Positions 1 to 64,000 of a stretch of 64,000 bases of DNA are shown one piece after another (the stretch's first letter is position 1; each line of letters opens with the position of its first letter). The position numbers and the translations under genes were made by a program. The notes under the pieces are model-generated. The model ran no database searches and had not been told where the DNA came from. It worked only from the letters and a program-made list of their open reading frames with translations. The stretch is taken from NCBI RefSeq assembly GCF_019649055.1, contig NW_026570252.1, forward strand, positions 868,001 to 932,000, written 5' to 3'. Source of the DNA: Paramacrobiotus metropolitanus (lineage: Eukaryota > Tardigrada > Eutardigrada > Parachela > Macrobiotidae).

Positions 1-19
1 GTATCTTACACTGTACACA

Positions 20-400
20 TGCATCGACAGCTACGGCTGCGTGCACGCTGGATGTTCGGCTTTTCGAAAACCGGTCGATACTCGCTTATATGATTCTGCG
101 ATCTTACCGGTGCCGGTTATGAAAGCAGTAAGCATCAGACTGATTGATGCTGTCTGCCGCGTTCTGGCTGTAGCCTGTTTTATAATTTAATTTAATCTGA
201 ACGTGTTCGTGTTGTACACTCTGTTGATTAGACAAAATCAATATGTTCGTATCATCAGATATTTGAACCGTGCACTGACCGGTCGATCGATCTCCACTGT
301 GTTTAATCTGAAGATGTGTCGCGATTTAATTACGTATTCTAACCATAATTGCCTATCAATTGCCGGCACTGGGCTCGAACAGAGAAGCGCTAGTTTGTAC
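20..400. repeat. Direct duplication of the flank upstream of the nuclear-receptor-like gene (other copy about 4,712-5,040)
   Basis: The stretch shares long interrupted identity with about 4,712-5,040, including ACAGCTACGGCT, CACGCTGGATGTTCG, CCGGTCGATACTC and TTACCGGTGCCGGTTA in the same order and orientation. The two copies flank nuclear-receptor-like gene 1, so the gene sits between duplicated 5' flanks. No gene of its own is visible here. Confidence 0.7.
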
Positions 401-413
401 ATTTTGCGTTAAA
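361..413 (-). pseudogene. Remnant of a nuclear-receptor-like gene exon
   Basis: Read on the minus strand this short stretch encodes QTSASLFEPS and then a stop. It corresponds to QTARTGASLSEP in gene 1 (about 4,280-4,330) and TAQTSASLSQPS upstream of gene 2 (about 42,435-42,480). Nothing downstream continues the family, so I read it as a leftover of a duplication. Confidence 0.5.
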
Positions 414-2050
414 AGAAGACATTTAATTTTTAGTTTTCCATTGTACTGCAATGATTGCATAGACCTGAAATCAAACTTCCAAGAATTCTGAATTAAAAAG
501 TAAATGTTGATAGAATTCTTTTTAAAATCAAATCAACCTTGAAGAAATAAAAGAAATAATTTATAAATATAATTAACTTTCTAATATAGAAAATTCAGTT
601 TCAATATTAATAATGATTAGAATAAATTTGCAAGAAATTGAGTTTTAAGCAAAATTAAACTAATTTCGAAAGAAATTAAGAAAGATTTGCCAAATAAAAA
701 AAAATGTTTCCAGAAGTGCTCATTGCCAAAATGTAAAAATAACGAGTAGTCTTTTAACGCTTCAAACCAAAACGTTTTCGAAAAAAATAAAACTATTACC
801 ATTAGGTTGCAAACTTCGTTGCATTCCTAACCAAATTTGGCTCTAAATCGTTCGATAACCGGTTTGAGACTATTCGAATTTCGACCCTATTAATTCACTA
901 ACAGATGACCACTACCTGGGATAACTGGGCAATAGTGCGTCATACGGCAGCCTAATAGTGCGCCATTAGGCTGTCGTCTCCGTAAAATTCTCAACAGACA
1001 ATTCTGTTTAACTTTAGTCCAAGTGTATCAAAATTAATCGCGGTTTGCGGCCTGACGATTTGTAAAGAAAGACTGACAGTAACCGGAAATTTCTTTCATT
1101 AAATAATTGGTGGCTCGGTAATTCAATTATTCTTTAGTTGAATATATTGTTTGTGAAAATTCGCGAAAACTACAGACGGTGCACCACCCAGGATGCTACA
1201 CTTTTAGCAGAGAATCATTTGTAAACTGGTTGACTCCCCATATCCCGAATCCGCTAGAACAGTTTTCTTCCTTATTGTTCTGTTGTTGAGAAAAACAACT
1301 CTCCATGAAGATTTTGCGCACACGTGAGACAGCATGAAGACCAGTGTCCGCGACCAGCGACAAAAATGCAATCAAAACAAAACTTTTATTTTCTATTTTA
1401 AAGCGATGAACAAATGAAGCAAGCATTTTTTGTCATATTGATATTCTGATTTCAGAAGATTCTGAGTGCTATAGAAGAAAGTATAGCACTGCGTGCTAAG
1501 CTTGTTTCGGTCCCGAATTACCTCCGGGATTCGGACGGCATTGCAACGAGCATTTGGCGGCTATAACTATCGACCGCTGTCATCAAACGAATGCCATTAA
1601 AATGCTTAGAATTCATTTTTTAATTGTAAAAAGAGGGCCGAAGTTAGTTTTAGTTTAGACAAGGTGGATAAGGGGTACTTGGTTTAGATTCATAGTACTG
1701 GTTAACTGCCTTTTGCAGTGATGTTTCCAGAGAAGCAGGACAGTAACCACGGTTGGGTTTTGTTGCAAACCAAAGTGCTTAGGCTGTTATCCATTTTTAA
1801 TTTGTCATACCAAATCTCTTGTGCGCGAGAGCGGTTTTCTGGCCGGTGCAATTTGTAGAATACTCAAATATCTGACATATCAGTCATTTACAGCCAGCGT
1901 GATATAAAAAATAATAATACAGAGAGAGTGTTTTGGATAGCCGCTAAGGCGAAAGTATCAGAGGGTTTATAACGAAAGTGATGTGCGTAATAAAAATAAC
2001 GGCAGAAATACCATACAAACAAAACGAAGCCATTGGTGTCGAATTTAGTG
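414..2050. other. AT-rich stretch without a supported gene
   Basis: Only short open frames are present, without recognisable domains or exon-like structure. I see no strong repeat or RNA gene. It follows the 3' end of the minus-strand nuclear-receptor-like gene. Confidence 0.5.
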
Positions 2051-2062
2051 GTGCAGCAAAAA

Positions 2063-4330
2063 TTAGTGTTTCAAGCAGTCTTGAACCAACGTCTTGGACG
2101 GTGCCGGAAGCGGAGGCAGTGTTCGCTCTGTATCGACGTACCAATCAAGCGACATTTGGTGCACCGCGGGGAACATCGCTGCCGCTTTGGTCAGCTTGTT
2201 GAAGACAGCGGTGCGCTCCGTCGGGTTCTGGCGGCGACGATAGCCGATCATATGCGTTAGGGCATCCATATAAAACATGTGCAGATGCATAAGTAACGCT
2301 TTGTCTGACGCAGTTGTTGTGCCTAAAACAGCCGGGCAAAAATGCCTTGATGCGTTCTTGTGCACTTCATTTCTTAATTATGTGAATTTTTGTTTTATAA
2401 CATTCTGTAACCTGATGATACCGTGATGATGGTATGTACAAGCTTGTCCGGTAATTTCCTACGTAAAGGTACAGCTAGCGCGAAATTTGCGCTTATAACG
2501 ATGGCCACTTCACTACGTTTATCAAATTTCCTAAATGCGCTCCGCAGGCAGATTGTCGCTTACTGCACCGACCGTTTTTTAGCCACCTTCCGACAGGCAG
2601 TTACTATTATTCTCACAAAATTATATCGCATAATGGCGTGTACCAAGCCACCAGCCAGCCAAATGCAAGTTACGTGTTTAAACAATGTGGCGTGGCGCGC
2701 CGTAGTGTGAAGCTTGGCGTAACACGCAAATTTGTGTAATTCGCTGTATTGATTCGTCAGAAATTACCGGACAAGCTTGTATATCATCATAAGCATGAAA
2801 ACTGAAAACCGTTTGTACGTGCAACACCCGGTTCGGGAGTTTTAGCTGTCGAAAAATTCCAAAACGTTAAATGCATTCAGGAGTATGTAAAGTCTTATTA
2901 CCGACCGATCTTTCTTTACATTTTACACATAAATGTATGTAACTATGAAGACTGTTTTTACACCGAACCAAAGTTGCACCACTTTTCCAGATCTTAAAAT
3001 AAATTTCGAAAAGTGACACCTGGCCACAGAATGTCATAAAACAAAACAAAGAAGTGCGCGCAAGTGAAAGTTTTCGCGTATGTACAACAGTACAAGAATT
3101 CGGTACCATGCCGGTGACCCGATACATTTGCTCGGTGGCGGTCACTCACCGGGCAACAAATACCACTAGTAGTTACTACACCGGCTGTGCTAATAAGTAC
3201 ATACGTGGATCGAAAAACGCTGCAGCCATGAGCAGGTAGGTTTCCGTCAGCGACAGCCCGATCCCGTTGAATACAGCGCTGAATTTGAAGCAGAACCGGC
3301 AGAATTCCGTATCCACGCCCAGTATCTCCATCCAGTAGTCGCTGGCGTGAATCTGCTCAGGACCCGGTAATGTGCAATAATATTCGCCTTTGTAAGCGTA
3401 CTTCATATGATGCAGCTGAAAAAAAGCAGCAACAGCAACGGTGAGGTATGTACTGTAGATGCAGGTCACTGATGAAAGAAACCCTGTACCAAAGTACTGA
3501 TAAACGCTTTTTCTGCCAGTAAAACTTCACGATCCGCCGGGCTGACGTCCGCAAAGCCCGGCAACATGGCAACGAATTGCGCAAGACGGGTTCTGTCATC
3601 CTGACGTTTCTCGTGCATACCCGCCAGGAAGCGATGCATGGACGTCTGCGGTTGATACTGCAATGGCCGACCAATATCAGTTAACCACGATAAAACAAAT
3701 TAAGAAACTGCAAGAACCTGAAAGAAAAAAAAACTGGATTCTTAGGTCTTTATAGGCGTTCCTATTTTTTACGTTTTCATAGCTCTTCTTGGGTTTTCTT
3801 ATTTTGATCCGTTTTCGAGTGGTCAGATCCAGAGTCAGAGTTATCAGAGTCAGGGCACAGCTTGAGAGCGAGCCACTACCATCGTACCGGTTTCTGTTGA
3901 GCTTCGAGGGCGGCTGTCATAAACGCAGAGAACACGGCAATCTGGTCTCCATATGCGATCTCGTACGCCGCACACACCGCGCCGCCGGCTTTCTGCAGCA
4001 TCACATCGCGGGAATTGCTGACATCTGCGTACATACTGCAGTACGAGCTGGACGGCAAAAGCTGGCGAAAGCTGGCAGCGGCACCCACGAAGCCATTCAG
4101 CTCTATCAACGAAGTTTTGTCAGCCTTAAGGTGAGAAAAAGCGCTGTATTGACACTGACCGCACGGAGTAATAACCTTGCGAAAGCCAATGGGAAATGTC
4201 GTCTGCGTCGGCTGAAAATCTTCGTTGAAATGTCCACGCAGCAGAACATCCACTTGTGTTGGGTCCCGTTGCGATTCGTCAGCAATGGGTTCGGACAGAG
4301 AAGCGCCTGTTCGTGCAGTTTGTGTTAAAA
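2063..4330 (-). CDS. Nuclear-receptor-like protein, ligand-binding domain (gene 1, multi-exon, N-terminus not resolved)
   Basis: Five exons can be placed on the minus strand: about 4,330-4,160, 4,102-3,888, 3,657-3,490, 3,415-3,205 and 2,322-2,063 (stop). The third encodes the nuclear-receptor ligand-binding-domain signature around AMLPGF...D..LL (helix 3-5 region). The fourth ends with an L..TE.YLL.AA.FFDP block and the last has the C-terminal helical pattern. Exons two to four are 215, 168 and 211 bp, exactly as in the paralogues at 43,702-45,683 and 63,110-64,000, and all introns are GT-AG. No two-zinc-finger DNA-binding domain is visible nearby, so it is either on unseen upstream exons or absent. 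The last intron (882 bp) is swollen by two inverted-repeat elements. I infer a ligand-responsive or cofactor-like nuclear protein; the family is clear, the subfamily is not. Confidence 0.75.
2424..2790. mobile_element. Short terminal-inverted-repeat element (MITE-like) in the last intron of the receptor-like gene
   Basis: The ends are inverted repeats: ACAAGCTTGTCCGGTAATTT at 2,438-2,457 is matched in reverse complement at 2,761-2,780, and TGATGAT-like ends extend the match outward. The interior (about 300 bp) encodes no recognisable protein. It is probably non-autonomous. Target duplication is unclear. Confidence 0.7.
2795..3165. mobile_element. Degraded fragment of the TTAA foldback family
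   Basis: Blocks resemble the foldback element at 12,177-37,388 in order: ACCGTTTGTACGTGCAAC, TTCCAAAACGTTAAATGCATTCAG, a TAACTATGAAGACTG block and a final GGTACCATGCCGG-like end. It sits inside the last intron of receptor-like gene 1. Confidence 0.5.
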
Positions 4331-6140
4331 CCTACCACGCACTGTTTTCTATCGAATATCGTGCGACTAGAATACTCGTAATCGTACCGCGCTGCGGTCG
4401 CTTGCTTTCCTCGTCTCCTTCCAAATCCTCCATCACGATAGTATCACATTCAAGTCGTGTACTGAGCAGTACTGCATGTCTGGCTATTCACTAACCAGGT
4501 CTAAAAATTTACCAAGAAAATGACTTTGGAGTAATAACATTCCTTATTCATACCTCACATACAGTAAACCAGTGCTAAAAGCGTCAATAAATCAACATCT
4601 CCGCGGAAACTGCATACACTGCTTACAGCTATGTTGATGTAGTGATACTGTACTGTACCAGTGAGCTACTGCAGCACAAAACGCTGGAGGCATCTTACCG
4701 TTCATTCACGCGTTGACAGCTACGGCTCCCAGCACGCTGGATGTTCGACTTGACGGAAACCGGTCGATACTCATACATACAATTGCCGTACATAGACCTT
4801 ACCGGTGCCGGTTACGTAAGTACCGGAATGCTATACAGCTGTCTGCCGAGCTCAGCCGATCTGTAAATCTGAATGTGTCCCTTGTTGCACGCTGGTTTTG
4901 AATTTTATTATCTGGCTTGTGAACCGCGGATTGACTGTTCGACTCGCTTTTATTTTCTCATTCTAAACTACACACGGATTTATCGTGATTGATTTGCTTC
5001 CTTTTCATAAATGCGCTTAAATCGCCGGCACTGAATTCGACCATATAGGTATACAGAGTACACTTGGTTTTCGCACATTTTACTGAAGATAACCGTGTGT
5101 GCTGGACACGCTATGAGACGGAAAAAAATTTCTGGATGCTTTTGCGCAGTATACGGCACTTTAAAACGAGATAAAATATGTACGTTTTCCAACTTGCTTT
5201 AACTCTTTTAACCCTGCTTCGATAGCAGAAAGTTGAAAATATACTTTAAAGTAAGATTCTGTGGGCGACCTGCCTCATGATATACGCTATACAGATATAC
5301 ATGCCGACCGAACTGTGCGCTAAACCTTTATGCCAGATCTTTCTCGTTACATACAGCGCTTATCGCGCATTTTATACTTCACAGACCACAGCATGACAAC
5401 ATAGCATCTAGAACAACCTAGAACACTCTACACAATGCTCGCGCAAACACTCCAAACCATTAGCTGACAGGGCATGACCAGGCATCGTCATGCACATGCG
5501 GTATACAGCATGTAGATACAGCGTATGTTGTATCTACCACAATTTCAAATATAAAACGCCAAAACAAATTTCTTTTAGCACCGCATCAGCCTTCTAAAAA
5601 ATGTAAAATCAAATCAAAGTAAAATCAATCAAATCTGAACTGCTTCGAAATGGAGGCATAATTGTTAACTGATCAAATTATACTTAAAATGATTTCGTTC
5701 TTACGGTTAGTACTGCGTTTGTACTTACATCATACAAGTTGAAGTGATACTTATTAAAGGCATCCCAATAATTTCGAGCGAACAAATCATAATAAAAAAT
5801 TACCGTAAAACCGCAAATTTTGAATGCTTCTTGATGCCGGCATTATTGTTCAATACAGAAACGAGATCATGGCAAAACTTTGAGAAAACAATTACGCGTA
5901 CCAGAAACGGAATTTCGAGGAATATTCCGACATTCTCAACACAGTAATAAAATCTACGAAAAAGCAAAGACAAATGCCGTTAGTCAAATACTCATCACAC
6001 TGGCTCGGATTTCTACCCATGCAAAGCTCGACGATTTTACCATTCCGCAAACTCTCACAAAAATTACTATAAAAAAATGTCGCGGAAGAAATGGGAACGA
6101 AATAAATTGCCGATTGATTCCGTTGCCGATAAGTGCCCCT
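4331..6140. other. Intergenic stretch, no supported gene
   Basis: It holds the second copy of the duplicated flank (about 4,712-5,040). Otherwise I see only short, low-complexity or AT-rich open frames without domains. The promoter of receptor-like gene 1 is probably here, but no element can be assigned. Confidence 0.4.
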
Positions 6141-6145
6141 GCCGT

Positions 6146-9100
6146 TTATGTAACCCCGCGGAAATTGTAGATGAGCGCGTGCTGTCCCAGCTTGCGGAGT
6201 GTACCCAGGGGGAGGTTGGCGATGACCACTTCCGGTTTGGGATGACTGCGCAATCGTGGATCATTCGGCTGCCATTTGCGAAAAACCTACATAAGACAAT
6301 TCCTGCCAATATTTTCTTAATTTTATCAAAATTAATTACGGTTTTAAAATCATACGAGATGCCGAGCATACGAGACCAATGAATTTATTAACGACATTAA
6401 ATGACTTCGATTCAAAGGTGATTTTAAATGAAACGTTTTTAATTAAATATTACCAACTTATTCGCACAGCTACATTTCTGGATACCCGGAAAACATTTTA
6501 AAATACCAAGAAATAAAATGCAGAAAATAATAAATCTAAAGCGTATAACATTAACTATTCAAGCAATTTAATTTCTGGATACCAGAAACTGAACTTTTCA
6601 ACGGATTTTTCATATAAAACTCAAGAAAAATAAAATGCAAAAAATATTTAATGTAAGGCGAATAGGAACGAAAATCAAAAATTCACCCTGAAATTTAACT
6701 ACTGGATTTGTCAGCGCATACATTAAAATAAACAGAAATAAAATCCAAGAAATTATTACTTTCAAAATGAATAAGGTGATAAAATTGATAAAAAAACAAA
6801 TATTTAAAAAGTAAAAAAGCGAGTAATAAAATTCCAAAAATATTTTATTTCCAAATGCACAAGATGATAAAATTAATAAATAATTGAAAAAAATAAAAAC
6901 AAAATTAAAAGAAATTAAAGAAGATTATTTAATTTCAGAATAAATAAGGCGATAAACTGAATAACCCGGTACGCACCCGCAGCATCTGTTCACAGCCGGC
7001 GGCCGACTGCGCCCGTTTCGTCCACTCGACGGTGATGCGCCAATCGGCGTCCACGGGCGGACAGGCCGTCTCCAGCACGCTCAGCACCGTCTCCGCGTCG
7101 GCCGGTTCACGGAACTCCAGTACCGCGTGCGGGATGAGGTCCAGCGTGACGCCCAGCCGGGCCGCGCTGAAGCGGTACATGACGCTGTGCAGCTGGCCGA
7201 CGGCGGCGCTGTACTGCGTGAACTGCGCCCGGTACTCGGCGAACATCTGCGACTCCAGCAGCTCCGTCACGCGCACGTCGCGCCACAGAGAACGCCGGCA
7301 GATGCGCGGCCATTCGGCGCGTAGATGCAGGATGCTGGGGTCGCTGTAGTCCAGCAGTTCCTCGGCCTGCAGATAAATAATTAAATAGTCAAAAATATTA
7401 ATTCAAAAAAAATTATTTAATGTGATAAGTACGAATAATTATATATTCACAATTATTAATATTTAAAATTATTTTAATTTATAGTAATAATAAATAAAAA
7501 TAAATATTTAATAAATAAAAAATAAATTTAAGAGCGACTAAAGCCTCTGCAAATTTCAGAAAAAGAACAGGGACAAAAATTATACTAAATGGGATAATAA
7601 ACAATAATTTCATCGTAAATGAATTCAAAAAAGAATCCAATGTAAAAAATTTTTCAGTTCTACCCATGAACAAAATTCATCGGAATTCTTCAGGAAACGT
7701 AAAAAAAATATTCAATATAAACAGATGCAAAAACAAAAATACGCGGATCATGTTGAGCGGTAAAAATTTAGAAACAACTGACTTAAAAACACAATAATAA
7801 TTAAAACTAAATAACAAACAAACAAATATGCACTAGTAATGTATAAACGGAGAATTAGGAAAACCTGTCAACTTTTCCAAGTCTAATCAAACTTTAAAAA
7901 GCGAAAGCAATTGTAGAAAAACATAAACGGTAGAAGTGCATCAAATTCAACAAATGTATTTTTCAAACACAACAAATATCGAAAACACCCAGCATAATTC
8001 ACACAATAAATCAAAAAATGACTAAATACTTGCATTTAAATGATTTTCGATTTTGATCCCTACCTGGACGGTCAGATTGTCCAGGATGATCAGCGGGATG
8101 GTCAAGCCGCGCGCCGCCAACATACCCAGCACGGTGTACAGCGGGGCGTCCGGGCCGTGACCTTTCAGATGCAGAACGCGCGTGGCGCTGGTGACGCAAT
8201 GCTGCAGGAGGCCGGCCAGCTGCCGTTCACCGCAACGGGACACGTCCACACGGAGATGGGAAGACACGGTGGGGGCGCTCAACGCCGCATCCCAATGGGA
8301 GCAGACGCGACGGGAGAGGATCGCTTGGTCGACCGGGAGGTGGGAAAACACCTCCATGATCATTTCCGACGGGAGGATGGCGAGGGAGGGAGATTCGACG
8401 GATTCCGGGAAGGGTGTCGGGGGTACGGGACGGTTTTCCTCCAGGATAATTCCGATACGACGCAGATAGGCTTCCTAATCAACAGAGAATAAACGGCTCA
8501 AATTTTTCGGAAATTAAAAACGACGTTACTAGTAACGGCAGTTTTTTACAGTTTCATTTTATTTTGTTACCAGTTCAACATTTATCGAAGGATAATTCTC
8601 TATCTGAAAAAATAAATAATAATTCTAGATATTCTATTCAACGAAAATATAATAACTCTAAATCGGAAAAAAGAATAATTCTATATATGAAAATATTTAT
8701 ATCTATATCTTCCATCGTCATTTTTTAATCTTATCTAAGAATAATTCTATCTAGAAATATTTGTGCACACATAAAACCAGCAATTCCTTTTTGCGACTCA
8801 CATATTTCTAGCATACAATTATTCAGATATAAAATATGCACATAATTAATTATTCAGTACCTGCATTAATAGTTTTCGCGAAAATAAAAATAAAATTCCA
8901 ACGATGAAAATCTAACAAAAATTCCACGTTATCATACTTCAGCATCAGCGTATGAAAAATAATTGAAAAAGCCAACGAGACATCTTTCAAAAGACGAAAA
9001 AAATATAAAATGGAAACGAAAAAACGTGGAAAAAAATGCAGAAAAACGTGAAAAAGCAAAAAAAATGTACAAAAGAATTCCGAAAAATTAACTGAAGGTT

Positions 9101-9784
9101 TCGACGGTTTGTCAACGTGTTTTATTAACGACTAGAAGAAAATTCATAAAAAAATCAATAAATTAATGTAGAACTCACGCATTCCGACGGCGTCATCCCC
9201 TCCGCACCGGACGCAATATAAATCACCTTCCCGGCGCGCACCCGCACCCCAATCGTCCCGGTAACCCTCTTCCACACCCCCCAGAACCCCCCGCGCCCCG
9301 GGAGCCCCGCCAGCCACCCACTCCGCGGCAACCCCACCTCCCGCCGCTGAAACGGACAAAACTGCTGCAGCAGTGTCACCGCCGCGCCCGCCCGCGGACG
9401 CACCCTTTCCCCCCGCACCACCGCCCGCACCCGCGCCCCCTCCACCCCCATCTCCACGTACAGGTAGTCCGGGGAGGCCACCAGCACGGTGCAGGGGTAC
9501 CAGCGCCAGGGGTGGTTAGGACTGGACTGGTACAGCGTCTCCGGGGGGTTGCCCTTGGCGACAGACGGATCAGGGACGACGCACTGGGTGTAGGGGATGG
9601 GGACGGCGTGGTGGAGGGGGTGGTCGAAGTTGACGAGGAGGGTGACGTCGGTGGGGCTGTAGGCCACCAGGTCGACGAGGAGGCCGTGACGGATCTGGCC
9701 CGTGGTGGGGTCCTGGACGTCGAGGGCGCCGTAGCGCCATACGTCTTTCGTGAACATTCTTCCAACGGGGTACTCGATGTTCAC
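6146..9784 (-). CDS. F-box protein, four exons, about 509 residues
   Basis: Four phase-0 exons fit together on the minus strand: 9,784-9,179 (ATG at 9,784), 8,474-8,064, 7,366-6,977 and 6,268-6,146 (stop TAA). Donors read GTGAGT, GTAGGG and GTGCGT; acceptors end in TAG or CAG. Exon 1 encodes an N-terminal module of about 200 residues with an HPWRWY motif that recurs in the gene at 37,737-38,591. Exon 2 carries the F-box (LPSEMIMEVFSHLP followed by RRVCSHWDAAL). F-box proteins normally recruit substrates to SCF ubiquitin ligases through Skp1; the rest would be the substrate-binding part, with no WD40 or LRR repeats obvious. The exon 1 sequence is strongly GC-rich compared with the AT-rich introns. 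I take this as an expressed, intact lineage-specific F-box gene. Confidence 0.75.
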
Positions 9785-10236
9785 TGGGTTGGTTGGTTCT
9801 CGGAAAGAGAATCGCAGGGGCTTTCGTAAATCAGAACTGGCGATTTTTATGCAAACATTGCGAATTAATCATAGACAATATTCTGCAGAATGCGAGATAA
9901 AGGTAAAATCAGGAAAATATGAATGAAAAAATCAAAAAATTTCAACGCTTTGAAAAATGGCTCAATATTGCGGTTGTCGTTTACGTATGCGGCGTCCCCA
10001 GGCGGCTGCCGTGAGCGCAACAAATTCGCCCCGCTGAAGTGAAAAGATCTTTTCTTGTGGAAAATATTACAAAACGTAAATAATAAATTCGTGTTTTTTT
10101 TTTGCAAAATGTAAATACTTATATTACTTGCTTAAACTGTATGTGTAGTTTCTTCCTAAAAAATATAGGCTGTATAAAATGTGAAATTCTTTGTGCAGAG
10201 AATAGCTTAAAAATTTAATCATAATCTGCACATGGC
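9785..10236. other. Intergenic stretch upstream of the F-box gene
   Basis: No gene or repeat that I can support. The promoter of the minus-strand F-box gene should lie here, but no conserved element stands out. Confidence 0.4.
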
Positions 10237-10702
10237 ATGTGGCCACCGGCCCATCACGGCAAATCGTGTTCCTTGTCTGTTGGAAGACACCCGCGTCACG
10301 GCGGCTTGAACAGTACCGTCTGCAGAGCGTTGGTTTCAGCCGGCATCCCTACTAAATTGGAGCCGTCGGATCGTCGCCCAGATGGGTGCACCATCTTCGC
10401 CTGGAAATGCGGTATGTGCCTGGCGTGGGACGTCACCTCCGTTGATACCGTCGCCGCTTGAACCGCTTCTCACTTGAAATCCACGTCAGCTACAGCTGGA
10501 TCAGCCTTCGAAACAGTCGGCCATCGCCCTAGAAAAGGAAATCGCGAAGCAACTTCAGCTGCAGACAGGTGAACCTTGTTCTCATGAGGTCCTTCGACCT
10601 TCGCCAACGACTATGGCTAGAAATTCAACGAGGCAACGCCGCTTGTGTACTCGGAACAATGGAAGGAGCGGCAGCATTAAACGAAATTTTGTTGCTGTGA
10701 TT
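10237..10702 (+). pseudogene. Degraded C-terminal tail of a retrotransposon reverse-transcriptase ORF
   Basis: Two frames carry pieces of one conserved tail: RRPDGCTIFAWKCG then CLAWDVTSVDT ending at 10,461, and in another frame about 10,600-10,700 RLWLEIQRGNAACVLGTM followed by a stop. From memory of the family, this combination of a PDG...W..G..LAWD motif and a terminal QRGNAA motif is typical of the end of reverse-transcriptase-bearing ORFs repeated in invertebrate genomes. Frameshifts and stops separate the parts, so it is a dead fragment. The class of element cannot be fixed from this tail. Confidence 0.55.
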
Positions 10703-11189
10703 GTGGATTTGTGATTAACTATTTTTGATCTGTTATGTACCCATATTTTATGAAATAAAAATTACCCCCAGTCCCCCATCATAATCTCCACTATTACAGT
10801 ACTTAATTACGGTATAGGAGAAAACGTATTCGGGAGCAAACTGGAAAAAGCCGTGCCAAACAGTTTTTGGTGCAGCGTTGCAGTTTAGAAAGTCAACGGG
10901 GTCATCAAGATTGCGAATTTGCGACTGCACTCAACTATACCAAGAACACAGGCAGCATTGACTGTTTTTGGTTTTCTAGAGGTTTACTACCGTACATAGT
11001 TGTACCGATGATATACAAACGATAGATAGATATGCAAAATATGTATGTATAGATATGCAAAAGGAGAAACTGAGCTACCATTCTCTAAAGTTAACTCGAA
11101 TTCATATTTGTGCAATTTATACATTTTATGCAATTTGTTTGTAATTTTTTTCGAATGGACTTCAATATTGTTTTGGATTTACATATTTC
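10703..11189. other. Stretch without a supported gene
   Basis: Only short open frames are present here, with no domains, RNA gene or clear repeat visible. Confidence 0.4.
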
Positions 11190-11345
11190 ACTCGAAGGCT
11201 GATCGACCCACGACCAGACCTTTGGTACACCTAAATGCATTTAATCTTTTCGGAATTTTTTTACAACCGTAACTCCCTAACCGGATGTCATAAAAGTGGC
11301 TACAGAATGTCATACAACAAAGCAAGAAGTATTTGGGAGTTTCCG
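11190..11345. mobile_element. Degraded arm of the TTAA foldback family
   Basis: It contains family blocks seen in the complete copies: GGTACACCTAAATGCATTTAA, ACTCCCTAACCGGATGT and CTACAGAATGTCATACAACAA. It abuts the 3' end of the F-box pseudogene, so its insertion may have removed the end of that gene. Confidence 0.55.
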
Positions 11346-11349
11346 ATGC

Positions 11350-12150
11350 TCGAACGCACTCCCACAATCACGCGAGACGCCTCCCGTGACGAATGCCCCG
11401 GTGGGTTGACAAAGGGCCTCCCACTGGAGGCGGTCCGAGGGCGATAAGTTGGCCTGGAAGATGGTCCACAGCTGTGCTAAATGGAGGGAAGCCGGCTGGA
11501 TGTCGGCCCTTCGCACTAGAGCCGTGAACACGGGGCCACCCTCACCCCCACCGGTCCCACCCACCGTCGACAACCTGCAGTCCTTCCATATGACACGGGG
11601 GTAGTGGCTAGCGAAATAATGATAATTCCGAGGCGTCTGCGGCGAACGCCATGCCGCGCCAAAATCCCAGCCGCAGAAGATCAGGCGCTTAACACGGATT
11701 TCGGGTGACACCATCTTCACCGAGTACAGTGCCAGATACGCATTGAAAATGTTGTCCGGCACGGCGGTACGAATGCACACGGTGTCGATACGCCTGTCGA
11801 CGTACTTTAGCAAACAAGCCAAAATCGCGTGATCCATTTCGGATGGACCACGGAGTATCGGGCCGAAATCCGTTCTGCCGAAGGTAACGCAGACGTCCTT
11901 GCACAACCAGCTGGAGGTGACAGTAGCGTCCCACAGGTAGCAGATACGGCGGCAGCGTTGCCGCGGAATAGTGTCCATAGTCCATACACTGGAAGATCTC
12001 CATGAGCAGCTCCACTGGTAACGGGATCCCTTGGGCAACCCGTTCTTCAACCACAAGGTCACTAGTGGGGACTGGGCAGCGGGAAACCGCTAGGATGCCA
12101 GAGTCCTGTTGCTGCGCTTCGGCGGTATTTTTCACATCCACCATGAGCAT
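11350..12150 (-). pseudogene. F-box protein gene with a frameshift in the F-box
   Basis: The minus strand opens with an ATG at 12,150 and reads into an F-box start (LPVELLMEIFQCMDYGH). The second half of the same F-box (RQRCRRICYLWDA) continues in a different frame, so a one-base-type frameshift lies near 11,970-11,985. Downstream, about 200 residues of plausible protein follow in the second frame (for example GPILRGPSEMDHAILACLL and IRVKRLIFCGWDFG) until a foldback-family fragment takes over at about 11,345. The family is the same broad class as the gene at 6,146-9,784. Either a pseudogene or an assembly/sequence error; the missing natural 3' end favours a pseudogene. Confidence 0.6.
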
Positions 12151-12176
12151 CGCCTAGACAAAAATACAGAATAACT

Positions 12177-12360
12177 TTAAGGGATTTGGCCCGGTACATA
12201 GCACCAATTTCGTGTACATCCAGGGGAAGTTTAGCTGTTGCGCACTCCCAAACACTATTTTGTATTGCTTTATGGTATTTTGTAGCCAAAAGAATTGTAT
12301 ACCAAGAGTAGGTGAGAAAACCGTTTGCGCGCGCAACATCCGGTTGCGGAGTTATGAGGG
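12177..12360. mobile_element. Left part of a palindromic foldback element with TTAA ends, split by the giant LTR element
   Basis: It begins TTAAGGGATTTGGCCCGG and its right half resumes at 36,878, ending CCGGGCCAAATCCCTTAA at 37,388. Removing the LTR element and one AGGG gives a near-palindrome of about 690 bp without coding capacity. TTAA ends are typical of piggyBac-type integration, but the inverted repeats do not otherwise identify a superfamily. Confidence 0.75.
12357..12360. repeat. Target-site duplication AGGG, left
   Basis: AGGG precedes the 5' LTR and recurs at 36,878-36,881 after the 3' LTR. The opposite arm of the host foldback element (about 37,195-37,230) carries the uninterrupted site with one AGGG, confirming a 4-bp duplication. 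Confidence 0.9.
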
Positions 12361-12717
12361 TGTGAGACGAGGCTCACTAGCGTTCACGCCCGTGGCGCTA
12401 GGCGCTACGCCTTCGGATTACGGTCTGTGACGTGTCTCGCTCTGATTGGCTAGCTTGAGTTGTGTTAGTGGGCGCGGCTTAGCACGTGCTGCACAGTGTT
12501 ACACACTGTTGAATTGGTTCTACGATTTACGATCGAGCTGTGCCGATCACTTGTTGATTTCTGGTCTCCAGACTTTCAATATTATTAAAAGTCAGCTATT
12601 AGCGGTGCGACGTTTCGCGATTCCGCGTAGTTCGCTATACTTATCGCATAGCTCACTCCACGGGATAGATTCCGTTTCTGTCTCCGTATCTGGATCACAG
12701 TTGGATCTAGCATTAGA
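12361..12717 (+). repeat. 5' LTR of the giant Ty3/gypsy-type element
   Basis: This 357-bp sequence starts TGTGAGACGAGGC and ends CTAGCATTAGA. The copy at 36,521-36,877 is identical over its whole length as read by eye, which implies a very recent insertion. The 3' end does not have the usual CA. An ATTGG box (inverse CCAAT) at about 12,453 and an ATTAAA at about 12,582 are the only promoter or polyadenylation-like signals I see. Confidence 0.92.
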
Positions 12718-12728
12718 TGGTAGCAGAG
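12718..12728 (+). promoter_or_regulatory. Primer-binding site, initiator tRNA-Met type
   Basis: TGGTAGCAGAG follows the LTR directly. It is complementary to the 3' end of eukaryotic initiator tRNA-Met (CUCUGCUACCA) over 11 contiguous bases, after which the match breaks. Confidence 0.85.
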
Positions 12729-12910
12729 CCGACAGCGGTTCTCTGATTGAATTGATCTGATCTGATTTGAATTGTGTCAGGCAAAATTGGCCTGTTATTT
12801 GACGTGTTACCCGCGACCAGCAAGGCGCAGGTCTGTGTGACAGCAAAGCGCATACCACAAGCGGTGCAATTTCCTCCAACGGACGCGGATTTCCAGCTTC
12901 GGTTTTCGGT

Positions 12911-13059
12911 ACGGTATCTTCAGCGAAGAACCGTGCTGTTTCCTTAGCTGTGCAAGAGTGCAAGAGTTCAGTCGCCAGTGTTCCTCGGTGTAGAGTCTTC
13001 AGCGAAGACCTACACTGGTGTCACTGGTACTCGGCAAGGATTCAGCGAATCCTAAGCCG
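12911..13059 (+). other. Three leader hairpins with an identical TTCAGCGAA loop
   Basis: Hairpins lie at 12,911-12,934 (stem ACGGT/ACCGT plus TC/GA), 12,988-13,015 (stem GTGTAG/CTACAC plus GTC/GAC) and 13,032-13,059 (stem CGGC/GCCG plus AGGA/TCCT). All present TTCAGCGAA, and each has unpaired A on the 5' side of the stem. The stems differ in sequence yet pair, while the loop is invariant: paralogous covariation within one leader. The position just 3' of the primer-binding site is where retroelement packaging or dimerisation signals lie, so that role is inferred. Confidence 0.8.
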
Positions 13060-13139
13060 TGGGCCACAAGCGGCGAAGCGCCAAAAGGGGCGCACGGAAG
13101 AGACCAGATCAGACTCCTCCAAATTGGAGTAGAGCACAA

Positions 13140-13173
13140 CTACTGTTGCTACGGCAGTCAGCCGGCACAGTAG
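13140..13173 (+). other. Leader hairpin of the ACGG...GCCGG family
   Basis: CTACTGT pairs with ACAGTAG and encloses a 20-nt loop with TACGGCAGTCAGCCGG. A 21-nt stretch (13,146-13,166) recurs exactly at 35,316-35,336 in the 3' region but inside a different stem (AGGAG/CTCCT). The nearby GGGCCACAAGCGGCGAA at 13,061-13,077 also recurs in the 3' tandem repeats. Confidence 0.8.
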
Positions 13174-13604
13174 CAGACTAAAAGCGTGCGGCACAACCGC
13201 TACGGAAAAGCGGCAGCGCGGGAGCGGATTGTGGAGAAGAAATTGGATCATCTGGATCACTTTCCCGTGGAAAGGACGGTTGACAGGTAGAAAAACGGTT
13301 ATTAATTACGGGATTGGTTAGCTGGTAAAATTGGCAATTTTCATTGGTCCGTTCTGAGCTGAGCATAGACGTAGGCGGAGTTTTGCACACGGCGCGCATG
13401 TCTGGCCGTTGACCGTGACGTCAGGCAGATATAAAATTTAAATGGAATAACGTGATTGGTCAGTTATCGGAGCTGTGATTGGTCGAAATTTGAACTGAAT
13501 AATTTGAGCTAGCGAACCAATAGTAACGAAGTAAACAACGTAAATGGGGATTTTCCATTGAACTTGAGCTGTAATGGGAAATTTGAATTGAGACGCGATA
13601 TTTA

Positions 13605-14000
13605 GAAAGGGAAAGTGACCTTTAACCAAAATTGAGCTGGAAAGTGACCTTTAACATTGAGCTGGAAAGTGACCTTTGAGCTGAGTTGGAAGTGACCTTT
13701 ATCAAAAGTTGGAACTGATTAAGTTGACCCAAAAAGTGACCTTTTAACGAAGTTGAAATCGAGTCAGTTAGTAGTACAGCGATATTAGCAGCTGTAGAAT
13801 TTTATTCGTAAAAGTGTTCTGAACTGTAAAAAGGCTCTCGAAGTTTTGTCTGAAAAGTGACCTTTAGGGCAAATCTCTCGAACTTTTTATCGAGAAAGTG
13901 ACCTTTAAACGGAACTTAGCCGAAATTTTTCAAACGAAAAGTGACCTTTAACAAGGACTTGATAAAGTTCGAAGTAAAAGTGACCTTTAGGGCAACTTTT
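13605..14000 (+). repeat. Array of nine TGACCTTT motifs in the untranslated leader
   Basis: AAAGTGACCTTT or a close variant occurs nine times between about 13,614 and 13,990, spaced about 20-90 bp, all in the same orientation. It is the inverse complement of the AAAGGTCAC motif that dominates the coding regions downstream. No open frame covers the array, so it is not a protein repeat. Confidence 0.9.
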
Positions 14001-14064
14001 TAAAACCATACAATAACGTGCGTGTGAGAACAATTGACAGGAGCGTCCAAGTTATCCGATCAAC

Positions 14065-17000
14065 ATGGACAAAGATAATGAGGAACCGACATCACACAGC
14101 AGCCAGGGAAGCAGGAGCTCCCGAGGATCACAGCAAAGCGCAGTTGATCCTTATAAAAAGGAATACAAGTCGCTCGCGCGTCCAGTCGGACATGACAGAC
14201 AGACCCGAGCGGCTGTGACCTTTGCAAGGAAGGACATCAAAGGCAGCGACAGCACGTACCAAGTGGCGCTTGGAGCTACACAGAACGAAGAGAGCTCCAG
14301 CGGAGACGGAAAGCAAACCCCCGCGTCTGTGGCGGGAGGAAAACCGATGAACCAGACAAAGGTCACTGGGGAGGAAAAACCCACAGAAAAGGAAGTGGAG
14401 GCAGTCGGGGTATCCCAGCCAGATACCACCACTGTCAGAATAAACGAGCAGGATAAAAATGTGAACCTGACTCAATCGGGAGGTGAAAAGACAAAGGTCA
14501 CCGAAGAGGAACTGGCTGAACTCGGATTGAGTGACCTTTCCTTGAATGACAAAACGGCAGACGATGACCTTTGGGCAACTCCAATGGTCTCAGATGAATC
14601 CAATGAATCGTACTTCACGGATGATGAAACGACGATGAATATGTCGTTCCAATCCGCGATGAGACAAGCTGACCGTGCTGAAGAGATGACACCGTTTAAG
14701 GACATACCCGAGAACCTTATTGAACGAACAAAAACTGGAAAGGTCATCAACGTAAGATCACCGTCACCGAACAGTCCCACGGCAACTTTGAGGAGACGTG
14801 TCAGTGAATTGGAAAAGGAACTTGAAAATAACGAATGTCAGGCGGACAAGCGGAAACAGGAATACCGGGAAAGACTGACAACACTTGAAACCCGCCTGTT
14901 CGATCTGGAGCAGCAACAGGGTGACCTTCAAAGTGCCGCCGATGGTTGGAAACTGAAATACGAAAGACAGAAGGAATTGGCTGACGAATACTTGAAAATG
15001 GCAGATGACAGAGAAATGGAAGGTCATCTCGCAGTCAATGACCTAAATGAGAGTATGTCGGAGGAATCAGCGGAAAGGTCACGGCACTTAGCCGAATTGA
15101 AGGAGGAGTGTGACGAACTGAAACAAAAGGTCACTGAGGCTGAAACAAAAAGAGACGAATACGCGACCAAACTCGCCGAAGCTACCCAACGATTGTTGAC
15201 AAATACCACTGAGGTATTCAAGCTCAGGAACGATCTGAAGCAACGGGACGAGAATATCGGAATCCTCCAACGAGAATCGAAAGGTCATCAGAGAAGAGCT
15301 GATGAAGCCGTCCAAGCGGCTAAAGACCTGAGGGACCTTACAGCCACTGAAGGAGTGAGGCTGGAAAAGGAGATAAAGCAGGTGACGGAGGAGAACAAAG
15401 AGTTGAAGGAAGATAAAGAAAAGGTCACCGCAGAGAACATTGAATTGAAAGAAACCGCTAAGACAATCGTTGAACAAGGTCTGAGATGGGAGCACGAGGC
15501 ACATCTCCTTGATGTAAAGGTCACCGCGCTCGAATTGAAAGATAAAGAGTGGCAACAAGCGGTTCACCAGAAGACACAGGAAATCATCAGACTCAACACG
15601 GAGTTGATAGATATGACCCAAACGGTAATGACGGGGGAAGACGAGGTCACCCAGACAAAAAACCAGCTGAAGGCAGCAGCGGAAGAATATATAAAACTAG
15701 AAAGAGAAGTGACCCAATTGGTAGAACACATCAAAAAGACGGAAAACGATACCGAAAAGATCGTTCAAGAAAGGACATTCCAACTTCACCATCATATGCT
15801 GAAGGTTAATCAGGAAAATCAGGATTTGAAAATCGAGAAGGAAGAATTTCAACTGAAGGTCAGACGCCTCGAAGACGAGAATAAGGCCCTCAGTATGTCC
15901 AATAAACAGAAGGATGAACAACTCCTGCAATATGGAGTGAAGACGGCAATAGTGGAGTCTCCCCCGCCCAGTTATAGCAAGGCGCATGAAACGGGCAAAA
16001 GCTTCCACTTTGAGATGCCGCTGCGAACTGGCACCGGTAAAGGAAGCATTAAAACGGAGCGGAATGGCGAAAAGGTCAACGAGGATAAAGAGCAGCTGTC
16101 GGAAGGTTACCCGCATATGAGTCGGGGTGACCCTTCACAGTTTCCTCCGCACATCGAAACGAACGTCTTTGTCAACGAAGGACGACGAGACGAACAATCC
16201 AGTCGACAAGAGCGCCCAAGGAAGTCCCGCTACGCAAAGGAGAGGCGTAATACAAATGACGACGAAAGTGGCGAAGAGGAAGAGGATCAGAAAGTGCAAT
16301 CGGGATTTGCATTAGCAAAAGCACTCAACTCCATGGCTCGAAAAACGCCACTGGTGACCTTTGATGGTAGTCGCGATACAGTGAATGGCTGGACGAGGCT
16401 GGTAAAAGACACTCAACGAACATACCAACTTACCGATGACCAGATCATGATCGAAATAGCCAGCGCAGTGAAAGGTCCTGCTAAAACCTGGTTTGAAAGC
16501 GAAAAAGATATCGCATCAGAAGACGGGATTGAATATTCAGTAACAGAATGGATGGACAAGTTTAAAGATGAATACGGTGATCGAGATGAAGAAGTCCTAG
16601 GTTTACGTGAGGCCTACGCAAGAAAATTTGAACTCGGAAAGGAATCGCTTGACCAGTACTATCAAGCGATGATGCGATTCAAAGCAAAACGGATTATTAC
16701 GGAAAAACAAGCAGTGGGCTTCCTGATCGAAGGATGTAGAGTGGATAATGAACTCTACAAGGCTTTGCGTACACAGAAGTGCAGAACGCCAACCGATGTA
16801 AAGGATTTCTTCAGACACTGGGCAACGGGAGAAGAGAAATATAAGGCGCCTAAAGGTCAACGTAACCAAGATTACGCGACAATTCGGTCTGGCCCCGTTG
16901 AGAATGTGCCACAACAAAGGATGGCGGCAGTACCAGTTCAGCAGCCGGTTGAATACCGTGTGGAGACTCCGGTCAGAGAGGTCATGGAAAAGGTGACCTT

Positions 17001-17856
17001 TATCGACAGTCAGACGGGACAGCCAATAACATATGCGATGGTCGCGGCGATACAAGCGGCGGCTCAAGTGAGACCGGCACCTCAGAATGTGGCCCCACCG
17101 ATACCACAGAACGTGGCCCCTATCAATACTGGGTTACCACAACAGGGAAACGGCAACTTTGTTGGAAATGGATATGGAAATGGGAACTGGAACGGAGGTC
17201 AAGGAAACTTCCGAAACCAAGGCCAAGGACAAGGCAACTTCCAGCCGAACAGAGGAAACCAGAATAACTTTCAACAGAACCAGGGGTCACGAACGGAATT
17301 TAAGTTCCAGATGATTGATGGATGGGTGGCGAACAATGCGCAGATGTGCCAGTACTGTATGTATGGCAACCACCAGACGCAAGGATGCAAGTTTGCCAAC
17401 ACACCACCGGACCAGAACCCGAACCTGTTTGCCTTTAACGAGTGGCAACGACTGCGCGGGCTTGGTGGTTGGCGCCTAGCGGTGAATAACGGATATGACC
17501 TCATCGCCCAATGGTACCAGCACAAAGCAAATTTCCAGAATCAGCAAGGAAACGGAAATTATGGAAACAGAAACGGGGGGCAAGGCGGTGGCAACCGTGG
17601 CGGCTTCCGCGGCGGCTTCAGAGGAAGAAACAGAGGCTTCGGTCGTGGAAATTGGAACGGTGGCAACCGAGGCAACGGAAATGGAGGTGGCCAAGGAAAC
17701 TACCAACAGGGTGGTGGCCAATACAATAATGGCGGCGGCGGACAGAATATGAACTCGGCTAATGATATCGGACAACAACAGGGAAATGTACAAGGAAATG
17801 TGCAGGGCGCTCAACAAGGAGGTGCGCCGGTTCAGGGAAACGGGCAAGATCAGTAG
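14065..17856 (+). CDS. gag: Gag polyprotein of the giant LTR element, 1263 residues
   Basis: Residues about 240-620 are a long heptad-rich, charged coiled coil. Residues about 755-935 match the capsid-type retrotransposon Gag pattern (TFDGSRDTVNGW, then WFESEKD, WMDKFKDEYGD and YYQAMMRFK). A CCHC zinc knuckle is present: C1095, C1098, H1103, C1108 (CX2CX4HX4C). The C-terminus is Gly/Asn/Gln-rich with RGG-like repeats, expected to bind RNA. At 1263 residues it is several times the usual Ty3-type Gag, mainly through the coiled coil. Near the stop lies a -1 frameshift signal. ATG at 14,065 follows the motif-rich leader; the ATG at 14,018 in another frame opens only a 66-codon frame. Many codons are parts of AAAGGTCAC motifs. 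Confidence 0.88.
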   Translation: MDKDNEEPTSHSSQGSRSSRGSQQSAVDPYKKEYKSLARPVGHDRQTRAAVTFARKDIKGSDSTYQVALGATQNEESSSGDGKQTPASVAGGKPMNQTKVTGEEKPTEKEVEAVGVSQPDTTTVRINEQDKNVNLTQSGGEKTKVTEEELAELGLSDLSLNDKTADDDLWATPMVSDESNESYFTDDETTMNMSFQSAMRQADRAEEMTPFKDIPENLIERTKTGKVINVRSPSPNSPTATLRRRVSELEKELENNECQADKRKQEYRERLTTLETRLFDLEQQQGDLQSAADGWKLKYERQKELADEYLKMADDREMEGHLAVNDLNESMSEESAERSRHLAELKEECDELKQKVTEAETKRDEYATKLAEATQRLLTNTTEVFKLRNDLKQRDENIGILQRESKGHQRRADEAVQAAKDLRDLTATEGVRLEKEIKQVTEENKELKEDKEKVTAENIELKETAKTIVEQGLRWEHEAHLLDVKVTALELKDKEWQQAVHQKTQEIIRLNTELIDMTQTVMTGEDEVTQTKNQLKAAAEEYIKLEREVTQLVEHIKKTENDTEKIVQERTFQLHHHMLKVNQENQDLKIEKEEFQLKVRRLEDENKALSMSNKQKDEQLLQYGVKTAIVESPPPSYSKAHETGKSFHFEMPLRTGTGKGSIKTERNGEKVNEDKEQLSEGYPHMSRGDPSQFPPHIETNVFVNEGRRDEQSSRQERPRKSRYAKERRNTNDDESGEEEEDQKVQSGFALAKALNSMARKTPLVTFDGSRDTVNGWTRLVKDTQRTYQLTDDQIMIEIASAVKGPAKTWFESEKDIASEDGIEYSVTEWMDKFKDEYGDRDEEVLGLREAYARKFELGKESLDQYYQAMMRFKAKRIITEKQAVGFLIEGCRVDNELYKALRTQKCRTPTDVKDFFRHWATGEEKYKAPKGQRNQDYATIRSGPVENVPQQRMAAVPVQQPVEYRVETPVREVMEKVTFIDSQTGQPITYAMVAAIQAAAQVRPAPQNVAPPIPQNVAPINTGLPQQGNGNFVGNGYGNGNWNGGQGNFRNQGQGQGNFQPNRGNQNNFQQNQGSRTEFKFQMIDGWVANNAQMCQYCMYGNHQTQGCKFANTPPDQNPNLFAFNEWQRLRGLGGWRLAVNNGYDLIAQWYQHKANFQNQQGNGNYGNRNGGQGGGNRGGFRGGFRGRNRGFGRGNWNGGNRGNGNGGGQGNYQQGGGQYNNGGGGQNMNSANDIGQQQGNVQGNVQGAQQGGAPVQGNGQDQ

Positions 17857-17877
17857 GCACCGGTGAGCCTATTGATC
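17835..17877 (+). promoter_or_regulatory. -1 programmed ribosomal frameshift signal at the end of gag
   Basis: The heptamer G GGA AAC (17,835-17,841) is in the correct phase for gag codons GGA and AAC. A 6-nt spacer follows, then GATCAGTAGGC (17,848-17,858) pairing with GCCTATTGATC (17,867-17,877) as an 11-bp stem with one G-U pair and loop ACCGGTGA. The -1 frame is open through the gag stop (17,854-17,856) into the next ORF. All three classical parts are seen; efficiency is unknown. Confidence 0.85.
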
Positions 17878-19223
17878 GACCCGACCCGAAACCACCGGAT
17901 AAAAAGGGAATGGAAAGGTCACCACTGCAGAATGGTACTGCAGTGAATGTGACCACTGCAACGGCTATAAGGATGCCGTCAGCGCAAAAAGAAAGTGGAC
18001 CGGCTATATGGATGCCGCAACCACAGCAAACGGCTATACGGATGCCGCCACAGCAAATTGAGACGGCTAAATGGATGTCGTCATTGCAAAAGGAAATTGA
18101 AACGGCTATAAGGATGCCGTCACAGCAGCAAAAAGAACTGGTTATCGGGAAACCAGTACAAGTGGATAAAAGGTCACCGCAGAATGGTACTGCGAGTGGA
18201 AACGCGCAACGAGACCAAAGGTCACCGCAGAATGGTACTGCGAGTGGAAATTGTCGTGACGGTAGCGCGACACTGCGAACAGCGCAGCAAAACGAAAGGT
18301 CACCGTATTGCAGCGAAAAGGTGTTAGCTGAACGCCGCGCATTACGTAATGCGAAGATTCAACAGGCGTTGTTGAACCAGAAGAAGCCGCAGAATAGCAC
18401 TACAGAAGAGGATGAAGAAGTGCATCATTCGAAATTCCGAGAGTATATGGAAGAACGCGGCATACCGAATCACCAGAGGTCACCTTCCGTTGGAAAAGTC
18501 CAAGTGAGAAGTAAAGGAGCGAGTGCGAACGCTAAAGGTCACGGTGAAAGCGCCGTGCCAAAAGGTCAAGAAACAGACTTGACACTGCGAACAGCGCAGC
18601 AGAAGATTAGCGAACCGGCACAACAGAACTCCGACGACTCACTTGTAGATGCAGTAACGCTGCAACGGAAGGAAATATGGCGAAAAGTAGCCTACAGACC
18701 GAATGGGAATCACGGGATGTGGATACCCGCGACACCGAAAGCGAAACAAAAAGGTGGAATGTCGCAAGAAGATTACTGGGACATGCGAGAATTGCGAACA
18801 CAACATGAGAGAAAACGACTGGAAGAACTGGTTACCGGGAAAGAAGTCAAAAGGTCACCGAACTTAGCTCCAGTATTCAACGCAACCGAATACAAGAATG
18901 CACAAGCTGACCTGAATAACCCGCGAAACGCACCGCCGGAAAATAAACCGCTGAATTATGGAGAAAAAGTCCCCATACAAAAGTTGACAGGTGGCGGATT
19001 TGTTATAAAGCGCAACGAAAGGTCACAGGACTTAACGCAAAATGAACAAAAGGACGGTCAAATGAAATGGCGCAAACGCAACAGAGTAGCGCAGTTGGAA
19101 GGTCACGGGACTTATCACAAGCATTGCAACAGGATGCTAATGACAAGTCACCGGCCCGAACGGACGGAATGTCTTCGCAGACTAATCCGACGAAAACGAA
19201 TAATGAAGTGTCAGCAAAGGTGA
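17842..19223 (+). CDS. Second ORF (437 residues from its first ATG), read as a -1 extension of Gag
   Basis: The first ATG is at 17,910, but the frame is already open across the gag end, so a Gag fusion through the frameshift at 17,835 is the likely product. The protein is hydrophilic, low in complexity and has no recognised domain. Early on it contains five TAIRMPS-type repeats, which at DNA level are hairpins, then RSPQNGTASGN twice and TLRTAQQ twice, also hairpins. I cannot assign an enzymatic role. It may be a spacer between Gag and Pol whose sequence is governed by RNA structure. It overlaps the next ORF in another frame. Confidence 0.65.
17923..18242 (+). repeat. Two hairpin families in the second ORF
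   Basis: Family one: loop AATGGTA in stems CACTGCAG/CTGCAGTG (17,923-17,945) and CGCAG/CTGCG (18,178-18,194 and 18,226-18,242). Each of these directly follows an AAAGGTCAC motif. Family two: CGGCTATANGGATGCCG (stem CGGC/GCCG, loop TATANGGAT) at 17,962, 18,001, 18,031 and 18,103, with one imperfect copy at 18,064. The perfect 5-bp hairpin CTGCG-AACAG-CGCAG also occurs twice, near 18,270 and 18,584. Confidence 0.75.
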
Positions 19224-19648
19224 TTGAATGGATGACCGAAAAGGGATATGATATGGTTACATATGAAAGGTCACCAGACGGGATGAAAGACAAGGAAGCA
19301 GATGAATTGAAGCGAGCTGACCAAATAACAAGTGAAGTCATTGAGAAGTTGCGAGATAAACGAAACGAAAACCGCAAAGAGGAACTGATCCACGAGGCGA
19401 TAAATGAAGTGACTAAAGGTCACGTGGACAGCACAAAAGCAAATGAGCAAGTGCAGAATGTTGAAAAGGTCACCAGCGGCAAAATGGCTGCAGGGAAGCA
19501 AGCGGATCAGAAAAAACCGCAGAAATTCTATGATGTCCGAACTGACGTCCCACACAGGATTGACAAGTTGAGGGAGATACTGAAAGGTCATAGCATTCCG
19601 GCGAAAGGACAAGTGCCTCCCGACATGGATCCGGGCCAGTATCGCTAA
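19046..19648 (+). CDS. Third ORF between gag and pol (193 residues from its ATG)
   Basis: The frame is open from 19,046 with an ATG at 19,067 and a stop at 19,646-19,648. It lies in the -1 frame relative to the second ORF and overlaps it by about 178 nt. The product is charged and probably helical, with no recognised domain. The overlap has no canonical XXXYYYZ heptamer, so entry may be by another frameshift type, by initiation at 19,067, or the break may be a mutation or sequence error that split one ORF. It in turn overlaps the open pol frame (19,564-19,648), again by a -1 step. Confidence 0.55.
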   Translation, partial: TKGRSNEMAQTQQSSAVGRSRDLSQALQQDANDKSPARTDGMSSQTNPTKTNNEVSAKVIEWMTEKGYDMVTYERSPDGMKDKEADELKRADQITSEVIEKLRDKRNENRKEELIHEAINEVTKGHVDSTKANEQVQNVEKVTSGKMAAGKQADQKKPQKFYDVRTDVPHRIDKLREILKGHSIPAKGQVPPDMDPGQYR

Positions 19649-22600
19649 TTCCTGTGAAATGCAAGATCCATACATTGAAGATTCAAAATGGAAAACTGCC
19701 CAAAAGAATTGAAGCGTACACTCATGAAGTGAAAGTGGGAGACATAAAGGTCAACGCAATGTTGGACACCGGCGCTGAGACGTCGCTGATCAGCAAACCG
19801 TTTTGTGAGAAGAATGGACTTCATATGCTCCCATTGCCACCAGACAGACTGGTGAAGATAAACGGAATTAGCGGAACGTCAGGATTCATGGTGACGCATT
19901 ATTGCGTAGCACCAGTGACCTTAAGGAAAAAGACTAGCGAACATTCATTCTACGTCCGACCGAAGTGTGACGACGTACAGGTGCTACTGGGATTCGACTT
20001 CTTAGAGAAGAAGTTCGTACTAATGGATAATGAAGGCGAAGAGGAGAAAGAAGATGACCCGAAACCGATCGCCAAAGTTCAAGTCGGAAAGGTCACCGAA
20101 CTTGTAAAACAGATGGAAAATGCTCAAACGGTTAACAAAACGCTAATCCCAGTACCAGAGGCACCGGGAAAGGCAAATGAAATGAGGGCGAAAAAAGAAT
20201 TGTCACCATTTGAGCAGCTGCAAATGATCCAACAGGAGATTGAAAATACACTAAACCGGACAATGCTGACACAAAAGGGAAAAGAAAAGGTCATCCCAGT
20301 ACCAGAGGCACCGGGAATGACGAGAGTGCAGCAGAACGAGATTAGCCAACGGACAATCCCGGTACCAGAGGCACCGGAGAAGAAAAGTGAAAGTGGAAAT
20401 GTCAAAAAAGCGAACGAGAGGAAAAAGGAACCGCTTGCGCCAGATATGGATGAGGCGATCATATTTCTCCCGGACGGGAGAAGTATGATCGCAGATAACT
20501 ATGATCAGGGAGCCACAGAAAAAGAATGTGTTAAAAAAGTTATCCCAGTACCAGAGGCACCGGGAACGAAAGATGAAAGGTCACCAGTTGAGAACTGGGC
20601 GTCAGAGCCGGATCCGAAAAATGTCAGTAAGACCTTTTTCGAACCACGATCTGCTACCGAAAATGAAATCGAAGAAAAAGATTTGCAGAGAGTACCAGAG
20701 CGTACCCCGAACTTTTTCGAACCTCGATCTGCTACCGAGAATGACGAAAAGTCACCAACACTTGAAAGGATAGCTGCCACACAGAAAGAAGCGACAGCTG
20801 CAGCGAAAGAATCGCTTGTGCCTGGCTTGGAGTGGGCAAAGTCTATCCCAGTACCAGAGGCACTGGGAGTGAAGACGGCTAAAGTCGGGAAGGACAAAAA
20901 GAGTGAAAGACTGCGGATATTGAAACGCATAGCCGAAGAAGAGCAGATGTTTGTGAGCGAATTCCGCAACAAAGCGCTTGAACAGTTGAAAGGTCACCAA
21001 TTGAACAAAGAGTCAGGGATTATCGAAATATCCTCCGAAGAAGCCAGTATAACAGAAATCGAATGTGAGCAGAAAGCCACAGCACAGGAGAAGAAGGTTG
21101 CCAACCCGCAAATGAATCGAAGGATATTAACTCCAGAAGAACGAATGGGGAGTTGTGGACACGGTTACTACGAGGATCCGTGTAGAGTGCAACCACAATG
21201 GGAATGCACTGAATGTTGTCAAAACGCCTCCCAAGATGACCTTTCAGAATGGCCGAGATGTAACGCTGCATTATCAGATCTTAAAGGTCACGTCCAAAAA
21301 GAAGTGAAAAGTATCATGCGGACAAACGAAATGTGGAAACCACATATCGAACGGTATCATTGGAATAGATATCGGACTTGGTTGTCATGCGTAAAAAACT
21401 TTATTACGGGGAGAGGAAAATGGTTAAACCATTGGCAACAACGCGCGGATAATGGAATTCAAGATCCCTTTGACCAGGTAAAAACGAAAAGGAAACTTGA
21501 AAGGGAAATGGAGGTAATGAACGAAGAAGTACAGCTATGGGAAGAAGCAAGAATAGAACTGTTCTGGGACTTCCGTATAAACCACATGTACAAAGGTCAA
21601 GGGAGAACGGTTATATTCCCAACAGGACTTGGTATACCGGTATATGAATCGGTGTTGGTATTTTGTAAAGCACTCAAAGAGGACAACTGGCAGATATTCG
21701 ACAAATACTGGAGGAAATTTGAAGCGGAGATTCCAACATTTGACACAAAGGAGATGCGCGAATTACAAGTAACTCGGAAAAGAAGGTCACCGGGATTGAT
21801 GGAGAAGAAAAAGGTGACCTTTGCACCAGATCCAGATGGAGTCGACTACCCAGAACGAGGCGGTGATACGTGGTTCATGTACGAAACGATTCCGAGTGAT
21901 GACTGGGTTACCGAAGAGCTGATGGCAAACTGTGTCTTCGTTGGTCCCAAACGACCTAAAGGTCACGAGACGGTCCAACAGGATCAAGTTGATAAAGAGA
22001 CTGTGAAAGAAGTGGAAAAGGAAGAAACAGCTAAAGAGACAGCTGAAGGAGGATCGAACGAGACGGAAGAAAGTCCAAAATCAGCTTTTGACATCGCACG
22101 GATGTTAACAGATAGAGATGAAATGTGGAAGAAGTTTAAGGAGGAAGTCGAAAGGATATCGAATGAACAACAAAACCCAGTAACTGAGGCAAAAAACGGG
22201 GAAAGGTCACTCGATAACGGTGAGGAATGCCCGCCGGTCGAGTTGACCGAAAAGCCATTAATGAACCTCGAGAAAATGGAAAAGTCAAAATTGGATGAAG
22301 AAAGGTCAAACTCCGATCAATCAGAAAGGTCACCAACGAGAATCCGGGTAGCGAGGAGTCACCCGAGAATCGCCGCACGAAATGGGCGCAAGGCAAAGGA
22401 AGCGGACAAACCTCTGCTCAAAAATTCGAAAGCGAAAAAACTTAGCGATTCGCAAGAAAACGAAAGTGACCTTTCATCAGGTGATGAAGGAGTTGATGAG
22501 CGTCCACTTGAAAAGGCTGACAAAGGTCAAGCCGATGCACAGGAATACGAGAGCAGCGATTCGGACTCGGAATGGACGAGTTCAAGTGACAATTCAACGA

Positions 22601-25600
22601 CTTCGGAAGATTCAGGTGTAAGTGACCTTTCAGAACAAGAGGACTTAATGGATCTAGACGAAGATGACGAAGTGGACGAAGAAAAAGAAAGAGAAATTAA
22701 AGTCAGAAGATTGAAAGTGGAAAAGGCTAGAATGTCGAAAAACGTGATTAAAGTCTACAGTGACCAAAGAATTAAATTGAAACCGTCAAACTGCACACGG
22801 GTAAAGGTCAAGATGGGAAAATATGCACCGGCTCAAAACAAGTTGATGTTTACACCGGTCCCACAAACCGAAACTGATGTGCAACCGTTGGCGGGAGTGA
22901 CGGATCACAGAGGGAAATACTTCGAAATCGTCATTGCGAATCACAGTAGCAAATATCAAATTGTGAAGAAGAATCAACTTCTTGGATACGTTGAACCGTA
23001 TGAACATATGGAAAATGTAAAGGTCAACGCTGGGACAGTAAAGAACGTGCTCGAGGACCCAGAGGTGGACGATACGACGAAAGCTGAATTGACAAAGATA
23101 ATCGGAAATTTGAAACTGGGACCCGACCTAACTGAGGAACAGAAGAACGACGTGTATAACGCGTTCTGGGAATTCTGGAAGGTCTTACCGACGTCAAGGA
23201 AACCGTATGGTGATGTGAAAGGAGTCACTCACGTTATCGATACGGGAGATGCGAAACCAGTTAAATGCAACCCGGCCAGAGCGAGTTGGACAGGCCGCGA
23301 ATTCATAACGAAGCATATCGAAGAGATGCTGGCACAAGATGTAATTGAACCGTCAGATGCCGAGTGGAGCTTTCCAGTCGTGCTTGCTGTGAAAAAGAAC
23401 GGCGACGGAACGATGGGGACCAGATTTTGTGTCAACTACATCATGTTGAATAAGTTAACGAGAAAGAACAATTACCCGTTACCGAATCCGGACGAGTTGC
23501 TTGATGCGTGTGCAGGCAATAAGTACTACGGAAAAATGGACTTGCAAAGTGGATTCTGGCAGATCCCAATGGATCCAGCGTCAATCAACAAGACGACCTT
23601 TGTAACGCAAGATGGAATGTATCGATTCAAAAGGATGCCATTTGGAGTTTGCAACGGGCCAGCGACATTCCAATTGTGCATGGACAAGGTACTTTCGAAG
23701 GCAAAAAGAAAAGGCTGTGTCTTCGGATACATTGATGACGTGATTTTCGCCGGAAAAACTTGGGCAATCTTCATGCAGAATTTAAGAAATGTATTGATGA
23801 GCTTGGTCGAAGCGGGATTCACGATTAAGCCAACCAAGTGCGAATTTGGAATGAGACAAATGGGATTCCTGGGTCATATACTCAGTGAAGACGGAATCCG
23901 AATGGATCCTGAAAAGGTCACCGCAGTCTCAGAATTCAAACGACCTCAAACTGAAAGACAATTAAGGTCATTCCTTGGACTGGCGAACTATTACCGCAAG
24001 TTCATAATGGGATATGCACAGAAGACGTGTCACTTGTATGAACTGTTGAGACAAGACAAACAAGTGAAGAAAGACTGGACAAAGGTACACGAAGACGAGT
24101 TCAACAGCTTGAAACAACTGTTATGTGAAGGTCCAGTATTGGCAAAATTTGACCCGGCAAAACCGACCGTCATTGAATGCGACGCAAGTAAAGAAGGAAT
24201 TGGAGCGGTGCTGTCACAAGATGGACATCCAATCGCGTATGCGAGTCGCGTTCTACATGGAGCTGAACGAAATTACGGCGTAACGGAATGGGAATGTCTG
24301 GCGGTAGTGTTTGCTGTCAGAAAATTCAAACCGTTTATTGATTATGCGGAATTTACTGTAAGAACGGACCACCAGGCGCTGACCAACCTATTGAGGTCAG
24401 AGACGAATAAAGTTGGAATGAACCCGCGTCTGACAAGATGGGCGATGGCACTGCAGGGTCACCAGTTTAAAATTGAATATAAACCCGGAAAGTATTGTGA
24501 CAATGCGGATGCCTTATCAAGAGCGCCAATCGAAGGCCCAACGTGCCATGAAGAAGAATTCGACGAAATTCCGAATTTTGAAGATTACAAGAAAGAATTC
24601 GACACGAAAGAACCAGCAATTGAAATTGGACAGTTGTTCCTGCAGATGGTGGAACAAAGAGAAAAACGGTTAAAGGTCACCTCAGCTACGGCGAATGAGT
24701 CGGCTGAAACGGAAGCAAAAGTGAACCGAGTTAAAAGCTGGTTGCCTACCGTTAGTGACTTAAAGGTCACCGGACTTGCAGCAGATATTGAAGCTCATAA
24801 CGGAAAGGTCACCGGACTTGATGAAACGGCGGAAATTCGAGATGACATTTGGGAAACAGACAAAGTGACACAAGCACTGAACGAGTGCCCGATCAAGTTG
24901 TTGAGATTCCCAAAACAGACGAAAAAGAGATATAAGCCATTACCACGATGTAAGGTCATCAAAGATTGGAATGAACTCAGTACGGCGACAGTCCGCATAG
25001 TTAACCTGCAAGGTGATGAAGAAGAAGAGGATGACTCGAATCTGCAGCTACGGAATAAACAGCTGAAAGATCCCCATCTGGCAATGATAATAGATGAATT
25101 GGAACATCTACCAGATGCTGAGACGAGATCCAAATTTGAAGTGCATTACCAGTTATGGAATGGCATACTGTACCGAGTAAAGGATAAAAATGGTAAACTA
25201 GAAAGGTCATATGTGGTGCCGTTGTCAATGCGAAGAGCGATAATCCACGCATTGCACGACGAGAAAGCGGCAGGACATTTGGGATTTGAGAAGACATTGA
25301 CAGCAATCCGATTGAGATATTATTGGGATCGAATGAGTACAGATGTCAAGAATTATATAACTGCCTGTCAGGGATGTCAGTTTCGTAAGACACCGAGGAA
25401 ATGCCCACCCGGGAAATTGCAGGAGATTAAAGTGGGACATCCGTTCTTCCGAGTTTACGCGGATCTGAAAGGACCGTTGTTACCAACGAAGAAACGCGGA
25501 TATAAATACATAGCAGTGTTCATCGATCAGCTGACGAAATACGTGATTGCTGTACCAATGAAGACGGCTACAGCCAAAGAATTTGCCAAAGTGTTCGTCA

Positions 25601-26940
25601 AACATGTGATATTGGTATATGGAGCGCTGCACATCCTGCATACGGATCGTGGACGGCACTTCACAGCTGAAGTGTTGACAAAGGTCACCAATGTGTTTAA
25701 GATTAAACACACATTTGGAACAGCATATCATCCAGAAGGTCAAGGCCAAGTGGAGAGACAGATGCAAACGATTGCGGATGGTTTGGCACAGTACCTGAAA
25801 GCAGGAAACGAAAGAAAGTTTAACAAGTACCTTCCATATGTTATTTCTGCGATGAACAGAGTCGTACACGCCACAACTGGATATTCAGCATATTACATGC
25901 TGCACGGCAGAGAAATGACAATGCCGGAAGATGTGGTCACAAAGACGAATATCCCAGACGATTATGGGACTCCCGACGAATGGGTAGAGACCATGAAAAA
26001 GAACTTGACCTTTGCAGAAGAAGTGGCAAAATGCAACATTAAAGATGCTTACGAAAAGAACGCAGAGATCTACAACAAGAGGAAGTCAGAACCGAATTTC
26101 AAGGTGGGCGACCTTGTGTTGATACGACTCCCGAAGGATACGAAACAAGGAAAGAAAGAAAATCAGTCGGACTTCAAGTCGAAATACGATAAAGTGTGGA
26201 AGATCCTCAGTTTCCCGCCAACAAACGAAGCGGAGGTCATTGAACAGAATCCAAAGAAGGAGGCAGACTTGAAAGTGGTCTCAATTGACCGGTTGAAGTT
26301 ATGGCACCCGCCATTGCCGGACAAAGACGCAGAGCGTCAGTCCCAAAAAGCGACCTTTTCCGAACCACCTCTGCTACCCGAAAAGGAAACGTCGGAAGAA
26401 GGTAAACCCAGTGAAGCCGAGCATGCTCCGAAAAACGATACCAGTCAATTTTTCGAACCACGCTCTCTGCTACCTGATACAGGAGCGGATAAATCAAAAA
26501 AGAAGAGAGGGAGACCGAGGAAAGAGGATAAAGACTTTGAGACAGCGGTTACAATAAAGTTGAACGCAGAAGCCGGGAATCTGGCAGAAAGGTCACCAGA
26601 GACGGGTGACCTTCCTGTCACATTACCGAATCGCCAGAAGGAGGGCGAAGTACCAGAGCGTACTTCAAAAAAGGACTTGCAACAATCCTTTTTCGAACCA
26701 CGCACTGCTACGATGAATGATAATGACCTCATAGAAACAAGAAAAGAGGAAATAGAAGCGGTCAAATCAAAAGCTGAACAATTGGGCCGTGTTATAACGA
26801 AAGCCATCGAGGAGAGAAAGACTAAGCAGAAGAAAAAGAAACTGACTCCTACAGAATTGCTGACCCAGAAAGGCGAAGTTGAAGATGCGGCCGACAAAGA
26901 ACTCCTTGATCGGATAACTAAAGGACGCAAAGAAAATTAA
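19564..26940 (+). CDS. pol: Pol polyprotein: protease, reverse transcriptase, RNase H, integrase; about 2430 residues
   Basis: Numbering from GTG at 19,654: retropepsin active site D38-T39-G40; a linker of about 1000 residues; a pre-RT domain; reverse transcriptase about 1200-1400 with YIDD at 1359-1362; RNase H from about 1500 (ECDAS...TDH); integrase with H-H-C-C zinc finger (about 1865-1910) and catalytic D (VYADLKG), D (HTDRG) and E (QGQVERQ). The order PR-RT-RH-IN is Ty3/gypsy type. No catalytic residue is missing. No ATG precedes the protease motif, so translation must enter by frameshift, as the frame is open from 19,564. The linker carries five VPEAPG repeats and two FFEPRSAT motifs, with more FFEPR copies after integrase. 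The integrase tail has an AT-hook (RGRP at 2285-2288) instead of a chromodomain. Confidence 0.93.
20146..20867 (+). repeat. Five copies of a hairpin-forming repeat in the pol linker
   Basis: Units start at 20,146, 20,293, 20,356, 20,542 and 20,844. Each has stem CCCAGT/ACCGGG around loop ACCAGAGGC and encodes VPEAPG. One copy changes the stem to CCGGT/ACCGG and another to CCCAGT/ACTGGG, both restoring full pairing, while the loop never changes. All are in one frame, so protein-level repetition is an alternative explanation. Confidence 0.6.
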
Positions 26941-27066
26941 CCCACATAAATACGAATAAGGGGTTACTTCACTAAAAATAGGAGTTGGGATGGCGTAAAG
27001 GAAAGGTCATTACTGTTAAAAAGCTAACCACTGTTGTTTCATTATTACAGAAGGTAAGCTAAGTTA
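26941..27066 (+). promoter_or_regulatory. Short spacer with a strong 3' splice-site sequence before the fourth large ORF
   Basis: CTAAC (about 27,023) is followed by a pyrimidine-rich run and ATTATTACAG ending at 27,050, 16 bp before the ATG at 27,067. This matches a branch point plus 3' splice site and suggests a spliced subgenomic mRNA for the downstream ORF, as retroviral env uses. Confidence 0.55.
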
Positions 27067-30000
27067 ATGGACAGATTGGAACGACAGAATTCAGAGAATT
27101 CGGATTCGGAAAGTATAGGAAACCCGTTAAAGACATCGACCCCAAAGAGAATGGAAGGCGAATATGGATACGACACTTCATATGGCGAAGGGTCGACGTC
27201 GTCGGCAGGAACGGCACAGAACGAGCCAGGCCAGGGAGGTTATTATGGCGGCCCGGAGTATTATGTGTATCACGATCCGGGACAGCAGACGACTTATCAA
27301 GATACGGTTAACTGGGTGCACCACGGCTTACCTGCCGGAACCCAGTATTCGGGACAAATAACGAGCGTCCCTTATCAATCGCACCCAGGATCGTATACCT
27401 CACTGATGGGACCACCGCAAGTGATGGGATCGGCAAGAATGTTGATGCCGCCACCGCAACAGACTACACCGAGTCGGTTTATGGGATATGGAGGATTGGG
27501 TGGAATGTTAGCGACCCCAGTGCAGTCACAGAGGGCTTCGCCGATCTTGCCACCCTTCCCGGAAACAGGAGGTTTGTCATTGTCGGACATTGGAGCACCG
27601 CGGTTGAGAACGCCACAGCAATTGGGAGCACAAAGACCTCATCGGAACTCGCCACAGAAAGGAGGGAGGCGAGGAGGAAATCGATTTGATTCACCACGAC
27701 CGCGAGGCGTACTGCCGTCGCTGGGCCCAAAATTGGAGCAGGTCGGACCAGATGGTCTACGGGCAACGCCCCCGGGTGAACCAACGGTGCATGATTATTC
27801 ACCGAAACTCCCGCTAGATATGAAAGACGATGACGCGCGATTGAACGTGATAGCGAGCAACGAGGAAGGATTGACAGCGGCTGATACAGCGGCCATCCAG
27901 GATTTCAACCGTATGTGTCGGGATCTCTATCGAATCCATATGCGAGTTGAAGATGAACATGCATTCTATGGGAGATTAATGAGTTTGGATGCGATTATTG
28001 AAGCAGTCCATATCGCGATGAAGGAAAAGACTAAAAGCATCGAAGTGAAACGTAAAGAGTTGGCGATCAGAATCGCCTCGATGAAACAGTACCATCCGGC
28101 TCTAACCAACAGAAAATGGCCGCCGATGATTGAGAAGATACAGATGTTCCTTAAGACGATTCCTAAAGAAACGGGACCCTCAGCAAGCAGCGCGGCAGGG
28201 CCATCACGGGCATCAGTCGAAGCACCAGTAGAAGAGATGTCGGATAGTGCTCTCATGGAAACAAAGAGAAAGATTGAGATAGAATTAACCAAACGAGCAG
28301 AAAGGTCACGGGCCAGTTCAACCGCAGGATCAGTACGGGGACGTACCAGTTCGGTTACGGAGCCGTCTAGCGGGACCGTAAAGAGCGGAAAAAGAGTAAG
28401 GTCACCGACGACAAGTCCAAGGGAAAGTGACAAGAAGGAACAGCGAACGAAAAAGGTCACGACGAGTAAAGCCCCGGTTCCAGTGGGTAGAAAGAGCGCA
28501 CCACCCACGCCGCCGGGTCCTGAAGCTGTTTCAGTTCGACTTCCGAAGTGCCGGACTTTTACAGTCAAATACACTGGAACTGACCATAACGAACGAAAGG
28601 TCACCGCTCGGATAGTCGATAAAAGAACGAATAAGGAGATTGACTCATATAATCCCCTAGCGGACAAGTCAGTTAAGACTGAGATCGGGGAAAGGTCAAA
28701 GACGGAAGTCAATGAGGCGTTACAGTTCATTCCCCCGGAAGAGCGTCATAATCCGAGAGTTCTGATCCAGATGATGAAGCACGTGGTGTCCAAAGTTGCG
28801 GTCGAAGAAAACGCGTGGATCCGCATCAAAGTGGGCACAAATGATGACCATCTGGCATACACATACACAGTGGATGGGAAATTGCTGACGAAAGAGAGAG
28901 TTCGACCAAAACCGACAGCAGACCCAGACCCGAGTAAACGAACATTGGAGGATTATGAGTCGACCATGAAATATACCGATGGAACGTGCAGAAAAGTGAC
29001 GCTGACAGTCCACTTCGGCGATGGGACAACGGAGTGTATAACCGCGGTAATTGTTGATCCGATCACAGGAGATCCGATTCCATACGCTCCATGGGACGTG
29101 TCAGAGGAAAGCGCCGAGCACGCCAATCGCGCAGCACTTGAACAGTTGTGGAACTTAATACCAGTAAGTCAACGTCAGGATCCTCTAGTTCAAGCGAATA
29201 CGCTGATCAGCATGATGCGACATCGAACGGAGATAGACGAAGCTCATTTCCGACTCACAAGAAAAATGGAAAACGGAGCGTACAAGACGGTGTTTTATGA
29301 CGCAAAGAAAAACCCCTTATGGGAGATCGTCACACAGGGACAAACGAAAGAAACACCGCACTTGGAAAGTCGGGCCCTAGACCCGGCACAAGAAGGTGGA
29401 GCCGGAGAGATGGCAGAGGCCTCCGTAGCCGAAAAGGCAGGAACGGAGAGCACCCGGAGACCATCGGAACTGGACGAATCAGAAGAGGAGGAAGCTGACG
29501 ATGATTCGGCAGAGGAACAGGCTGACGAAGACGACGACAGGGCCGAGGAGCCCGCGGAAGATAAACAGCCTCCAAAAGTGGTCGTTAAACCGAGGAAAGC
29601 GGCTAAACTAGAAGAGGCCATGAACCGTGAGAGGGCTAAGAAAGGCGACTCCCCAAAGAAACGAAAGGAAGCCGAAGATAGGAAGAAAAAAAGCGGTGAC
29701 GATAACGAGAGCACAAGCACGGGGAAGAAGAAGGAAGAAAGGAAGAAAAAAGACGAACCGCCCTCTCATGATGTCGAAATATTGGATGAACCAGTCGCCG
29801 AAGTTGAAGAAAGGTCACCGCAACCTGTAACTTCAAAGAAATTTATTATCGAATCGGCCACATCAAAGTTAAAGGTCACCGAGCCCGAGCCGTCAACATC
29901 TAAAGGAAAGGTCATAGCTGTGAAACAGATTGTCCCAGTGGTTATCTCGGCATCTACTACGAAACAGCGTAAGGAGAAAGGAATGCGAGAGAAGGCAAAA

Positions 30001-31980
30001 CGAGAAACGTCTCGTGAATCGGAAGCATCGGAAGTAAGCCTTCCAAGTACTTCGACGGTTAGCACGAGATCACATACGGACCCGAAAACGACTAGATCAA
30101 GAACCGTCGAGCCAGGAAGCCTAGCGGAGGCTCTTGAAAAAGGGAAAAAAGCAAAGAGCGAACCCGTAAAATTGAAAAAGAAAGGAAAAGAGGCCAGGAA
30201 AATCGATGCATTGGCGATGGCTAACTACATCGAACCGGATGGAGAAAGTGAACTTGATTATTCGGGAGACGAAGCGGAATTTGAAGATCCCGATAATGAT
30301 AATCTGACCACAATTGATGAAATCATTGACGCATTCAATGGAGCGGAGAAGAATTTTACACGGATACGAACGACATCAGTGACGTCAAAATTCAGAACGG
30401 GCTTAAAGAAATATTTGAGAAAAGAAATGCACCGTAGCTTCACCAAACAGAAGTTTGATGTAGTATTGGAATACGCTCGGAATGCGGGAAAACTCCTCCA
30501 GAAACACCCGAATTTCGCGTATAAGGCTAAATTATTCAGGCCGTCAAGTGCGGACAAGTCGCTGACGACTCCAAACGAAGATCCCTCAATGCGAGTAGAA
30601 AGGGCAGTCGCGGGAATGACAAGCCCGTTGGGGTCAACGAGTCACCGGATCAGCCAATACATTAATGCCGTGTGGAATGACGGAAAGGGCTTGATAAAGG
30701 AAATCGACACGGCCACTGAACGCGTGTTGCCCAGGATGATAAAACAGAACATCCTCTCCACAACGAACGCACATAAAGGTTATCCGATTCGATATACGAG
30801 AGTAGGCTTGATACCGCCGGAAAAACAAGTCCACTGTCATATGTCCGATAGTCAGGAGATGGATAAGGTGCCATCGAGTGGAGATCCGACAACTCCCATA
30901 CTAAATCGGATCGCACAGTTAGCAGCCGACGAAGAAGCCATCCAGGCTTCTTCTAAGAAAGTGATGAAAAAGAAAGGACCAATGGACGGGGAATCGGAAG
31001 AGAGCGACGATGACAAATCAGCCCCAACGCCTTTGGAACCGGCGACAGAGAAGCCTAAAGGCCGAGAGACACCTGTAACTGCGACAGAAGAAACTCAACC
31101 GAAAGGTCACGGGACTTCGGAAAAAGGGGAGAAAGAAAAGGTCATGCTCCCAATGGACAAGGCAGCGGCAGAAGCAGAAGCCGCATCTGCGCGACAAGTG
31201 TACCAGAAATCATTGTTCGCACCGTTGAAAGAGGCTTTTGAGAAAGAGCGGTCGAAGTCGGCAGACGAAGTGGGAGGTCATGAGACTTTACCACAGAAGG
31301 AGAAAGCTGATGAACCGAAATCGGCACAGTCATCATCCGGCTCGCTGGCAAAATTGAGGATTGACGAAACGGAGAGAACAGACCCAACAGACTCGGCAAT
31401 ATCCCCCCAGAAAACGGAGACTAGCGGTATAAAAACAAAAGAACCGACAGATTACACGCTAGGCGCACCATTGGATGTGACTAACCGGACATGGAGCGAA
31501 GTCCAAGCGGCGCTTCAGAACATTAGAGAAGGCGAAATGCTCGGACCAGACTTGAAAAGGCAGGTCGCTGAAAACTCGAATGGAAGATCCTCACTCAGCA
31601 TGACCGAGCGAGTTTTGAAACGGGCATATAAGGAAGGAAGACTGGGATGTAAATACGACAAAGACAACAAAATTATTTACTATATTCCGAAACAGGGCAC
31701 GGACCGCACACCCAGACTCAAAATGGAACTGGAGGCCTGGAAGATAGCCATCACAGATGTGGCTTTGGACGCCATTGGCGGTACTAATGGGGCGTCATGG
31801 AATGACCTTTCGAACTTCATGGCCGTCCATTACGAACTGGGAGAGTTGAACATTGAAGATGATAAAGAATGGATTAAGAATGCCGTTGAAGCATTGATAG
31901 CAGATGAAGTACTTCATATTAACCAGGACGGCCGAATTGACTTCAAGCCGTATAAACCGCCGGCAAAGGAGTCTGAGTGA
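27067..31980 (+). CDS. Large extra ORF downstream of pol, 1637 residues, unknown function
   Basis: I do not recognise the whole protein. The first 280 residues are Gly/Pro/Tyr/Gln-rich. Residues about 487-620 and 635-765 look like a tandemly duplicated domain (EALQFIPPEERHNPRVLIQMM against EQLWNLIPVSQRQDPLVQAN). A long acidic and lysine-rich low-complexity region follows. The last about 75 residues (about 1556-1630) resemble a winged helix of linker-histone H15 type (AITDVALDAI, GASWNDLSNF, IKNAVEALIADEVLHI). There is no signal peptide or transmembrane segment, so it is not an envelope protein. It may be a nuclear or nucleic-acid-condensing protein; that is inference. AAAGGTCAC motifs are common in it. 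Confidence 0.8.
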   Translation: MDRLERQNSENSDSESIGNPLKTSTPKRMEGEYGYDTSYGEGSTSSAGTAQNEPGQGGYYGGPEYYVYHDPGQQTTYQDTVNWVHHGLPAGTQYSGQITSVPYQSHPGSYTSLMGPPQVMGSARMLMPPPQQTTPSRFMGYGGLGGMLATPVQSQRASPILPPFPETGGLSLSDIGAPRLRTPQQLGAQRPHRNSPQKGGRRGGNRFDSPRPRGVLPSLGPKLEQVGPDGLRATPPGEPTVHDYSPKLPLDMKDDDARLNVIASNEEGLTAADTAAIQDFNRMCRDLYRIHMRVEDEHAFYGRLMSLDAIIEAVHIAMKEKTKSIEVKRKELAIRIASMKQYHPALTNRKWPPMIEKIQMFLKTIPKETGPSASSAAGPSRASVEAPVEEMSDSALMETKRKIEIELTKRAERSRASSTAGSVRGRTSSVTEPSSGTVKSGKRVRSPTTSPRESDKKEQRTKKVTTSKAPVPVGRKSAPPTPPGPEAVSVRLPKCRTFTVKYTGTDHNERKVTARIVDKRTNKEIDSYNPLADKSVKTEIGERSKTEVNEALQFIPPEERHNPRVLIQMMKHVVSKVAVEENAWIRIKVGTNDDHLAYTYTVDGKLLTKERVRPKPTADPDPSKRTLEDYESTMKYTDGTCRKVTLTVHFGDGTTECITAVIVDPITGDPIPYAPWDVSEESAEHANRAALEQLWNLIPVSQRQDPLVQANTLISMMRHRTEIDEAHFRLTRKMENGAYKTVFYDAKKNPLWEIVTQGQTKETPHLESRALDPAQEGGAGEMAEASVAEKAGTESTRRPSELDESEEEEADDDSAEEQADEDDDRAEEPAEDKQPPKVVVKPRKAAKLEEAMNRERAKKGDSPKKRKEAEDRKKKSGDDNESTSTGKKKEERKKKDEPPSHDVEILDEPVAEVEERSPQPVTSKKFIIESATSKLKVTEPEPSTSKGKVIAVKQIVPVVISASTTKQRKEKGMREKAKRETSRESEASEVSLPSTSTVSTRSHTDPKTTRSRTVEPGSLAEALEKGKKAKSEPVKLKKKGKEARKIDALAMANYIEPDGESELDYSGDEAEFEDPDNDNLTTIDEIIDAFNGAEKNFTRIRTTSVTSKFRTGLKKYLRKEMHRSFTKQKFDVVLEYARNAGKLLQKHPNFAYKAKLFRPSSADKSLTTPNEDPSMRVERAVAGMTSPLGSTSHRISQYINAVWNDGKGLIKEIDTATERVLPRMIKQNILSTTNAHKGYPIRYTRVGLIPPEKQVHCHMSDSQEMDKVPSSGDPTTPILNRIAQLAADEEAIQASSKKVMKKKGPMDGESEESDDDKSAPTPLEPATEKPKGRETPVTATEETQPKGHGTSEKGEKEKVMLPMDKAAAEAEAASARQVYQKSLFAPLKEAFEKERSKSADEVGGHETLPQKEKADEPKSAQSSSGSLAKLRIDETERTDPTDSAISPQKTETSGIKTKEPTDYTLGAPLDVTNRTWSEVQAALQNIREGEMLGPDLKRQVAENSNGRSSLSMTERVLKRAYKEGRLGCKYDKDNKIIYYIPKQGTDRTPRLKMELEAWKIAITDVALDAIGGTNGASWNDLSNFMAVHYELGELNIEDDKEWIKNAVEALIADEVLHINQDGRIDFKPYKPPAKESE

Positions 31981-32337
31981 AGGGGACGAGTGTAATGTGC
32001 AGCGAGTAATGAACCCTGCATATTACAGAGAAGCATAAAATAGTTAAAAACGAATGAGAAAAGCTTTATGGCAAATTGAAAGAGAAAAGGTCAACGCGGG
32101 CAGTAGCGGCGATAAGACTAATAGAAAGGTCACAGTAGACAGAAAGTGCTGATAACGTGAGAAAGGTCACCACGTTACAGTGATAGAAAGGGCAGCAGGA
32201 GCTAGGAAAGTCTCAGCTCAGTAACGGAATAGGCGCAAAAATGCTAGAGAAGCCTTGATAATGGATAAAGAATGGAAACGATTTATACAGAAACATTACT
32301 ATGATGGATTGTTTTAATTGCAGATTTTAAACGGAAG
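31981..32337 (+). promoter_or_regulatory. Inter-ORF region with motifs and a 3' splice-site-like sequence
   Basis: Three AGGTCA motifs lie at about 32,089-32,170. One, AGAAAGGTCAC, is exactly the loop of a 7-bp hairpin (TAACGTG 32,153-32,159 with CACGTTA 32,171-32,177). GATTGTTTTAATTGCAG ends at 32,323, 14 bp before the next ATG, again a plausible 3' splice site. Confidence 0.55.
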
Positions 32338-35076
32338 ATGGCACAAAAAGGTCAAGCCAACCGACGAGACCAGGGAACACTTCAAACGGACGTCGATCAG
32401 TCTACGGGCTATAACCCAAAGTGTCCGGACTGTTTACGGAATAATAGAAAAGTTGACAAAAAGTTTCCGTGTTACGCTTGCGTTCACAAGTTGGGTGACC
32501 CACACATCGTTTCACTCGTGGGACTTATGGAAGCTAAACGGGGGAACATGGACGTTTTTCGAAACCTCATCAGCGCGAGGAACTATGGCAGCATTCCAGT
32601 TGAAGAGCGGATGCTACTTGAGGATCGTTACCGGGAAGCGATCCAGAATCATGAAAGTGGCTGGGATGAGACTTTGGAGCCATTGAAATGCCCGCAAACG
32701 GATGCATACCGTAAGAAGTTCGAGGAGGACCAGGAGAAAATGCGACGGCAACAGCTGGAGGACGAACTCCGGGCAAAGATCAATGCGGCGAATCAAAAGG
32801 CGAGCGAACAGGCCGCAAGAGAGGCGCTGCCAAATCCGTCGAGTTCAACTGTACCGACAGCCAGCCTCAACGAAGAAGAAGCGCAACTTACACGTCAGTC
32901 TCTTATCATTCAGATTGACACTCTGACGAGTGATCCGGCCGCTATGCAACAGGAACTATTTGATGCGCTGTTGCGGGAGAAATTGAGACTGCAGAAGGGT
33001 TTCGCCCCAGCACCGTACATAAAGAAGGCAATTGAAGAGCGTATGGAAGACCTGCGCAAATCCCGCCAGAACGAGAGCAATGTTCTACAGGCGCTCAGAG
33101 GATTTAGACGAGATGACGTGTTTACACGACCCCGTTCACCGCCGCATAGAGAAAGGTCACGCGGACATTCACGTGAACACGAGCGGACTTCAGAAAGACG
33201 AAGCGAAAGGTCACGTGAACACTCCCGCGAAAGGACACGGGATTATCGTAGCGAAAGGTCACGCGAACGTTCCCACGACAGAGATTACCGTGGCGGAAGA
33301 GGATGGGTGCGCCATGGAAATGAGATAACGGAAACAAGCATTCAGCGGAAAATCGATACGGCAAAGATTTTGGCCGCGACAAGAGGACGTGAAGAGCAAC
33401 GGCGTGCGGAGACTTACCGCACAGAGCCTGAAAAGAAAGGTCATCAGGTGCCGTTGGAAGTTGGATTCCGTAACCGTAACGTTAGGATGTCAACACCTGA
33501 AAGGTCATGGGACAAAAGACGCGAACATACGCGAAATCGAACGCCAGACCCACAGGATAGACGATGGCAGGAAAGAGCCAAGTATTACGCGGGTTTTGAA
33601 TCTGGCGCGAGTAAAAGGTCATCAAGCGCGGAAAGGGAAGATTCACCCCCAAAATACCAAAGGATGGAATCAACGGTCCACGTGGTGGATCCAATCATTA
33701 GCACTGCACAAGAAGATGACCCAATGGAAGGAGCCAGTTCAGTCGCAGAAGTGTCCCAGAATGTGACCCATCGACGAAACGTAATTCTGGACAGCGACCC
33801 CCAACCGGCTACACCGGCGAGTAATGAACCGCCGCAGTTAGAATTAGGAGAACGGAGCGCACAAGAAAGTCAGCGCGCACCGGATGAACGTCGTGAAGCC
33901 GATCGACGAACGATTTCTAGGTTCAATAATCGACACCCGGACACGATCGACATGGTATACGATATGCGCGACACCGACGAACAAAAGACGGAAATTTGCC
34001 GATATATGGGGATTGAAGATGATTCGGCAGAGGCGAATAAGATTCACACGATTCTGAATCAGCTTCGCCAGTTTTTACTCGATTCTGGGTACGCGAGAGA
34101 GATTAAGAGGGGAGTGGAAGAAGGAACTTTTCGTCGACTATACATTCCTCGTGACTCTGCGCGAGATTGTTATCTCCCCATCCGACGAAATGGATTACAC
34201 AGTTTGCTGGATTTGAGCCTATTGGACGTGCCATTGGACACGACTGACCCAGTCGGGATGACACAATTTTATTACACAGACTATGATGAACGACAGGAAT
34301 ATGTGGCTCAGTTCGTCTTACGACACATAAATCCGGCCTTCAAGTTGCTTGCAGCTAGAGCATCCATCGGATTACAGGTGGATCCCACAGACCATGCCGC
34401 AAAAAGGATGGGGCAGAAGGTCTTCGCTGCGAGATTGGCACACTATAAAACACAGAACCAGTTGGTTTCCAACACAATGAAGGACGACATCCCGCCACTT
34501 TTCCGACCTCACGTGGTTAAGTTGGGAGAGCCTATGGAACATGTTGGAATAGCCCACACGGCTCGGAAGGCGTTGAAAAAGTGTAGGACACGAAGGGAAA
34601 AGGGAAATCTTACACAGCGCCATGCCTCCCAGGTCGAAGAGCGGATTAATAAGATCAAAGATACTATGGGAAGCGATTATGTTGAACCAGTGGACGGAGT
34701 AGACGTCTACATTAACGAATTTCTGGTGAATAAAGGCGACCGACGCCCAGAACGCGCCCCTAACCAGATAGGACGACGCGGCCTAAGAAACCAGCAACTC
34801 CGCGATAACCTCGCTGATGTGCAACGGCGACTGGCGGACGACCCTAATAACCGAAGACTGCGACTGGAAGAAAATGACGCACGCCACCGGGTAGAGGCGG
34901 TTAAACGCAGTCGCCAAGGGAAAGGTCGCGGTCAGCGAGAAGTTGACCCGGAAAAGGTCATAGCAGTTGATTCCACGGAACCAGTTGACCGAACGTCTGA
35001 CCGCAATCAACCAGAAAGTTCTAAGAAGCGCCCGCCGAGAGACGGCGAGGAGGGCGACTCAAATGAAATGGAATAG
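32338..35076 (+). CDS. Last extra ORF, 912 residues, zinc-binding motif and RS-like domain
   Basis: The N-terminus has CX2CX12CX2C (C29, C32, C45, C48), a possible zinc finger. Residues about 270-325 are an Arg/Ser/Glu-rich stretch (RSRGHSREHER, then repeated ERSRE units) like RS domains of splicing regulators. The C-terminal 150 residues are very basic and charged. No transmembrane segment is seen. An RNA-binding or RNA-export/splicing regulator would fit an element with spliced mRNAs, but this is inference and I recognise no homologue. The RS region is where three AAAGGTCAC motifs fall 40-60 bp apart, so the repeated amino acids partly reflect the DNA motif. Confidence 0.8.
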   Translation: MAQKGQANRRDQGTLQTDVDQSTGYNPKCPDCLRNNRKVDKKFPCYACVHKLGDPHIVSLVGLMEAKRGNMDVFRNLISARNYGSIPVEERMLLEDRYREAIQNHESGWDETLEPLKCPQTDAYRKKFEEDQEKMRRQQLEDELRAKINAANQKASEQAAREALPNPSSSTVPTASLNEEEAQLTRQSLIIQIDTLTSDPAAMQQELFDALLREKLRLQKGFAPAPYIKKAIEERMEDLRKSRQNESNVLQALRGFRRDDVFTRPRSPPHRERSRGHSREHERTSERRSERSREHSRERTRDYRSERSRERSHDRDYRGGRGWVRHGNEITETSIQRKIDTAKILAATRGREEQRRAETYRTEPEKKGHQVPLEVGFRNRNVRMSTPERSWDKRREHTRNRTPDPQDRRWQERAKYYAGFESGASKRSSSAEREDSPPKYQRMESTVHVVDPIISTAQEDDPMEGASSVAEVSQNVTHRRNVILDSDPQPATPASNEPPQLELGERSAQESQRAPDERREADRRTISRFNNRHPDTIDMVYDMRDTDEQKTEICRYMGIEDDSAEANKIHTILNQLRQFLLDSGYAREIKRGVEEGTFRRLYIPRDSARDCYLPIRRNGLHSLLDLSLLDVPLDTTDPVGMTQFYYTDYDERQEYVAQFVLRHINPAFKLLAARASIGLQVDPTDHAAKRMGQKVFAARLAHYKTQNQLVSNTMKDDIPPLFRPHVVKLGEPMEHVGIAHTARKALKKCRTRREKGNLTQRHASQVEERINKIKDTMGSDYVEPVDGVDVYINEFLVNKGDRRPERAPNQIGRRGLRNQQLRDNLADVQRRLADDPNNRRLRLEENDARHRVEAVKRSRQGKGRGQREVDPEKVIAVDSTEPVDRTSDRNQPESSKKRPPRDGEEGDSNEME

Positions 35077-35270
35077 TGCTGATCGTTAGGATCACACTAT
35101 TAAAAGGGGCGTCTACGGCAATCGTCGGTACGTCACAAGAATGAGAAATGAGAAATGGTGTTGTATAAGGGCGACGTGACATATTAACATTAACTGCATT
35201 TGTGTATTTGTTGTTTTCAGCGTTTATAGCACAGAATCGCAAAGGATAAAGAAATCATGTGGAGCAGCGA
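35077..35270 (+). promoter_or_regulatory. Post-ORF region with a third 3' splice-site-like sequence
   Basis: TTAAC boxes at about 35,183-35,192 are followed by TGTATTTGTTGTTTTCAG ending at 35,220. No ORF follows, so a spliced RNA beginning here would contain only the structured 3' region. Confidence 0.45.
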
Positions 35271-35732
35271 TTGGGGTTTAAATTGATTCGGTCTATTACG
35301 CCGGCCCCAAAGGAGTTGCTACGGCAGTCAGCCGGCTCTCCTCCTTAAGCGACTCAGTGTTATAAATTAGCAAGAGAAACTACGGTAATCAAGCCGGATC
35401 TCTTGAAGACGAAGATGGGCCATAAGCGGCGAAAAAGAGAAAGACAACAGGTGGAAATATTAATGGGGTTAAATTTGATTCGGTCCATTAGCCGGCCCCA
35501 TCAGAGACGCTACGGTGTACTATGCCGGCCACTCTCCTTAAGCGATTCAGTGTCAAAACTTAACGAGAGAAATAACGGTAATCAAGCCGGATCTCTCGTA
35601 CGGAAGCTGGGCCACAAGCGGCGAACAAGAGTAAAAGATTTAATGTGGAAGCGTCATGGGGTAAATTTAATGCGGTAGTTAGCCGGCCCCATCAGAGATG
35701 TTACGGTAAACTCTGCCGGCACTCTGGCCGCT
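35271..35732 (+). repeat. 193-bp tandem repeat made of hairpins with ACGG...GCCGG loops, 2.4 copies
   Basis: Units begin at about 35,272, 35,465 and 35,658 (partial). Each starts with a hairpin closed by TTGGGG/CCCCAA (35,271-35,310) or ATGGGG/CCCCAT (35,463-35,501 and 35,656-35,692). Next come hairpins around ACGG-N-GCCGG: AGGAG/CTCCT (35,311-35,342), AAGAGA/TCTCTT (35,372-35,404), AGAG/CTCT (about 35,503-35,535) and ACGAGAGA/TCTCTCGT (35,563-35,599). Stems change in compensating pairs while the loop core is kept. The loop also occurs in the 5' leader at 13,140-13,173. Confidence 0.85.
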
Positions 35733-35759
35733 CGAGGCATATTGAAGTGGGATGTGCGA

Positions 35760-36260
35760 CGGAAAGGTCAACTTAAAAGTTTTACCAGGGGGGCAAGCGA
35801 AGAAATGCTTGAAAGTCGGCAAAAATCGGCTAAGTTCCTCCATGACCTTTAATGGAAGTTTGAAGAAAAGTTGGATGACCCTTGGGATCATTACCGCCCA
35901 AGAGAGTCACCGTACCGGAATTCCAGTCGCATGACCTTTTGGGACCATTAACCCATAACGAGTCGCACATCTCAACGGATCATCTCAATAAAGGATGACC
36001 TTTATCAGGGAGGAAGCGAATTACGCTTGTCTACACGACGTCCCTCCATGACCTTTAACGGATCTCATTTTTAAGTCGTACAATTGATACGCACCATATT
36101 CCAAAGATGAAGCAGTATTTCTAAGTCGTACTTGATACGCACCTGATTCTCAAAGCGGATTGTGATGTAAGTCGCACTACGGATGCGCAGAATTGCTCAA
36201 CCGAGCGGAATGGGCCAAAGTGCGGAAAACGGTGGACAGGACCTGTGACCTTTACGAGTC
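35760..36260 (+). repeat. 3' noncoding cluster of TGACCTTT motifs and short repeats
   Basis: Five TGACCTTT copies lie at about 35,844, 35,931, 35,996, 36,048 and 36,245, with one AAAGGTCA at 35,763. A second repeated unit, AAGTCGTAC...GATACGCAC, occurs near 36,073 and 36,123 with a variant near 36,169; its CGT/ACG pair becomes GCA/TGC in the variant. As in the leader, the motif orientation is mostly TGACCTTT. Confidence 0.8.
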
Positions 36261-36520
36261 AGAAACGGAGGATCCTAGTCTACATTTGATTAATACTTTT
36301 GTTGATCTTATAACTGTTGATCTGTTTTTGTATTAGAATTGATATGGAATAGTATTTTAATACAGATCTCTTTATTTCACATTGTGCATTTGGAATTATG
36401 TGATTAAATGGATTAAGAGATTTGATGTTTTTGAGCACGCACAGACACCGGCGACCGTCGTTTTTCGTGGATTCGGGAGTTTGTCCAGCCTCAACGGAGC
36501 TCGGCATCCCCCCAGAGGCA

Positions 36521-36877
36521 TGTGAGACGAGGCTCACTAGCGTTCACGCCCGTGGCGCTAGGCGCTACGCCTTCGGATTACGGTCTGTGACGTGTCTCGC
36601 TCTGATTGGCTAGCTTGAGTTGTGTTAGTGGGCGCGGCTTAGCACGTGCTGCACAGTGTTACACACTGTTGAATTGGTTCTACGATTTACGATCGAGCTG
36701 TGCCGATCACTTGTTGATTTCTGGTCTCCAGACTTTCAATATTATTAAAAGTCAGCTATTAGCGGTGCGACGTTTCGCGATTCCGCGTAGTTCGCTATAC
36801 TTATCGCATAGCTCACTCCACGGGATAGATTCCGTTTCTGTCTCCGTATCTGGATCACAGTTGGATCTAGCATTAGA
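36521..36877 (+). repeat. 3' LTR of the giant element
   Basis: Identical by eye to the 5' LTR across 357 bp and followed by the target duplication AGGG (36,878-36,881). The bases just upstream (CCCCCCAGAGGCA) do not form the expected polypurine tract. Confidence 0.92.
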
Positions 36878-37388
36878 AGGGTAACAAAATTCTAAAAAGT
36901 TTAAATGCATTCAGATGTACCAAAAGTCTCATTATGGACCGATCTCTTTCAAATTTTGTGCGTAAATGCACATAACCATGAAGATCGTTTTGACACGGAT
37001 CCAGACTTCTGCGATTTTTTTCGAATTTTAAAATGAATTTTAAAATTTGTGAAATTCGTTTTAAAATTTGAAAAACATGTTAGAACAGTGTATCCGTGTC
37101 AAAACGATCTTCATGGTTATGTGCATTTACGTGCAAAGTTGTAAAGGGATTGGTCCATAATGAGACTTTTGGTACACCTGAATGCATTTAAACTTTTTGG
37201 AATTTTGTTACCCTCATAACTCCGCAACCGGATGTTGCGCGCGAAAACGGATTTCACGCCTATGTACACCAATCATTTCGCTACGCAATGTCAAAAAGCA
37301 ACCCAAAAAATGTTTGAAAGTGCGCGAAAGCGAATATTCCCGTCAGTGTACACGATTTTAGCGCCATGTACCGGGCCAAATCCCTTAA
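36878..37388. mobile_element. Right part of the split foldback element
   Basis: Contains the centre and the complete opposite arm of the palindrome that begins at 12,177. The block at about 37,195-37,250 is the inverse complement of 12,322-12,360 joined to 36,882-36,900. It ends with AAATCCCTTAA at 37,388. Confidence 0.75.
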
Positions 37389-37736
37389 TCGTGCCTCGTA
37401 GAATGTTATGATATCAGTTGGAATAACGTTTCACAAAACAGTAAAAATGCTATAAGAATTAAGAATGGATACTTCGGCTTTTCTCACAATTCGGTCACTT
37501 CAGGTAAACTTTTTCATACAGTGCTTCAGTCACCTGCTGTTAAAATTTCCTGACAAACAAAAATACCAGAAATGAATAGCCTTCATAGTAAAACCTTCGC
37601 CCGTGAATTTCCACAAACTTAAAAAAATCTCCACCTAAAAAAAAACGGAAGACAGGAACTGGACCGGGTGGAATGCAGAAGAACCGCTTCCACGTATAAA
37701 AGTTATTATAAAAATTTCATACTCCAACATTTTCCA
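37389..37736. other. Stretch without a supported gene
   Basis: AT-rich sequence between the foldback element and the F-box-family exon. Later exons of that minus-strand gene could lie here, but I cannot delimit any. Confidence 0.4.
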
Positions 37737-38591
37737 TTAATTTTTATTTTGACGACTACAGACCAGCAAGAAAAAACAAAAAGCTCGTTGTGTGATCAGC
37801 AGCTTTTCAGGTGGTAGGTGGTGTAAGTGACCGGTGATCAAAATATGAAACCGTATACGGTATTTAAAGCACCCGAAATATGAGAAAAATCGAACGATGT
37901 GACTACAGTTACGTACGAGCTGAATGGCCGATAATGGCAGCCGGTGTTTCTGCTGCAAGTACAAGAGAACCTCACTCAGCACAGCCAGTGGATACACGTG
38001 ACAATTCGGATCCATCTGCCGTGCAAAGGTGTCCCAGTGTCGCACCGTGGAACGGCGGACATGGTAGTCGGTCATCAGACAGCACGCAAGGATGACAAAA
38101 TAGTCGTGAGGGATCTTCCTTAGCTCCATGGTTGCTGGCGACAGCGGCAGGCGAATTTGCGAAAAGTGCAACAGTTCGCGGACGCTGCGCCCCATCTGCA
38201 CCTCGACCTCCACAAATCCGTAGTCCACGAGACGCTGGATCATCCCGGTCAGGAGACGGCCTCGGTACCAGGTCCAGGGATGACTGGGATGGGATCGCAT
38301 TAACGCCTCCACGGGAATACTGTTCGCTACCGGAGGTGCTTCGTCCGGGTGTTTCCGTTTGCCCGAGTGGATTTGGCGATGCCAGAAAGCGTCCTCCTTC
38401 ACGGCGGTGGAACAGTCGAAGGCGTGACCGTATTCTACGACCACCGAGTGTAGCCCGGGACAGTAAAGATTGACGATCAGTCCGTTCTCCACGATGTTAA
38501 CAACGGTGCCGTGGCACAGACGGCCGCGGTACATCACGTCCACCGCATTCCAGTTGTGCACCCACCGATCTTTCCTTCCATATAAATGCAT
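37737..38591 (-). CDS. F-box-family protein, first exon or single-exon form
   Basis: ATG at 38,591 opens 284 codons. The N-terminal part (DVMYRGRLCHGTVVNIV, then HPSHPWTWYRG) parallels exon 1 of the F-box gene at 6,146-9,784 (HPWRWY). It is followed by an F-box-like stretch (IPHDYFVILACCLM then STVRHWDTFARQM). After IQL, at about 37,918, a GTACGT donor is possible, and the remaining codons look less protein-like, so the true exon probably ends there. The role would be as for other F-box proteins; the substrate is unknown. Confidence 0.6.
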   Translation of the reverse strand: MHLYGRKDRWVHNWNAVDVMYRGRLCHGTVVNIVENGLIVNLYCPGLHSVVVEYGHAFDCSTAVKEDAFWHRQIHSGKRKHPDEAPPVANSIPVEALMRSHPSHPWTWYRGRLLTGMIQRLVDYGFVEVEVQMGRSVRELLHFSQIRLPLSPATMELRKIPHDYFVILACCLMTDYHVRRSTVRHWDTFARQMDPNCHVYPLAVLSEVLLYLQQKHRLPLSAIQLVRNCSHIVRFFSYFGCFKYRIRFHILITGHLHHLPPEKLLITQRAFCFFLLVCSRQNKN

Positions 38592-39445
38592 CCGCAGTTA
38601 CAATAGTAAGAAAGGTGGTACAAAACAGGCAGAAATCGGCCAGTCGATTTACGAATCAAAAACAGTACTCGTGACAGAGTCAACATAATTATTATGCAAC
38701 AGGAACACATTCAATGCACATGAATCGCTAGCAGTAATTTCGAAAACGACAGCCCTTGTTTGGGCAGTAGGCGTTAAAACGCGGAATCCACTTGTTTGTT
38801 CTAATTTTCACACAGCACCATACTACAAGCGATATAACTGCACTTTGCGATTGCTTTATTCAGATTTTTCAAACGGCTTATGAAAGCTCATCACCGACAC
38901 TTTATTTGCACTACACGAGTTACACACTGATAACACGGAGTAGCCGACTGTATCTCGGCGAGAGATGATAAGCATTTAAGGTGGGGATCAGATTATCGTG
39001 TTTGCTGGAGGATTTGTTCGGCCTAAATTATTCCTTAAACGCTGTTAGTGTATTACCAGCATTCTCTCGTTAGTTTCACAAGTTCAGTTTACTCATAATT
39101 GTGAGCATAGATGCCACGAGACGTTACGAACATCAGTCACTTGCTCGTTATTACGTTGATAATGTGAATACTGAACACGAACCAGCAGTTATGCACTTAT
39201 GCAACGTTATTCAGTCGTATTCCCTATACTCGTACACAAGCAGTATTGCTCGGTTATTTTGCGGTATAAAACCGATGGCCCGGAAGGAAATTGACACCGG
39301 TATTAACCCGTTGACGGGCAATGGTGTCTAGAGGCGACAAGGTGTGTTGGGATTTTTTCCCAGCGATCGGTAACAGTTAATCGTTAACTAATAAGCAATA
39401 AGGGACTTTAAAGCAGCTTATAAAAACGTGATTTGAACTTGTGCC
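38592..39445. other. Intergenic stretch without a supported gene
   Basis: Only short open frames are seen. It would contain the promoter of the minus-strand F-box-family gene. Confidence 0.4.
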
Positions 39446-40004
39446 TTAAGGGATTTGGCCCGGTACATAGCACCAAATTTGTATACATCCAAGGCAACTT
39501 TCGCTGTCGCGCACTCCCAAACACTTTTTTGCATTGCTTTATGCTATTTTGTAGCCAAAGGATTTGTATACATAAACGAAAAAACCGTTTGTGCGCGCAA
39601 CATCCGGTGCGGGAATTATTAGTGAAATAAAATTCCAAAAGTTTAAACGCGCGGAATTTTTGAAATTCATTTTAAAATTTGAAAAAAATGGTAGAAAGCT
39701 GGTTCGGTACCAAAACGATCTTCATAGTAATGTGCGTTTTCGTGCAGAATTTGAAGAGCATCGGTTCATAATGAAACTTTTGGTACACCTCCGCGCGTTT
39801 AACCTTTTGGGATTTTATTTCACTAATAACTCCCGAACCGGATATTGCGCGCCCAAACGGATTTCACGCCTACGTATACAAATCCTTTGGCTACAAAATG
39901 TCATAAAGCAATGCAAAAACGTGTTTAGGAGTGCGCGATGGCGTAAGTTCCCGTGTATCTATATGTGCCCGAATTTGGTACTATGTACCGGGCCAAATCC
40001 CTTG
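39446..40004. mobile_element. Second nearly complete copy of the TTAA foldback family
   Basis: Starts TTAAGGGATTTGGCCCGG at 39,446 and ends CCGGGCCAAATCCCTT at about 40,004, with internal inverted arms containing GCGCGCAACATCCGG and the matching CCGGATATTGCGCGC. The right TTAA has become TTGA. A further end fragment follows at about 40,010-40,050. Confidence 0.75.
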
Positions 40005-40060
40005 AGGGAAGTGGTCCGGTACATGGTACCAAATTCGTGTTCAGAGTACATGCACGAAAT

Positions 40061-40063
<3 letters not shown>

Positions 40064-40105
<42 letters not shown>
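40064..40105. repeat. (AT)n microsatellite
   Basis: An uninterrupted AT dinucleotide run of about 42 bp beside the foldback element. Confidence 0.95.
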
Positions 40106-40108
<3 letters not shown>

Positions 40109-41540
40109 TCTCTTATAAAATATCTTTTTAATATTTTATTTTTATTCCGCGCAATTTGCGCGGAGTCTGCTAGTGAGTGAAATAAAATCCAAAGTTTAAA
40201 CGGACGGAGGTGTAACGAGAGCCGCATTATGTGCAAGTGCTCTTAAAATTTTTCATACTGCAACACATCAGCATGAAGATCGTTTTTACACCGAAGCATG
40301 TAACCATCACTATTGTTAAATTTCAAAATTTGTTTAAACTTGGGGAAATTCGTTCTAAAATTTTAACAACATCATGGAAATTTGGTGTGGTGTACTACTG
40401 TCCATTTCAGCCAACTGGTCGCTGGGCCTCCGTATCGGAAGTTTGCTGATGGACTGCCGGTCGAAGGGCTAATAACATTTACTACGGAAGTACGGCTGCA
40501 TCCCATTTCACAACTGATTGCATAAGGACAGATGAGGATCAGAGCACGGCTGACGTGACCACGGTCAATAATACGCCAGTGAGCAATGGTTAACCTGATT
40601 GTTAAGAAGTCTCGAAGTAATCGAGTCGTACATCGTTGCGGGGTCACTGCACGGACAGACGAAACGATTCCTGCACGCATTCCCATCGTATCTTATACCG
40701 GGCATTATTAAGGATGTTTTGCGGTAAAAATCTGTTTCATTCCATACCTTGGTAAACATTCAACCCTGAAAACCCTGCCAAGCGTTTTGTAGAACAATTT
40801 GAGATTGTCCAGTCTGGACGAACCCAAATGCGAATACCGAATGTCGCATACGGATTTTATGGGCATGACTAAAAATATTTACCGATACCACAAACTGAGG
40901 GGAGGATTTCTGCCCAGTTCAAGCAATATCTGACATGATCCGCAAAGCAAAACCATCGCCAACAGATCCGCTATTTTGCTACAGAAAAGCTAAATCTATC
41001 AGGCCGTTAACATCTGCAGTTTCAACCGTGCACAAAAAGCATTCAAGGACACCAGTGGCTATGAATCTCGTAACTGGTCGACTCATTCTTTACGACGTGG
41101 AGGAATTACATTCGCGTCAGCCTTAGGACTGGTAGAAGAAGTCAACAGAGCACCAGGAAATGGAAGGAGCGATTGTTTGCAGAGATATCTGTACATCTCT
41201 TGCGCCAGGAGTACGGCGAAATTGTGCGTGCTGCCGTGGGACTGTCGACGTTTAGCTAGCGTTTGGGGGTTTGGAGGATGACCTTTGATCCATGGCCCAT
41301 GTTGTGCTTGTGCAACCCGCATCTGTGCATGCCAGTATGGTTATGCAATAAAACCTACCCTCATTGCGCTTAGGTTGTTGTTGTTCGGTATCGCTTTAGT
41401 GCAATAACGGAACTGGATGCCATTTTGTTATAATCATATCGATTTCGTGCCGTCGTCATTTATTATTGAGTCTTCCTCATGATCCAACACATGCCATTAA
41501 ATTCGTGGACATGATCTTACTTGCAGACATTGTTGCATTC
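40106..41540. other. Stretch without a supported gene
   Basis: Several open frames of 60-105 codons occur on both strands but show no domain, codon pattern or exon structure that I can defend. Confidence 0.4.
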
Positions 41541-41544
41541 TCGT

Positions 41545-41700
41545 ATTCCCAAACACTTTTTGGCATTATCTTACGGCATTTGTAGCCAAATGGTTTATAT
41601 ATACATTCTGCATTATTTTGTGTAGAAAATGTTTGGCGCACGATATCCGGTTGAGACGTTTTGGGCGAAATGAGATTTACCAGTCAGAGTTTCCGTTCGT
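41545..41700. mobile_element. Fragment of the TTAA foldback family
   Basis: Shares CCCAAACACTTTTTGGCATT, TTTGTAGCCAAATGG and a CCGGTTGAGACGTTTTG block with the complete copies, in the same order. Confidence 0.5.
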
Positions 41701-41832
41701 GTACAGGAATTTGGCATATATATAGGAACTTACAACGCTGTCGTAAGTATCGGCTGATTTGACGTTGGTTAGAAATCTTCAAAAGAACAGTTGTATGATA
41801 ATCAATTTTTACTTCCTTATTGACCGGAGCCT

Positions 41833-42022
41833 AGCAAAGGTCCTCTTATTCAGGTGAAATTAAAAATTGTGTGTCCGTCTGTGTGTCGGTTACGGAAGCA
41901 AAAAATGACGTCATATAAGGAATCCATACTTCCTTCCGTGCTTCCGATGTGATACTTCCGTAACCGACACACAGACAATTTCACAATTTTTAATTTCACC
42001 TGAATTAAAAGACCTTTGCTGC
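41833..42022. mobile_element. Short foldback MITE with long inverted repeats
   Basis: The arms are inverse complements for roughly 80 bp, beginning AAAGGTC and TTCAGGTGAAATTAAAAATT on the left and ending AATTTTTAATTTCACCTGAA...GACCTTTG on the right. It has no coding capacity. Confidence 0.75.
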
Positions 42023-42434
42023 ACTCCGGTCGATTAGTGCGTACTACGATTACAATTATTAGCATCACAATTACGTTAATAAACTCTTGTCACCAATAAT
42101 ATTATAAATTATTGTTGCGATGAGTGTAGTAGTTTAATAATTTTATTTATTCCCTTGAGTGACATACTTCTGCTGCTGCTGTATTTTTTTAGTGGAGATA
42201 AAGTATTTTGCATACTTAGTAAACGCCCAGTCTCATTTCACGGTGGCATCCAAGAACACAAGTCATGAACTTACGCGAAAACAGGTTCCGATACTTAATT
42301 CAATTTAATTGTAGGTACATGTGAACTCGAGTATGTTCTTCTATTATGCGATTGAACTACCGTACAGATATCTCTACAGTTAGTGCGGCACTGTTGCATT
42401 TACGATGATGGACAAATACACCGATGTCTCGTTT

Positions 42435-45400
42435 TAGCGTTTACTGCGCAAACCAGCGCTTCTCTGTCCCAACCGAGTCTTTTGGGATTTTCCTACTGCC
42501 CACGGCAACTGCTTACTGGTTTAATTAATGTTTTTGATCACGGATCACCTGGCCCCGCTTTTTTCTCTATACTGCACATTGTTCATACACCTACAGAATT
42601 TGCACACCGTTATTTCTCAGGTGACTCGTGCGTTAATTCTCGTGAAACATGGGCACTCACTCCTTGAGGAAATCGATGTTGGCAAAAGATGGGCAAACTG
42701 AAATTAATAATTTAATTACTTGTTCCGTAGAGATAAGCCAAACCCCAGCAGACAGCTGTAGCTGTTTCCGGCGTGTTGACATGTATCTGTATGATGCACA
42801 AATAACCTGCGCAAGTAGGTCGTTTTGTATCGATTTTCTTTGCATGCGTTGGAGAAATTGAAGTGAGCTGAAAATCGCCTCCAGCGTCGTATGCTGTGGA
42901 AGCGCCGTGTACTGTTACGAACATGTGCACGCAGCTTCTGTTCATCTAAGGTGGCATACATACTTTTACTTTGTTTACCAACGTGATCTCTGAGCGGATG
43001 CAGATGTCATTGCCAGCTTCCTTAATTCTTTAAAATCTTCTTGTACAGTGCGTACCTTTTTGGAAAGCCTTATGCGTTTGCATTGAGCAGCAACAATGCA
43101 GCATCAAACTGCCAGTTATTTTACTGATTCAGAAATATCGGTACCAGTCTGATGCCAGTTCAAAAAGACTGATTTTGTAAGACTCTTGGCTTGGTGCATG
43201 GTACCAGTTTTATTATATACCCGTCTTTCAGGATTTTAGAGAGTTTAAAGTTTTTTTATTATTTGGATGGATGATTCGGAGAAGAATGGCGCAGGGAAGG
43301 GCGCAAAGAGGAAGCTGGATTTTTCTTCGACACACACTGGTAAGATTACCTCTATACTAAACCTGAGAACGCTCTGAGGCCTCCCTTCCTAAAAATTCCG
43401 TATTTTGCTTAAAGAAAGGAGATAGTGGGAGCTTTTTAAAAAATAATTTCGTTGGCACTGGTCCCAGGGGCGTGGTCACAAACATTTAAAAAAAATAAGC
43501 ATATCGTATGCAGTGTGTTGTCAATGTGTTAGCTATAGCTAACACATTGTTATCGTTAATGTTTACGGTACTTGTTAACATGTGTAATTAATGCCTTTGA
43601 ATGAATGTGTAACTAGAGATACCATGCCATTGCTTCAAAATCGGTACACCGGTTAACATTCACCTATATGTTTCAACACATTAAGCCAACAGTTTTTACA
43701 GTTGAGGATTTACCATCAGCACAGCCTGGATCGCGCCCATCCGTATGGGAAGCCCATTCTGACCGAACGGATGTGGAGAAGTTGCTGCATGGGCAATTCA
43801 ACGAGGATTTCCAGCCGACCCAGACGACCTTTCCGTCTGGTTTCCGCAAAGTTATCCGTCCAAGCGGTCAGTGACCGTGTCGCGCCGTACTTCCAACCTT
43901 TGCTCCAGCTGACTGAAAATCTTCTTTTACTCTTTGCAGATCTCGAGGGCTTCATGAGTGTCGCAGCGACATTTCGCCCAATATTGCCGTCCAGTTCGTA
44001 TTCCAGTATCTATGCCAATTTGAACGGTTCCCGCGATGTGATGCTGCAGAAAGCCGGTGGCGCAGTGTGGGCGGCGTACGAGATCGCCTACGGAGACCAG
44101 ATTGCCGTGTTCACCGCGTTCATGACGTCAGCCCTTAAAGCTCAGCAGATTCCGGTAATCTGTTAGTAATTTAGTAGTTATTTGTTTTCACGAAATTGCA
44201 ACATCTCGCTCCGCTTAGTACATCATATTACCAACATGCCCTGTGATAACCATTTGCAGTACCAACCGCAGACCTCGCCGCAGCGAGCACGGCTTCGAAT
44301 GCAGGAGAAACGTCGAGATGACAAAGCCCGTCTGGCGCAGTTCGTTGCCATGCTGCCCGGGTTCGAGAACATTAGCCCGCCGGATCGCAGTATTTTACTC
44401 GCGGAAAAAACGTTTCTCAGTACCTTGGTATGGGCTGTTCCTTGGATATATCAAAATAGTTGTATCACTTGTATGCATGCCAAAGTTTCGACATACAGAT
44501 AAGTTTCGGCTTATTCTCTATCTGGTGTTATTTTTCCGTAGCTGCATCACATGAAGTTCTTTCACAAGGGAGATTATTATTGCACATTGCCGGGTCCCGA
44601 GCAGATTCACTCCAACAACTACTGCATGGAAATGATGGGTATGGATCCGGAATTCATCCGGTTCTGCAACAAATTCAGCGCTGTATTCAACGCGATTGGG
44701 TTGACGCTTACGGAAGTATATCTACTTCTGGCCGCATCGTTTTTTGATCCTGGTAAGTAAGCAAAAAATTGTTCAAGATTCGGGGTTGTTCCGGGTCCGG
44801 GATATTCAAGATCGGAGGTTCCACTGAATCTAAATAACATGCACGAGTGCTCGTATATTTTGCCGGCGTACTGATCAAAACGAACCAATCAGCAAGTATT
44901 AAAAAATACTTTTTAATATTGTCAGGATTAATGGTGTAACCGTTACTATTGTCTGTTACTCATGCTGGCACCCAGCACCCAGTTCTAAAGAGCTTGAAGA
45001 ATTATTCTTTTTGTTCTAAATTGGTTTATCAAGTTCAAGTGTAAATGGCGTTTAGCTTGTACAATTTGTCAATAAAAAATCATTGCCCCTTTATCATACA
45101 TACATCGATCGACCTTGAAGGCGAAGTTGTTACTCAGAAGTCAGAAGTTTAGTCAATGTGACTGTTTTACTGAGTATATAAGATACTGTACTACGTCTGC
45201 ATTGTTAACTGCACTGGAATTACTCTTCATTAAAGCAAACTACCAAAACCACGTTAATTGTATCAAATAGACAACCAGGGAGGATTCTAACACTTCTGGT
45301 TGTTTTTTTTCGATGGTTTTCTTATGATCATTTTAATTTTTACGCAGACATTAAATACGATTCATGTTACTTCAGCGCGCTTAATACACAGGAATTGTAG

Positions 45401-45683
45401 TTATCGATTTGCCCGGTTTTCCACAGGCACCACCACTGCGTCGGCTAAGCAGGCACTCGCGCAGCTGCACGCGTTTTATAAGGATGCGCTGATGTACACG
45501 ATCGGCTATCGTTGCCGGAATCCGGAGGAACGCGCCGCTGTCTACCACAAACTGAACGAAGCGGCCACACTGTTCCCCACGGTGCACCAGGTTGCGCTTG
45601 CGTGGTATCAGAATGTCGACAGGACGGTGCCACCATTTCCTGCCCCGCTCAGGACGCTGCTTCAGGACTGCTTGAAACGTTAA
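42435..45683 (+). CDS. Nuclear-receptor-like protein, ligand-binding domain (gene 2)
   Basis: Exons on the plus strand: about 43,702-43,866, 43,940-44,154, 44,260-44,427, 44,542-44,752 and 45,427-45,683 (stop TAA). All junctions are GT-AG and phases fit. The third exon carries the helix 3-5 signature (FVAMLPGF...DRSILL), the fourth the LT.TEVYLLLAASFFDP block, and the last the terminal helices. A stretch encoding TAQTSASLSQPS at about 42,435-42,480 matches the first exon part of gene 1 and may be an upstream exon. No DNA-binding domain is visible. Exon sizes 215, 168 and 211 bp are identical in genes 1 and 3. The upstream 1 kb is duplicated at 62,020-63,100, so genes 2 and 3 arose by segmental duplication. 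Confidence 0.75.
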
Positions 45684-46555
45684 TTTCTTTGACTGTTCTT
45701 ATACCGAGCCCCACTACGAATGCTAGCGTGTTTATTGCCTGCTCTCTGACGAAATGTTAGGAATTGTGTGGGCCGGTGAATCCTTTTGCGTGTTTTCAGT
45801 TTTGTCGCGATAGGCTGTCATATCTGTCGTACGCACCGTGCACAACTGATGTGCATTATATTTACAGAGACAGTCGATAAACGACCACCTACGTACTCAT
45901 CTTGAATTTCGTGTTTGGTTTCAGTTCTGCAAAAGCGGATATCCTCATTGTACATTTTTCTTTGACTGCTACTAGGGTAAACCAGATTTGCAAGCGATTG
46001 ATGACTATTTTGTACGCAAAACTCATTTCAAATTTTCAGGTCATTGGCAGCAGATATTACATGGCTCAACAACACCATTATATCGCGATAGTTGTCAACA
46101 TAGCGACGCTGAGCCAGATGACAGTTGACGTAAATCAGCCGCTTCATTTTACTGGCCAGATGCGGTGGTCCGCGGAGATTGCACATGCAATGCGCGACAT
46201 GTCGCATAATGTTGTTACGCGTTCACAAACCGCTCCAGGCCGATGCTTTTTATCCTTGAACTGACACATTGAGGGGACCGCCGAAGAGCACGGATTTGGG
46301 CGTCCACACTCCACAGCACCGATTGCAGTCCGTGCGGAAGCAAGAACGCCTTGCTCTGCGGTATGTACCGTTAAAATTGAATTCAAAACTGTTCAGTTTT
46401 AGCGGTTTTAAACTTTAACGGTTTTTAAGTTCAAACCATTAACATAATCAGACTGGGTTGTAGAAAATAAAAATATTAATAACTTCACCAGGTTTTATAG
46501 ACTTTTTAGCAAACCGCAAGAACAACGTGCATCGGCTTCGCGTGAAACGCACCTC
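45684..46555. other. Stretch without a supported gene
   Basis: An open frame at 45,902-46,264 (120 codons) has no recognisable features. I see no repeats or RNA genes. Confidence 0.4.
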
Positions 46556-46559
46556 ATTT

Positions 46560-46790
46560 CTCAATTTTACATTGATTTTAGCATTGTATTTCGGGCGCAC
46601 GAATGTCCTGGCCGTTGTTCAGCAGGAAATCGCGGCGGTTTTTTAGATGACTAGGATCTAAAAATCAAAAGATGGCGCGCAAAATGAACTAAGAACAAAT
46701 GTGGGTACCATGAACAGTCTCCGGGACGCCCGGTGTAAAAGAATCCTTCTGCTGGTTTAGGAAGTGAACGGCTTACCTGGTCAAAGAAAG
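46560..46790 (-). pseudogene. Partial paralogue of the unrecognised gene at 57,600-58,276
   Basis: The minus strand encodes QQKDSFTPGVPETVHG and, after an acceptor-like TTTTTAG, SHLKNRRDFLLNNGQDI. These align with LQRQDLLSSVVPKTVQG and SQVENRRKFLFNNGEDI in the other copy, with the same exon order. Further exons are not found, so it is a fragment or a poorly resolved gene. Confidence 0.45.
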
Positions 46791-47711
46791 GTTACCCTGG
46801 GCATTTGGTCAGCACGATTCATATGGGCAGAAAGGTCACCATGACTTCGAATCAGCGGCCCAACGAAGTTTGCCCAACGAAGTACGGCATCCAAACGTCG
46901 CAAGGGGCGATGAGCGCTGCGACTCGCTCAGCAAAACGGACACGAGAGCAAAATATTGAACATCATTGAGCTACCCTACGCTACCTACTAGATAGCTCAC
47001 TAAGTGACTATCTGCATACTGACTGGCTTGATACTGATACTGCATGCTTCCTCCCAACTGCACAGTTGTTCTGTTCTGCACGGAACAGAACAACAGCATA
47101 TATAGCGACAAACAACATAAACCTCACCCTCAGGGGCAAGAAAGCGTACATAGAGCCGGCAGGAAAAACAGATACTAGCCCGTACAAGTACGAGTACTCC
47201 CGACTGAACCTTTAACAGCTCATCTTTGGAAAGTATATGACGAAAGGATTTGACTTGGTCTTAAAAATTCTTGCGCACATAAATCACTCAGTTTCGCCTA
47301 CGAGTTCGTTCCTTATTTCACTAGTTTTCGATTTTCTTTCTCTCTGCTAGTATATACTACACTAGTACAAAGTCAATGACCGCGGGCTTGCGCAAGGCGT
47401 TCGATTGGGATGGAAAACAATCCACGAAGCCATTTGTTTTTCTGATCTAGTGCTGCGTGGGATTTCGTTTCATTAATTATTCATCGTTCAGTTAGATATC
47501 GTCGCCATGCACAGCGCGACATTTTTGTAAGTAATTTGCTAATATTATGTGTGACGGTCTGGAGAAGTAAAAAATTAGGGGGGGGCTCGGGGGACTCAGT
47601 CAAAGGGGGCTCTGTCAAATCTTAAATGCGAAAACCAGACTAAAATCGTGAACAAAAATACACTTTCAGCAAGGTAGACATTACGTAGACGGTAGTTATC
47701 CGACTTGAAAT
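46791..47711. other. Intergenic stretch with one strong hairpin
   Basis: No gene. At 47,065-47,094 GTTGTTCTGTTC pairs with GAACAGAACAAC across a short centre. A lone AAAGGTCACC occurs at about 46,832, outside the giant element. Confidence 0.5.
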
Positions 47712-49855
47712 TCACCATTTAATGGAAATAACTTTTCCGGGATTGATACGAGTATTTCTGTGCTCGTAATAATATACGACCGCCCGATGGACATAAAGTT
47801 CACAGAGAAAAATCACAATCGCAATCATGAAAAGTGCCGATACAATATAAACAGTGGACAGTAGGCTGTGCATTTGGATTGACGCCGCTCGTTGTGTGTG
47901 GGTACTCGGTCGAACGCTGGGAATGTAGGGAACTCGGTAAGCCAAATACACTATTTCTGTGTGCAAGCTGACTATGTGTCTTAGATTTCCAGTTTTGGCA
48001 AGCCAAATGATCCTAAAGCATAACGAAATTTTGTTTATTGCAGCGCTAACAGTTTTTAAGTTGAATTTCGCTTGTGGTAGCAGTAACCGTCTGAAATGGT
48101 TTCACTTTTCACGTTCCTCATGCTTACGTACAAATCATTAACGCTTTCGTGTAACGGTGATTGACGGGGCAGTTGGTACACGGAGATGTGATTATGAAAC
48201 TGAGCTGAAGCAGCAGCAAAAAAGCCAGATCTTTGGTACACCGGTGTTTCGTAATATCCGAAAATCGCTATCCTTTTGCGTTTGGACAGTGCAGCAGCAT
48301 AATCAAGAAATTCCGGCAGGGAACTTTCTGAGTTGTAGAGCATCGCCTTTGATGTCAAGGGTTTCAAAATTGGGCTATTCTGGAAATGGAATGATTTAGC
48401 GGATGTCTGCCGTGGCACGATAGCGCTCCAATGGGTGTGGGTACCATCTATATTTTCCGGCCCTTTTAATTACGGTAGCCGCTAGATGAAATGGCACCAC
48501 TTTTGGATCCGGCCGCTGCCTGCCCCCCGCCGGACAGCGCACACGTTACAGCAGCGTGTGCGCTGCTTTCCGTACACCAGACTCTGTGGTGCCATATTTC
48601 ATCTAGCGGCTACAGTATTAGGCTTTTAAACGGTATTGAACGATAGTCCACGCATTTTTTGTCTACATATGTGCTTAACGATAAAATAGTAACATTTTGC
48701 TTTTTCAAGTATCAGATTTACGCGTAAACTCTCACTCACCATAAATTCTATCGGAGCAGTTTTGACGAGGAACAACGGACTGTATCCCGAGCGTACAAAT
48801 TCAGGAACCGTTTGAAAGGGTGGTATTAAAAATGAGCTCGGCAGACTTGAGCTTAAACTCGCGTACATTATGCTAATTACAAAATATGAAAATAATAGCC
48901 ACTGCGTGATAATAAGTCGTGGTGCATGATATTCGTGCGGTAAAGGAGTGTCGAGAGCGTCTAAAAAACGCGCCAAGTTTCCACAGCACTAAAAGCGAAA
49001 TGAATGTTCTGCCATTTACCTTCACAGAAGAAGCTGCTGACGACATCAAACGCACTTCGAAAGGATACGGAAAATGCGAAAGACAGCTTTTTTAGTACAG
49101 ATTCACGGTTCTCGATTTGTGCTGCACCGCGGTCATAGGAAGGACTCGACATTCTGCCAGTGCGCACACAAAGTAGCGTGACGAACACGCCTATGCCGGA
49201 TAGCATAAGCCCCGGCCAGTATTTTGTCAAGGTGTTAATAAATAAACCTTCGACGATCGACCGGCTTCCGACACTGGAATCTACTAGATCTCCATGATGA
49301 ATCAGGATGTAATAATCCCGCACCAGCGCGCCGCTAATAAGCTCAAAGTCGCGTACACGCGCCGGTGTTACTGCAAGAGGGCAAACGCTCATGTTGACCT
49401 TTCCAGTCAGCAGATCAGCCGGCGCTCCGTCGTATTTGGTCCCGTCGGATGTAGTGAATTTCGTTAGCGGTACGCTCGTGGCCAGCAACAGAAGCCTGTT
49501 CCAATCAAATCAATTTCACTGAGGCTTTGCTCAAGTACCTAGATTACGGTCTGTGCACTTGTAGAAAACCACTTTAAACTGTTTTACTGTATATTTCCTA
49601 CCTCAAGCCTAGTTTGTTACTAATTAATGTTAATAATGTTATGGATATTCCACAGAAACATCCGGATCCAGACGGACTTTCAAAATTCCACGGTGGATTA
49701 TTGGAAACACTGACAGTAAACACTCCAGTAATATTAATTTTAGAATTTGCTGCTCTGTCCGCATCAGCCACGGGAACTACCAGCTGATTATTACATACGG
49801 TCAGGGACAAATCCTGGCAGGCTTGGTACAGTCTGGTGTACTCCATTTTGTTCAC
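47712..49855 (-). CDS. Ionotropic glutamate receptor-like channel (IR-type), multi-exon
   Basis: Minus-strand exons: about 49,855-49,602, 49,495-about 49,010, about 48,985-48,740, 48,379-48,128 and 48,012-47,712 (stop TGA). The first encodes an S1-type start (GVFTVSVSNNPPWNFES). The second continues S1 (VRDFELISGALVRDYYILI) and a hydrophobic M1 (LMLSGIGVFVTLL). The third has an M3-like segment (SYFVISIMYASLSSSL). The last holds a hydrophobic M4 (STVYIVSALFMIAIVIFL). The layout S1-M1-M3-S2-M4 is that of ionotropic glutamate receptors. The large amino-terminal domain is absent, as in chemosensory IRs, although upstream exons may be missing. The junction between exons two and three is not resolved. 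A small MITE lies in the intron between exons three and four. It is probably a plasma-membrane ligand-gated channel. Confidence 0.7.
48471..48617. mobile_element. 147-bp MITE inside an intron of the ionotropic receptor gene
   Basis: The ends TACGGTAGCCGCTAGATGAA and TTCATCTAGCGGCTACAGTA are inverted repeats of about 30 bp with one mismatch and one inserted base. It is too short to code and lies between exons of the receptor gene. Confidence 0.8.
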
Positions 49856-50929
49856 AAGACCGCAATATATAATTCAGTCAATTTGTAGAACATGCGTTTG
49901 TTGCAGAATGCGCGGCTATACAGTGCAGGTGCTAAACCAAATTAGGCCTGCTTTTGTTTTCACAGGGCAGCTAAACTTACAATACAATGATGTTAACATG
50001 GTTTACAAATTTTTCGCTACTAGTGTGTATTTTGCGCACCGTTTACTTTGTTTTTAAGCAAACGGACATATGTTTATTTGAACTGCTTGTTACTACAACG
50101 AACTCATCGTTTCTGCTTATTCCGGTATTCCCACGAGAAGGGCAGAGTCAGGGCTCACATTATATAATTTTTAGCATTGTTGACATTACTGTGTGTCATT
50201 CAAAAAAATTCTTTGTCGAGGAGAATTCGGTTTAAGTACGGTTTACAATATAAAACAAAGCGGGACAAGCGTGTTGTTGTGCACTAATTTCTTTATTACA
50301 CAACAAATATAACAGCAAGACTGCAAAACTTTTTGTGTCCATCATTGCTCAGGCACGAGAATGCGGATAAAAAAGCGCTCCAACGCCGTAACGTTTGTAA
50401 AACGCGCTACAGATTTAAAGGGGCATAACAGTCAACTGGCTTGGACGTTGGAACTCTTCGTGCAGTTGTGTGGTTCACAAATTTTGGCGCCGAGTCTAAG
50501 GCCTACCGAGATTTTCAGCGTGTCATCATCGAGGAGGTTGCCGATATGCGCGGAAGGCAACGCGTTGAGCCATATACCAGCTCCCGGTCTCGACTGAGCA
50601 AGGAGGCGCGCCTTATTAACATCATCGTACCGGTAGCTAGAGACACGTTGCACAAAGAGAGGTCCCATGCTTATTAAGACTTGCGGAAACCTGGTGGTGG
50701 GAGTTCTGTTAGTTTAGAATTTGTCTTCCACTTTTCCAGACCAGCACAGACATCGACGGCCAGCTGATCGGGAAGTAGCAAAGAAACTATGTCGGAGACG
50801 GAGTGTATCGAAGCCAGAAAGGCGGGGAGCGCTGTAATTAATTCCTCCGAGCGACGTAAATTGTATATCGTGTGGAGTACTGTGCTGCAAATGTGATTTT
50901 ATTTCTCCAACACTACTGGTGGAGGCTTT
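49856..50929. other. Stretch without a firmly supported gene
   Basis: An open frame at 50,441-50,677 (VWFTNFGAESKAYRDFQRVI onward) looks protein-like but I do not recognise it and find no partner exons. Confidence 0.35.
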
Positions 50930-50934
50930 ACTTC

Positions 50935-51142
50935 TGTGACGTATGTACGCGATTGCATGAATAATAATTATCATTATTATTAATATTGATATTTACATTT
51001 CTCGAGATTCTGCGTAAACGCATAGCAACGGTACAAGATCGGTTGTCTGGCTGAGTCTGTTTTGTGTTGTTGTTGTTTGTCATTCAGTTAGTTGTTGTGG
51101 TCTGGAATATTATTAATAAACTTACGTAGTAAGTACTTCACA
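50935..51142 (+). repeat. 5' LTR of a second LTR retrotransposon
   Basis: 208 bp from TGTGACGTATG to GTACTTCACA, with TGTGA/TCACA inverted ends. It is flanked on the left by ACTTC (50,930-50,934), repeated at 53,122-53,126 after the remnant 3' LTR, which gives a 5-bp target duplication. Confidence 0.75.
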
Positions 51143-51206
51143 TTGGCGTGAAGGATGGTAATTGCCCTTTCTGTTTAAGAGGTAATTGACTGGTCAAAAG
51201 TGGTAA

Positions 51207-53108
51207 TTGACCATGTCTACGGGAGGCACGTCACCCGTGGGAGTAACAGGCACTCAGACACGCACGCCGAATACTGCGGTGTCGGGTGATGATGACTCCA
51301 CCGGGTTGCCCAAATTAAGTAAATTTGACCCAGACACGATGAAGCTGGAAACGTGGCGTGTACAGTTTAATAGCCACGTGGAATCGTTCAAGATGACCGA
51401 TGACAAGAAGAAGCCACTACTCTTGGGATCCCTGAATCCGAAGGCCATGGAGATGCTAGCCTCCATGTGCCGCCCGAAGGATCCAGGTCAGTTCACGTTC
51501 GAGGAACTGTATGAGAAGTTAAAGCTGGTATACAGCAAACGGACAAATATAAGAGTAGAGCGTGCTACCTTCTTTTCGATTAAGCAGAAGTCAGGTCAGA
51601 CTTTGTTGGATTTTTCGAACGATTTAAGGAATCAGTGCGTCAAGTGTGATTTTCCAGACGCGTTTGTAGATGACCAGCTGTGTGCTGCATTTATGTCAGG
51701 TGTAGCCAGTGAAACTACGCGCCGTTATTTGTATACGTTGCCTGTATCGTCTGTTGAAAAATTCGATAAATTATACGAGGAAGCGGATAAGTATGAGACG
51801 AGTAAAGCAGACGCTAAGCAGACGGTCGGTGGTAGATCGTCGTCCCCGGACGTAGCAGCGATAAGGCGCGGTGGATACGGTGGTCGCGGTAGAGGCCGAG
51901 GCGGTAGGTTCCGAGGATCAGGCCGTTTTGGACAGCGGTCCAGTAAAGCAGCTTGTTATGGGTGTGGTTCAACCGAACACATGAAACCGGATTGTCCCCA
52001 TAAGAGTACACAGTGTAATAACTGCGGCCGCCGAGGTCACCTGGCAAAAGTATGCAGAGCGCCAAGAAGAGGGCGTGGTCAGAGAGGGCAGAGGAGAACA
52101 AATTATGTAGAAAGGATGCCGTACGACGTTTTACGTACAGGGCCAGTAACCCCGTCGTCAATTTTTGTCCCGTTAAATATTGACGGCAAGACTGTGAATA
52201 TGGAGTTAGATACGGGATCGTCAGTCACGATAATGAGCAAGTTAACATGGCGGAAAGTTGGTGCACCGAAGTTGGAGAAAGTTGACTACTGTTTGCGTAG
52301 TTTTACTGGCCATGTCATTCCGTTAATGGGAATGGTAGATGTGACAGTTAAGCATGGTGGCGTAACGAAGTCACTTAAAGCGTTGGTTACTGAGCAAGGT
52401 TGCAGTATAATTGGGCGCGATTGGATATCAGAGTTACAGTTAAGCGCGCTCAGTTTAAAGCAACTACAGCAAGGTACTGTAAGTAGAATTGAAGAGTTTA
52501 GCCTTGCAAAGATACTTCAGAAGTATAAGGCAGTGTTTAAGGACGAGCTTGGTTGCTGTAGAAACTTCAAAGCACATTTGTACTTGAAAGAAGGCGCTCG
52601 TCCCGTGTTTTGTAAAGCAAGGCCAGTACCGTTTGCTTTGAAAGAAGAAGTCGAGGAAGATTTAGAACGGTTAGTAAAACTGGGTGTTCTCACACCAGTT
52701 GATTATGCAGAGTGGGCTGCACCAATTACATCTATTAAAAAGCCTAAGAAAAAAGTGCGTATCTGTTCTGACTTAAGTACTGGCTTGAATGCGTCGCTGG
52801 ATGTACACCAGTATCCTTTACCACATCCTGACGAATTATTTGCGAAATTAAATGGTGGTAAAAAGTTCAGTAAAATCGATTTACGAGAAGCATACGCACA
52901 AATACCGTTAGATGAAGAAAGTGCAAATTTGGTTGTCATAAATACGCATAAAGGATTGTTTCGGTACAATCGATTGCCTTTTGGCGTAGCAAGTGCGCCT
53001 AGTATTTTTCAGCAGTTGATCGAAAATATACTGCAAGGTTGTGAAGGTGTAGCAGTATATCTTGACGATATAATTATCACTGGTAAAGATGATGAAGAGC
53101 ATACGTAG
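51207..53108 (+). CDS. Gag-Pol of a second Ty3/gypsy-like element, truncated in reverse transcriptase
   Basis: A single 633-codon frame. The N-terminal 200 residues are Gag-like. Two CCHC zinc knuckles follow an RG-rich linker (CYGCGSTEHMKPDC and CNNCGRRGHLAKVC). The protease motif is LDTGSSVTIMS. Reverse transcriptase runs from about residue 470 through FSKIDLREAYAQIPL to the YLDD box (VYLDDIIITGK). It stops seven codons later, where pol is joined to the last 20 bp of the 3' LTR. RNase H and integrase are therefore missing. Gag and Pol share one frame, unlike in the giant element. It is nonautonomous. Confidence 0.88.
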   Translation: MTMSTGGTSPVGVTGTQTRTPNTAVSGDDDSTGLPKLSKFDPDTMKLETWRVQFNSHVESFKMTDDKKKPLLLGSLNPKAMEMLASMCRPKDPGQFTFEELYEKLKLVYSKRTNIRVERATFFSIKQKSGQTLLDFSNDLRNQCVKCDFPDAFVDDQLCAAFMSGVASETTRRYLYTLPVSSVEKFDKLYEEADKYETSKADAKQTVGGRSSSPDVAAIRRGGYGGRGRGRGGRFRGSGRFGQRSSKAACYGCGSTEHMKPDCPHKSTQCNNCGRRGHLAKVCRAPRRGRGQRGQRRTNYVERMPYDVLRTGPVTPSSIFVPLNIDGKTVNMELDTGSSVTIMSKLTWRKVGAPKLEKVDYCLRSFTGHVIPLMGMVDVTVKHGGVTKSLKALVTEQGCSIIGRDWISELQLSALSLKQLQQGTVSRIEEFSLAKILQKYKAVFKDELGCCRNFKAHLYLKEGARPVFCKARPVPFALKEEVEEDLERLVKLGVLTPVDYAEWAAPITSIKKPKKKVRICSDLSTGLNASLDVHQYPLPHPDELFAKLNGGKKFSKIDLREAYAQIPLDEESANLVVINTHKGLFRYNRLPFGVASAPSIFQQLIENILQGCEGVAVYLDDIIITGKDDEEHT

Positions 53109-53121
53109 TAAGTACTTCACA
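53102..53121 (+). repeat. Remnant 3' LTR (last 20 bp)
   Basis: TACGTAGTAAGTACTTCACA is identical to the end of the 5' LTR (51,123-51,142) and is followed by the target duplication ACTTC. The deletion joined pol directly to the LTR end, sparing the insertion boundary. Confidence 0.8.
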
Positions 53122-53372
53122 ACTTCGTTAATGTCATCATACACTCTTTCTCGTGCGCCCAAAGCGCCACAAAGACCGCGCACTCTTACCACTGGTTAAA
53201 ATTATAGTTTGTGACTTTTGGTAGCACATAATAAAGCGAAAAAGCTAATAAAAATGAGTGTAGTCAGCCTATAACCTGCGTTAAACAGGTCAATCGCTCG
53301 TTTTGATCAAAATTCTATAACTCATACAGTAGAGAATGCTACAATAAGTATGTTATCGTTTTCGCTTGCAGT

Positions 53373-53562
53373 TATGCCTGGTTTGCGAACCGACGGCTTT
53401 AGATCTCTTAAAAAGGCTATAAAGGATTCTCTCATGACCGAACTGCAAATACGTACTTCGAAGTAGACATAGTAATTGTGCCTGGTTTACGAAGCCGACG
53501 GCTTTACATCTCTAAAAACAGCTATAAAAGGTTCCCTTATGACCGAACTACAAATTCGTACG
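53373..53562 (+). repeat. 105-bp period direct duplication, two copies
   Basis: TGCCTGGTTTGCGAACCGACGGCTTT at about 53,375 recurs as TGCCTGGTTTACGAAGCCGACGG at about 53,479, each followed by CTATAAA and ATGACCGAACT. CTATAAA gives a TATA-like look, but no gene start follows directly. Confidence 0.6.
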
Positions 53563-53874
53563 CCTACCAGTATTGCTTGTGATAATGTTTTAACACACGA
53601 TTACAGCAACGCCAACAAATGGTCCAACAGATACAATCGCCGGTTCCAGCGCTCAGCAACTTTTCATTGGCGAGATCTTCCTGGTTGATACACTGAAACG
53701 CTCACAAGGCGCGATCACCTGAGGCCAAAGTCAACGTCACTAGTGTGCTCCTAGCCAAGGAAATTTTATATAGTAACGAATTACACGCTCAGTCTGGACC
53801 GTGCACGAACGCAGTACGCAGACTAGGCGGAATAATTAAAAATTTAAAAAGCGTATTTGCCGGATGCCTTCGAC

Positions 53875-54610
53875 ATGGAACGCACTGCGCAATTGATTAT
53901 CGGTATGACGCTGTTGTGCGCCGCATTGCCAGGTAAGAAAACAGCTGATAACGTTTGGCAGAAAATGGTACAATTTTAACTAACTAGCAAACTTGTTTAG
54001 TAAGAATAAGAATCTGCGACTCATTTTAACAAATACGAATGGTTGGATTGTTGGTTATTCGTTATTCATGTGATATGAATAACTTTAATATATAATCTGC
54101 GGCAGCCCCTACGATACGGCGCATGATACTCAAACATTTTTAGTCACGCCTATGAAATATGCGGCATGGGTCCACGGTAGCGCCCTTCAGCATCGGCACT
54201 TGGAAGGAGCCATCAACGACTGGAAGCTCTTGCACAGCCAAACGGGATCCGGTGTGGAGATACGCAGAGGAAGCAGTTCGTCAACTGTCGCCACCTTCGC
54301 CCTTCCGATACCGGCCCCCGTGATCATTGATGACCGCCGGCTGAAATTTGTCAAAGTGATGGTGCGCTATCGAGCGGAAAACGGCGCTTATATTGACCGG
54401 GTGATCGTGAACGACCGAGAAAACCAGTTGAACTATGTCTTTTTCAGTAGCCCCGCCTCTTCGAAACAAATCCAGATGATAACAGTCCATGCCGCGGCCG
54501 GAGTAAACACAGACGCGTTGTGGGGCTACGGTGTGGCGATTCGCGTTAATTCTGGGGATCGGTGTGATGCTATCCTGGAAATTATCTCTGCTGGAATAGA
54601 TTTTGATTAA
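53875..54610 (+). CDS. Secreted DUF6623-like protein, two exons, about 174 residues
   Basis: Exon 1 (53,875-53,932) starts with ATG and encodes a hydrophobic leader (LIIGMTLLCAALP). The donor GTAAGA is at 53,933; exon 2 runs 54,144-54,610 and restores the frame as a valine. The mature part begins TPMKYAAWVHGSALQH, contains LPIPAPVIIDDRRLKFVKVM and ends in AIRVNSGDRCDAILEI. From memory this WVHG...IP.PV.IDD pattern is the DUF6623 family, known mainly from bacteria and fungi; its function is unknown. A spliced signal-peptide exon shows it is used as a eukaryotic secreted protein. Transfer from microbes is a possibility, not a conclusion. Confidence 0.65.
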
Positions 54611-55698
54611 CATTGGAATCATGTAGTTCATAATTCAGTGTTCTTATAAATATTATTTTAGTTGGAATTGTTGATAACTAAAACGGACTATTCATTTACC
54701 TGATAACCGTCATGTAGCAGCGTAGCTTAGAAAAATTATGACGGTATCAGAATGTTGTTATCTCAAACGATAAGTTCTCTACGGCTGTAAAACTTTTGTA
54801 CCGGCACCGGTTTATTGCTTACGTTTCTTGCTTGCAAATGCTATTTGGCTGTCACTGAAGGTATTGTGATACGATGAAGCAAATTGCGATACACTCGACA
54901 GGACGAACGCGAACGATCACGTTACCACCAATCAGAAGGCCAAAGTACGCCGTCGAAGCCGCAGCTATTTGAAAGAGTTTCGTGGTAGTTTAAATACCGG
55001 CTTATAGGATAACTCGTTTAACCGTAACAATATTAAAACTATTTTTAAAATGGTAAAAAAGAGTGTGCCGGTAAATGGAACGCTGTGCAGCTGTCCGCTA
55101 ACGATCGGGACACGGGTGCTTTTTATCTGATCTTTAGGAGACTTCACGTACGCCATACGCCCATACCGGTATATACGAATGCCTACACTCCAACGGCTAC
55201 CAGCTGCTAGTGACGCAGCGTTACTGGACCAGCGCCATCCTCTTCCGCCATGCCACAATTCTCTGCATCACCAATGCGCTTCGGCGACCCCATGGAGATG
55301 GAGTGGTGCGCTTCCGGTTTCTCCCGATACCTTCTTGTCGCGCAAAGCACGAGACTAGCTGCTGACCACGGTCATCCCGGCGGTAAAAACCCGCATTTAA
55401 AAATGTAGTGTATATCATGAATCTAGGAAAGTGTACTTGCTTTTGGCGGGCACTGCATCACCGAGGCGCAGCTGGAATGTAAGGTCTTTTTGTAAATTTG
55501 GTCGGGATACGCCGTGTGGCTAGGGCGAACTTCGATGGGCTCAGCACCAACGCAAAACCGGTGCCATTCCAAGATGAAGACTGACAGCGCCAGCTGGACC
55601 GACGCCGGTGGTTCGGAAAACGGCTTCTACAAGCTTGTTCCGTAATTAGAAAGCATAAATTCAGCGTCAACTACAAATTCACGGGTTATAGCTAGACA
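54611..55698. other. Stretch with one unrecognised exon-like frame
   Basis: At about 55,136-55,360 the plus strand has an open frame after a TTTAG acceptor-like site (TPYAHTGIYECLHSNGYQLL onward). It looks protein-like but I cannot name it or join it to other exons. Confidence 0.35.
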
Positions 55699-56772
55699 CG
55701 GCAGGGGATAAAAGGTGGCAGTGGCACCTGCCACTGGCAGTTGCCACTGGCAGTGGCATCTGCCACTACCGGGTCCGGCAAGCGATAAAACGTGGCAGTT
55801 GCCACAATACTAAAATCCGTCGTAGGTGATTCTGGTCGCGTCCGGTTACTTCGGCAGCGTTAAATTTCGGGAACACGCGAATCACGTTTTTTCCATTGAA
55901 GTCAACTTGGTGTCAAAAAAGTAAAACTTTTTTAACGCTTCTTGGGGAGTGGAAAAGGTCGCAAAAGTTGACTCGTCAAATTCTTAGAATATTTCTGTTT
56001 TTTTTTAATTATGCACTAGCTGTAATGTTAAAAAGCAATACAATACATGAAACTGTTTCCGTCCGACCATTTTTTCGCTTGGGGAACTCGAAATTTCCAG
56101 ACATCAATGAGTATAACAACTTCATAGCTAACCAGCTTAAATCAGTTGGAATGGCTACAAGATTTACTAGCGTGTTTGTCCCCCTCCTGGAGAACAAAGA
56201 GGCATCCGAAAAGATTATGCACAGACCATAAAATCAGCCCATCAAATGTGTTAGTACGAGAATGGGTGTCTAGGAAACTGCTTTTTTGCTTCTATATGAG
56301 TAGTCGTGAGACAAGTTTTCTGGGTTTATCGTCTGCTGGTTTCTTAGATGCCTTCGGTTCTCTTAAGACATCTGAGAAAGCGTAAGTTTTTCTTACAAAA
56401 TGTTATGTAACAGAAGTGATGATGTATGAACTAAACAGGGGCCTAAGAAGTTGGAGATTTAGAGAAACCGCAATCTAAAGAATCGAAGTAAGCGTTAGCC
56501 CGCTACGATTGCCACTACAGGTAACACTTCCGGTAATCACCGTAACTGAGATGACTTAGTGTGGCAAAGGTCCGATAAAGTTTTATAAATGTTTCACAAA
56601 TAATACGGTATATGGATGTTTGTGTTGATCGGGCATCACAATTACTTGGGACTTATTTCGGATTTCTGGCAACTACCACGTTTTATCGCTTGCCAGACCC
56701 GGTAGTGGCAGATGCCACTGCCAGTGGCATCTGCCAGTGGCAGGTGCCACTGCCACCTTTTATCCCCTGCCG
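55699..56772. mobile_element. 1,074-bp element with about 105-bp terminal inverted repeats containing GCCACTGGCAGTGG tandem blocks
   Basis: Left end CGGCAGGGGATAAAAGG and right end CCTTTTATCCCCTGCCG are inverse complements, and pairing continues for about 105 bp with a few mismatches. Within each repeat, CCACTGGCAG units alternate as nested palindromes. GACA flanks both sides (55,695-55,698 and 56,773-56,776), a possible 4-bp target duplication. The interior has a 111-codon frame (55,896-56,231) without known domains, so it is probably nonautonomous. Confidence 0.75.
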
Positions 56773-56776
56773 GACA

Positions 56777-57595
56777 GGGAGAGGGCGTTTAACACATCGT
56801 GAATGCGCTTGTCCATCCCTATGGATACATAGTGATCGTCCGTCGATCAGTTATACGTAAAATTAACACGAGTGGATTCATAATTAAGAGTGGATTGCGT
56901 TGTGTTTGTGCAAATAGTAAATACATACAGACTGTATGTATATGATAATATTATACTCACGTCGGATTGAGATAATTATGATGTGTATGTTATGTGGATG
57001 TAGTTACTCTTGTTACTGCAGAAATCTGGAGGTGAAGTGATTGTAGTCGGTTTTCAGGTTTACCACCGTACACAAATTCACTGACGAGTTTTTTGCTGCG
57101 GCTTGAAGGTCGTCGGCGCAGCGGTGAAGTGATTGGTGACAGATCTAGAGAGCGCCGAAGGCGACGGCTAAGATTTATAGAACATCCAGTTTTTTGGCGA
57201 ATACAGTAGTTTTTGGTTGTTCTGAGTGAGTTTCCTCATTAGGGTAGCAGCGACATCGCGGAGTTACTTACTCGTGACCTTTTTCATAACAACAGAGGAA
57301 AACATCCCAGAAATATGTAAGATCCTACTGTTTCTCCTATTCTTGCACTATGTACAGAGTAATGTACCCTAATTTCTAAAGCAAACCAAGTTGACACAGC
57401 TTTGTGTGACTGGTAGTCACGGATGTAAGCGTTCCAGTTGGCCACGTCCGGGCAATAACGGGCCCAGGGTGTAGCTTATCCGTACGTATACGTACACTGA
57501 TTTACGCGTACTTGTATGAAAGTCTCGTGAATGTTGTGCTATTAATTTGTGTCCGTAGCAACTGGCCAGCGAATGTCCCTGGTGTTGCTACGCTG
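56777..57595. other. Stretch without a supported gene
   Basis: Only short open frames and no clear repeat or RNA gene. Confidence 0.4.
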
Positions 57596-57599
57596 TCAT

Positions 57600-58276
57600 A
57601 TTTAGTTGGTTGTTTGCGCCTTCACAGGCGGATAATAATAAAGATTATTATACCGCCATACAGAGATGACGGTTGGGAGGAAGCGGGAGGTCCCGGCGGA
57701 GAGCCGCGACATTCCCGGCTGTGGTAGAAAGGTCGCCGCGCGGCAGAGTAGATCGGAGAATGGGTTTATGGGTCCGGCGGCGCGTTGACCGGGGTTCAGG
57801 TAGCGGAAAAAAAGGGCGCTGAGCTTTTCGTCCAGGGGCTTCCCGAGTCCACGTTTTTCTTGAACCGCTCGATTTCCACACGGTAGTGGGCGACCGGGAA
57901 ATGAGTGTGCTCGCGATGGTGCATGAGCACTCGCGCCATAATTGACCCCGAAAACCGGGATCGGATATGTCCTCGCCGTTGTTAAACAGGAACTTGCGGC
58001 GGTTTTCCACCTGGCTCGGATATATGAATTAAACGATGTCGCACACAGTTTTTCTTAGAGTAAATTTGCAGTTAGAAAAAATTACGAGCCTTGGACTGTC
58101 TTCGGGACGACCGAAGAAAGCAAATCCTGCCGCTGCAGACGCACGCTGGACAGCCTGTCCACGCCACTAATGCACTCCTTGGGATTCATTTTGAAACACC
58201 GGCTCAACAGGTGGCGCGCGGCATCCGGCTCTTGATACGGGAGCTCCGGCGTCCCGGCCACGGTCGATGACATCAA
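57600..58276 (-). CDS. Unrecognised multi-exon gene, partial
   Basis: The minus strand has an ATG near 58,273 and encodes TPELPYQEPDAARHLLSRCF and LQRQDLLSSVVPKTVQG up to about 58,090. A second piece (about 58,015-57,960) encodes SQVENRRKFLFNNGEDI. A third, in another frame (about 57,955-57,645), reads IMARVLMHHREHTHFPVAHY and VEIERFKKN. The first two pieces recur in the same order at 46,560-46,790, which supports them as real exons. The first is faintly like the end of a protein-kinase domain, but I would not assign that. Confidence 0.4.
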
Positions 58277-60075
58277 TGCAGCTGACGCTATATATAATTA
58301 ATTCCCCGACCGCTGCTGGCCAACTCCACACGATCAATGACGTCGTCCACTAGTGCGGTTCTCGGAACGGTTGTGTATATACACGCAATCCTGTCAGTAT
58401 TTTAAATAATTCTGCGATGTGTATGCATGCTACTTTCCGCATGGGCATACACGGTAATAATCATTAAACTTAACCTTCCCAAGACCTACAGCGGTTTTCA
58501 TTACTGATTGGTGTCAGGTCCAGTATGTAATAAATACGAGTACTATGTACTGGTACCAAAACTGAGCACTGAAGGTAGGCCGCCCATGTCGGTGTTGTTT
58601 CCGGAGAAAATCAACGTCGCTTTCGCTGTGATTTTGTCGGGTTTCCGCTGTTTCCGGTTCTCCTAGCTCGATGTTCTCCTTTTTTTATTGCCAACAGGAA
58701 AACATCGAGTTGGAACATGCGGAATTTACTCTAGAGCGATCGAAATGACGTTTCGTTGCCAATAAAGCGGTTAACCCGTCCAAATTGCCGGTATCCATAG
58801 TCTATCCTATGCGCTTGTTGAATAATTTCAGTAGGTTGTTCGCTGGAGTTTGTGGTGGTGAAGAGCTGTCGGTTGCAGAACGGTACGGTTTCGGTAATGG
58901 CGCCTTGTACCTGGTGGCTGGTGGGCCATGAAAGAGCTGCCCCACATAATCAAAACAGCCCCATCATCAAAACACCTCTCCATTACCAGGGAAATGGCGA
59001 AGTGCGTTGGTTATGAGGTCGTCACAATGGGGAATCTGTCAGACTGTAAACTGTGGCATCTTCACTGAAATCTGATTTTTTCCGCAGACATATATGGTAT
59101 TTTCCGGAACAGGCAGACCCCGCCACTCATGGTTTTTTGGTCAGGAGCAAGCCTGTGAAACTACGCCGGTAGACTGCGCTATTGTAGAATGCCGACCGGC
59201 AGTGGCCTGGTAGATGTAATTCAGATGGGCATATAAGAGCATACGGCGTGGCCGCCTTAGCAGTATTACAACTTGCGGGGGTACAAACGGCGTTGTCTTT
59301 ACTGAGTAGAGACAGCGCTGTTTACATCCCCGCAAGCGATAACTCGACGATGTGAAGATAATTGTTGCCTATGGAATATTCGACCAATGGATCTTGGAGG
59401 GGCGATATTCTTGGCGCGGAACACAGCTGGTAAAAAAAGCTAGGGTAGGGATGAATCCTTGGAATTCAGTTGCACTCAACTGCCATGGACTGTTGTCATA
59501 CAGTTCCGCATCTCCTAGCTCGATGTTTCCTGTTGTATTGGTGTGGAGCGATCGGAATGATGTTCCGTTGCCAAAGAAGCGGTTACCCAGTCCAAATTGC
59601 CGGCGTCCATACTTTGCACTTGCTCAGTAATTTGAGTGGGTTGTCCATTCACAACTGACGGCTCTCGGCCATCAGGAACTTCCAGTGAAGTTCACTGGCA
59701 GTTTGTGGTGGTCGAGACCCGTTAGCTGTGAACTGTCCGGTTTCGGTAATGCCGGCTTGTACTTGGTCGGTGGCCGGCCATGAAAGCCTCTCCACATCAA
59801 AACTGCCCCATGATCATAATACGTCTTCATTTCCATGAAGTGTTTTGATCCTGGGCAGTTCGCAACGGTCGCATGAGAGTGTGGAATCTGCTAGAGTGTA
59901 AACTGTGGCCCACTCCACCAAATCATTTCTGCGAAATATGCTACGTGCAACATTCTGGCACTATTACGCTGGAATATGCCAAGCGTCAGCGGCAACAAAC
60001 GCATCAGTGTAGGAGTGAACGGCAGCAAACGCATCTTCCAGGAAATATCCTTATGCTTAATAACTTTATGGCTAC

Positions 60076-60342
60076 GTGACTAGCTGCTCCTATTTCCAGT
60101 ATCCCGTACATCTGAAATTCCCCAGGAGTATTTATCGATCAGTAGTGGCTCTCAACACGCACACCCGCTTCCCAGTTATCCGCACAGAGCTACAATTTCA
60201 ACTGCAGGTGTACACCGATAATGTTTTCCTCTCGCAGGTAGCAAAAACTACATCAGACGGATCAAGTAAACCGGATGAACGTACTCGTCTGATTAAACTA
60301 TTTATTGACTTTACGCCCTCTGGCAAAAGGATAAAAAAGTAG
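60076..60342 (+). CDS. Exon-like frame, copy 1 of a duplicated unrecognised gene
   Basis: Encodes VALNTHTRFPVIRTEL and, after a CTCGCAG that could be an acceptor, DGSSKPDERTRLIKLFIDFT. The same protein pattern appears at 61,383-61,745 with many silent-type differences, which suggests coding constraint. I do not recognise the family. Confidence 0.35.
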   Translation: MTSCSYFQYPVHLKFPRSIYRSVVALNTHTRFPVIRTELQFQLQVYTDNVFLSQVAKTTSDGSSKPDERTRLIKLFIDFTPSGKRIKK

Positions 60343-60687
60343 CGTCTGTAAGAGGAAGGCTATCGAGACCGTCACTGATCACCGGCTATAGATTTCTCGT
60401 TTGTGTTAAACGAAGATGCTCCTTGTAAACAGATTGGCCTTCCCTCAGGAAATCGATCGATACCAGTGAGAAGTAAGAGATTATAAATATTATTTAATTA
60501 TTATTTCTACCACCGTCATACAGCTGCAGGACTGCAGGTAAATCGGAGCCGGCAGACAGCTGCAGGACTCCACGGTTGTGTCATTATGTCATTAATGACC
60601 CAATGACATTAATGACGGGCCGAACCATCCATAGCGGGTGCTAGGTTCATGTCATGTCATATAGGAGTATCCTGCCGTATCTCATGC

Positions 60688-60760
60688 GAAAGCCGTCGGT
60701 TGTGGACTGTCCAGTTACAGTCCATGACCGAAACCGGAGAGTCCACAACCGAAGGCTTTC
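60688..60760. repeat. Inverted repeat of about 25-bp arms
   Basis: GAAAGCCGTCGGTTGTGGAC at 60,688 is answered by GTCCACAACCGAAGGCTTTC ending at 60,760, with one mismatch; the loop is about 23 bp. It lies at the start of the third duplicated block. Confidence 0.75.
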
Positions 60761-61382
60761 AACCACCACAAACTCGGTAATGTCGCCTTGTCCCTGGTCG
60801 CTGGCCGGCCATGAAAGCCGTTCCATATAATCCACACCGCCCCACGATTAAAACACTTCTCCCTTTCCACGGAGAAGTGTTTCGATCGTTTTCATGGGAC
60901 GATTGCCTATGGGGACGTGAGAGTGTGAAATCTGCCGGACTGTAAACTGTGGCATCTCCACTGAAATCATATCTGTGACGTATGGTGCGAGGCGGTGCGG
61001 TCCGGCCTGGTCCAGCATTCTGCCACGATTTACCTTCCGGTTCGGTCTCCCATTTTGCTCGATATTTCCGCAATAGACAATTAACACCAGCGATCAACGC
61101 AGTAATCACATATCGAAGTACGAGAAATCGGCAGTCATGATAAACTAAATTAAACTTCACTTCCAAATCGGCGAGACAGCCAACGGTTCCTTTTGGTTTG
61201 ACCAACGGGTGGTCCAACGAAAAGAAATCTTTGGCTGTCCCGCTGGCTGCGCACACCAAGGACTGTGAAACAATTTATGCTGGAATATGCCAAGTGTTAA
61301 CGGCAACAAACGCATCAGTGCATTGAAATGCTCCAGCTTACGGTAAATTCATCCTTATGTCTATAAGTAACGTTATGACTTC

Positions 61383-61745
61383 GTGTCGAGCTGCTCCCTT
61401 TTCCAGTATCCCATACACCTGCAATTTCCCAGCAGTATTTGTCGATCAATAGTTGCCCTTAACACGCACACCCGCTTTCCAGTTATCCGCACAGAGCAGA
61501 TGCAGCGGCAGCTCTACCCGGATAACTTTTTGTTCTTGCAGGTAGCAACTGCATTAGATGGATCAAATAAACCGGATGAACATACTCGTATGATTAAATT
61601 ATTAATTGACTTTACCCCCTCACGCAAAAGCTACCCAGGTAGCGTGTGTAAGCGTAGGACTATCGAGACAGTCACAGTTCACAAAAGCCGGTATTTGCTT
61701 AGCCAACCGCGACCACAAAGGGTATACAGAAAAGCGTGCCAATAA
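61383..61745 (+). CDS. Exon-like frame, copy 2 of a duplicated unrecognised gene
   Basis: Parallel to 60,076-60,342: VALNTHTRFPVIRTE, then KPDEHTRMIKLLIDFTPS. A CTTGCAG before GTAGCAACT sits at the position equivalent to CTCGCAG in copy 1. Family unknown. Confidence 0.35.
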   Translation: MSSCSLFQYPIHLQFPSSICRSIVALNTHTRFPVIRTEQMQRQLYPDNFLFLQVATALDGSNKPDEHTRMIKLLIDFTPSRKSYPGSVCKRRTIETVTVHKSRYLLSQPRPQRVYRKACQ

Positions 61746-62019
61746 TTTGTGGAGCAATCGGATTGCTCATTGTACGTACTTCACGCAACGAGGTTACATT
61801 ATCGTGAACCAATTTGACGCAGGTCTGACGTAATCGTTAGCGCTCAGTAAGGAACGCTGAGGGTCCGAGGAAGTTGCGCAAAAATTAACTGCAAGAATTT
61901 CTGCAGCATTATTGGAATATTTGTTTATAATAACTGATTATTAACTGTTGCTGGTGGCCTTGAATTAAAAAGATTCTAACCCGCAGTATTAACGCTAGTA
62001 CCCTTATTTTGCGTGTCGA

Positions 62020-63105
62020 ATCATGCGGGCAAAAGAGCGGTAAACTGGAAATAACAATTTAATTACTTGTTCAGGAGAAAACAGATTAATACTGTAGCTA
62101 AAACCCGGTACACAGCTGCAGCTGATCCTAGCGTGTTTATACGAGTATAACCGGCACAAGTACGCCGTGCTGTATCGATTTTCTTTCCGACAGTCACACA
62201 TGGCAGCGTGTGAGAACCTGACGGTGAAGCGAGTTTGAAAGCGCCTGCGGCGTCGTGTAGTAGTACTAGCAGCGTATTGCATGACATGAACATGTGCGCG
62301 CAGTTTCCGTGCAGAGTGCAGTTTAAGGTAGCCTACACATTGAACAGTGCGATCTCCGTGTGAATGTGGATTTCTTTACGAGCTTTCTTAATTCTTCATA
62401 ATCTTCTTGTACAATGTGTGCATTTTTAGAAAACCTTATAAGTCCGCAGTGCGTTGCTCGACAGACACTAGTAAGATAGGAGTAATACTCTTACAGAATC
62501 AGAAAGGATGGTGCTAGCCTGATTTGAAGAACGGTTTTCATAAGACGAATGGCCCGATATATGCCCATGGTACCAGCTTCGGGTACCATCCGAATATATG
62601 GATCTTAGAAAGCTGGATGTTATTTTACTGTCTGGATGGAGCATTCGGAGAGGAGCAGCGCAAGAAAGCGCGCCAAGCTGAATGATTCTTCTACGCACAC
62701 TGGTAGGGCCCCTTTTACGCATTGAAGCCTGGGAACGGTCACAGGCTTTCCCTCCGAAAAATTTTGTTTCTCGTTTGAGGATAACAGGGAGCGGGAATAC
62801 TTAAAAATAGCTTCATCGGTAGTGGTTCAGTGGGCGCGGTCAGCAGCAATTGTTAGGGATAAACGTATCGTTCCACATTGTATTAAATGCGAGAATATTT
62901 ACCATATTTGTGTATAAACCGGTGAAATTCGATACTTTTATCCTTTACAACTGATTTCGGCCACGCCCACTGGTCCATCGCAACTGAAACTCATACTATT
63001 TCCGTCTTCAAATAAAAATGTTTTCGGAGATTTCCGGAATCTTCCCCCTCTGACTTTGACGCTTGTGGCTGTAAACTCACTAAAGGCACATTACAATCAT
63101 CGTTG
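62020..63105. repeat. Segmental duplication of 42,640-43,690
   Basis: Shares AATTTAATTACTTGTTC, CGCAAGTAGG/CACAAGTACG with TGTATCGATTTTCTTT, and a later AATCTTCTTGTACA block in the same order as 42,640-43,060. Each copy leads into a nuclear-receptor-like gene. Confidence 0.7.
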
Positions 63106-63109
63106 CAGT

Positions 63110-64000
63110 TTCCGTTGAGGATTTACCATCAGCGCATGCAGCGAGCTCGTCCGTATTAGATGCCCAAGCAGACCGAACGGATGTGGAGCTGATGGTGCGT
63201 GGGTATTTTAACGAGGATTTTCAGCCGACGCCGACGACTTTTCCTCCCGGCTTCCGCAAAGTTATCCGTCCAAGTGGTCAGTTGTCCGTGTCACGTCTTA
63301 CCAGACACCATGCGTAAGCTGACCGACAACATATTTTTATTCTGTACAGATCTCGAGGGCTTCATGAGTGTCGCAGCGACATTTCGCCCACTATTGCCTT
63401 CCAGTTCATATTCCAGTATTTATGCCAGTTTGAACGGTTCGCGCGATGTGATGCTGCAGAAAGCCGGTGGCGCGGTGTGTGCGGCGTACGAGATCGCCTA
63501 CGGAGACCAGATTGCCGTGTTCTCCGCGTTTATGACATCCGCCCTTAACTCCCAACAGATACCGGTGCGGTAGCAGTCCTTTACTCCATCTGTACATATA
63601 CGGTTTACTGAGACAGTGCTTTTACGGAAATCTGTACATGGGCGTGGAAGTTTTTATGCCATAATCAAATTCTGGCCAAGTTCCGGGTGGTATCTGGCGT
63701 TAGCTTATTTTTGTTGTCTGTTGGGCAGTTTCAGCCGCAGACAACACTGGAGCGCGTACTGCTACAAAATCAAGAGAAATGTGAAGATGACAAAGCCCGT
63801 CTGGCACAGTTTGTCGCCATGCTGCCGGGCTTCGAGGACCTTTGTCCGGCTGATCGCGGTATTTTACTGGAAGAGAAGATCTTCATCAGTAGTTTGGTAC
63901 GGGTTGAAATTGTGTTATCATTAATGCCCTTCCTCTTGTACTTCATGTTGCTGTTCGTAGTTGCACTACATGAAATATTTCCACAAGGGAGAATATTACT
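63110..64000 (+). CDS. Nuclear-receptor-like protein, ligand-binding domain (gene 3, cut by window end)
   Basis: Exons: about 63,110-63,276, 63,350-63,564, 63,729-63,896 and 63,961 to beyond the window. The first begins after TTGCAG and encodes VEDLPSAHAASSS and DVELMVRGYFNEDFQP. The second is 215 bp and the third 168 bp, as in genes 1 and 2. The third encodes the receptor signature (FVAMLPGFEDLCPADRGILL). The fourth opens with LHYMKYFHKGEYY. Phases fit throughout and there are no stops, so the gene is likely intact. Confidence 0.75.

Follow-up and report, generated by a model that had tools for sequence, protein, structure and literature searches.

Why does one short word, AGGTCA or its inverse TGACCT, recur so densely between positions 13605 and 36260 of the window (the whole 64-kb stretch of Paramacrobiotus metropolitanus DNA that was analysed), and does anything in the cell read it? 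This segment falls within one young giant Ty3/gypsy LTR retrotransposon of 24.5 kb (12361-36877; the features below lie on the plus strand unless marked otherwise). Its two 357-bp LTRs (12361-12717 and 36521-36877; BLAST 12361-12720 versus 36521-36880) are identical at 357/357 positions, and the flank sequence shows an unstranded target-site duplication AGGG (left copy 12357-12360, right copy 36878-36881). A primer-binding-site-like stretch beginning with TGGTAGCAGAGC (12718-12740) lies immediately 3' of the 5' LTR, in a leader part (12718-13604) that precedes the leader array (13605-14064, minus strand; 9 inverted sites, i.e. TGACCT), which is partly built of 23-25-bp tandem repeats. ORF1 (14065-17856, 1263 aa; 15 forward and 8 inverted hexamers) is gag-like, with a coiled-coil-like stretch and a CX2CX4HX4C knuckle read by eye; Pfam searches gave no match for ORF1 or for ORF2 (17910-19223, 437 aa; 9 forward and 1 inverted in its first 1155 nt). 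ORF3 (19067-19648, 193 aa) overlaps ORF2 and has 4 forward hexamers in its non-overlapping 420 nt. The pol gene (19654-26940, 2428 aa; 27 forward and 8 inverted) has the domain order PR-RT-RH-IN, with Pfam stretches at residues 25-116, 1248-1410, 1475-1601 and 1855-2027. It is followed by a non-coding gap (26941-27066; 1 forward site), ORF5 (27067-31980, 1637 aa; 11 forward and 1 inverted), a further gap (31981-32337; 3 forward sites, 8.4 per kb), ORF6 (32338-35076, 912 aa; 8 forward), a 3' non-coding region (35077-36260, minus strand; 5 inverted sites and 1 forward) containing a 193-bp tandem repeat, and a final part before the 3' LTR (36261-36520). A check for an env gene downstream of pol gave only a sub-threshold Pfam match for ORF5 and no Pfam match for ORF6, whose N-terminal CX2C...CX2C finger is conserved in families A (that of the present element), B and D. 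An Rfam search of the 64-kb window returned 0 matches.

The earlier note had counted about 110 hexamers where about 11 were expected by chance, with few in the flanking host DNA, and the exact figures bear this out: 80 AGGTCA and 32 TGACCT, together 112, lie in 13605-36260, a dinucleotide model predicts 6.3 and 3.8 (∼10 in total) for the internal region, and the flanks hold 12 in 39.5 kb (3 in 1-12360 and 9 in 36881-64000). Its description of the motif as spread across the whole element is right for the leader array, every ORF and the 3' region, but not for the LTRs, the 887 bases of 12718-13604 or the final 260 bases leading up to the 3' LTR, where neither the 7-mer nor the hexamer occurs. 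The word is packed more tightly in most of the non-coding stretches that carry it than in the ORFs: the leader array and the gaps between ORFs have 7.9-19.6 per kb, the ORFs of family A 2.2-4.9. The leader array is densest, at 19.6 per kb; a family D stretch interrupted by stops in every frame has 13.2 per kb, and the stop-rich copy L072 has 16.2. The 3' non-coding region, at 5.1 per kb, is no denser than pol. A few copies of the word sit in dispersed or tandem repeats.

The word proved longer than the hexamers named in the earlier note, which are its core. By z-score AGGTCA is the top hexamer and AAAGGTCA the top 8-mer; AAAGGTCA is present in 65 copies versus 0.8 expected and TGACCTTT in 25 versus 0.2, and the full form is AAAGGTCAY, i.e. 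AAAGGTCA(Y), with the core identical in either orientation and the next base mostly C or T. The A at both positions −2 and −1 is found at 84-100% of the 79 forward body sites and 14 leader or 3' sites of family A, at 61 and 78%, respectively, of its inverted body sites (n = 18), and at 82-93% in family D. The word is strict, since neighbours with one mismatch are little enriched, and then mainly at the edges. Sites come at about one per 200 bp with no fixed spacing (CV 1.21); no clear 10.5-bp helical phase or nucleosome period was found among them, and none of the receptor dimer layouts NurRE, DR1, DR5, IR0-8 or ER0-14. The word is monomeric and used in both orientations.

Codon usage does not account for these numbers. 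With 200 synonymous-codon shuffles per ORF and motif, made on non-overlapping ORF pieces, shuffled codons do not yield the observed totals: the six ORFs hold 92 hexamers versus about 16 after shuffling (AGGTCA 74 versus a summed shuffle mean of 12.9, TGACCT 18 versus 3.0). In five of the six ORFs no shuffle out of 200 reached the AGGTCA count, and in the 420-nt piece of ORF3 the count tied the maximum (4 and 4). The inverted copies that had been noticed in coding parts are present, as the 18 TGACCT, but exceed all shuffles only in ORF1 and pol and lie inside the null in the other four ORFs. Similarly, the use of all three reading frames by forward hexamers holds for five of six ORFs, and ORF2 uses two.

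Comparison of element copies then showed that evolution keeps the word as nucleotides. Between family A and the diverged family D, fourfold-degenerate sites were identical at 42/46 positions inside motifs versus 316/805 outside (p 9e-13), and the same excess was seen for A-E (12/13 versus 192/395) and A-D2 (12/12 versus 138/361); it was missing for A-B (20/42 versus 612/1476) and for A-C95, C95 being of clade B (2/7 versus 173/382). Within family A, third positions of 29 other copies differed at 25/1301 (1.9%) in motifs versus 10437/38840 (26.9%) outside. Moreover, 34 of the 57 alignable AAGGTCA/TGACCTT sites of family A are intact in D against a background of 6.8%, and 29 more are not alignable. 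These tests cover mainly pol, plus parts of ORF1, ORF2, ORF3 and ORF6, and AAAGGTCA(Y) is under nucleotide-level purifying selection. Because synonymous sites are conserved amid near-saturated surroundings, the coding sequence is subject to a second constraint, unusually strong, that acts on its nucleotides. Neither of the two outcomes that the earlier note named as refuting it, similar counts after synonymous shuffling or unconserved motifs among copies, came about. The earlier proposal that selection or spread acts on nucleotides rather than protein thus stands for selection but not for spread by insertion: across 3.9 kb of pol, most D-specific sites align without gaps to sequence that lacks the motif, and so resemble point changes.

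The sister clade, clade B, lacks the motif, and its C44 copy is equally young (LTRs 350/350 identical). Only 3 of 70 alignable family A sites are intact in B versus a background of 7.8% (p 0.37); site loss in clade B is thus close to the neutral rate, which indicates decay, and a purge of the word is unsupported. Since family E is placed relative to the motif-less copies with a bootstrap of only 63, a single loss, a double loss and a regain by E are not distinguishable. Clade B has words of its own, for which 60 codon shuffles gave a weak enrichment (AGCTGA 33 versus 11.7, AGATCA 36 versus 14.5, AACGANCT 15 versus 3.0).

These results suggest that something in the cell reads the word along the element, as it is kept even where the encoded protein could spare it. 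Our best reading, which we hold tentatively and at slightly less than even odds, is that the words are double-stranded DNA sites, in the provirus or cDNA, recognised by a host factor whose specificity is NR4A-like, a reader and a benefit that we infer. The NBRE is given in part of PMC10419244 as 5'-AAAGGTCA-3', bound by a monomer. The present word agrees with this definition, having AAAGGTCA with both 5' A residues and a monomeric arrangement, and binding by a host NR4A is predicted from it; the NR4A specificity rests on the motif letters. An SF-1/FTZ-F1/ERR site is TCAAGGTCA, with C preceding AAGGTCA, and such sites were rejected for this element (CAAGGTCA occurs 0 times on either strand in A, and 4 times forward and 0 inverted in D). 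The host genome has 63 zf-C4 exon matches, and a candidate HR38/NR4A gene on C45 (at about 296.8-298.4 kb) has three exons that show 86, 73 and 67% identity to an NR4A DNA-binding domain, compared with at most 66% for other host matches of at least 50 residues; by E-value, other host receptor exons rank above this split gene. AAAGGTCACC occurs 6965 times genome-wide, elements included, versus 771 for the reversed control, and among 100 listed positions in the first 2.49 Mb of C1, isolated plus-strand copies number 20 versus 5.8 expected (∼3.4-fold, p 3e-6). Remnants of old elements may account for some of the isolated host sites. Two related loci outside the element, with open frames of 129 and 109 codons, have three words each in the 120 bp ahead of the ATG, and one immediately behind it.

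Under this host-factor reading, the reader would have the specificity of monomeric nuclear receptors of NR4A/HR38 type, with AAAGGTCAC as its preferred word, and would cover the provirus, or the cDNA that has yet to integrate, through many contacts made independently at about one in every 200 bp. The likeliest benefit would be that occupancy over the 22.6-kb stretch keeps a long unit open and transcribed in the receptor's tissue, the array acting as a distributed enhancer or anti-silencing device with the leader array as its densest, promoter-near part; delivery of a long cDNA to the nucleus may be a second one. Clade B would have escaped the need for the word, perhaps through another factor to which its own weakly enriched words might belong. 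Were a host nuclear receptor to read the words, the element would have bound its life cycle to that receptor over almost its entire length. Several observations sit less easily with such a factor: double-stranded sites need no orientation order, even if local tandem duplication can explain that of the leader; the young C44 copy does without the word; the LTR and the following 887 bases are free of it; and the 3' region is not enriched over pol.

Orientation is where the main rival, a code of RNA-RNA pairing, has its strength. Here GUGACCUUU in the leader and 3' region would pair with the many AAAGGUCAC of the body in genomic RNA, either within one molecule (compaction or circularisation) or between two (dimerisation or selective packaging), and the word would be conserved because all pairing sites lock one another in. 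Complementarity is exact over 9 nt, and the ends are mostly inverted and the body mostly forward in A and D (forward/inverted hexamers 0/9 in the leader, 1/5 in the 3' region and 79/18 in the body), non-coding body stretches included (4/0, 11/0 and 21/2). Composition predicts the forward orientation in the leader too, contrary to its inverted sites, and codons do not explain the pattern: of the places that synonymous changes could reach, a larger share is occupied in forward than in inverted orientation (67/103 versus 14/35 in A, p 0.016; 73/103 versus 17/38 in D, p 0.006). The C44 copy, moreover, lacks leader words and body words alike. Against pairing, 18 of the 97 body hexamers are inverted, and the flanks beyond the core are not complementary (at position −3, T in 79% of leader and 3' sites and G in 47% of body sites). 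Predicted accessibility, from local folding only, is close to that of anagram controls (forward 0.54 versus 0.59, inverted 0.37 versus 0.33), and display of the words in RNA loops was rejected since the unpaired probability was not clearly above these controls. Pairing would also give no need for this particular word to persist across diverged families, nor for isolated host sites to be enriched in it. We consider pairing unlikely; if true, it would be a means of folding a 24-kb RNA.

A reader that the element itself encodes, be it the Gag nucleocapsid, the finger of ORF6 or some other accessory protein, appears still less probable; for it the word would serve as an address on the element's DNA or RNA that directs packaging, condensation of the cDNA or entry into the nucleus. 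Such a reader would suit a word distributed regardless of gene, the ORF6 finger kept in A, B and D, and enriched words that vary by clade, as predicted for a co-evolving reader. Yet the B copy retains relatives of ORF1, ORF2, ORF3, pol, ORF5 and ORF6 without the word, the D copy retains the word with no detectable ORF5, Pfam detects no known DNA-binding domain in ORF1, ORF2, ORF5 or ORF6, and a protein that binds single-stranded RNA would be unable to recognise the word in both orientations. It is very improbable that the word is the target of a host factor for silencing or defence, a burden from which clade B escaped: the word is present in A and D and lost in B with its young C44 copy, as this would have it, but synonymous-site conservation in A, D and E is unexpected for a burden, and the loss in B matches neutral decay rather than a purge. 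Finally, we give practically no credence to the idea that the word arose without function from codon bias, from repeats or from protein motifs. The few copies in repeats and the inverted hexamers within the null in four ORFs speak for it, whereas forward totals far above the codon null, conserved synonymous sites inside words, the use of all frames, and densities that peak in the leader array and in several of the non-coding stretches speak against it; for the forward word, codon bias and repeats are excluded as the cause by the codon null together with third-position conservation in A copies.

Transcription-factor sites of retroelements usually lie in the LTR, and regulatory words are usually sought in LTRs and leaders. 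The Drosophila gypsy insulator has 12 Su(Hw) sites in 340 bp of the leader downstream of the 5' LTR, according to part of PMC2374998. The present case is similar in being a Ty3/gypsy element with clustered leader sites, a host DNA-binding protein as reader being a feature of gypsy, and differs in its word, which is not the Su(Hw) consensus as that portion of PMC2374998 gives it. Here, moreover, 97 more hexamers are spread from the start of ORF1 through to where ORF6 ends, and the 3' region has another 6. With the NBRE of NR4A/NGFI-B/HR38 receptors the element shares the 8-mer AAAGGTCA and the lack of a dimer arrangement. To our knowledge, known NBREs are ordinary promoter or enhancer sites, and no series of about 100 NBREs in a coding transposon was found in the literature searched. 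DNA uptake sequences occur in hundreds to thousands of copies, are bacterial and are tied to competence DNA import, and we know of no import-receptor system for such a word in animals. Those of Neisseria and Pasteurellaceae are, by the partial account taken from PMC2346458, likewise one short word in many copies, also in genes and with an orientation bias, whereas the word here is in an animal retrotransposon. The DR2 elements of Alu are dimer sites, with one or few per element. They too are nuclear-receptor half-sites carried by a transposon, as an excerpt of PMC1785376 describes. The tardigrade word, unlike them, is kept all along the genes. RNA viruses have dispersed packaging signals, many short cis signals that act as hairpins in coding RNA; these resemble the tardigrade word as many short words inside coding sequence, but no loop display is predicted for it.

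More generally, it is possible, and we advance it with some reserve, that the words form an element-wide nucleotide address code, in which a strict 8-9-mer, repeated about every 200 bp through coding sequence with ends inverted and body mostly forward, marks all of the nucleic acid, as provirus, cDNA or RNA, for a single partner that recognises it by sequence, and which one sister clade abandoned or rewrote. By analogy, such a code would resemble uptake sequences, but over 22 kb of genes. Neither this element nor such a code was reported in the literature searched, which covered few subscription journals. One genome here offers a natural comparison of families with the code (A, D and E) and without it (B).

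The repeated word, an AGGTCA core within a longer unit, lies in a retrotransposon whose two LTRs (12361–12717 and 36521–36877, 357 bases each) are identical and flanked by AGGG on both sides, so that the element measures 24,517 bp and is a recent insertion. Six ORFs lie between the LTRs. ORF1 (1263 aa, gag-like), ORF2 (437 aa) and ORF6 (912 aa, 32338–35076) have no Pfam match, ORF3 (193 aa) and ORF5 (1637 aa, 27067–31980) have only weak matches below the curated cut-off, and pol (2428 aa) shows the Pfam order PR, RT, RNase H, IN of Ty3/gypsy. The nearest two pol proteins (96 and 95% identical) and all 13 ORF6 relatives among 8000 candidates scored are from the host, the tardigrade Paramacrobiotus metropolitanus.

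About 110 hexamers had been counted by eye between 13605 and 36260, with few in the flanking host DNA; the exact count is 112 (80 forward, AGGTCA, and 32 inverted, TGACCT), and the flanks hold 12 in 39.5 kb. The hexamer belongs to a longer unit, AAAGGTCA, usually with C or T as the next base; this unit occurs 65 times forward and 25 times inverted, where 0.8 and 0.2 would be expected. The word does not span the whole element, as the earlier note had it, since it is absent from the LTR, from the 887 bases that follow and from the final 260 bases before the 3′ LTR. Synonymous shuffling of codons (200 shuffles) gave ∼13 forward and ∼3 inverted hexamers compared with 74 and 18 seen in the ORFs. 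The forward count was beyond all shuffles in five of six ORFs and equalled the highest shuffle in the short ORF3 piece; the inverted count was beyond them in only two of six. At places where the encoded protein permits AAGGTCA or its inverse through synonymous codons, the window copy has it in 67/103 forward and 14/35 inverted cases.

Comparison between copies, which the earlier note had suggested, showed that the word is conserved at synonymous positions and is under selection at the nucleotide level. A search of the genome (169.8 Mb, 533 contigs), in which 106 of 1684 candidates were scored, puts the number of related RT matches at 106 or more. Within family A, to which the window copy belongs, 29 further copies differ from it by 7–13% in DNA along 4.17 kb of pol. 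Inside words, third positions are changed in 25/1301 comparisons, against 10,437/38,840 elsewhere; the 19 words were those of the window copy, and one of them (at 21959) occurs in none of the other copies. RT proteins of the 30 family-A pol segments (L009–L038) are nonetheless 98–100% alike, hence these lineages are long-lived and under strong protein selection. The related family D (copy on contig C9, 18.8 kb LTR to LTR, RT 87% at the amino acid level) is equally rich in the word, with 92 AGGTCA and 33 TGACCT in 17.9 kb. Over 3,914 aligned codons from ORF1, ORF2, ORF3, pol and ORF6 (none from ORF5, which has no detectable counterpart in the D copy), fourfold-degenerate sites were the same at 42/46 positions within motifs and 316/805 elsewhere, and twofold sites at 51/54 and 649/1152. 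Among alignable A words, 27/45 forward and 7/12 inverted are intact in D (7-mer background 6.8%); 27 forward and 2 inverted words were not alignable. In the pol segment of family E (contig C1), 9/15 alignable A words are kept (background 16.4%), and fourfold sites agree at 12/13 positions in words and 192/395 elsewhere. The earlier note had also considered spread; spread by insertion is not supported, because most words peculiar to D sit opposite non-motif sequence with no gap in the alignment and look like substitutions. Amino acids under words were better kept between A and D (126/176 versus 2145/3738 elsewhere), as if the word had held the protein; this was absent between A and E (34/45 versus 1056/1254) and between A and a further comparison copy, D2 (37/45 versus 1000/1246).

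The sister clade B, which is nearer to E than A is (by nucleotide identities and by a protein tree with other gypsy families as outgroup), lacks the word in the copies examined. In 27 kb of sequence, a copy on contig C44 shows a single AAAGGTCA or TGACCTTT and hexamers near chance level (10 AGGTCA, 11 TGACCT); its open frames, 6,803 aa in all, use 2 of 61 forward and 1 of 40 inverted reachable places. The LTRs of this copy are identical across 350 bases, so it is just as young as the copy in the window. Two further B copies have no 8-mers and 2 and 1 hexamers in the pol segment. B retains just 3/70 alignable A words intact, which is indistinguishable from the 7.8% background, so the sites were released rather than purged. 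Because A, D and E share positions of the word and D is the first to branch off, it would most simply be ancestral in the A/B/D/E clade. In the same genome, a less closely related gypsy family shows one AGGTCA and no TGACCT in the 4 kb examined. Clade B has weak enriched words of its own; its leader (L062–L064) carries AACGANCT (8) and GAGCTGA (9) where A has GTGACCTTT.

Orientation follows the parts of the element. Forward/inverted hexamers in A number 0/9 in the leader, 79/18 in the body (ORF1 start to ORF6 end) and 1/5 in the 3′ region, and 7-mers in D number 1/7, 81/18 and 0/6. The forward word takes up a larger share of its reachable coding places than the inverted word does of its own (A, p 0.016; D, p 0.006), and it also prevails in non-coding stretches of the body (4/0, 11/0 and 21/2). 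As base composition would favour the forward word in the leader too, the inversion at the two ends is genuine, although tandem duplication in the leader and inheritance mean that the sites are not independent. In A, the leader array (13605–14064) is densest, at 19.6 words per kb, followed by the inter-ORF gaps (7.9–8.4); the ORFs have 2.2–4.9 and the 3′ non-coding region just 5.1. In D, pol carries 5.4 per kb, an 834-base stretch closed by stops in every frame 13.2, and a 518-base stretch containing ORF6-like pieces 17.4; in copy L072, a partly ORF5-like stretch rich in stops reaches 16.2. Coding seems to limit the word where it is present, instead of causing it. Spacing is irregular (mean 216, CV 1.21), with no clear helical or nucleosomal period.

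Use in both orientations suggests that the word acts as double-stranded DNA or by pairing with its complement, and not as the target of a single-strand RNA binder. RNA pairing between complementary words best accounts for the orientation pattern, but reading as DNA is favoured by the letters of the word, by the host sites and by the absence of loop display, and we consider pairing unlikely. FTZ-F1/ERR receptors have the site CAAGGTCA, unlike the element's word, and it occurs 0 times in A and 4 times in D. The letters are instead exactly those of the NBRE, 5′-AAAGGTCA-3′, which PMC10419244 describes in its account of monomeric NR4A receptors as their binding site, and none of the dimer layouts tested occurs in the element. 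The host has nuclear receptors, as 63 zf-C4 exon matches show (for C4 zinc fingers in tardigrades, see PMC12941274). One gene, on contig C45, is 86, 73 and 67% identical in three successive exons to a generic NR4A domain, above any other match of at least 50 residues; intact exons of other host receptors had better E-values. Genome-wide, AAAGGTCACC occurs 6965 times versus 771 for the reversed control, a ninefold excess with elements included. Away from RT copies, 20 isolated words versus 5.8 expected were found among 100 matches listed, and these may include old element fragments. In two related gene-like loci outside the element (L070 and L071), the 120 bp upstream of an ATG contain three GTGACCTTTATA-like words each. 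Taken with the NBRE letters and the host receptors, this enrichment and these isolated and upstream words make a host factor plausible. The word, its selection, its layout and its distribution across clades in the copies examined are shown; a DNA reader, its identity and its benefit to the element are inferences, and we give the host-factor reading slightly less than an even chance. The word along the element's length might serve distributed activation or anti-silencing, our first choice of benefit, or, as second choice, nuclear delivery of the 24-kb cDNA.

Another, non-retrotransposon repeat has GTGACCTTTAGGTCGCCACGTGACCTTT-like pairs (L069 and C1:1547784, 2686082, 2688826 and 3224810). Within the element, the N-terminal extension of pol (20132–20578) holds four dispersed copies of a repeat with GTACCAGAGGCACCGG; GTACCAG, too, remains enriched over codon shuffling (11 versus 2.0). 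The 3′ non-coding region has a 193-bp tandem repeat in 2.4 copies (35238–35725). By eye, ORF5 seems to contain two tandem copies of one domain (residues ∼490–640 and ∼650–790) and its C-terminus looks winged-helix-like; a CPDC...PCxxC finger at the ORF6 N-terminus is kept in A, B and D. The element is embedded in a repeat family (12177–12360 and 36881–40003) that recurs in the window at 37044–37388 and 39446–40003, with inverted arms at 36873–37219.
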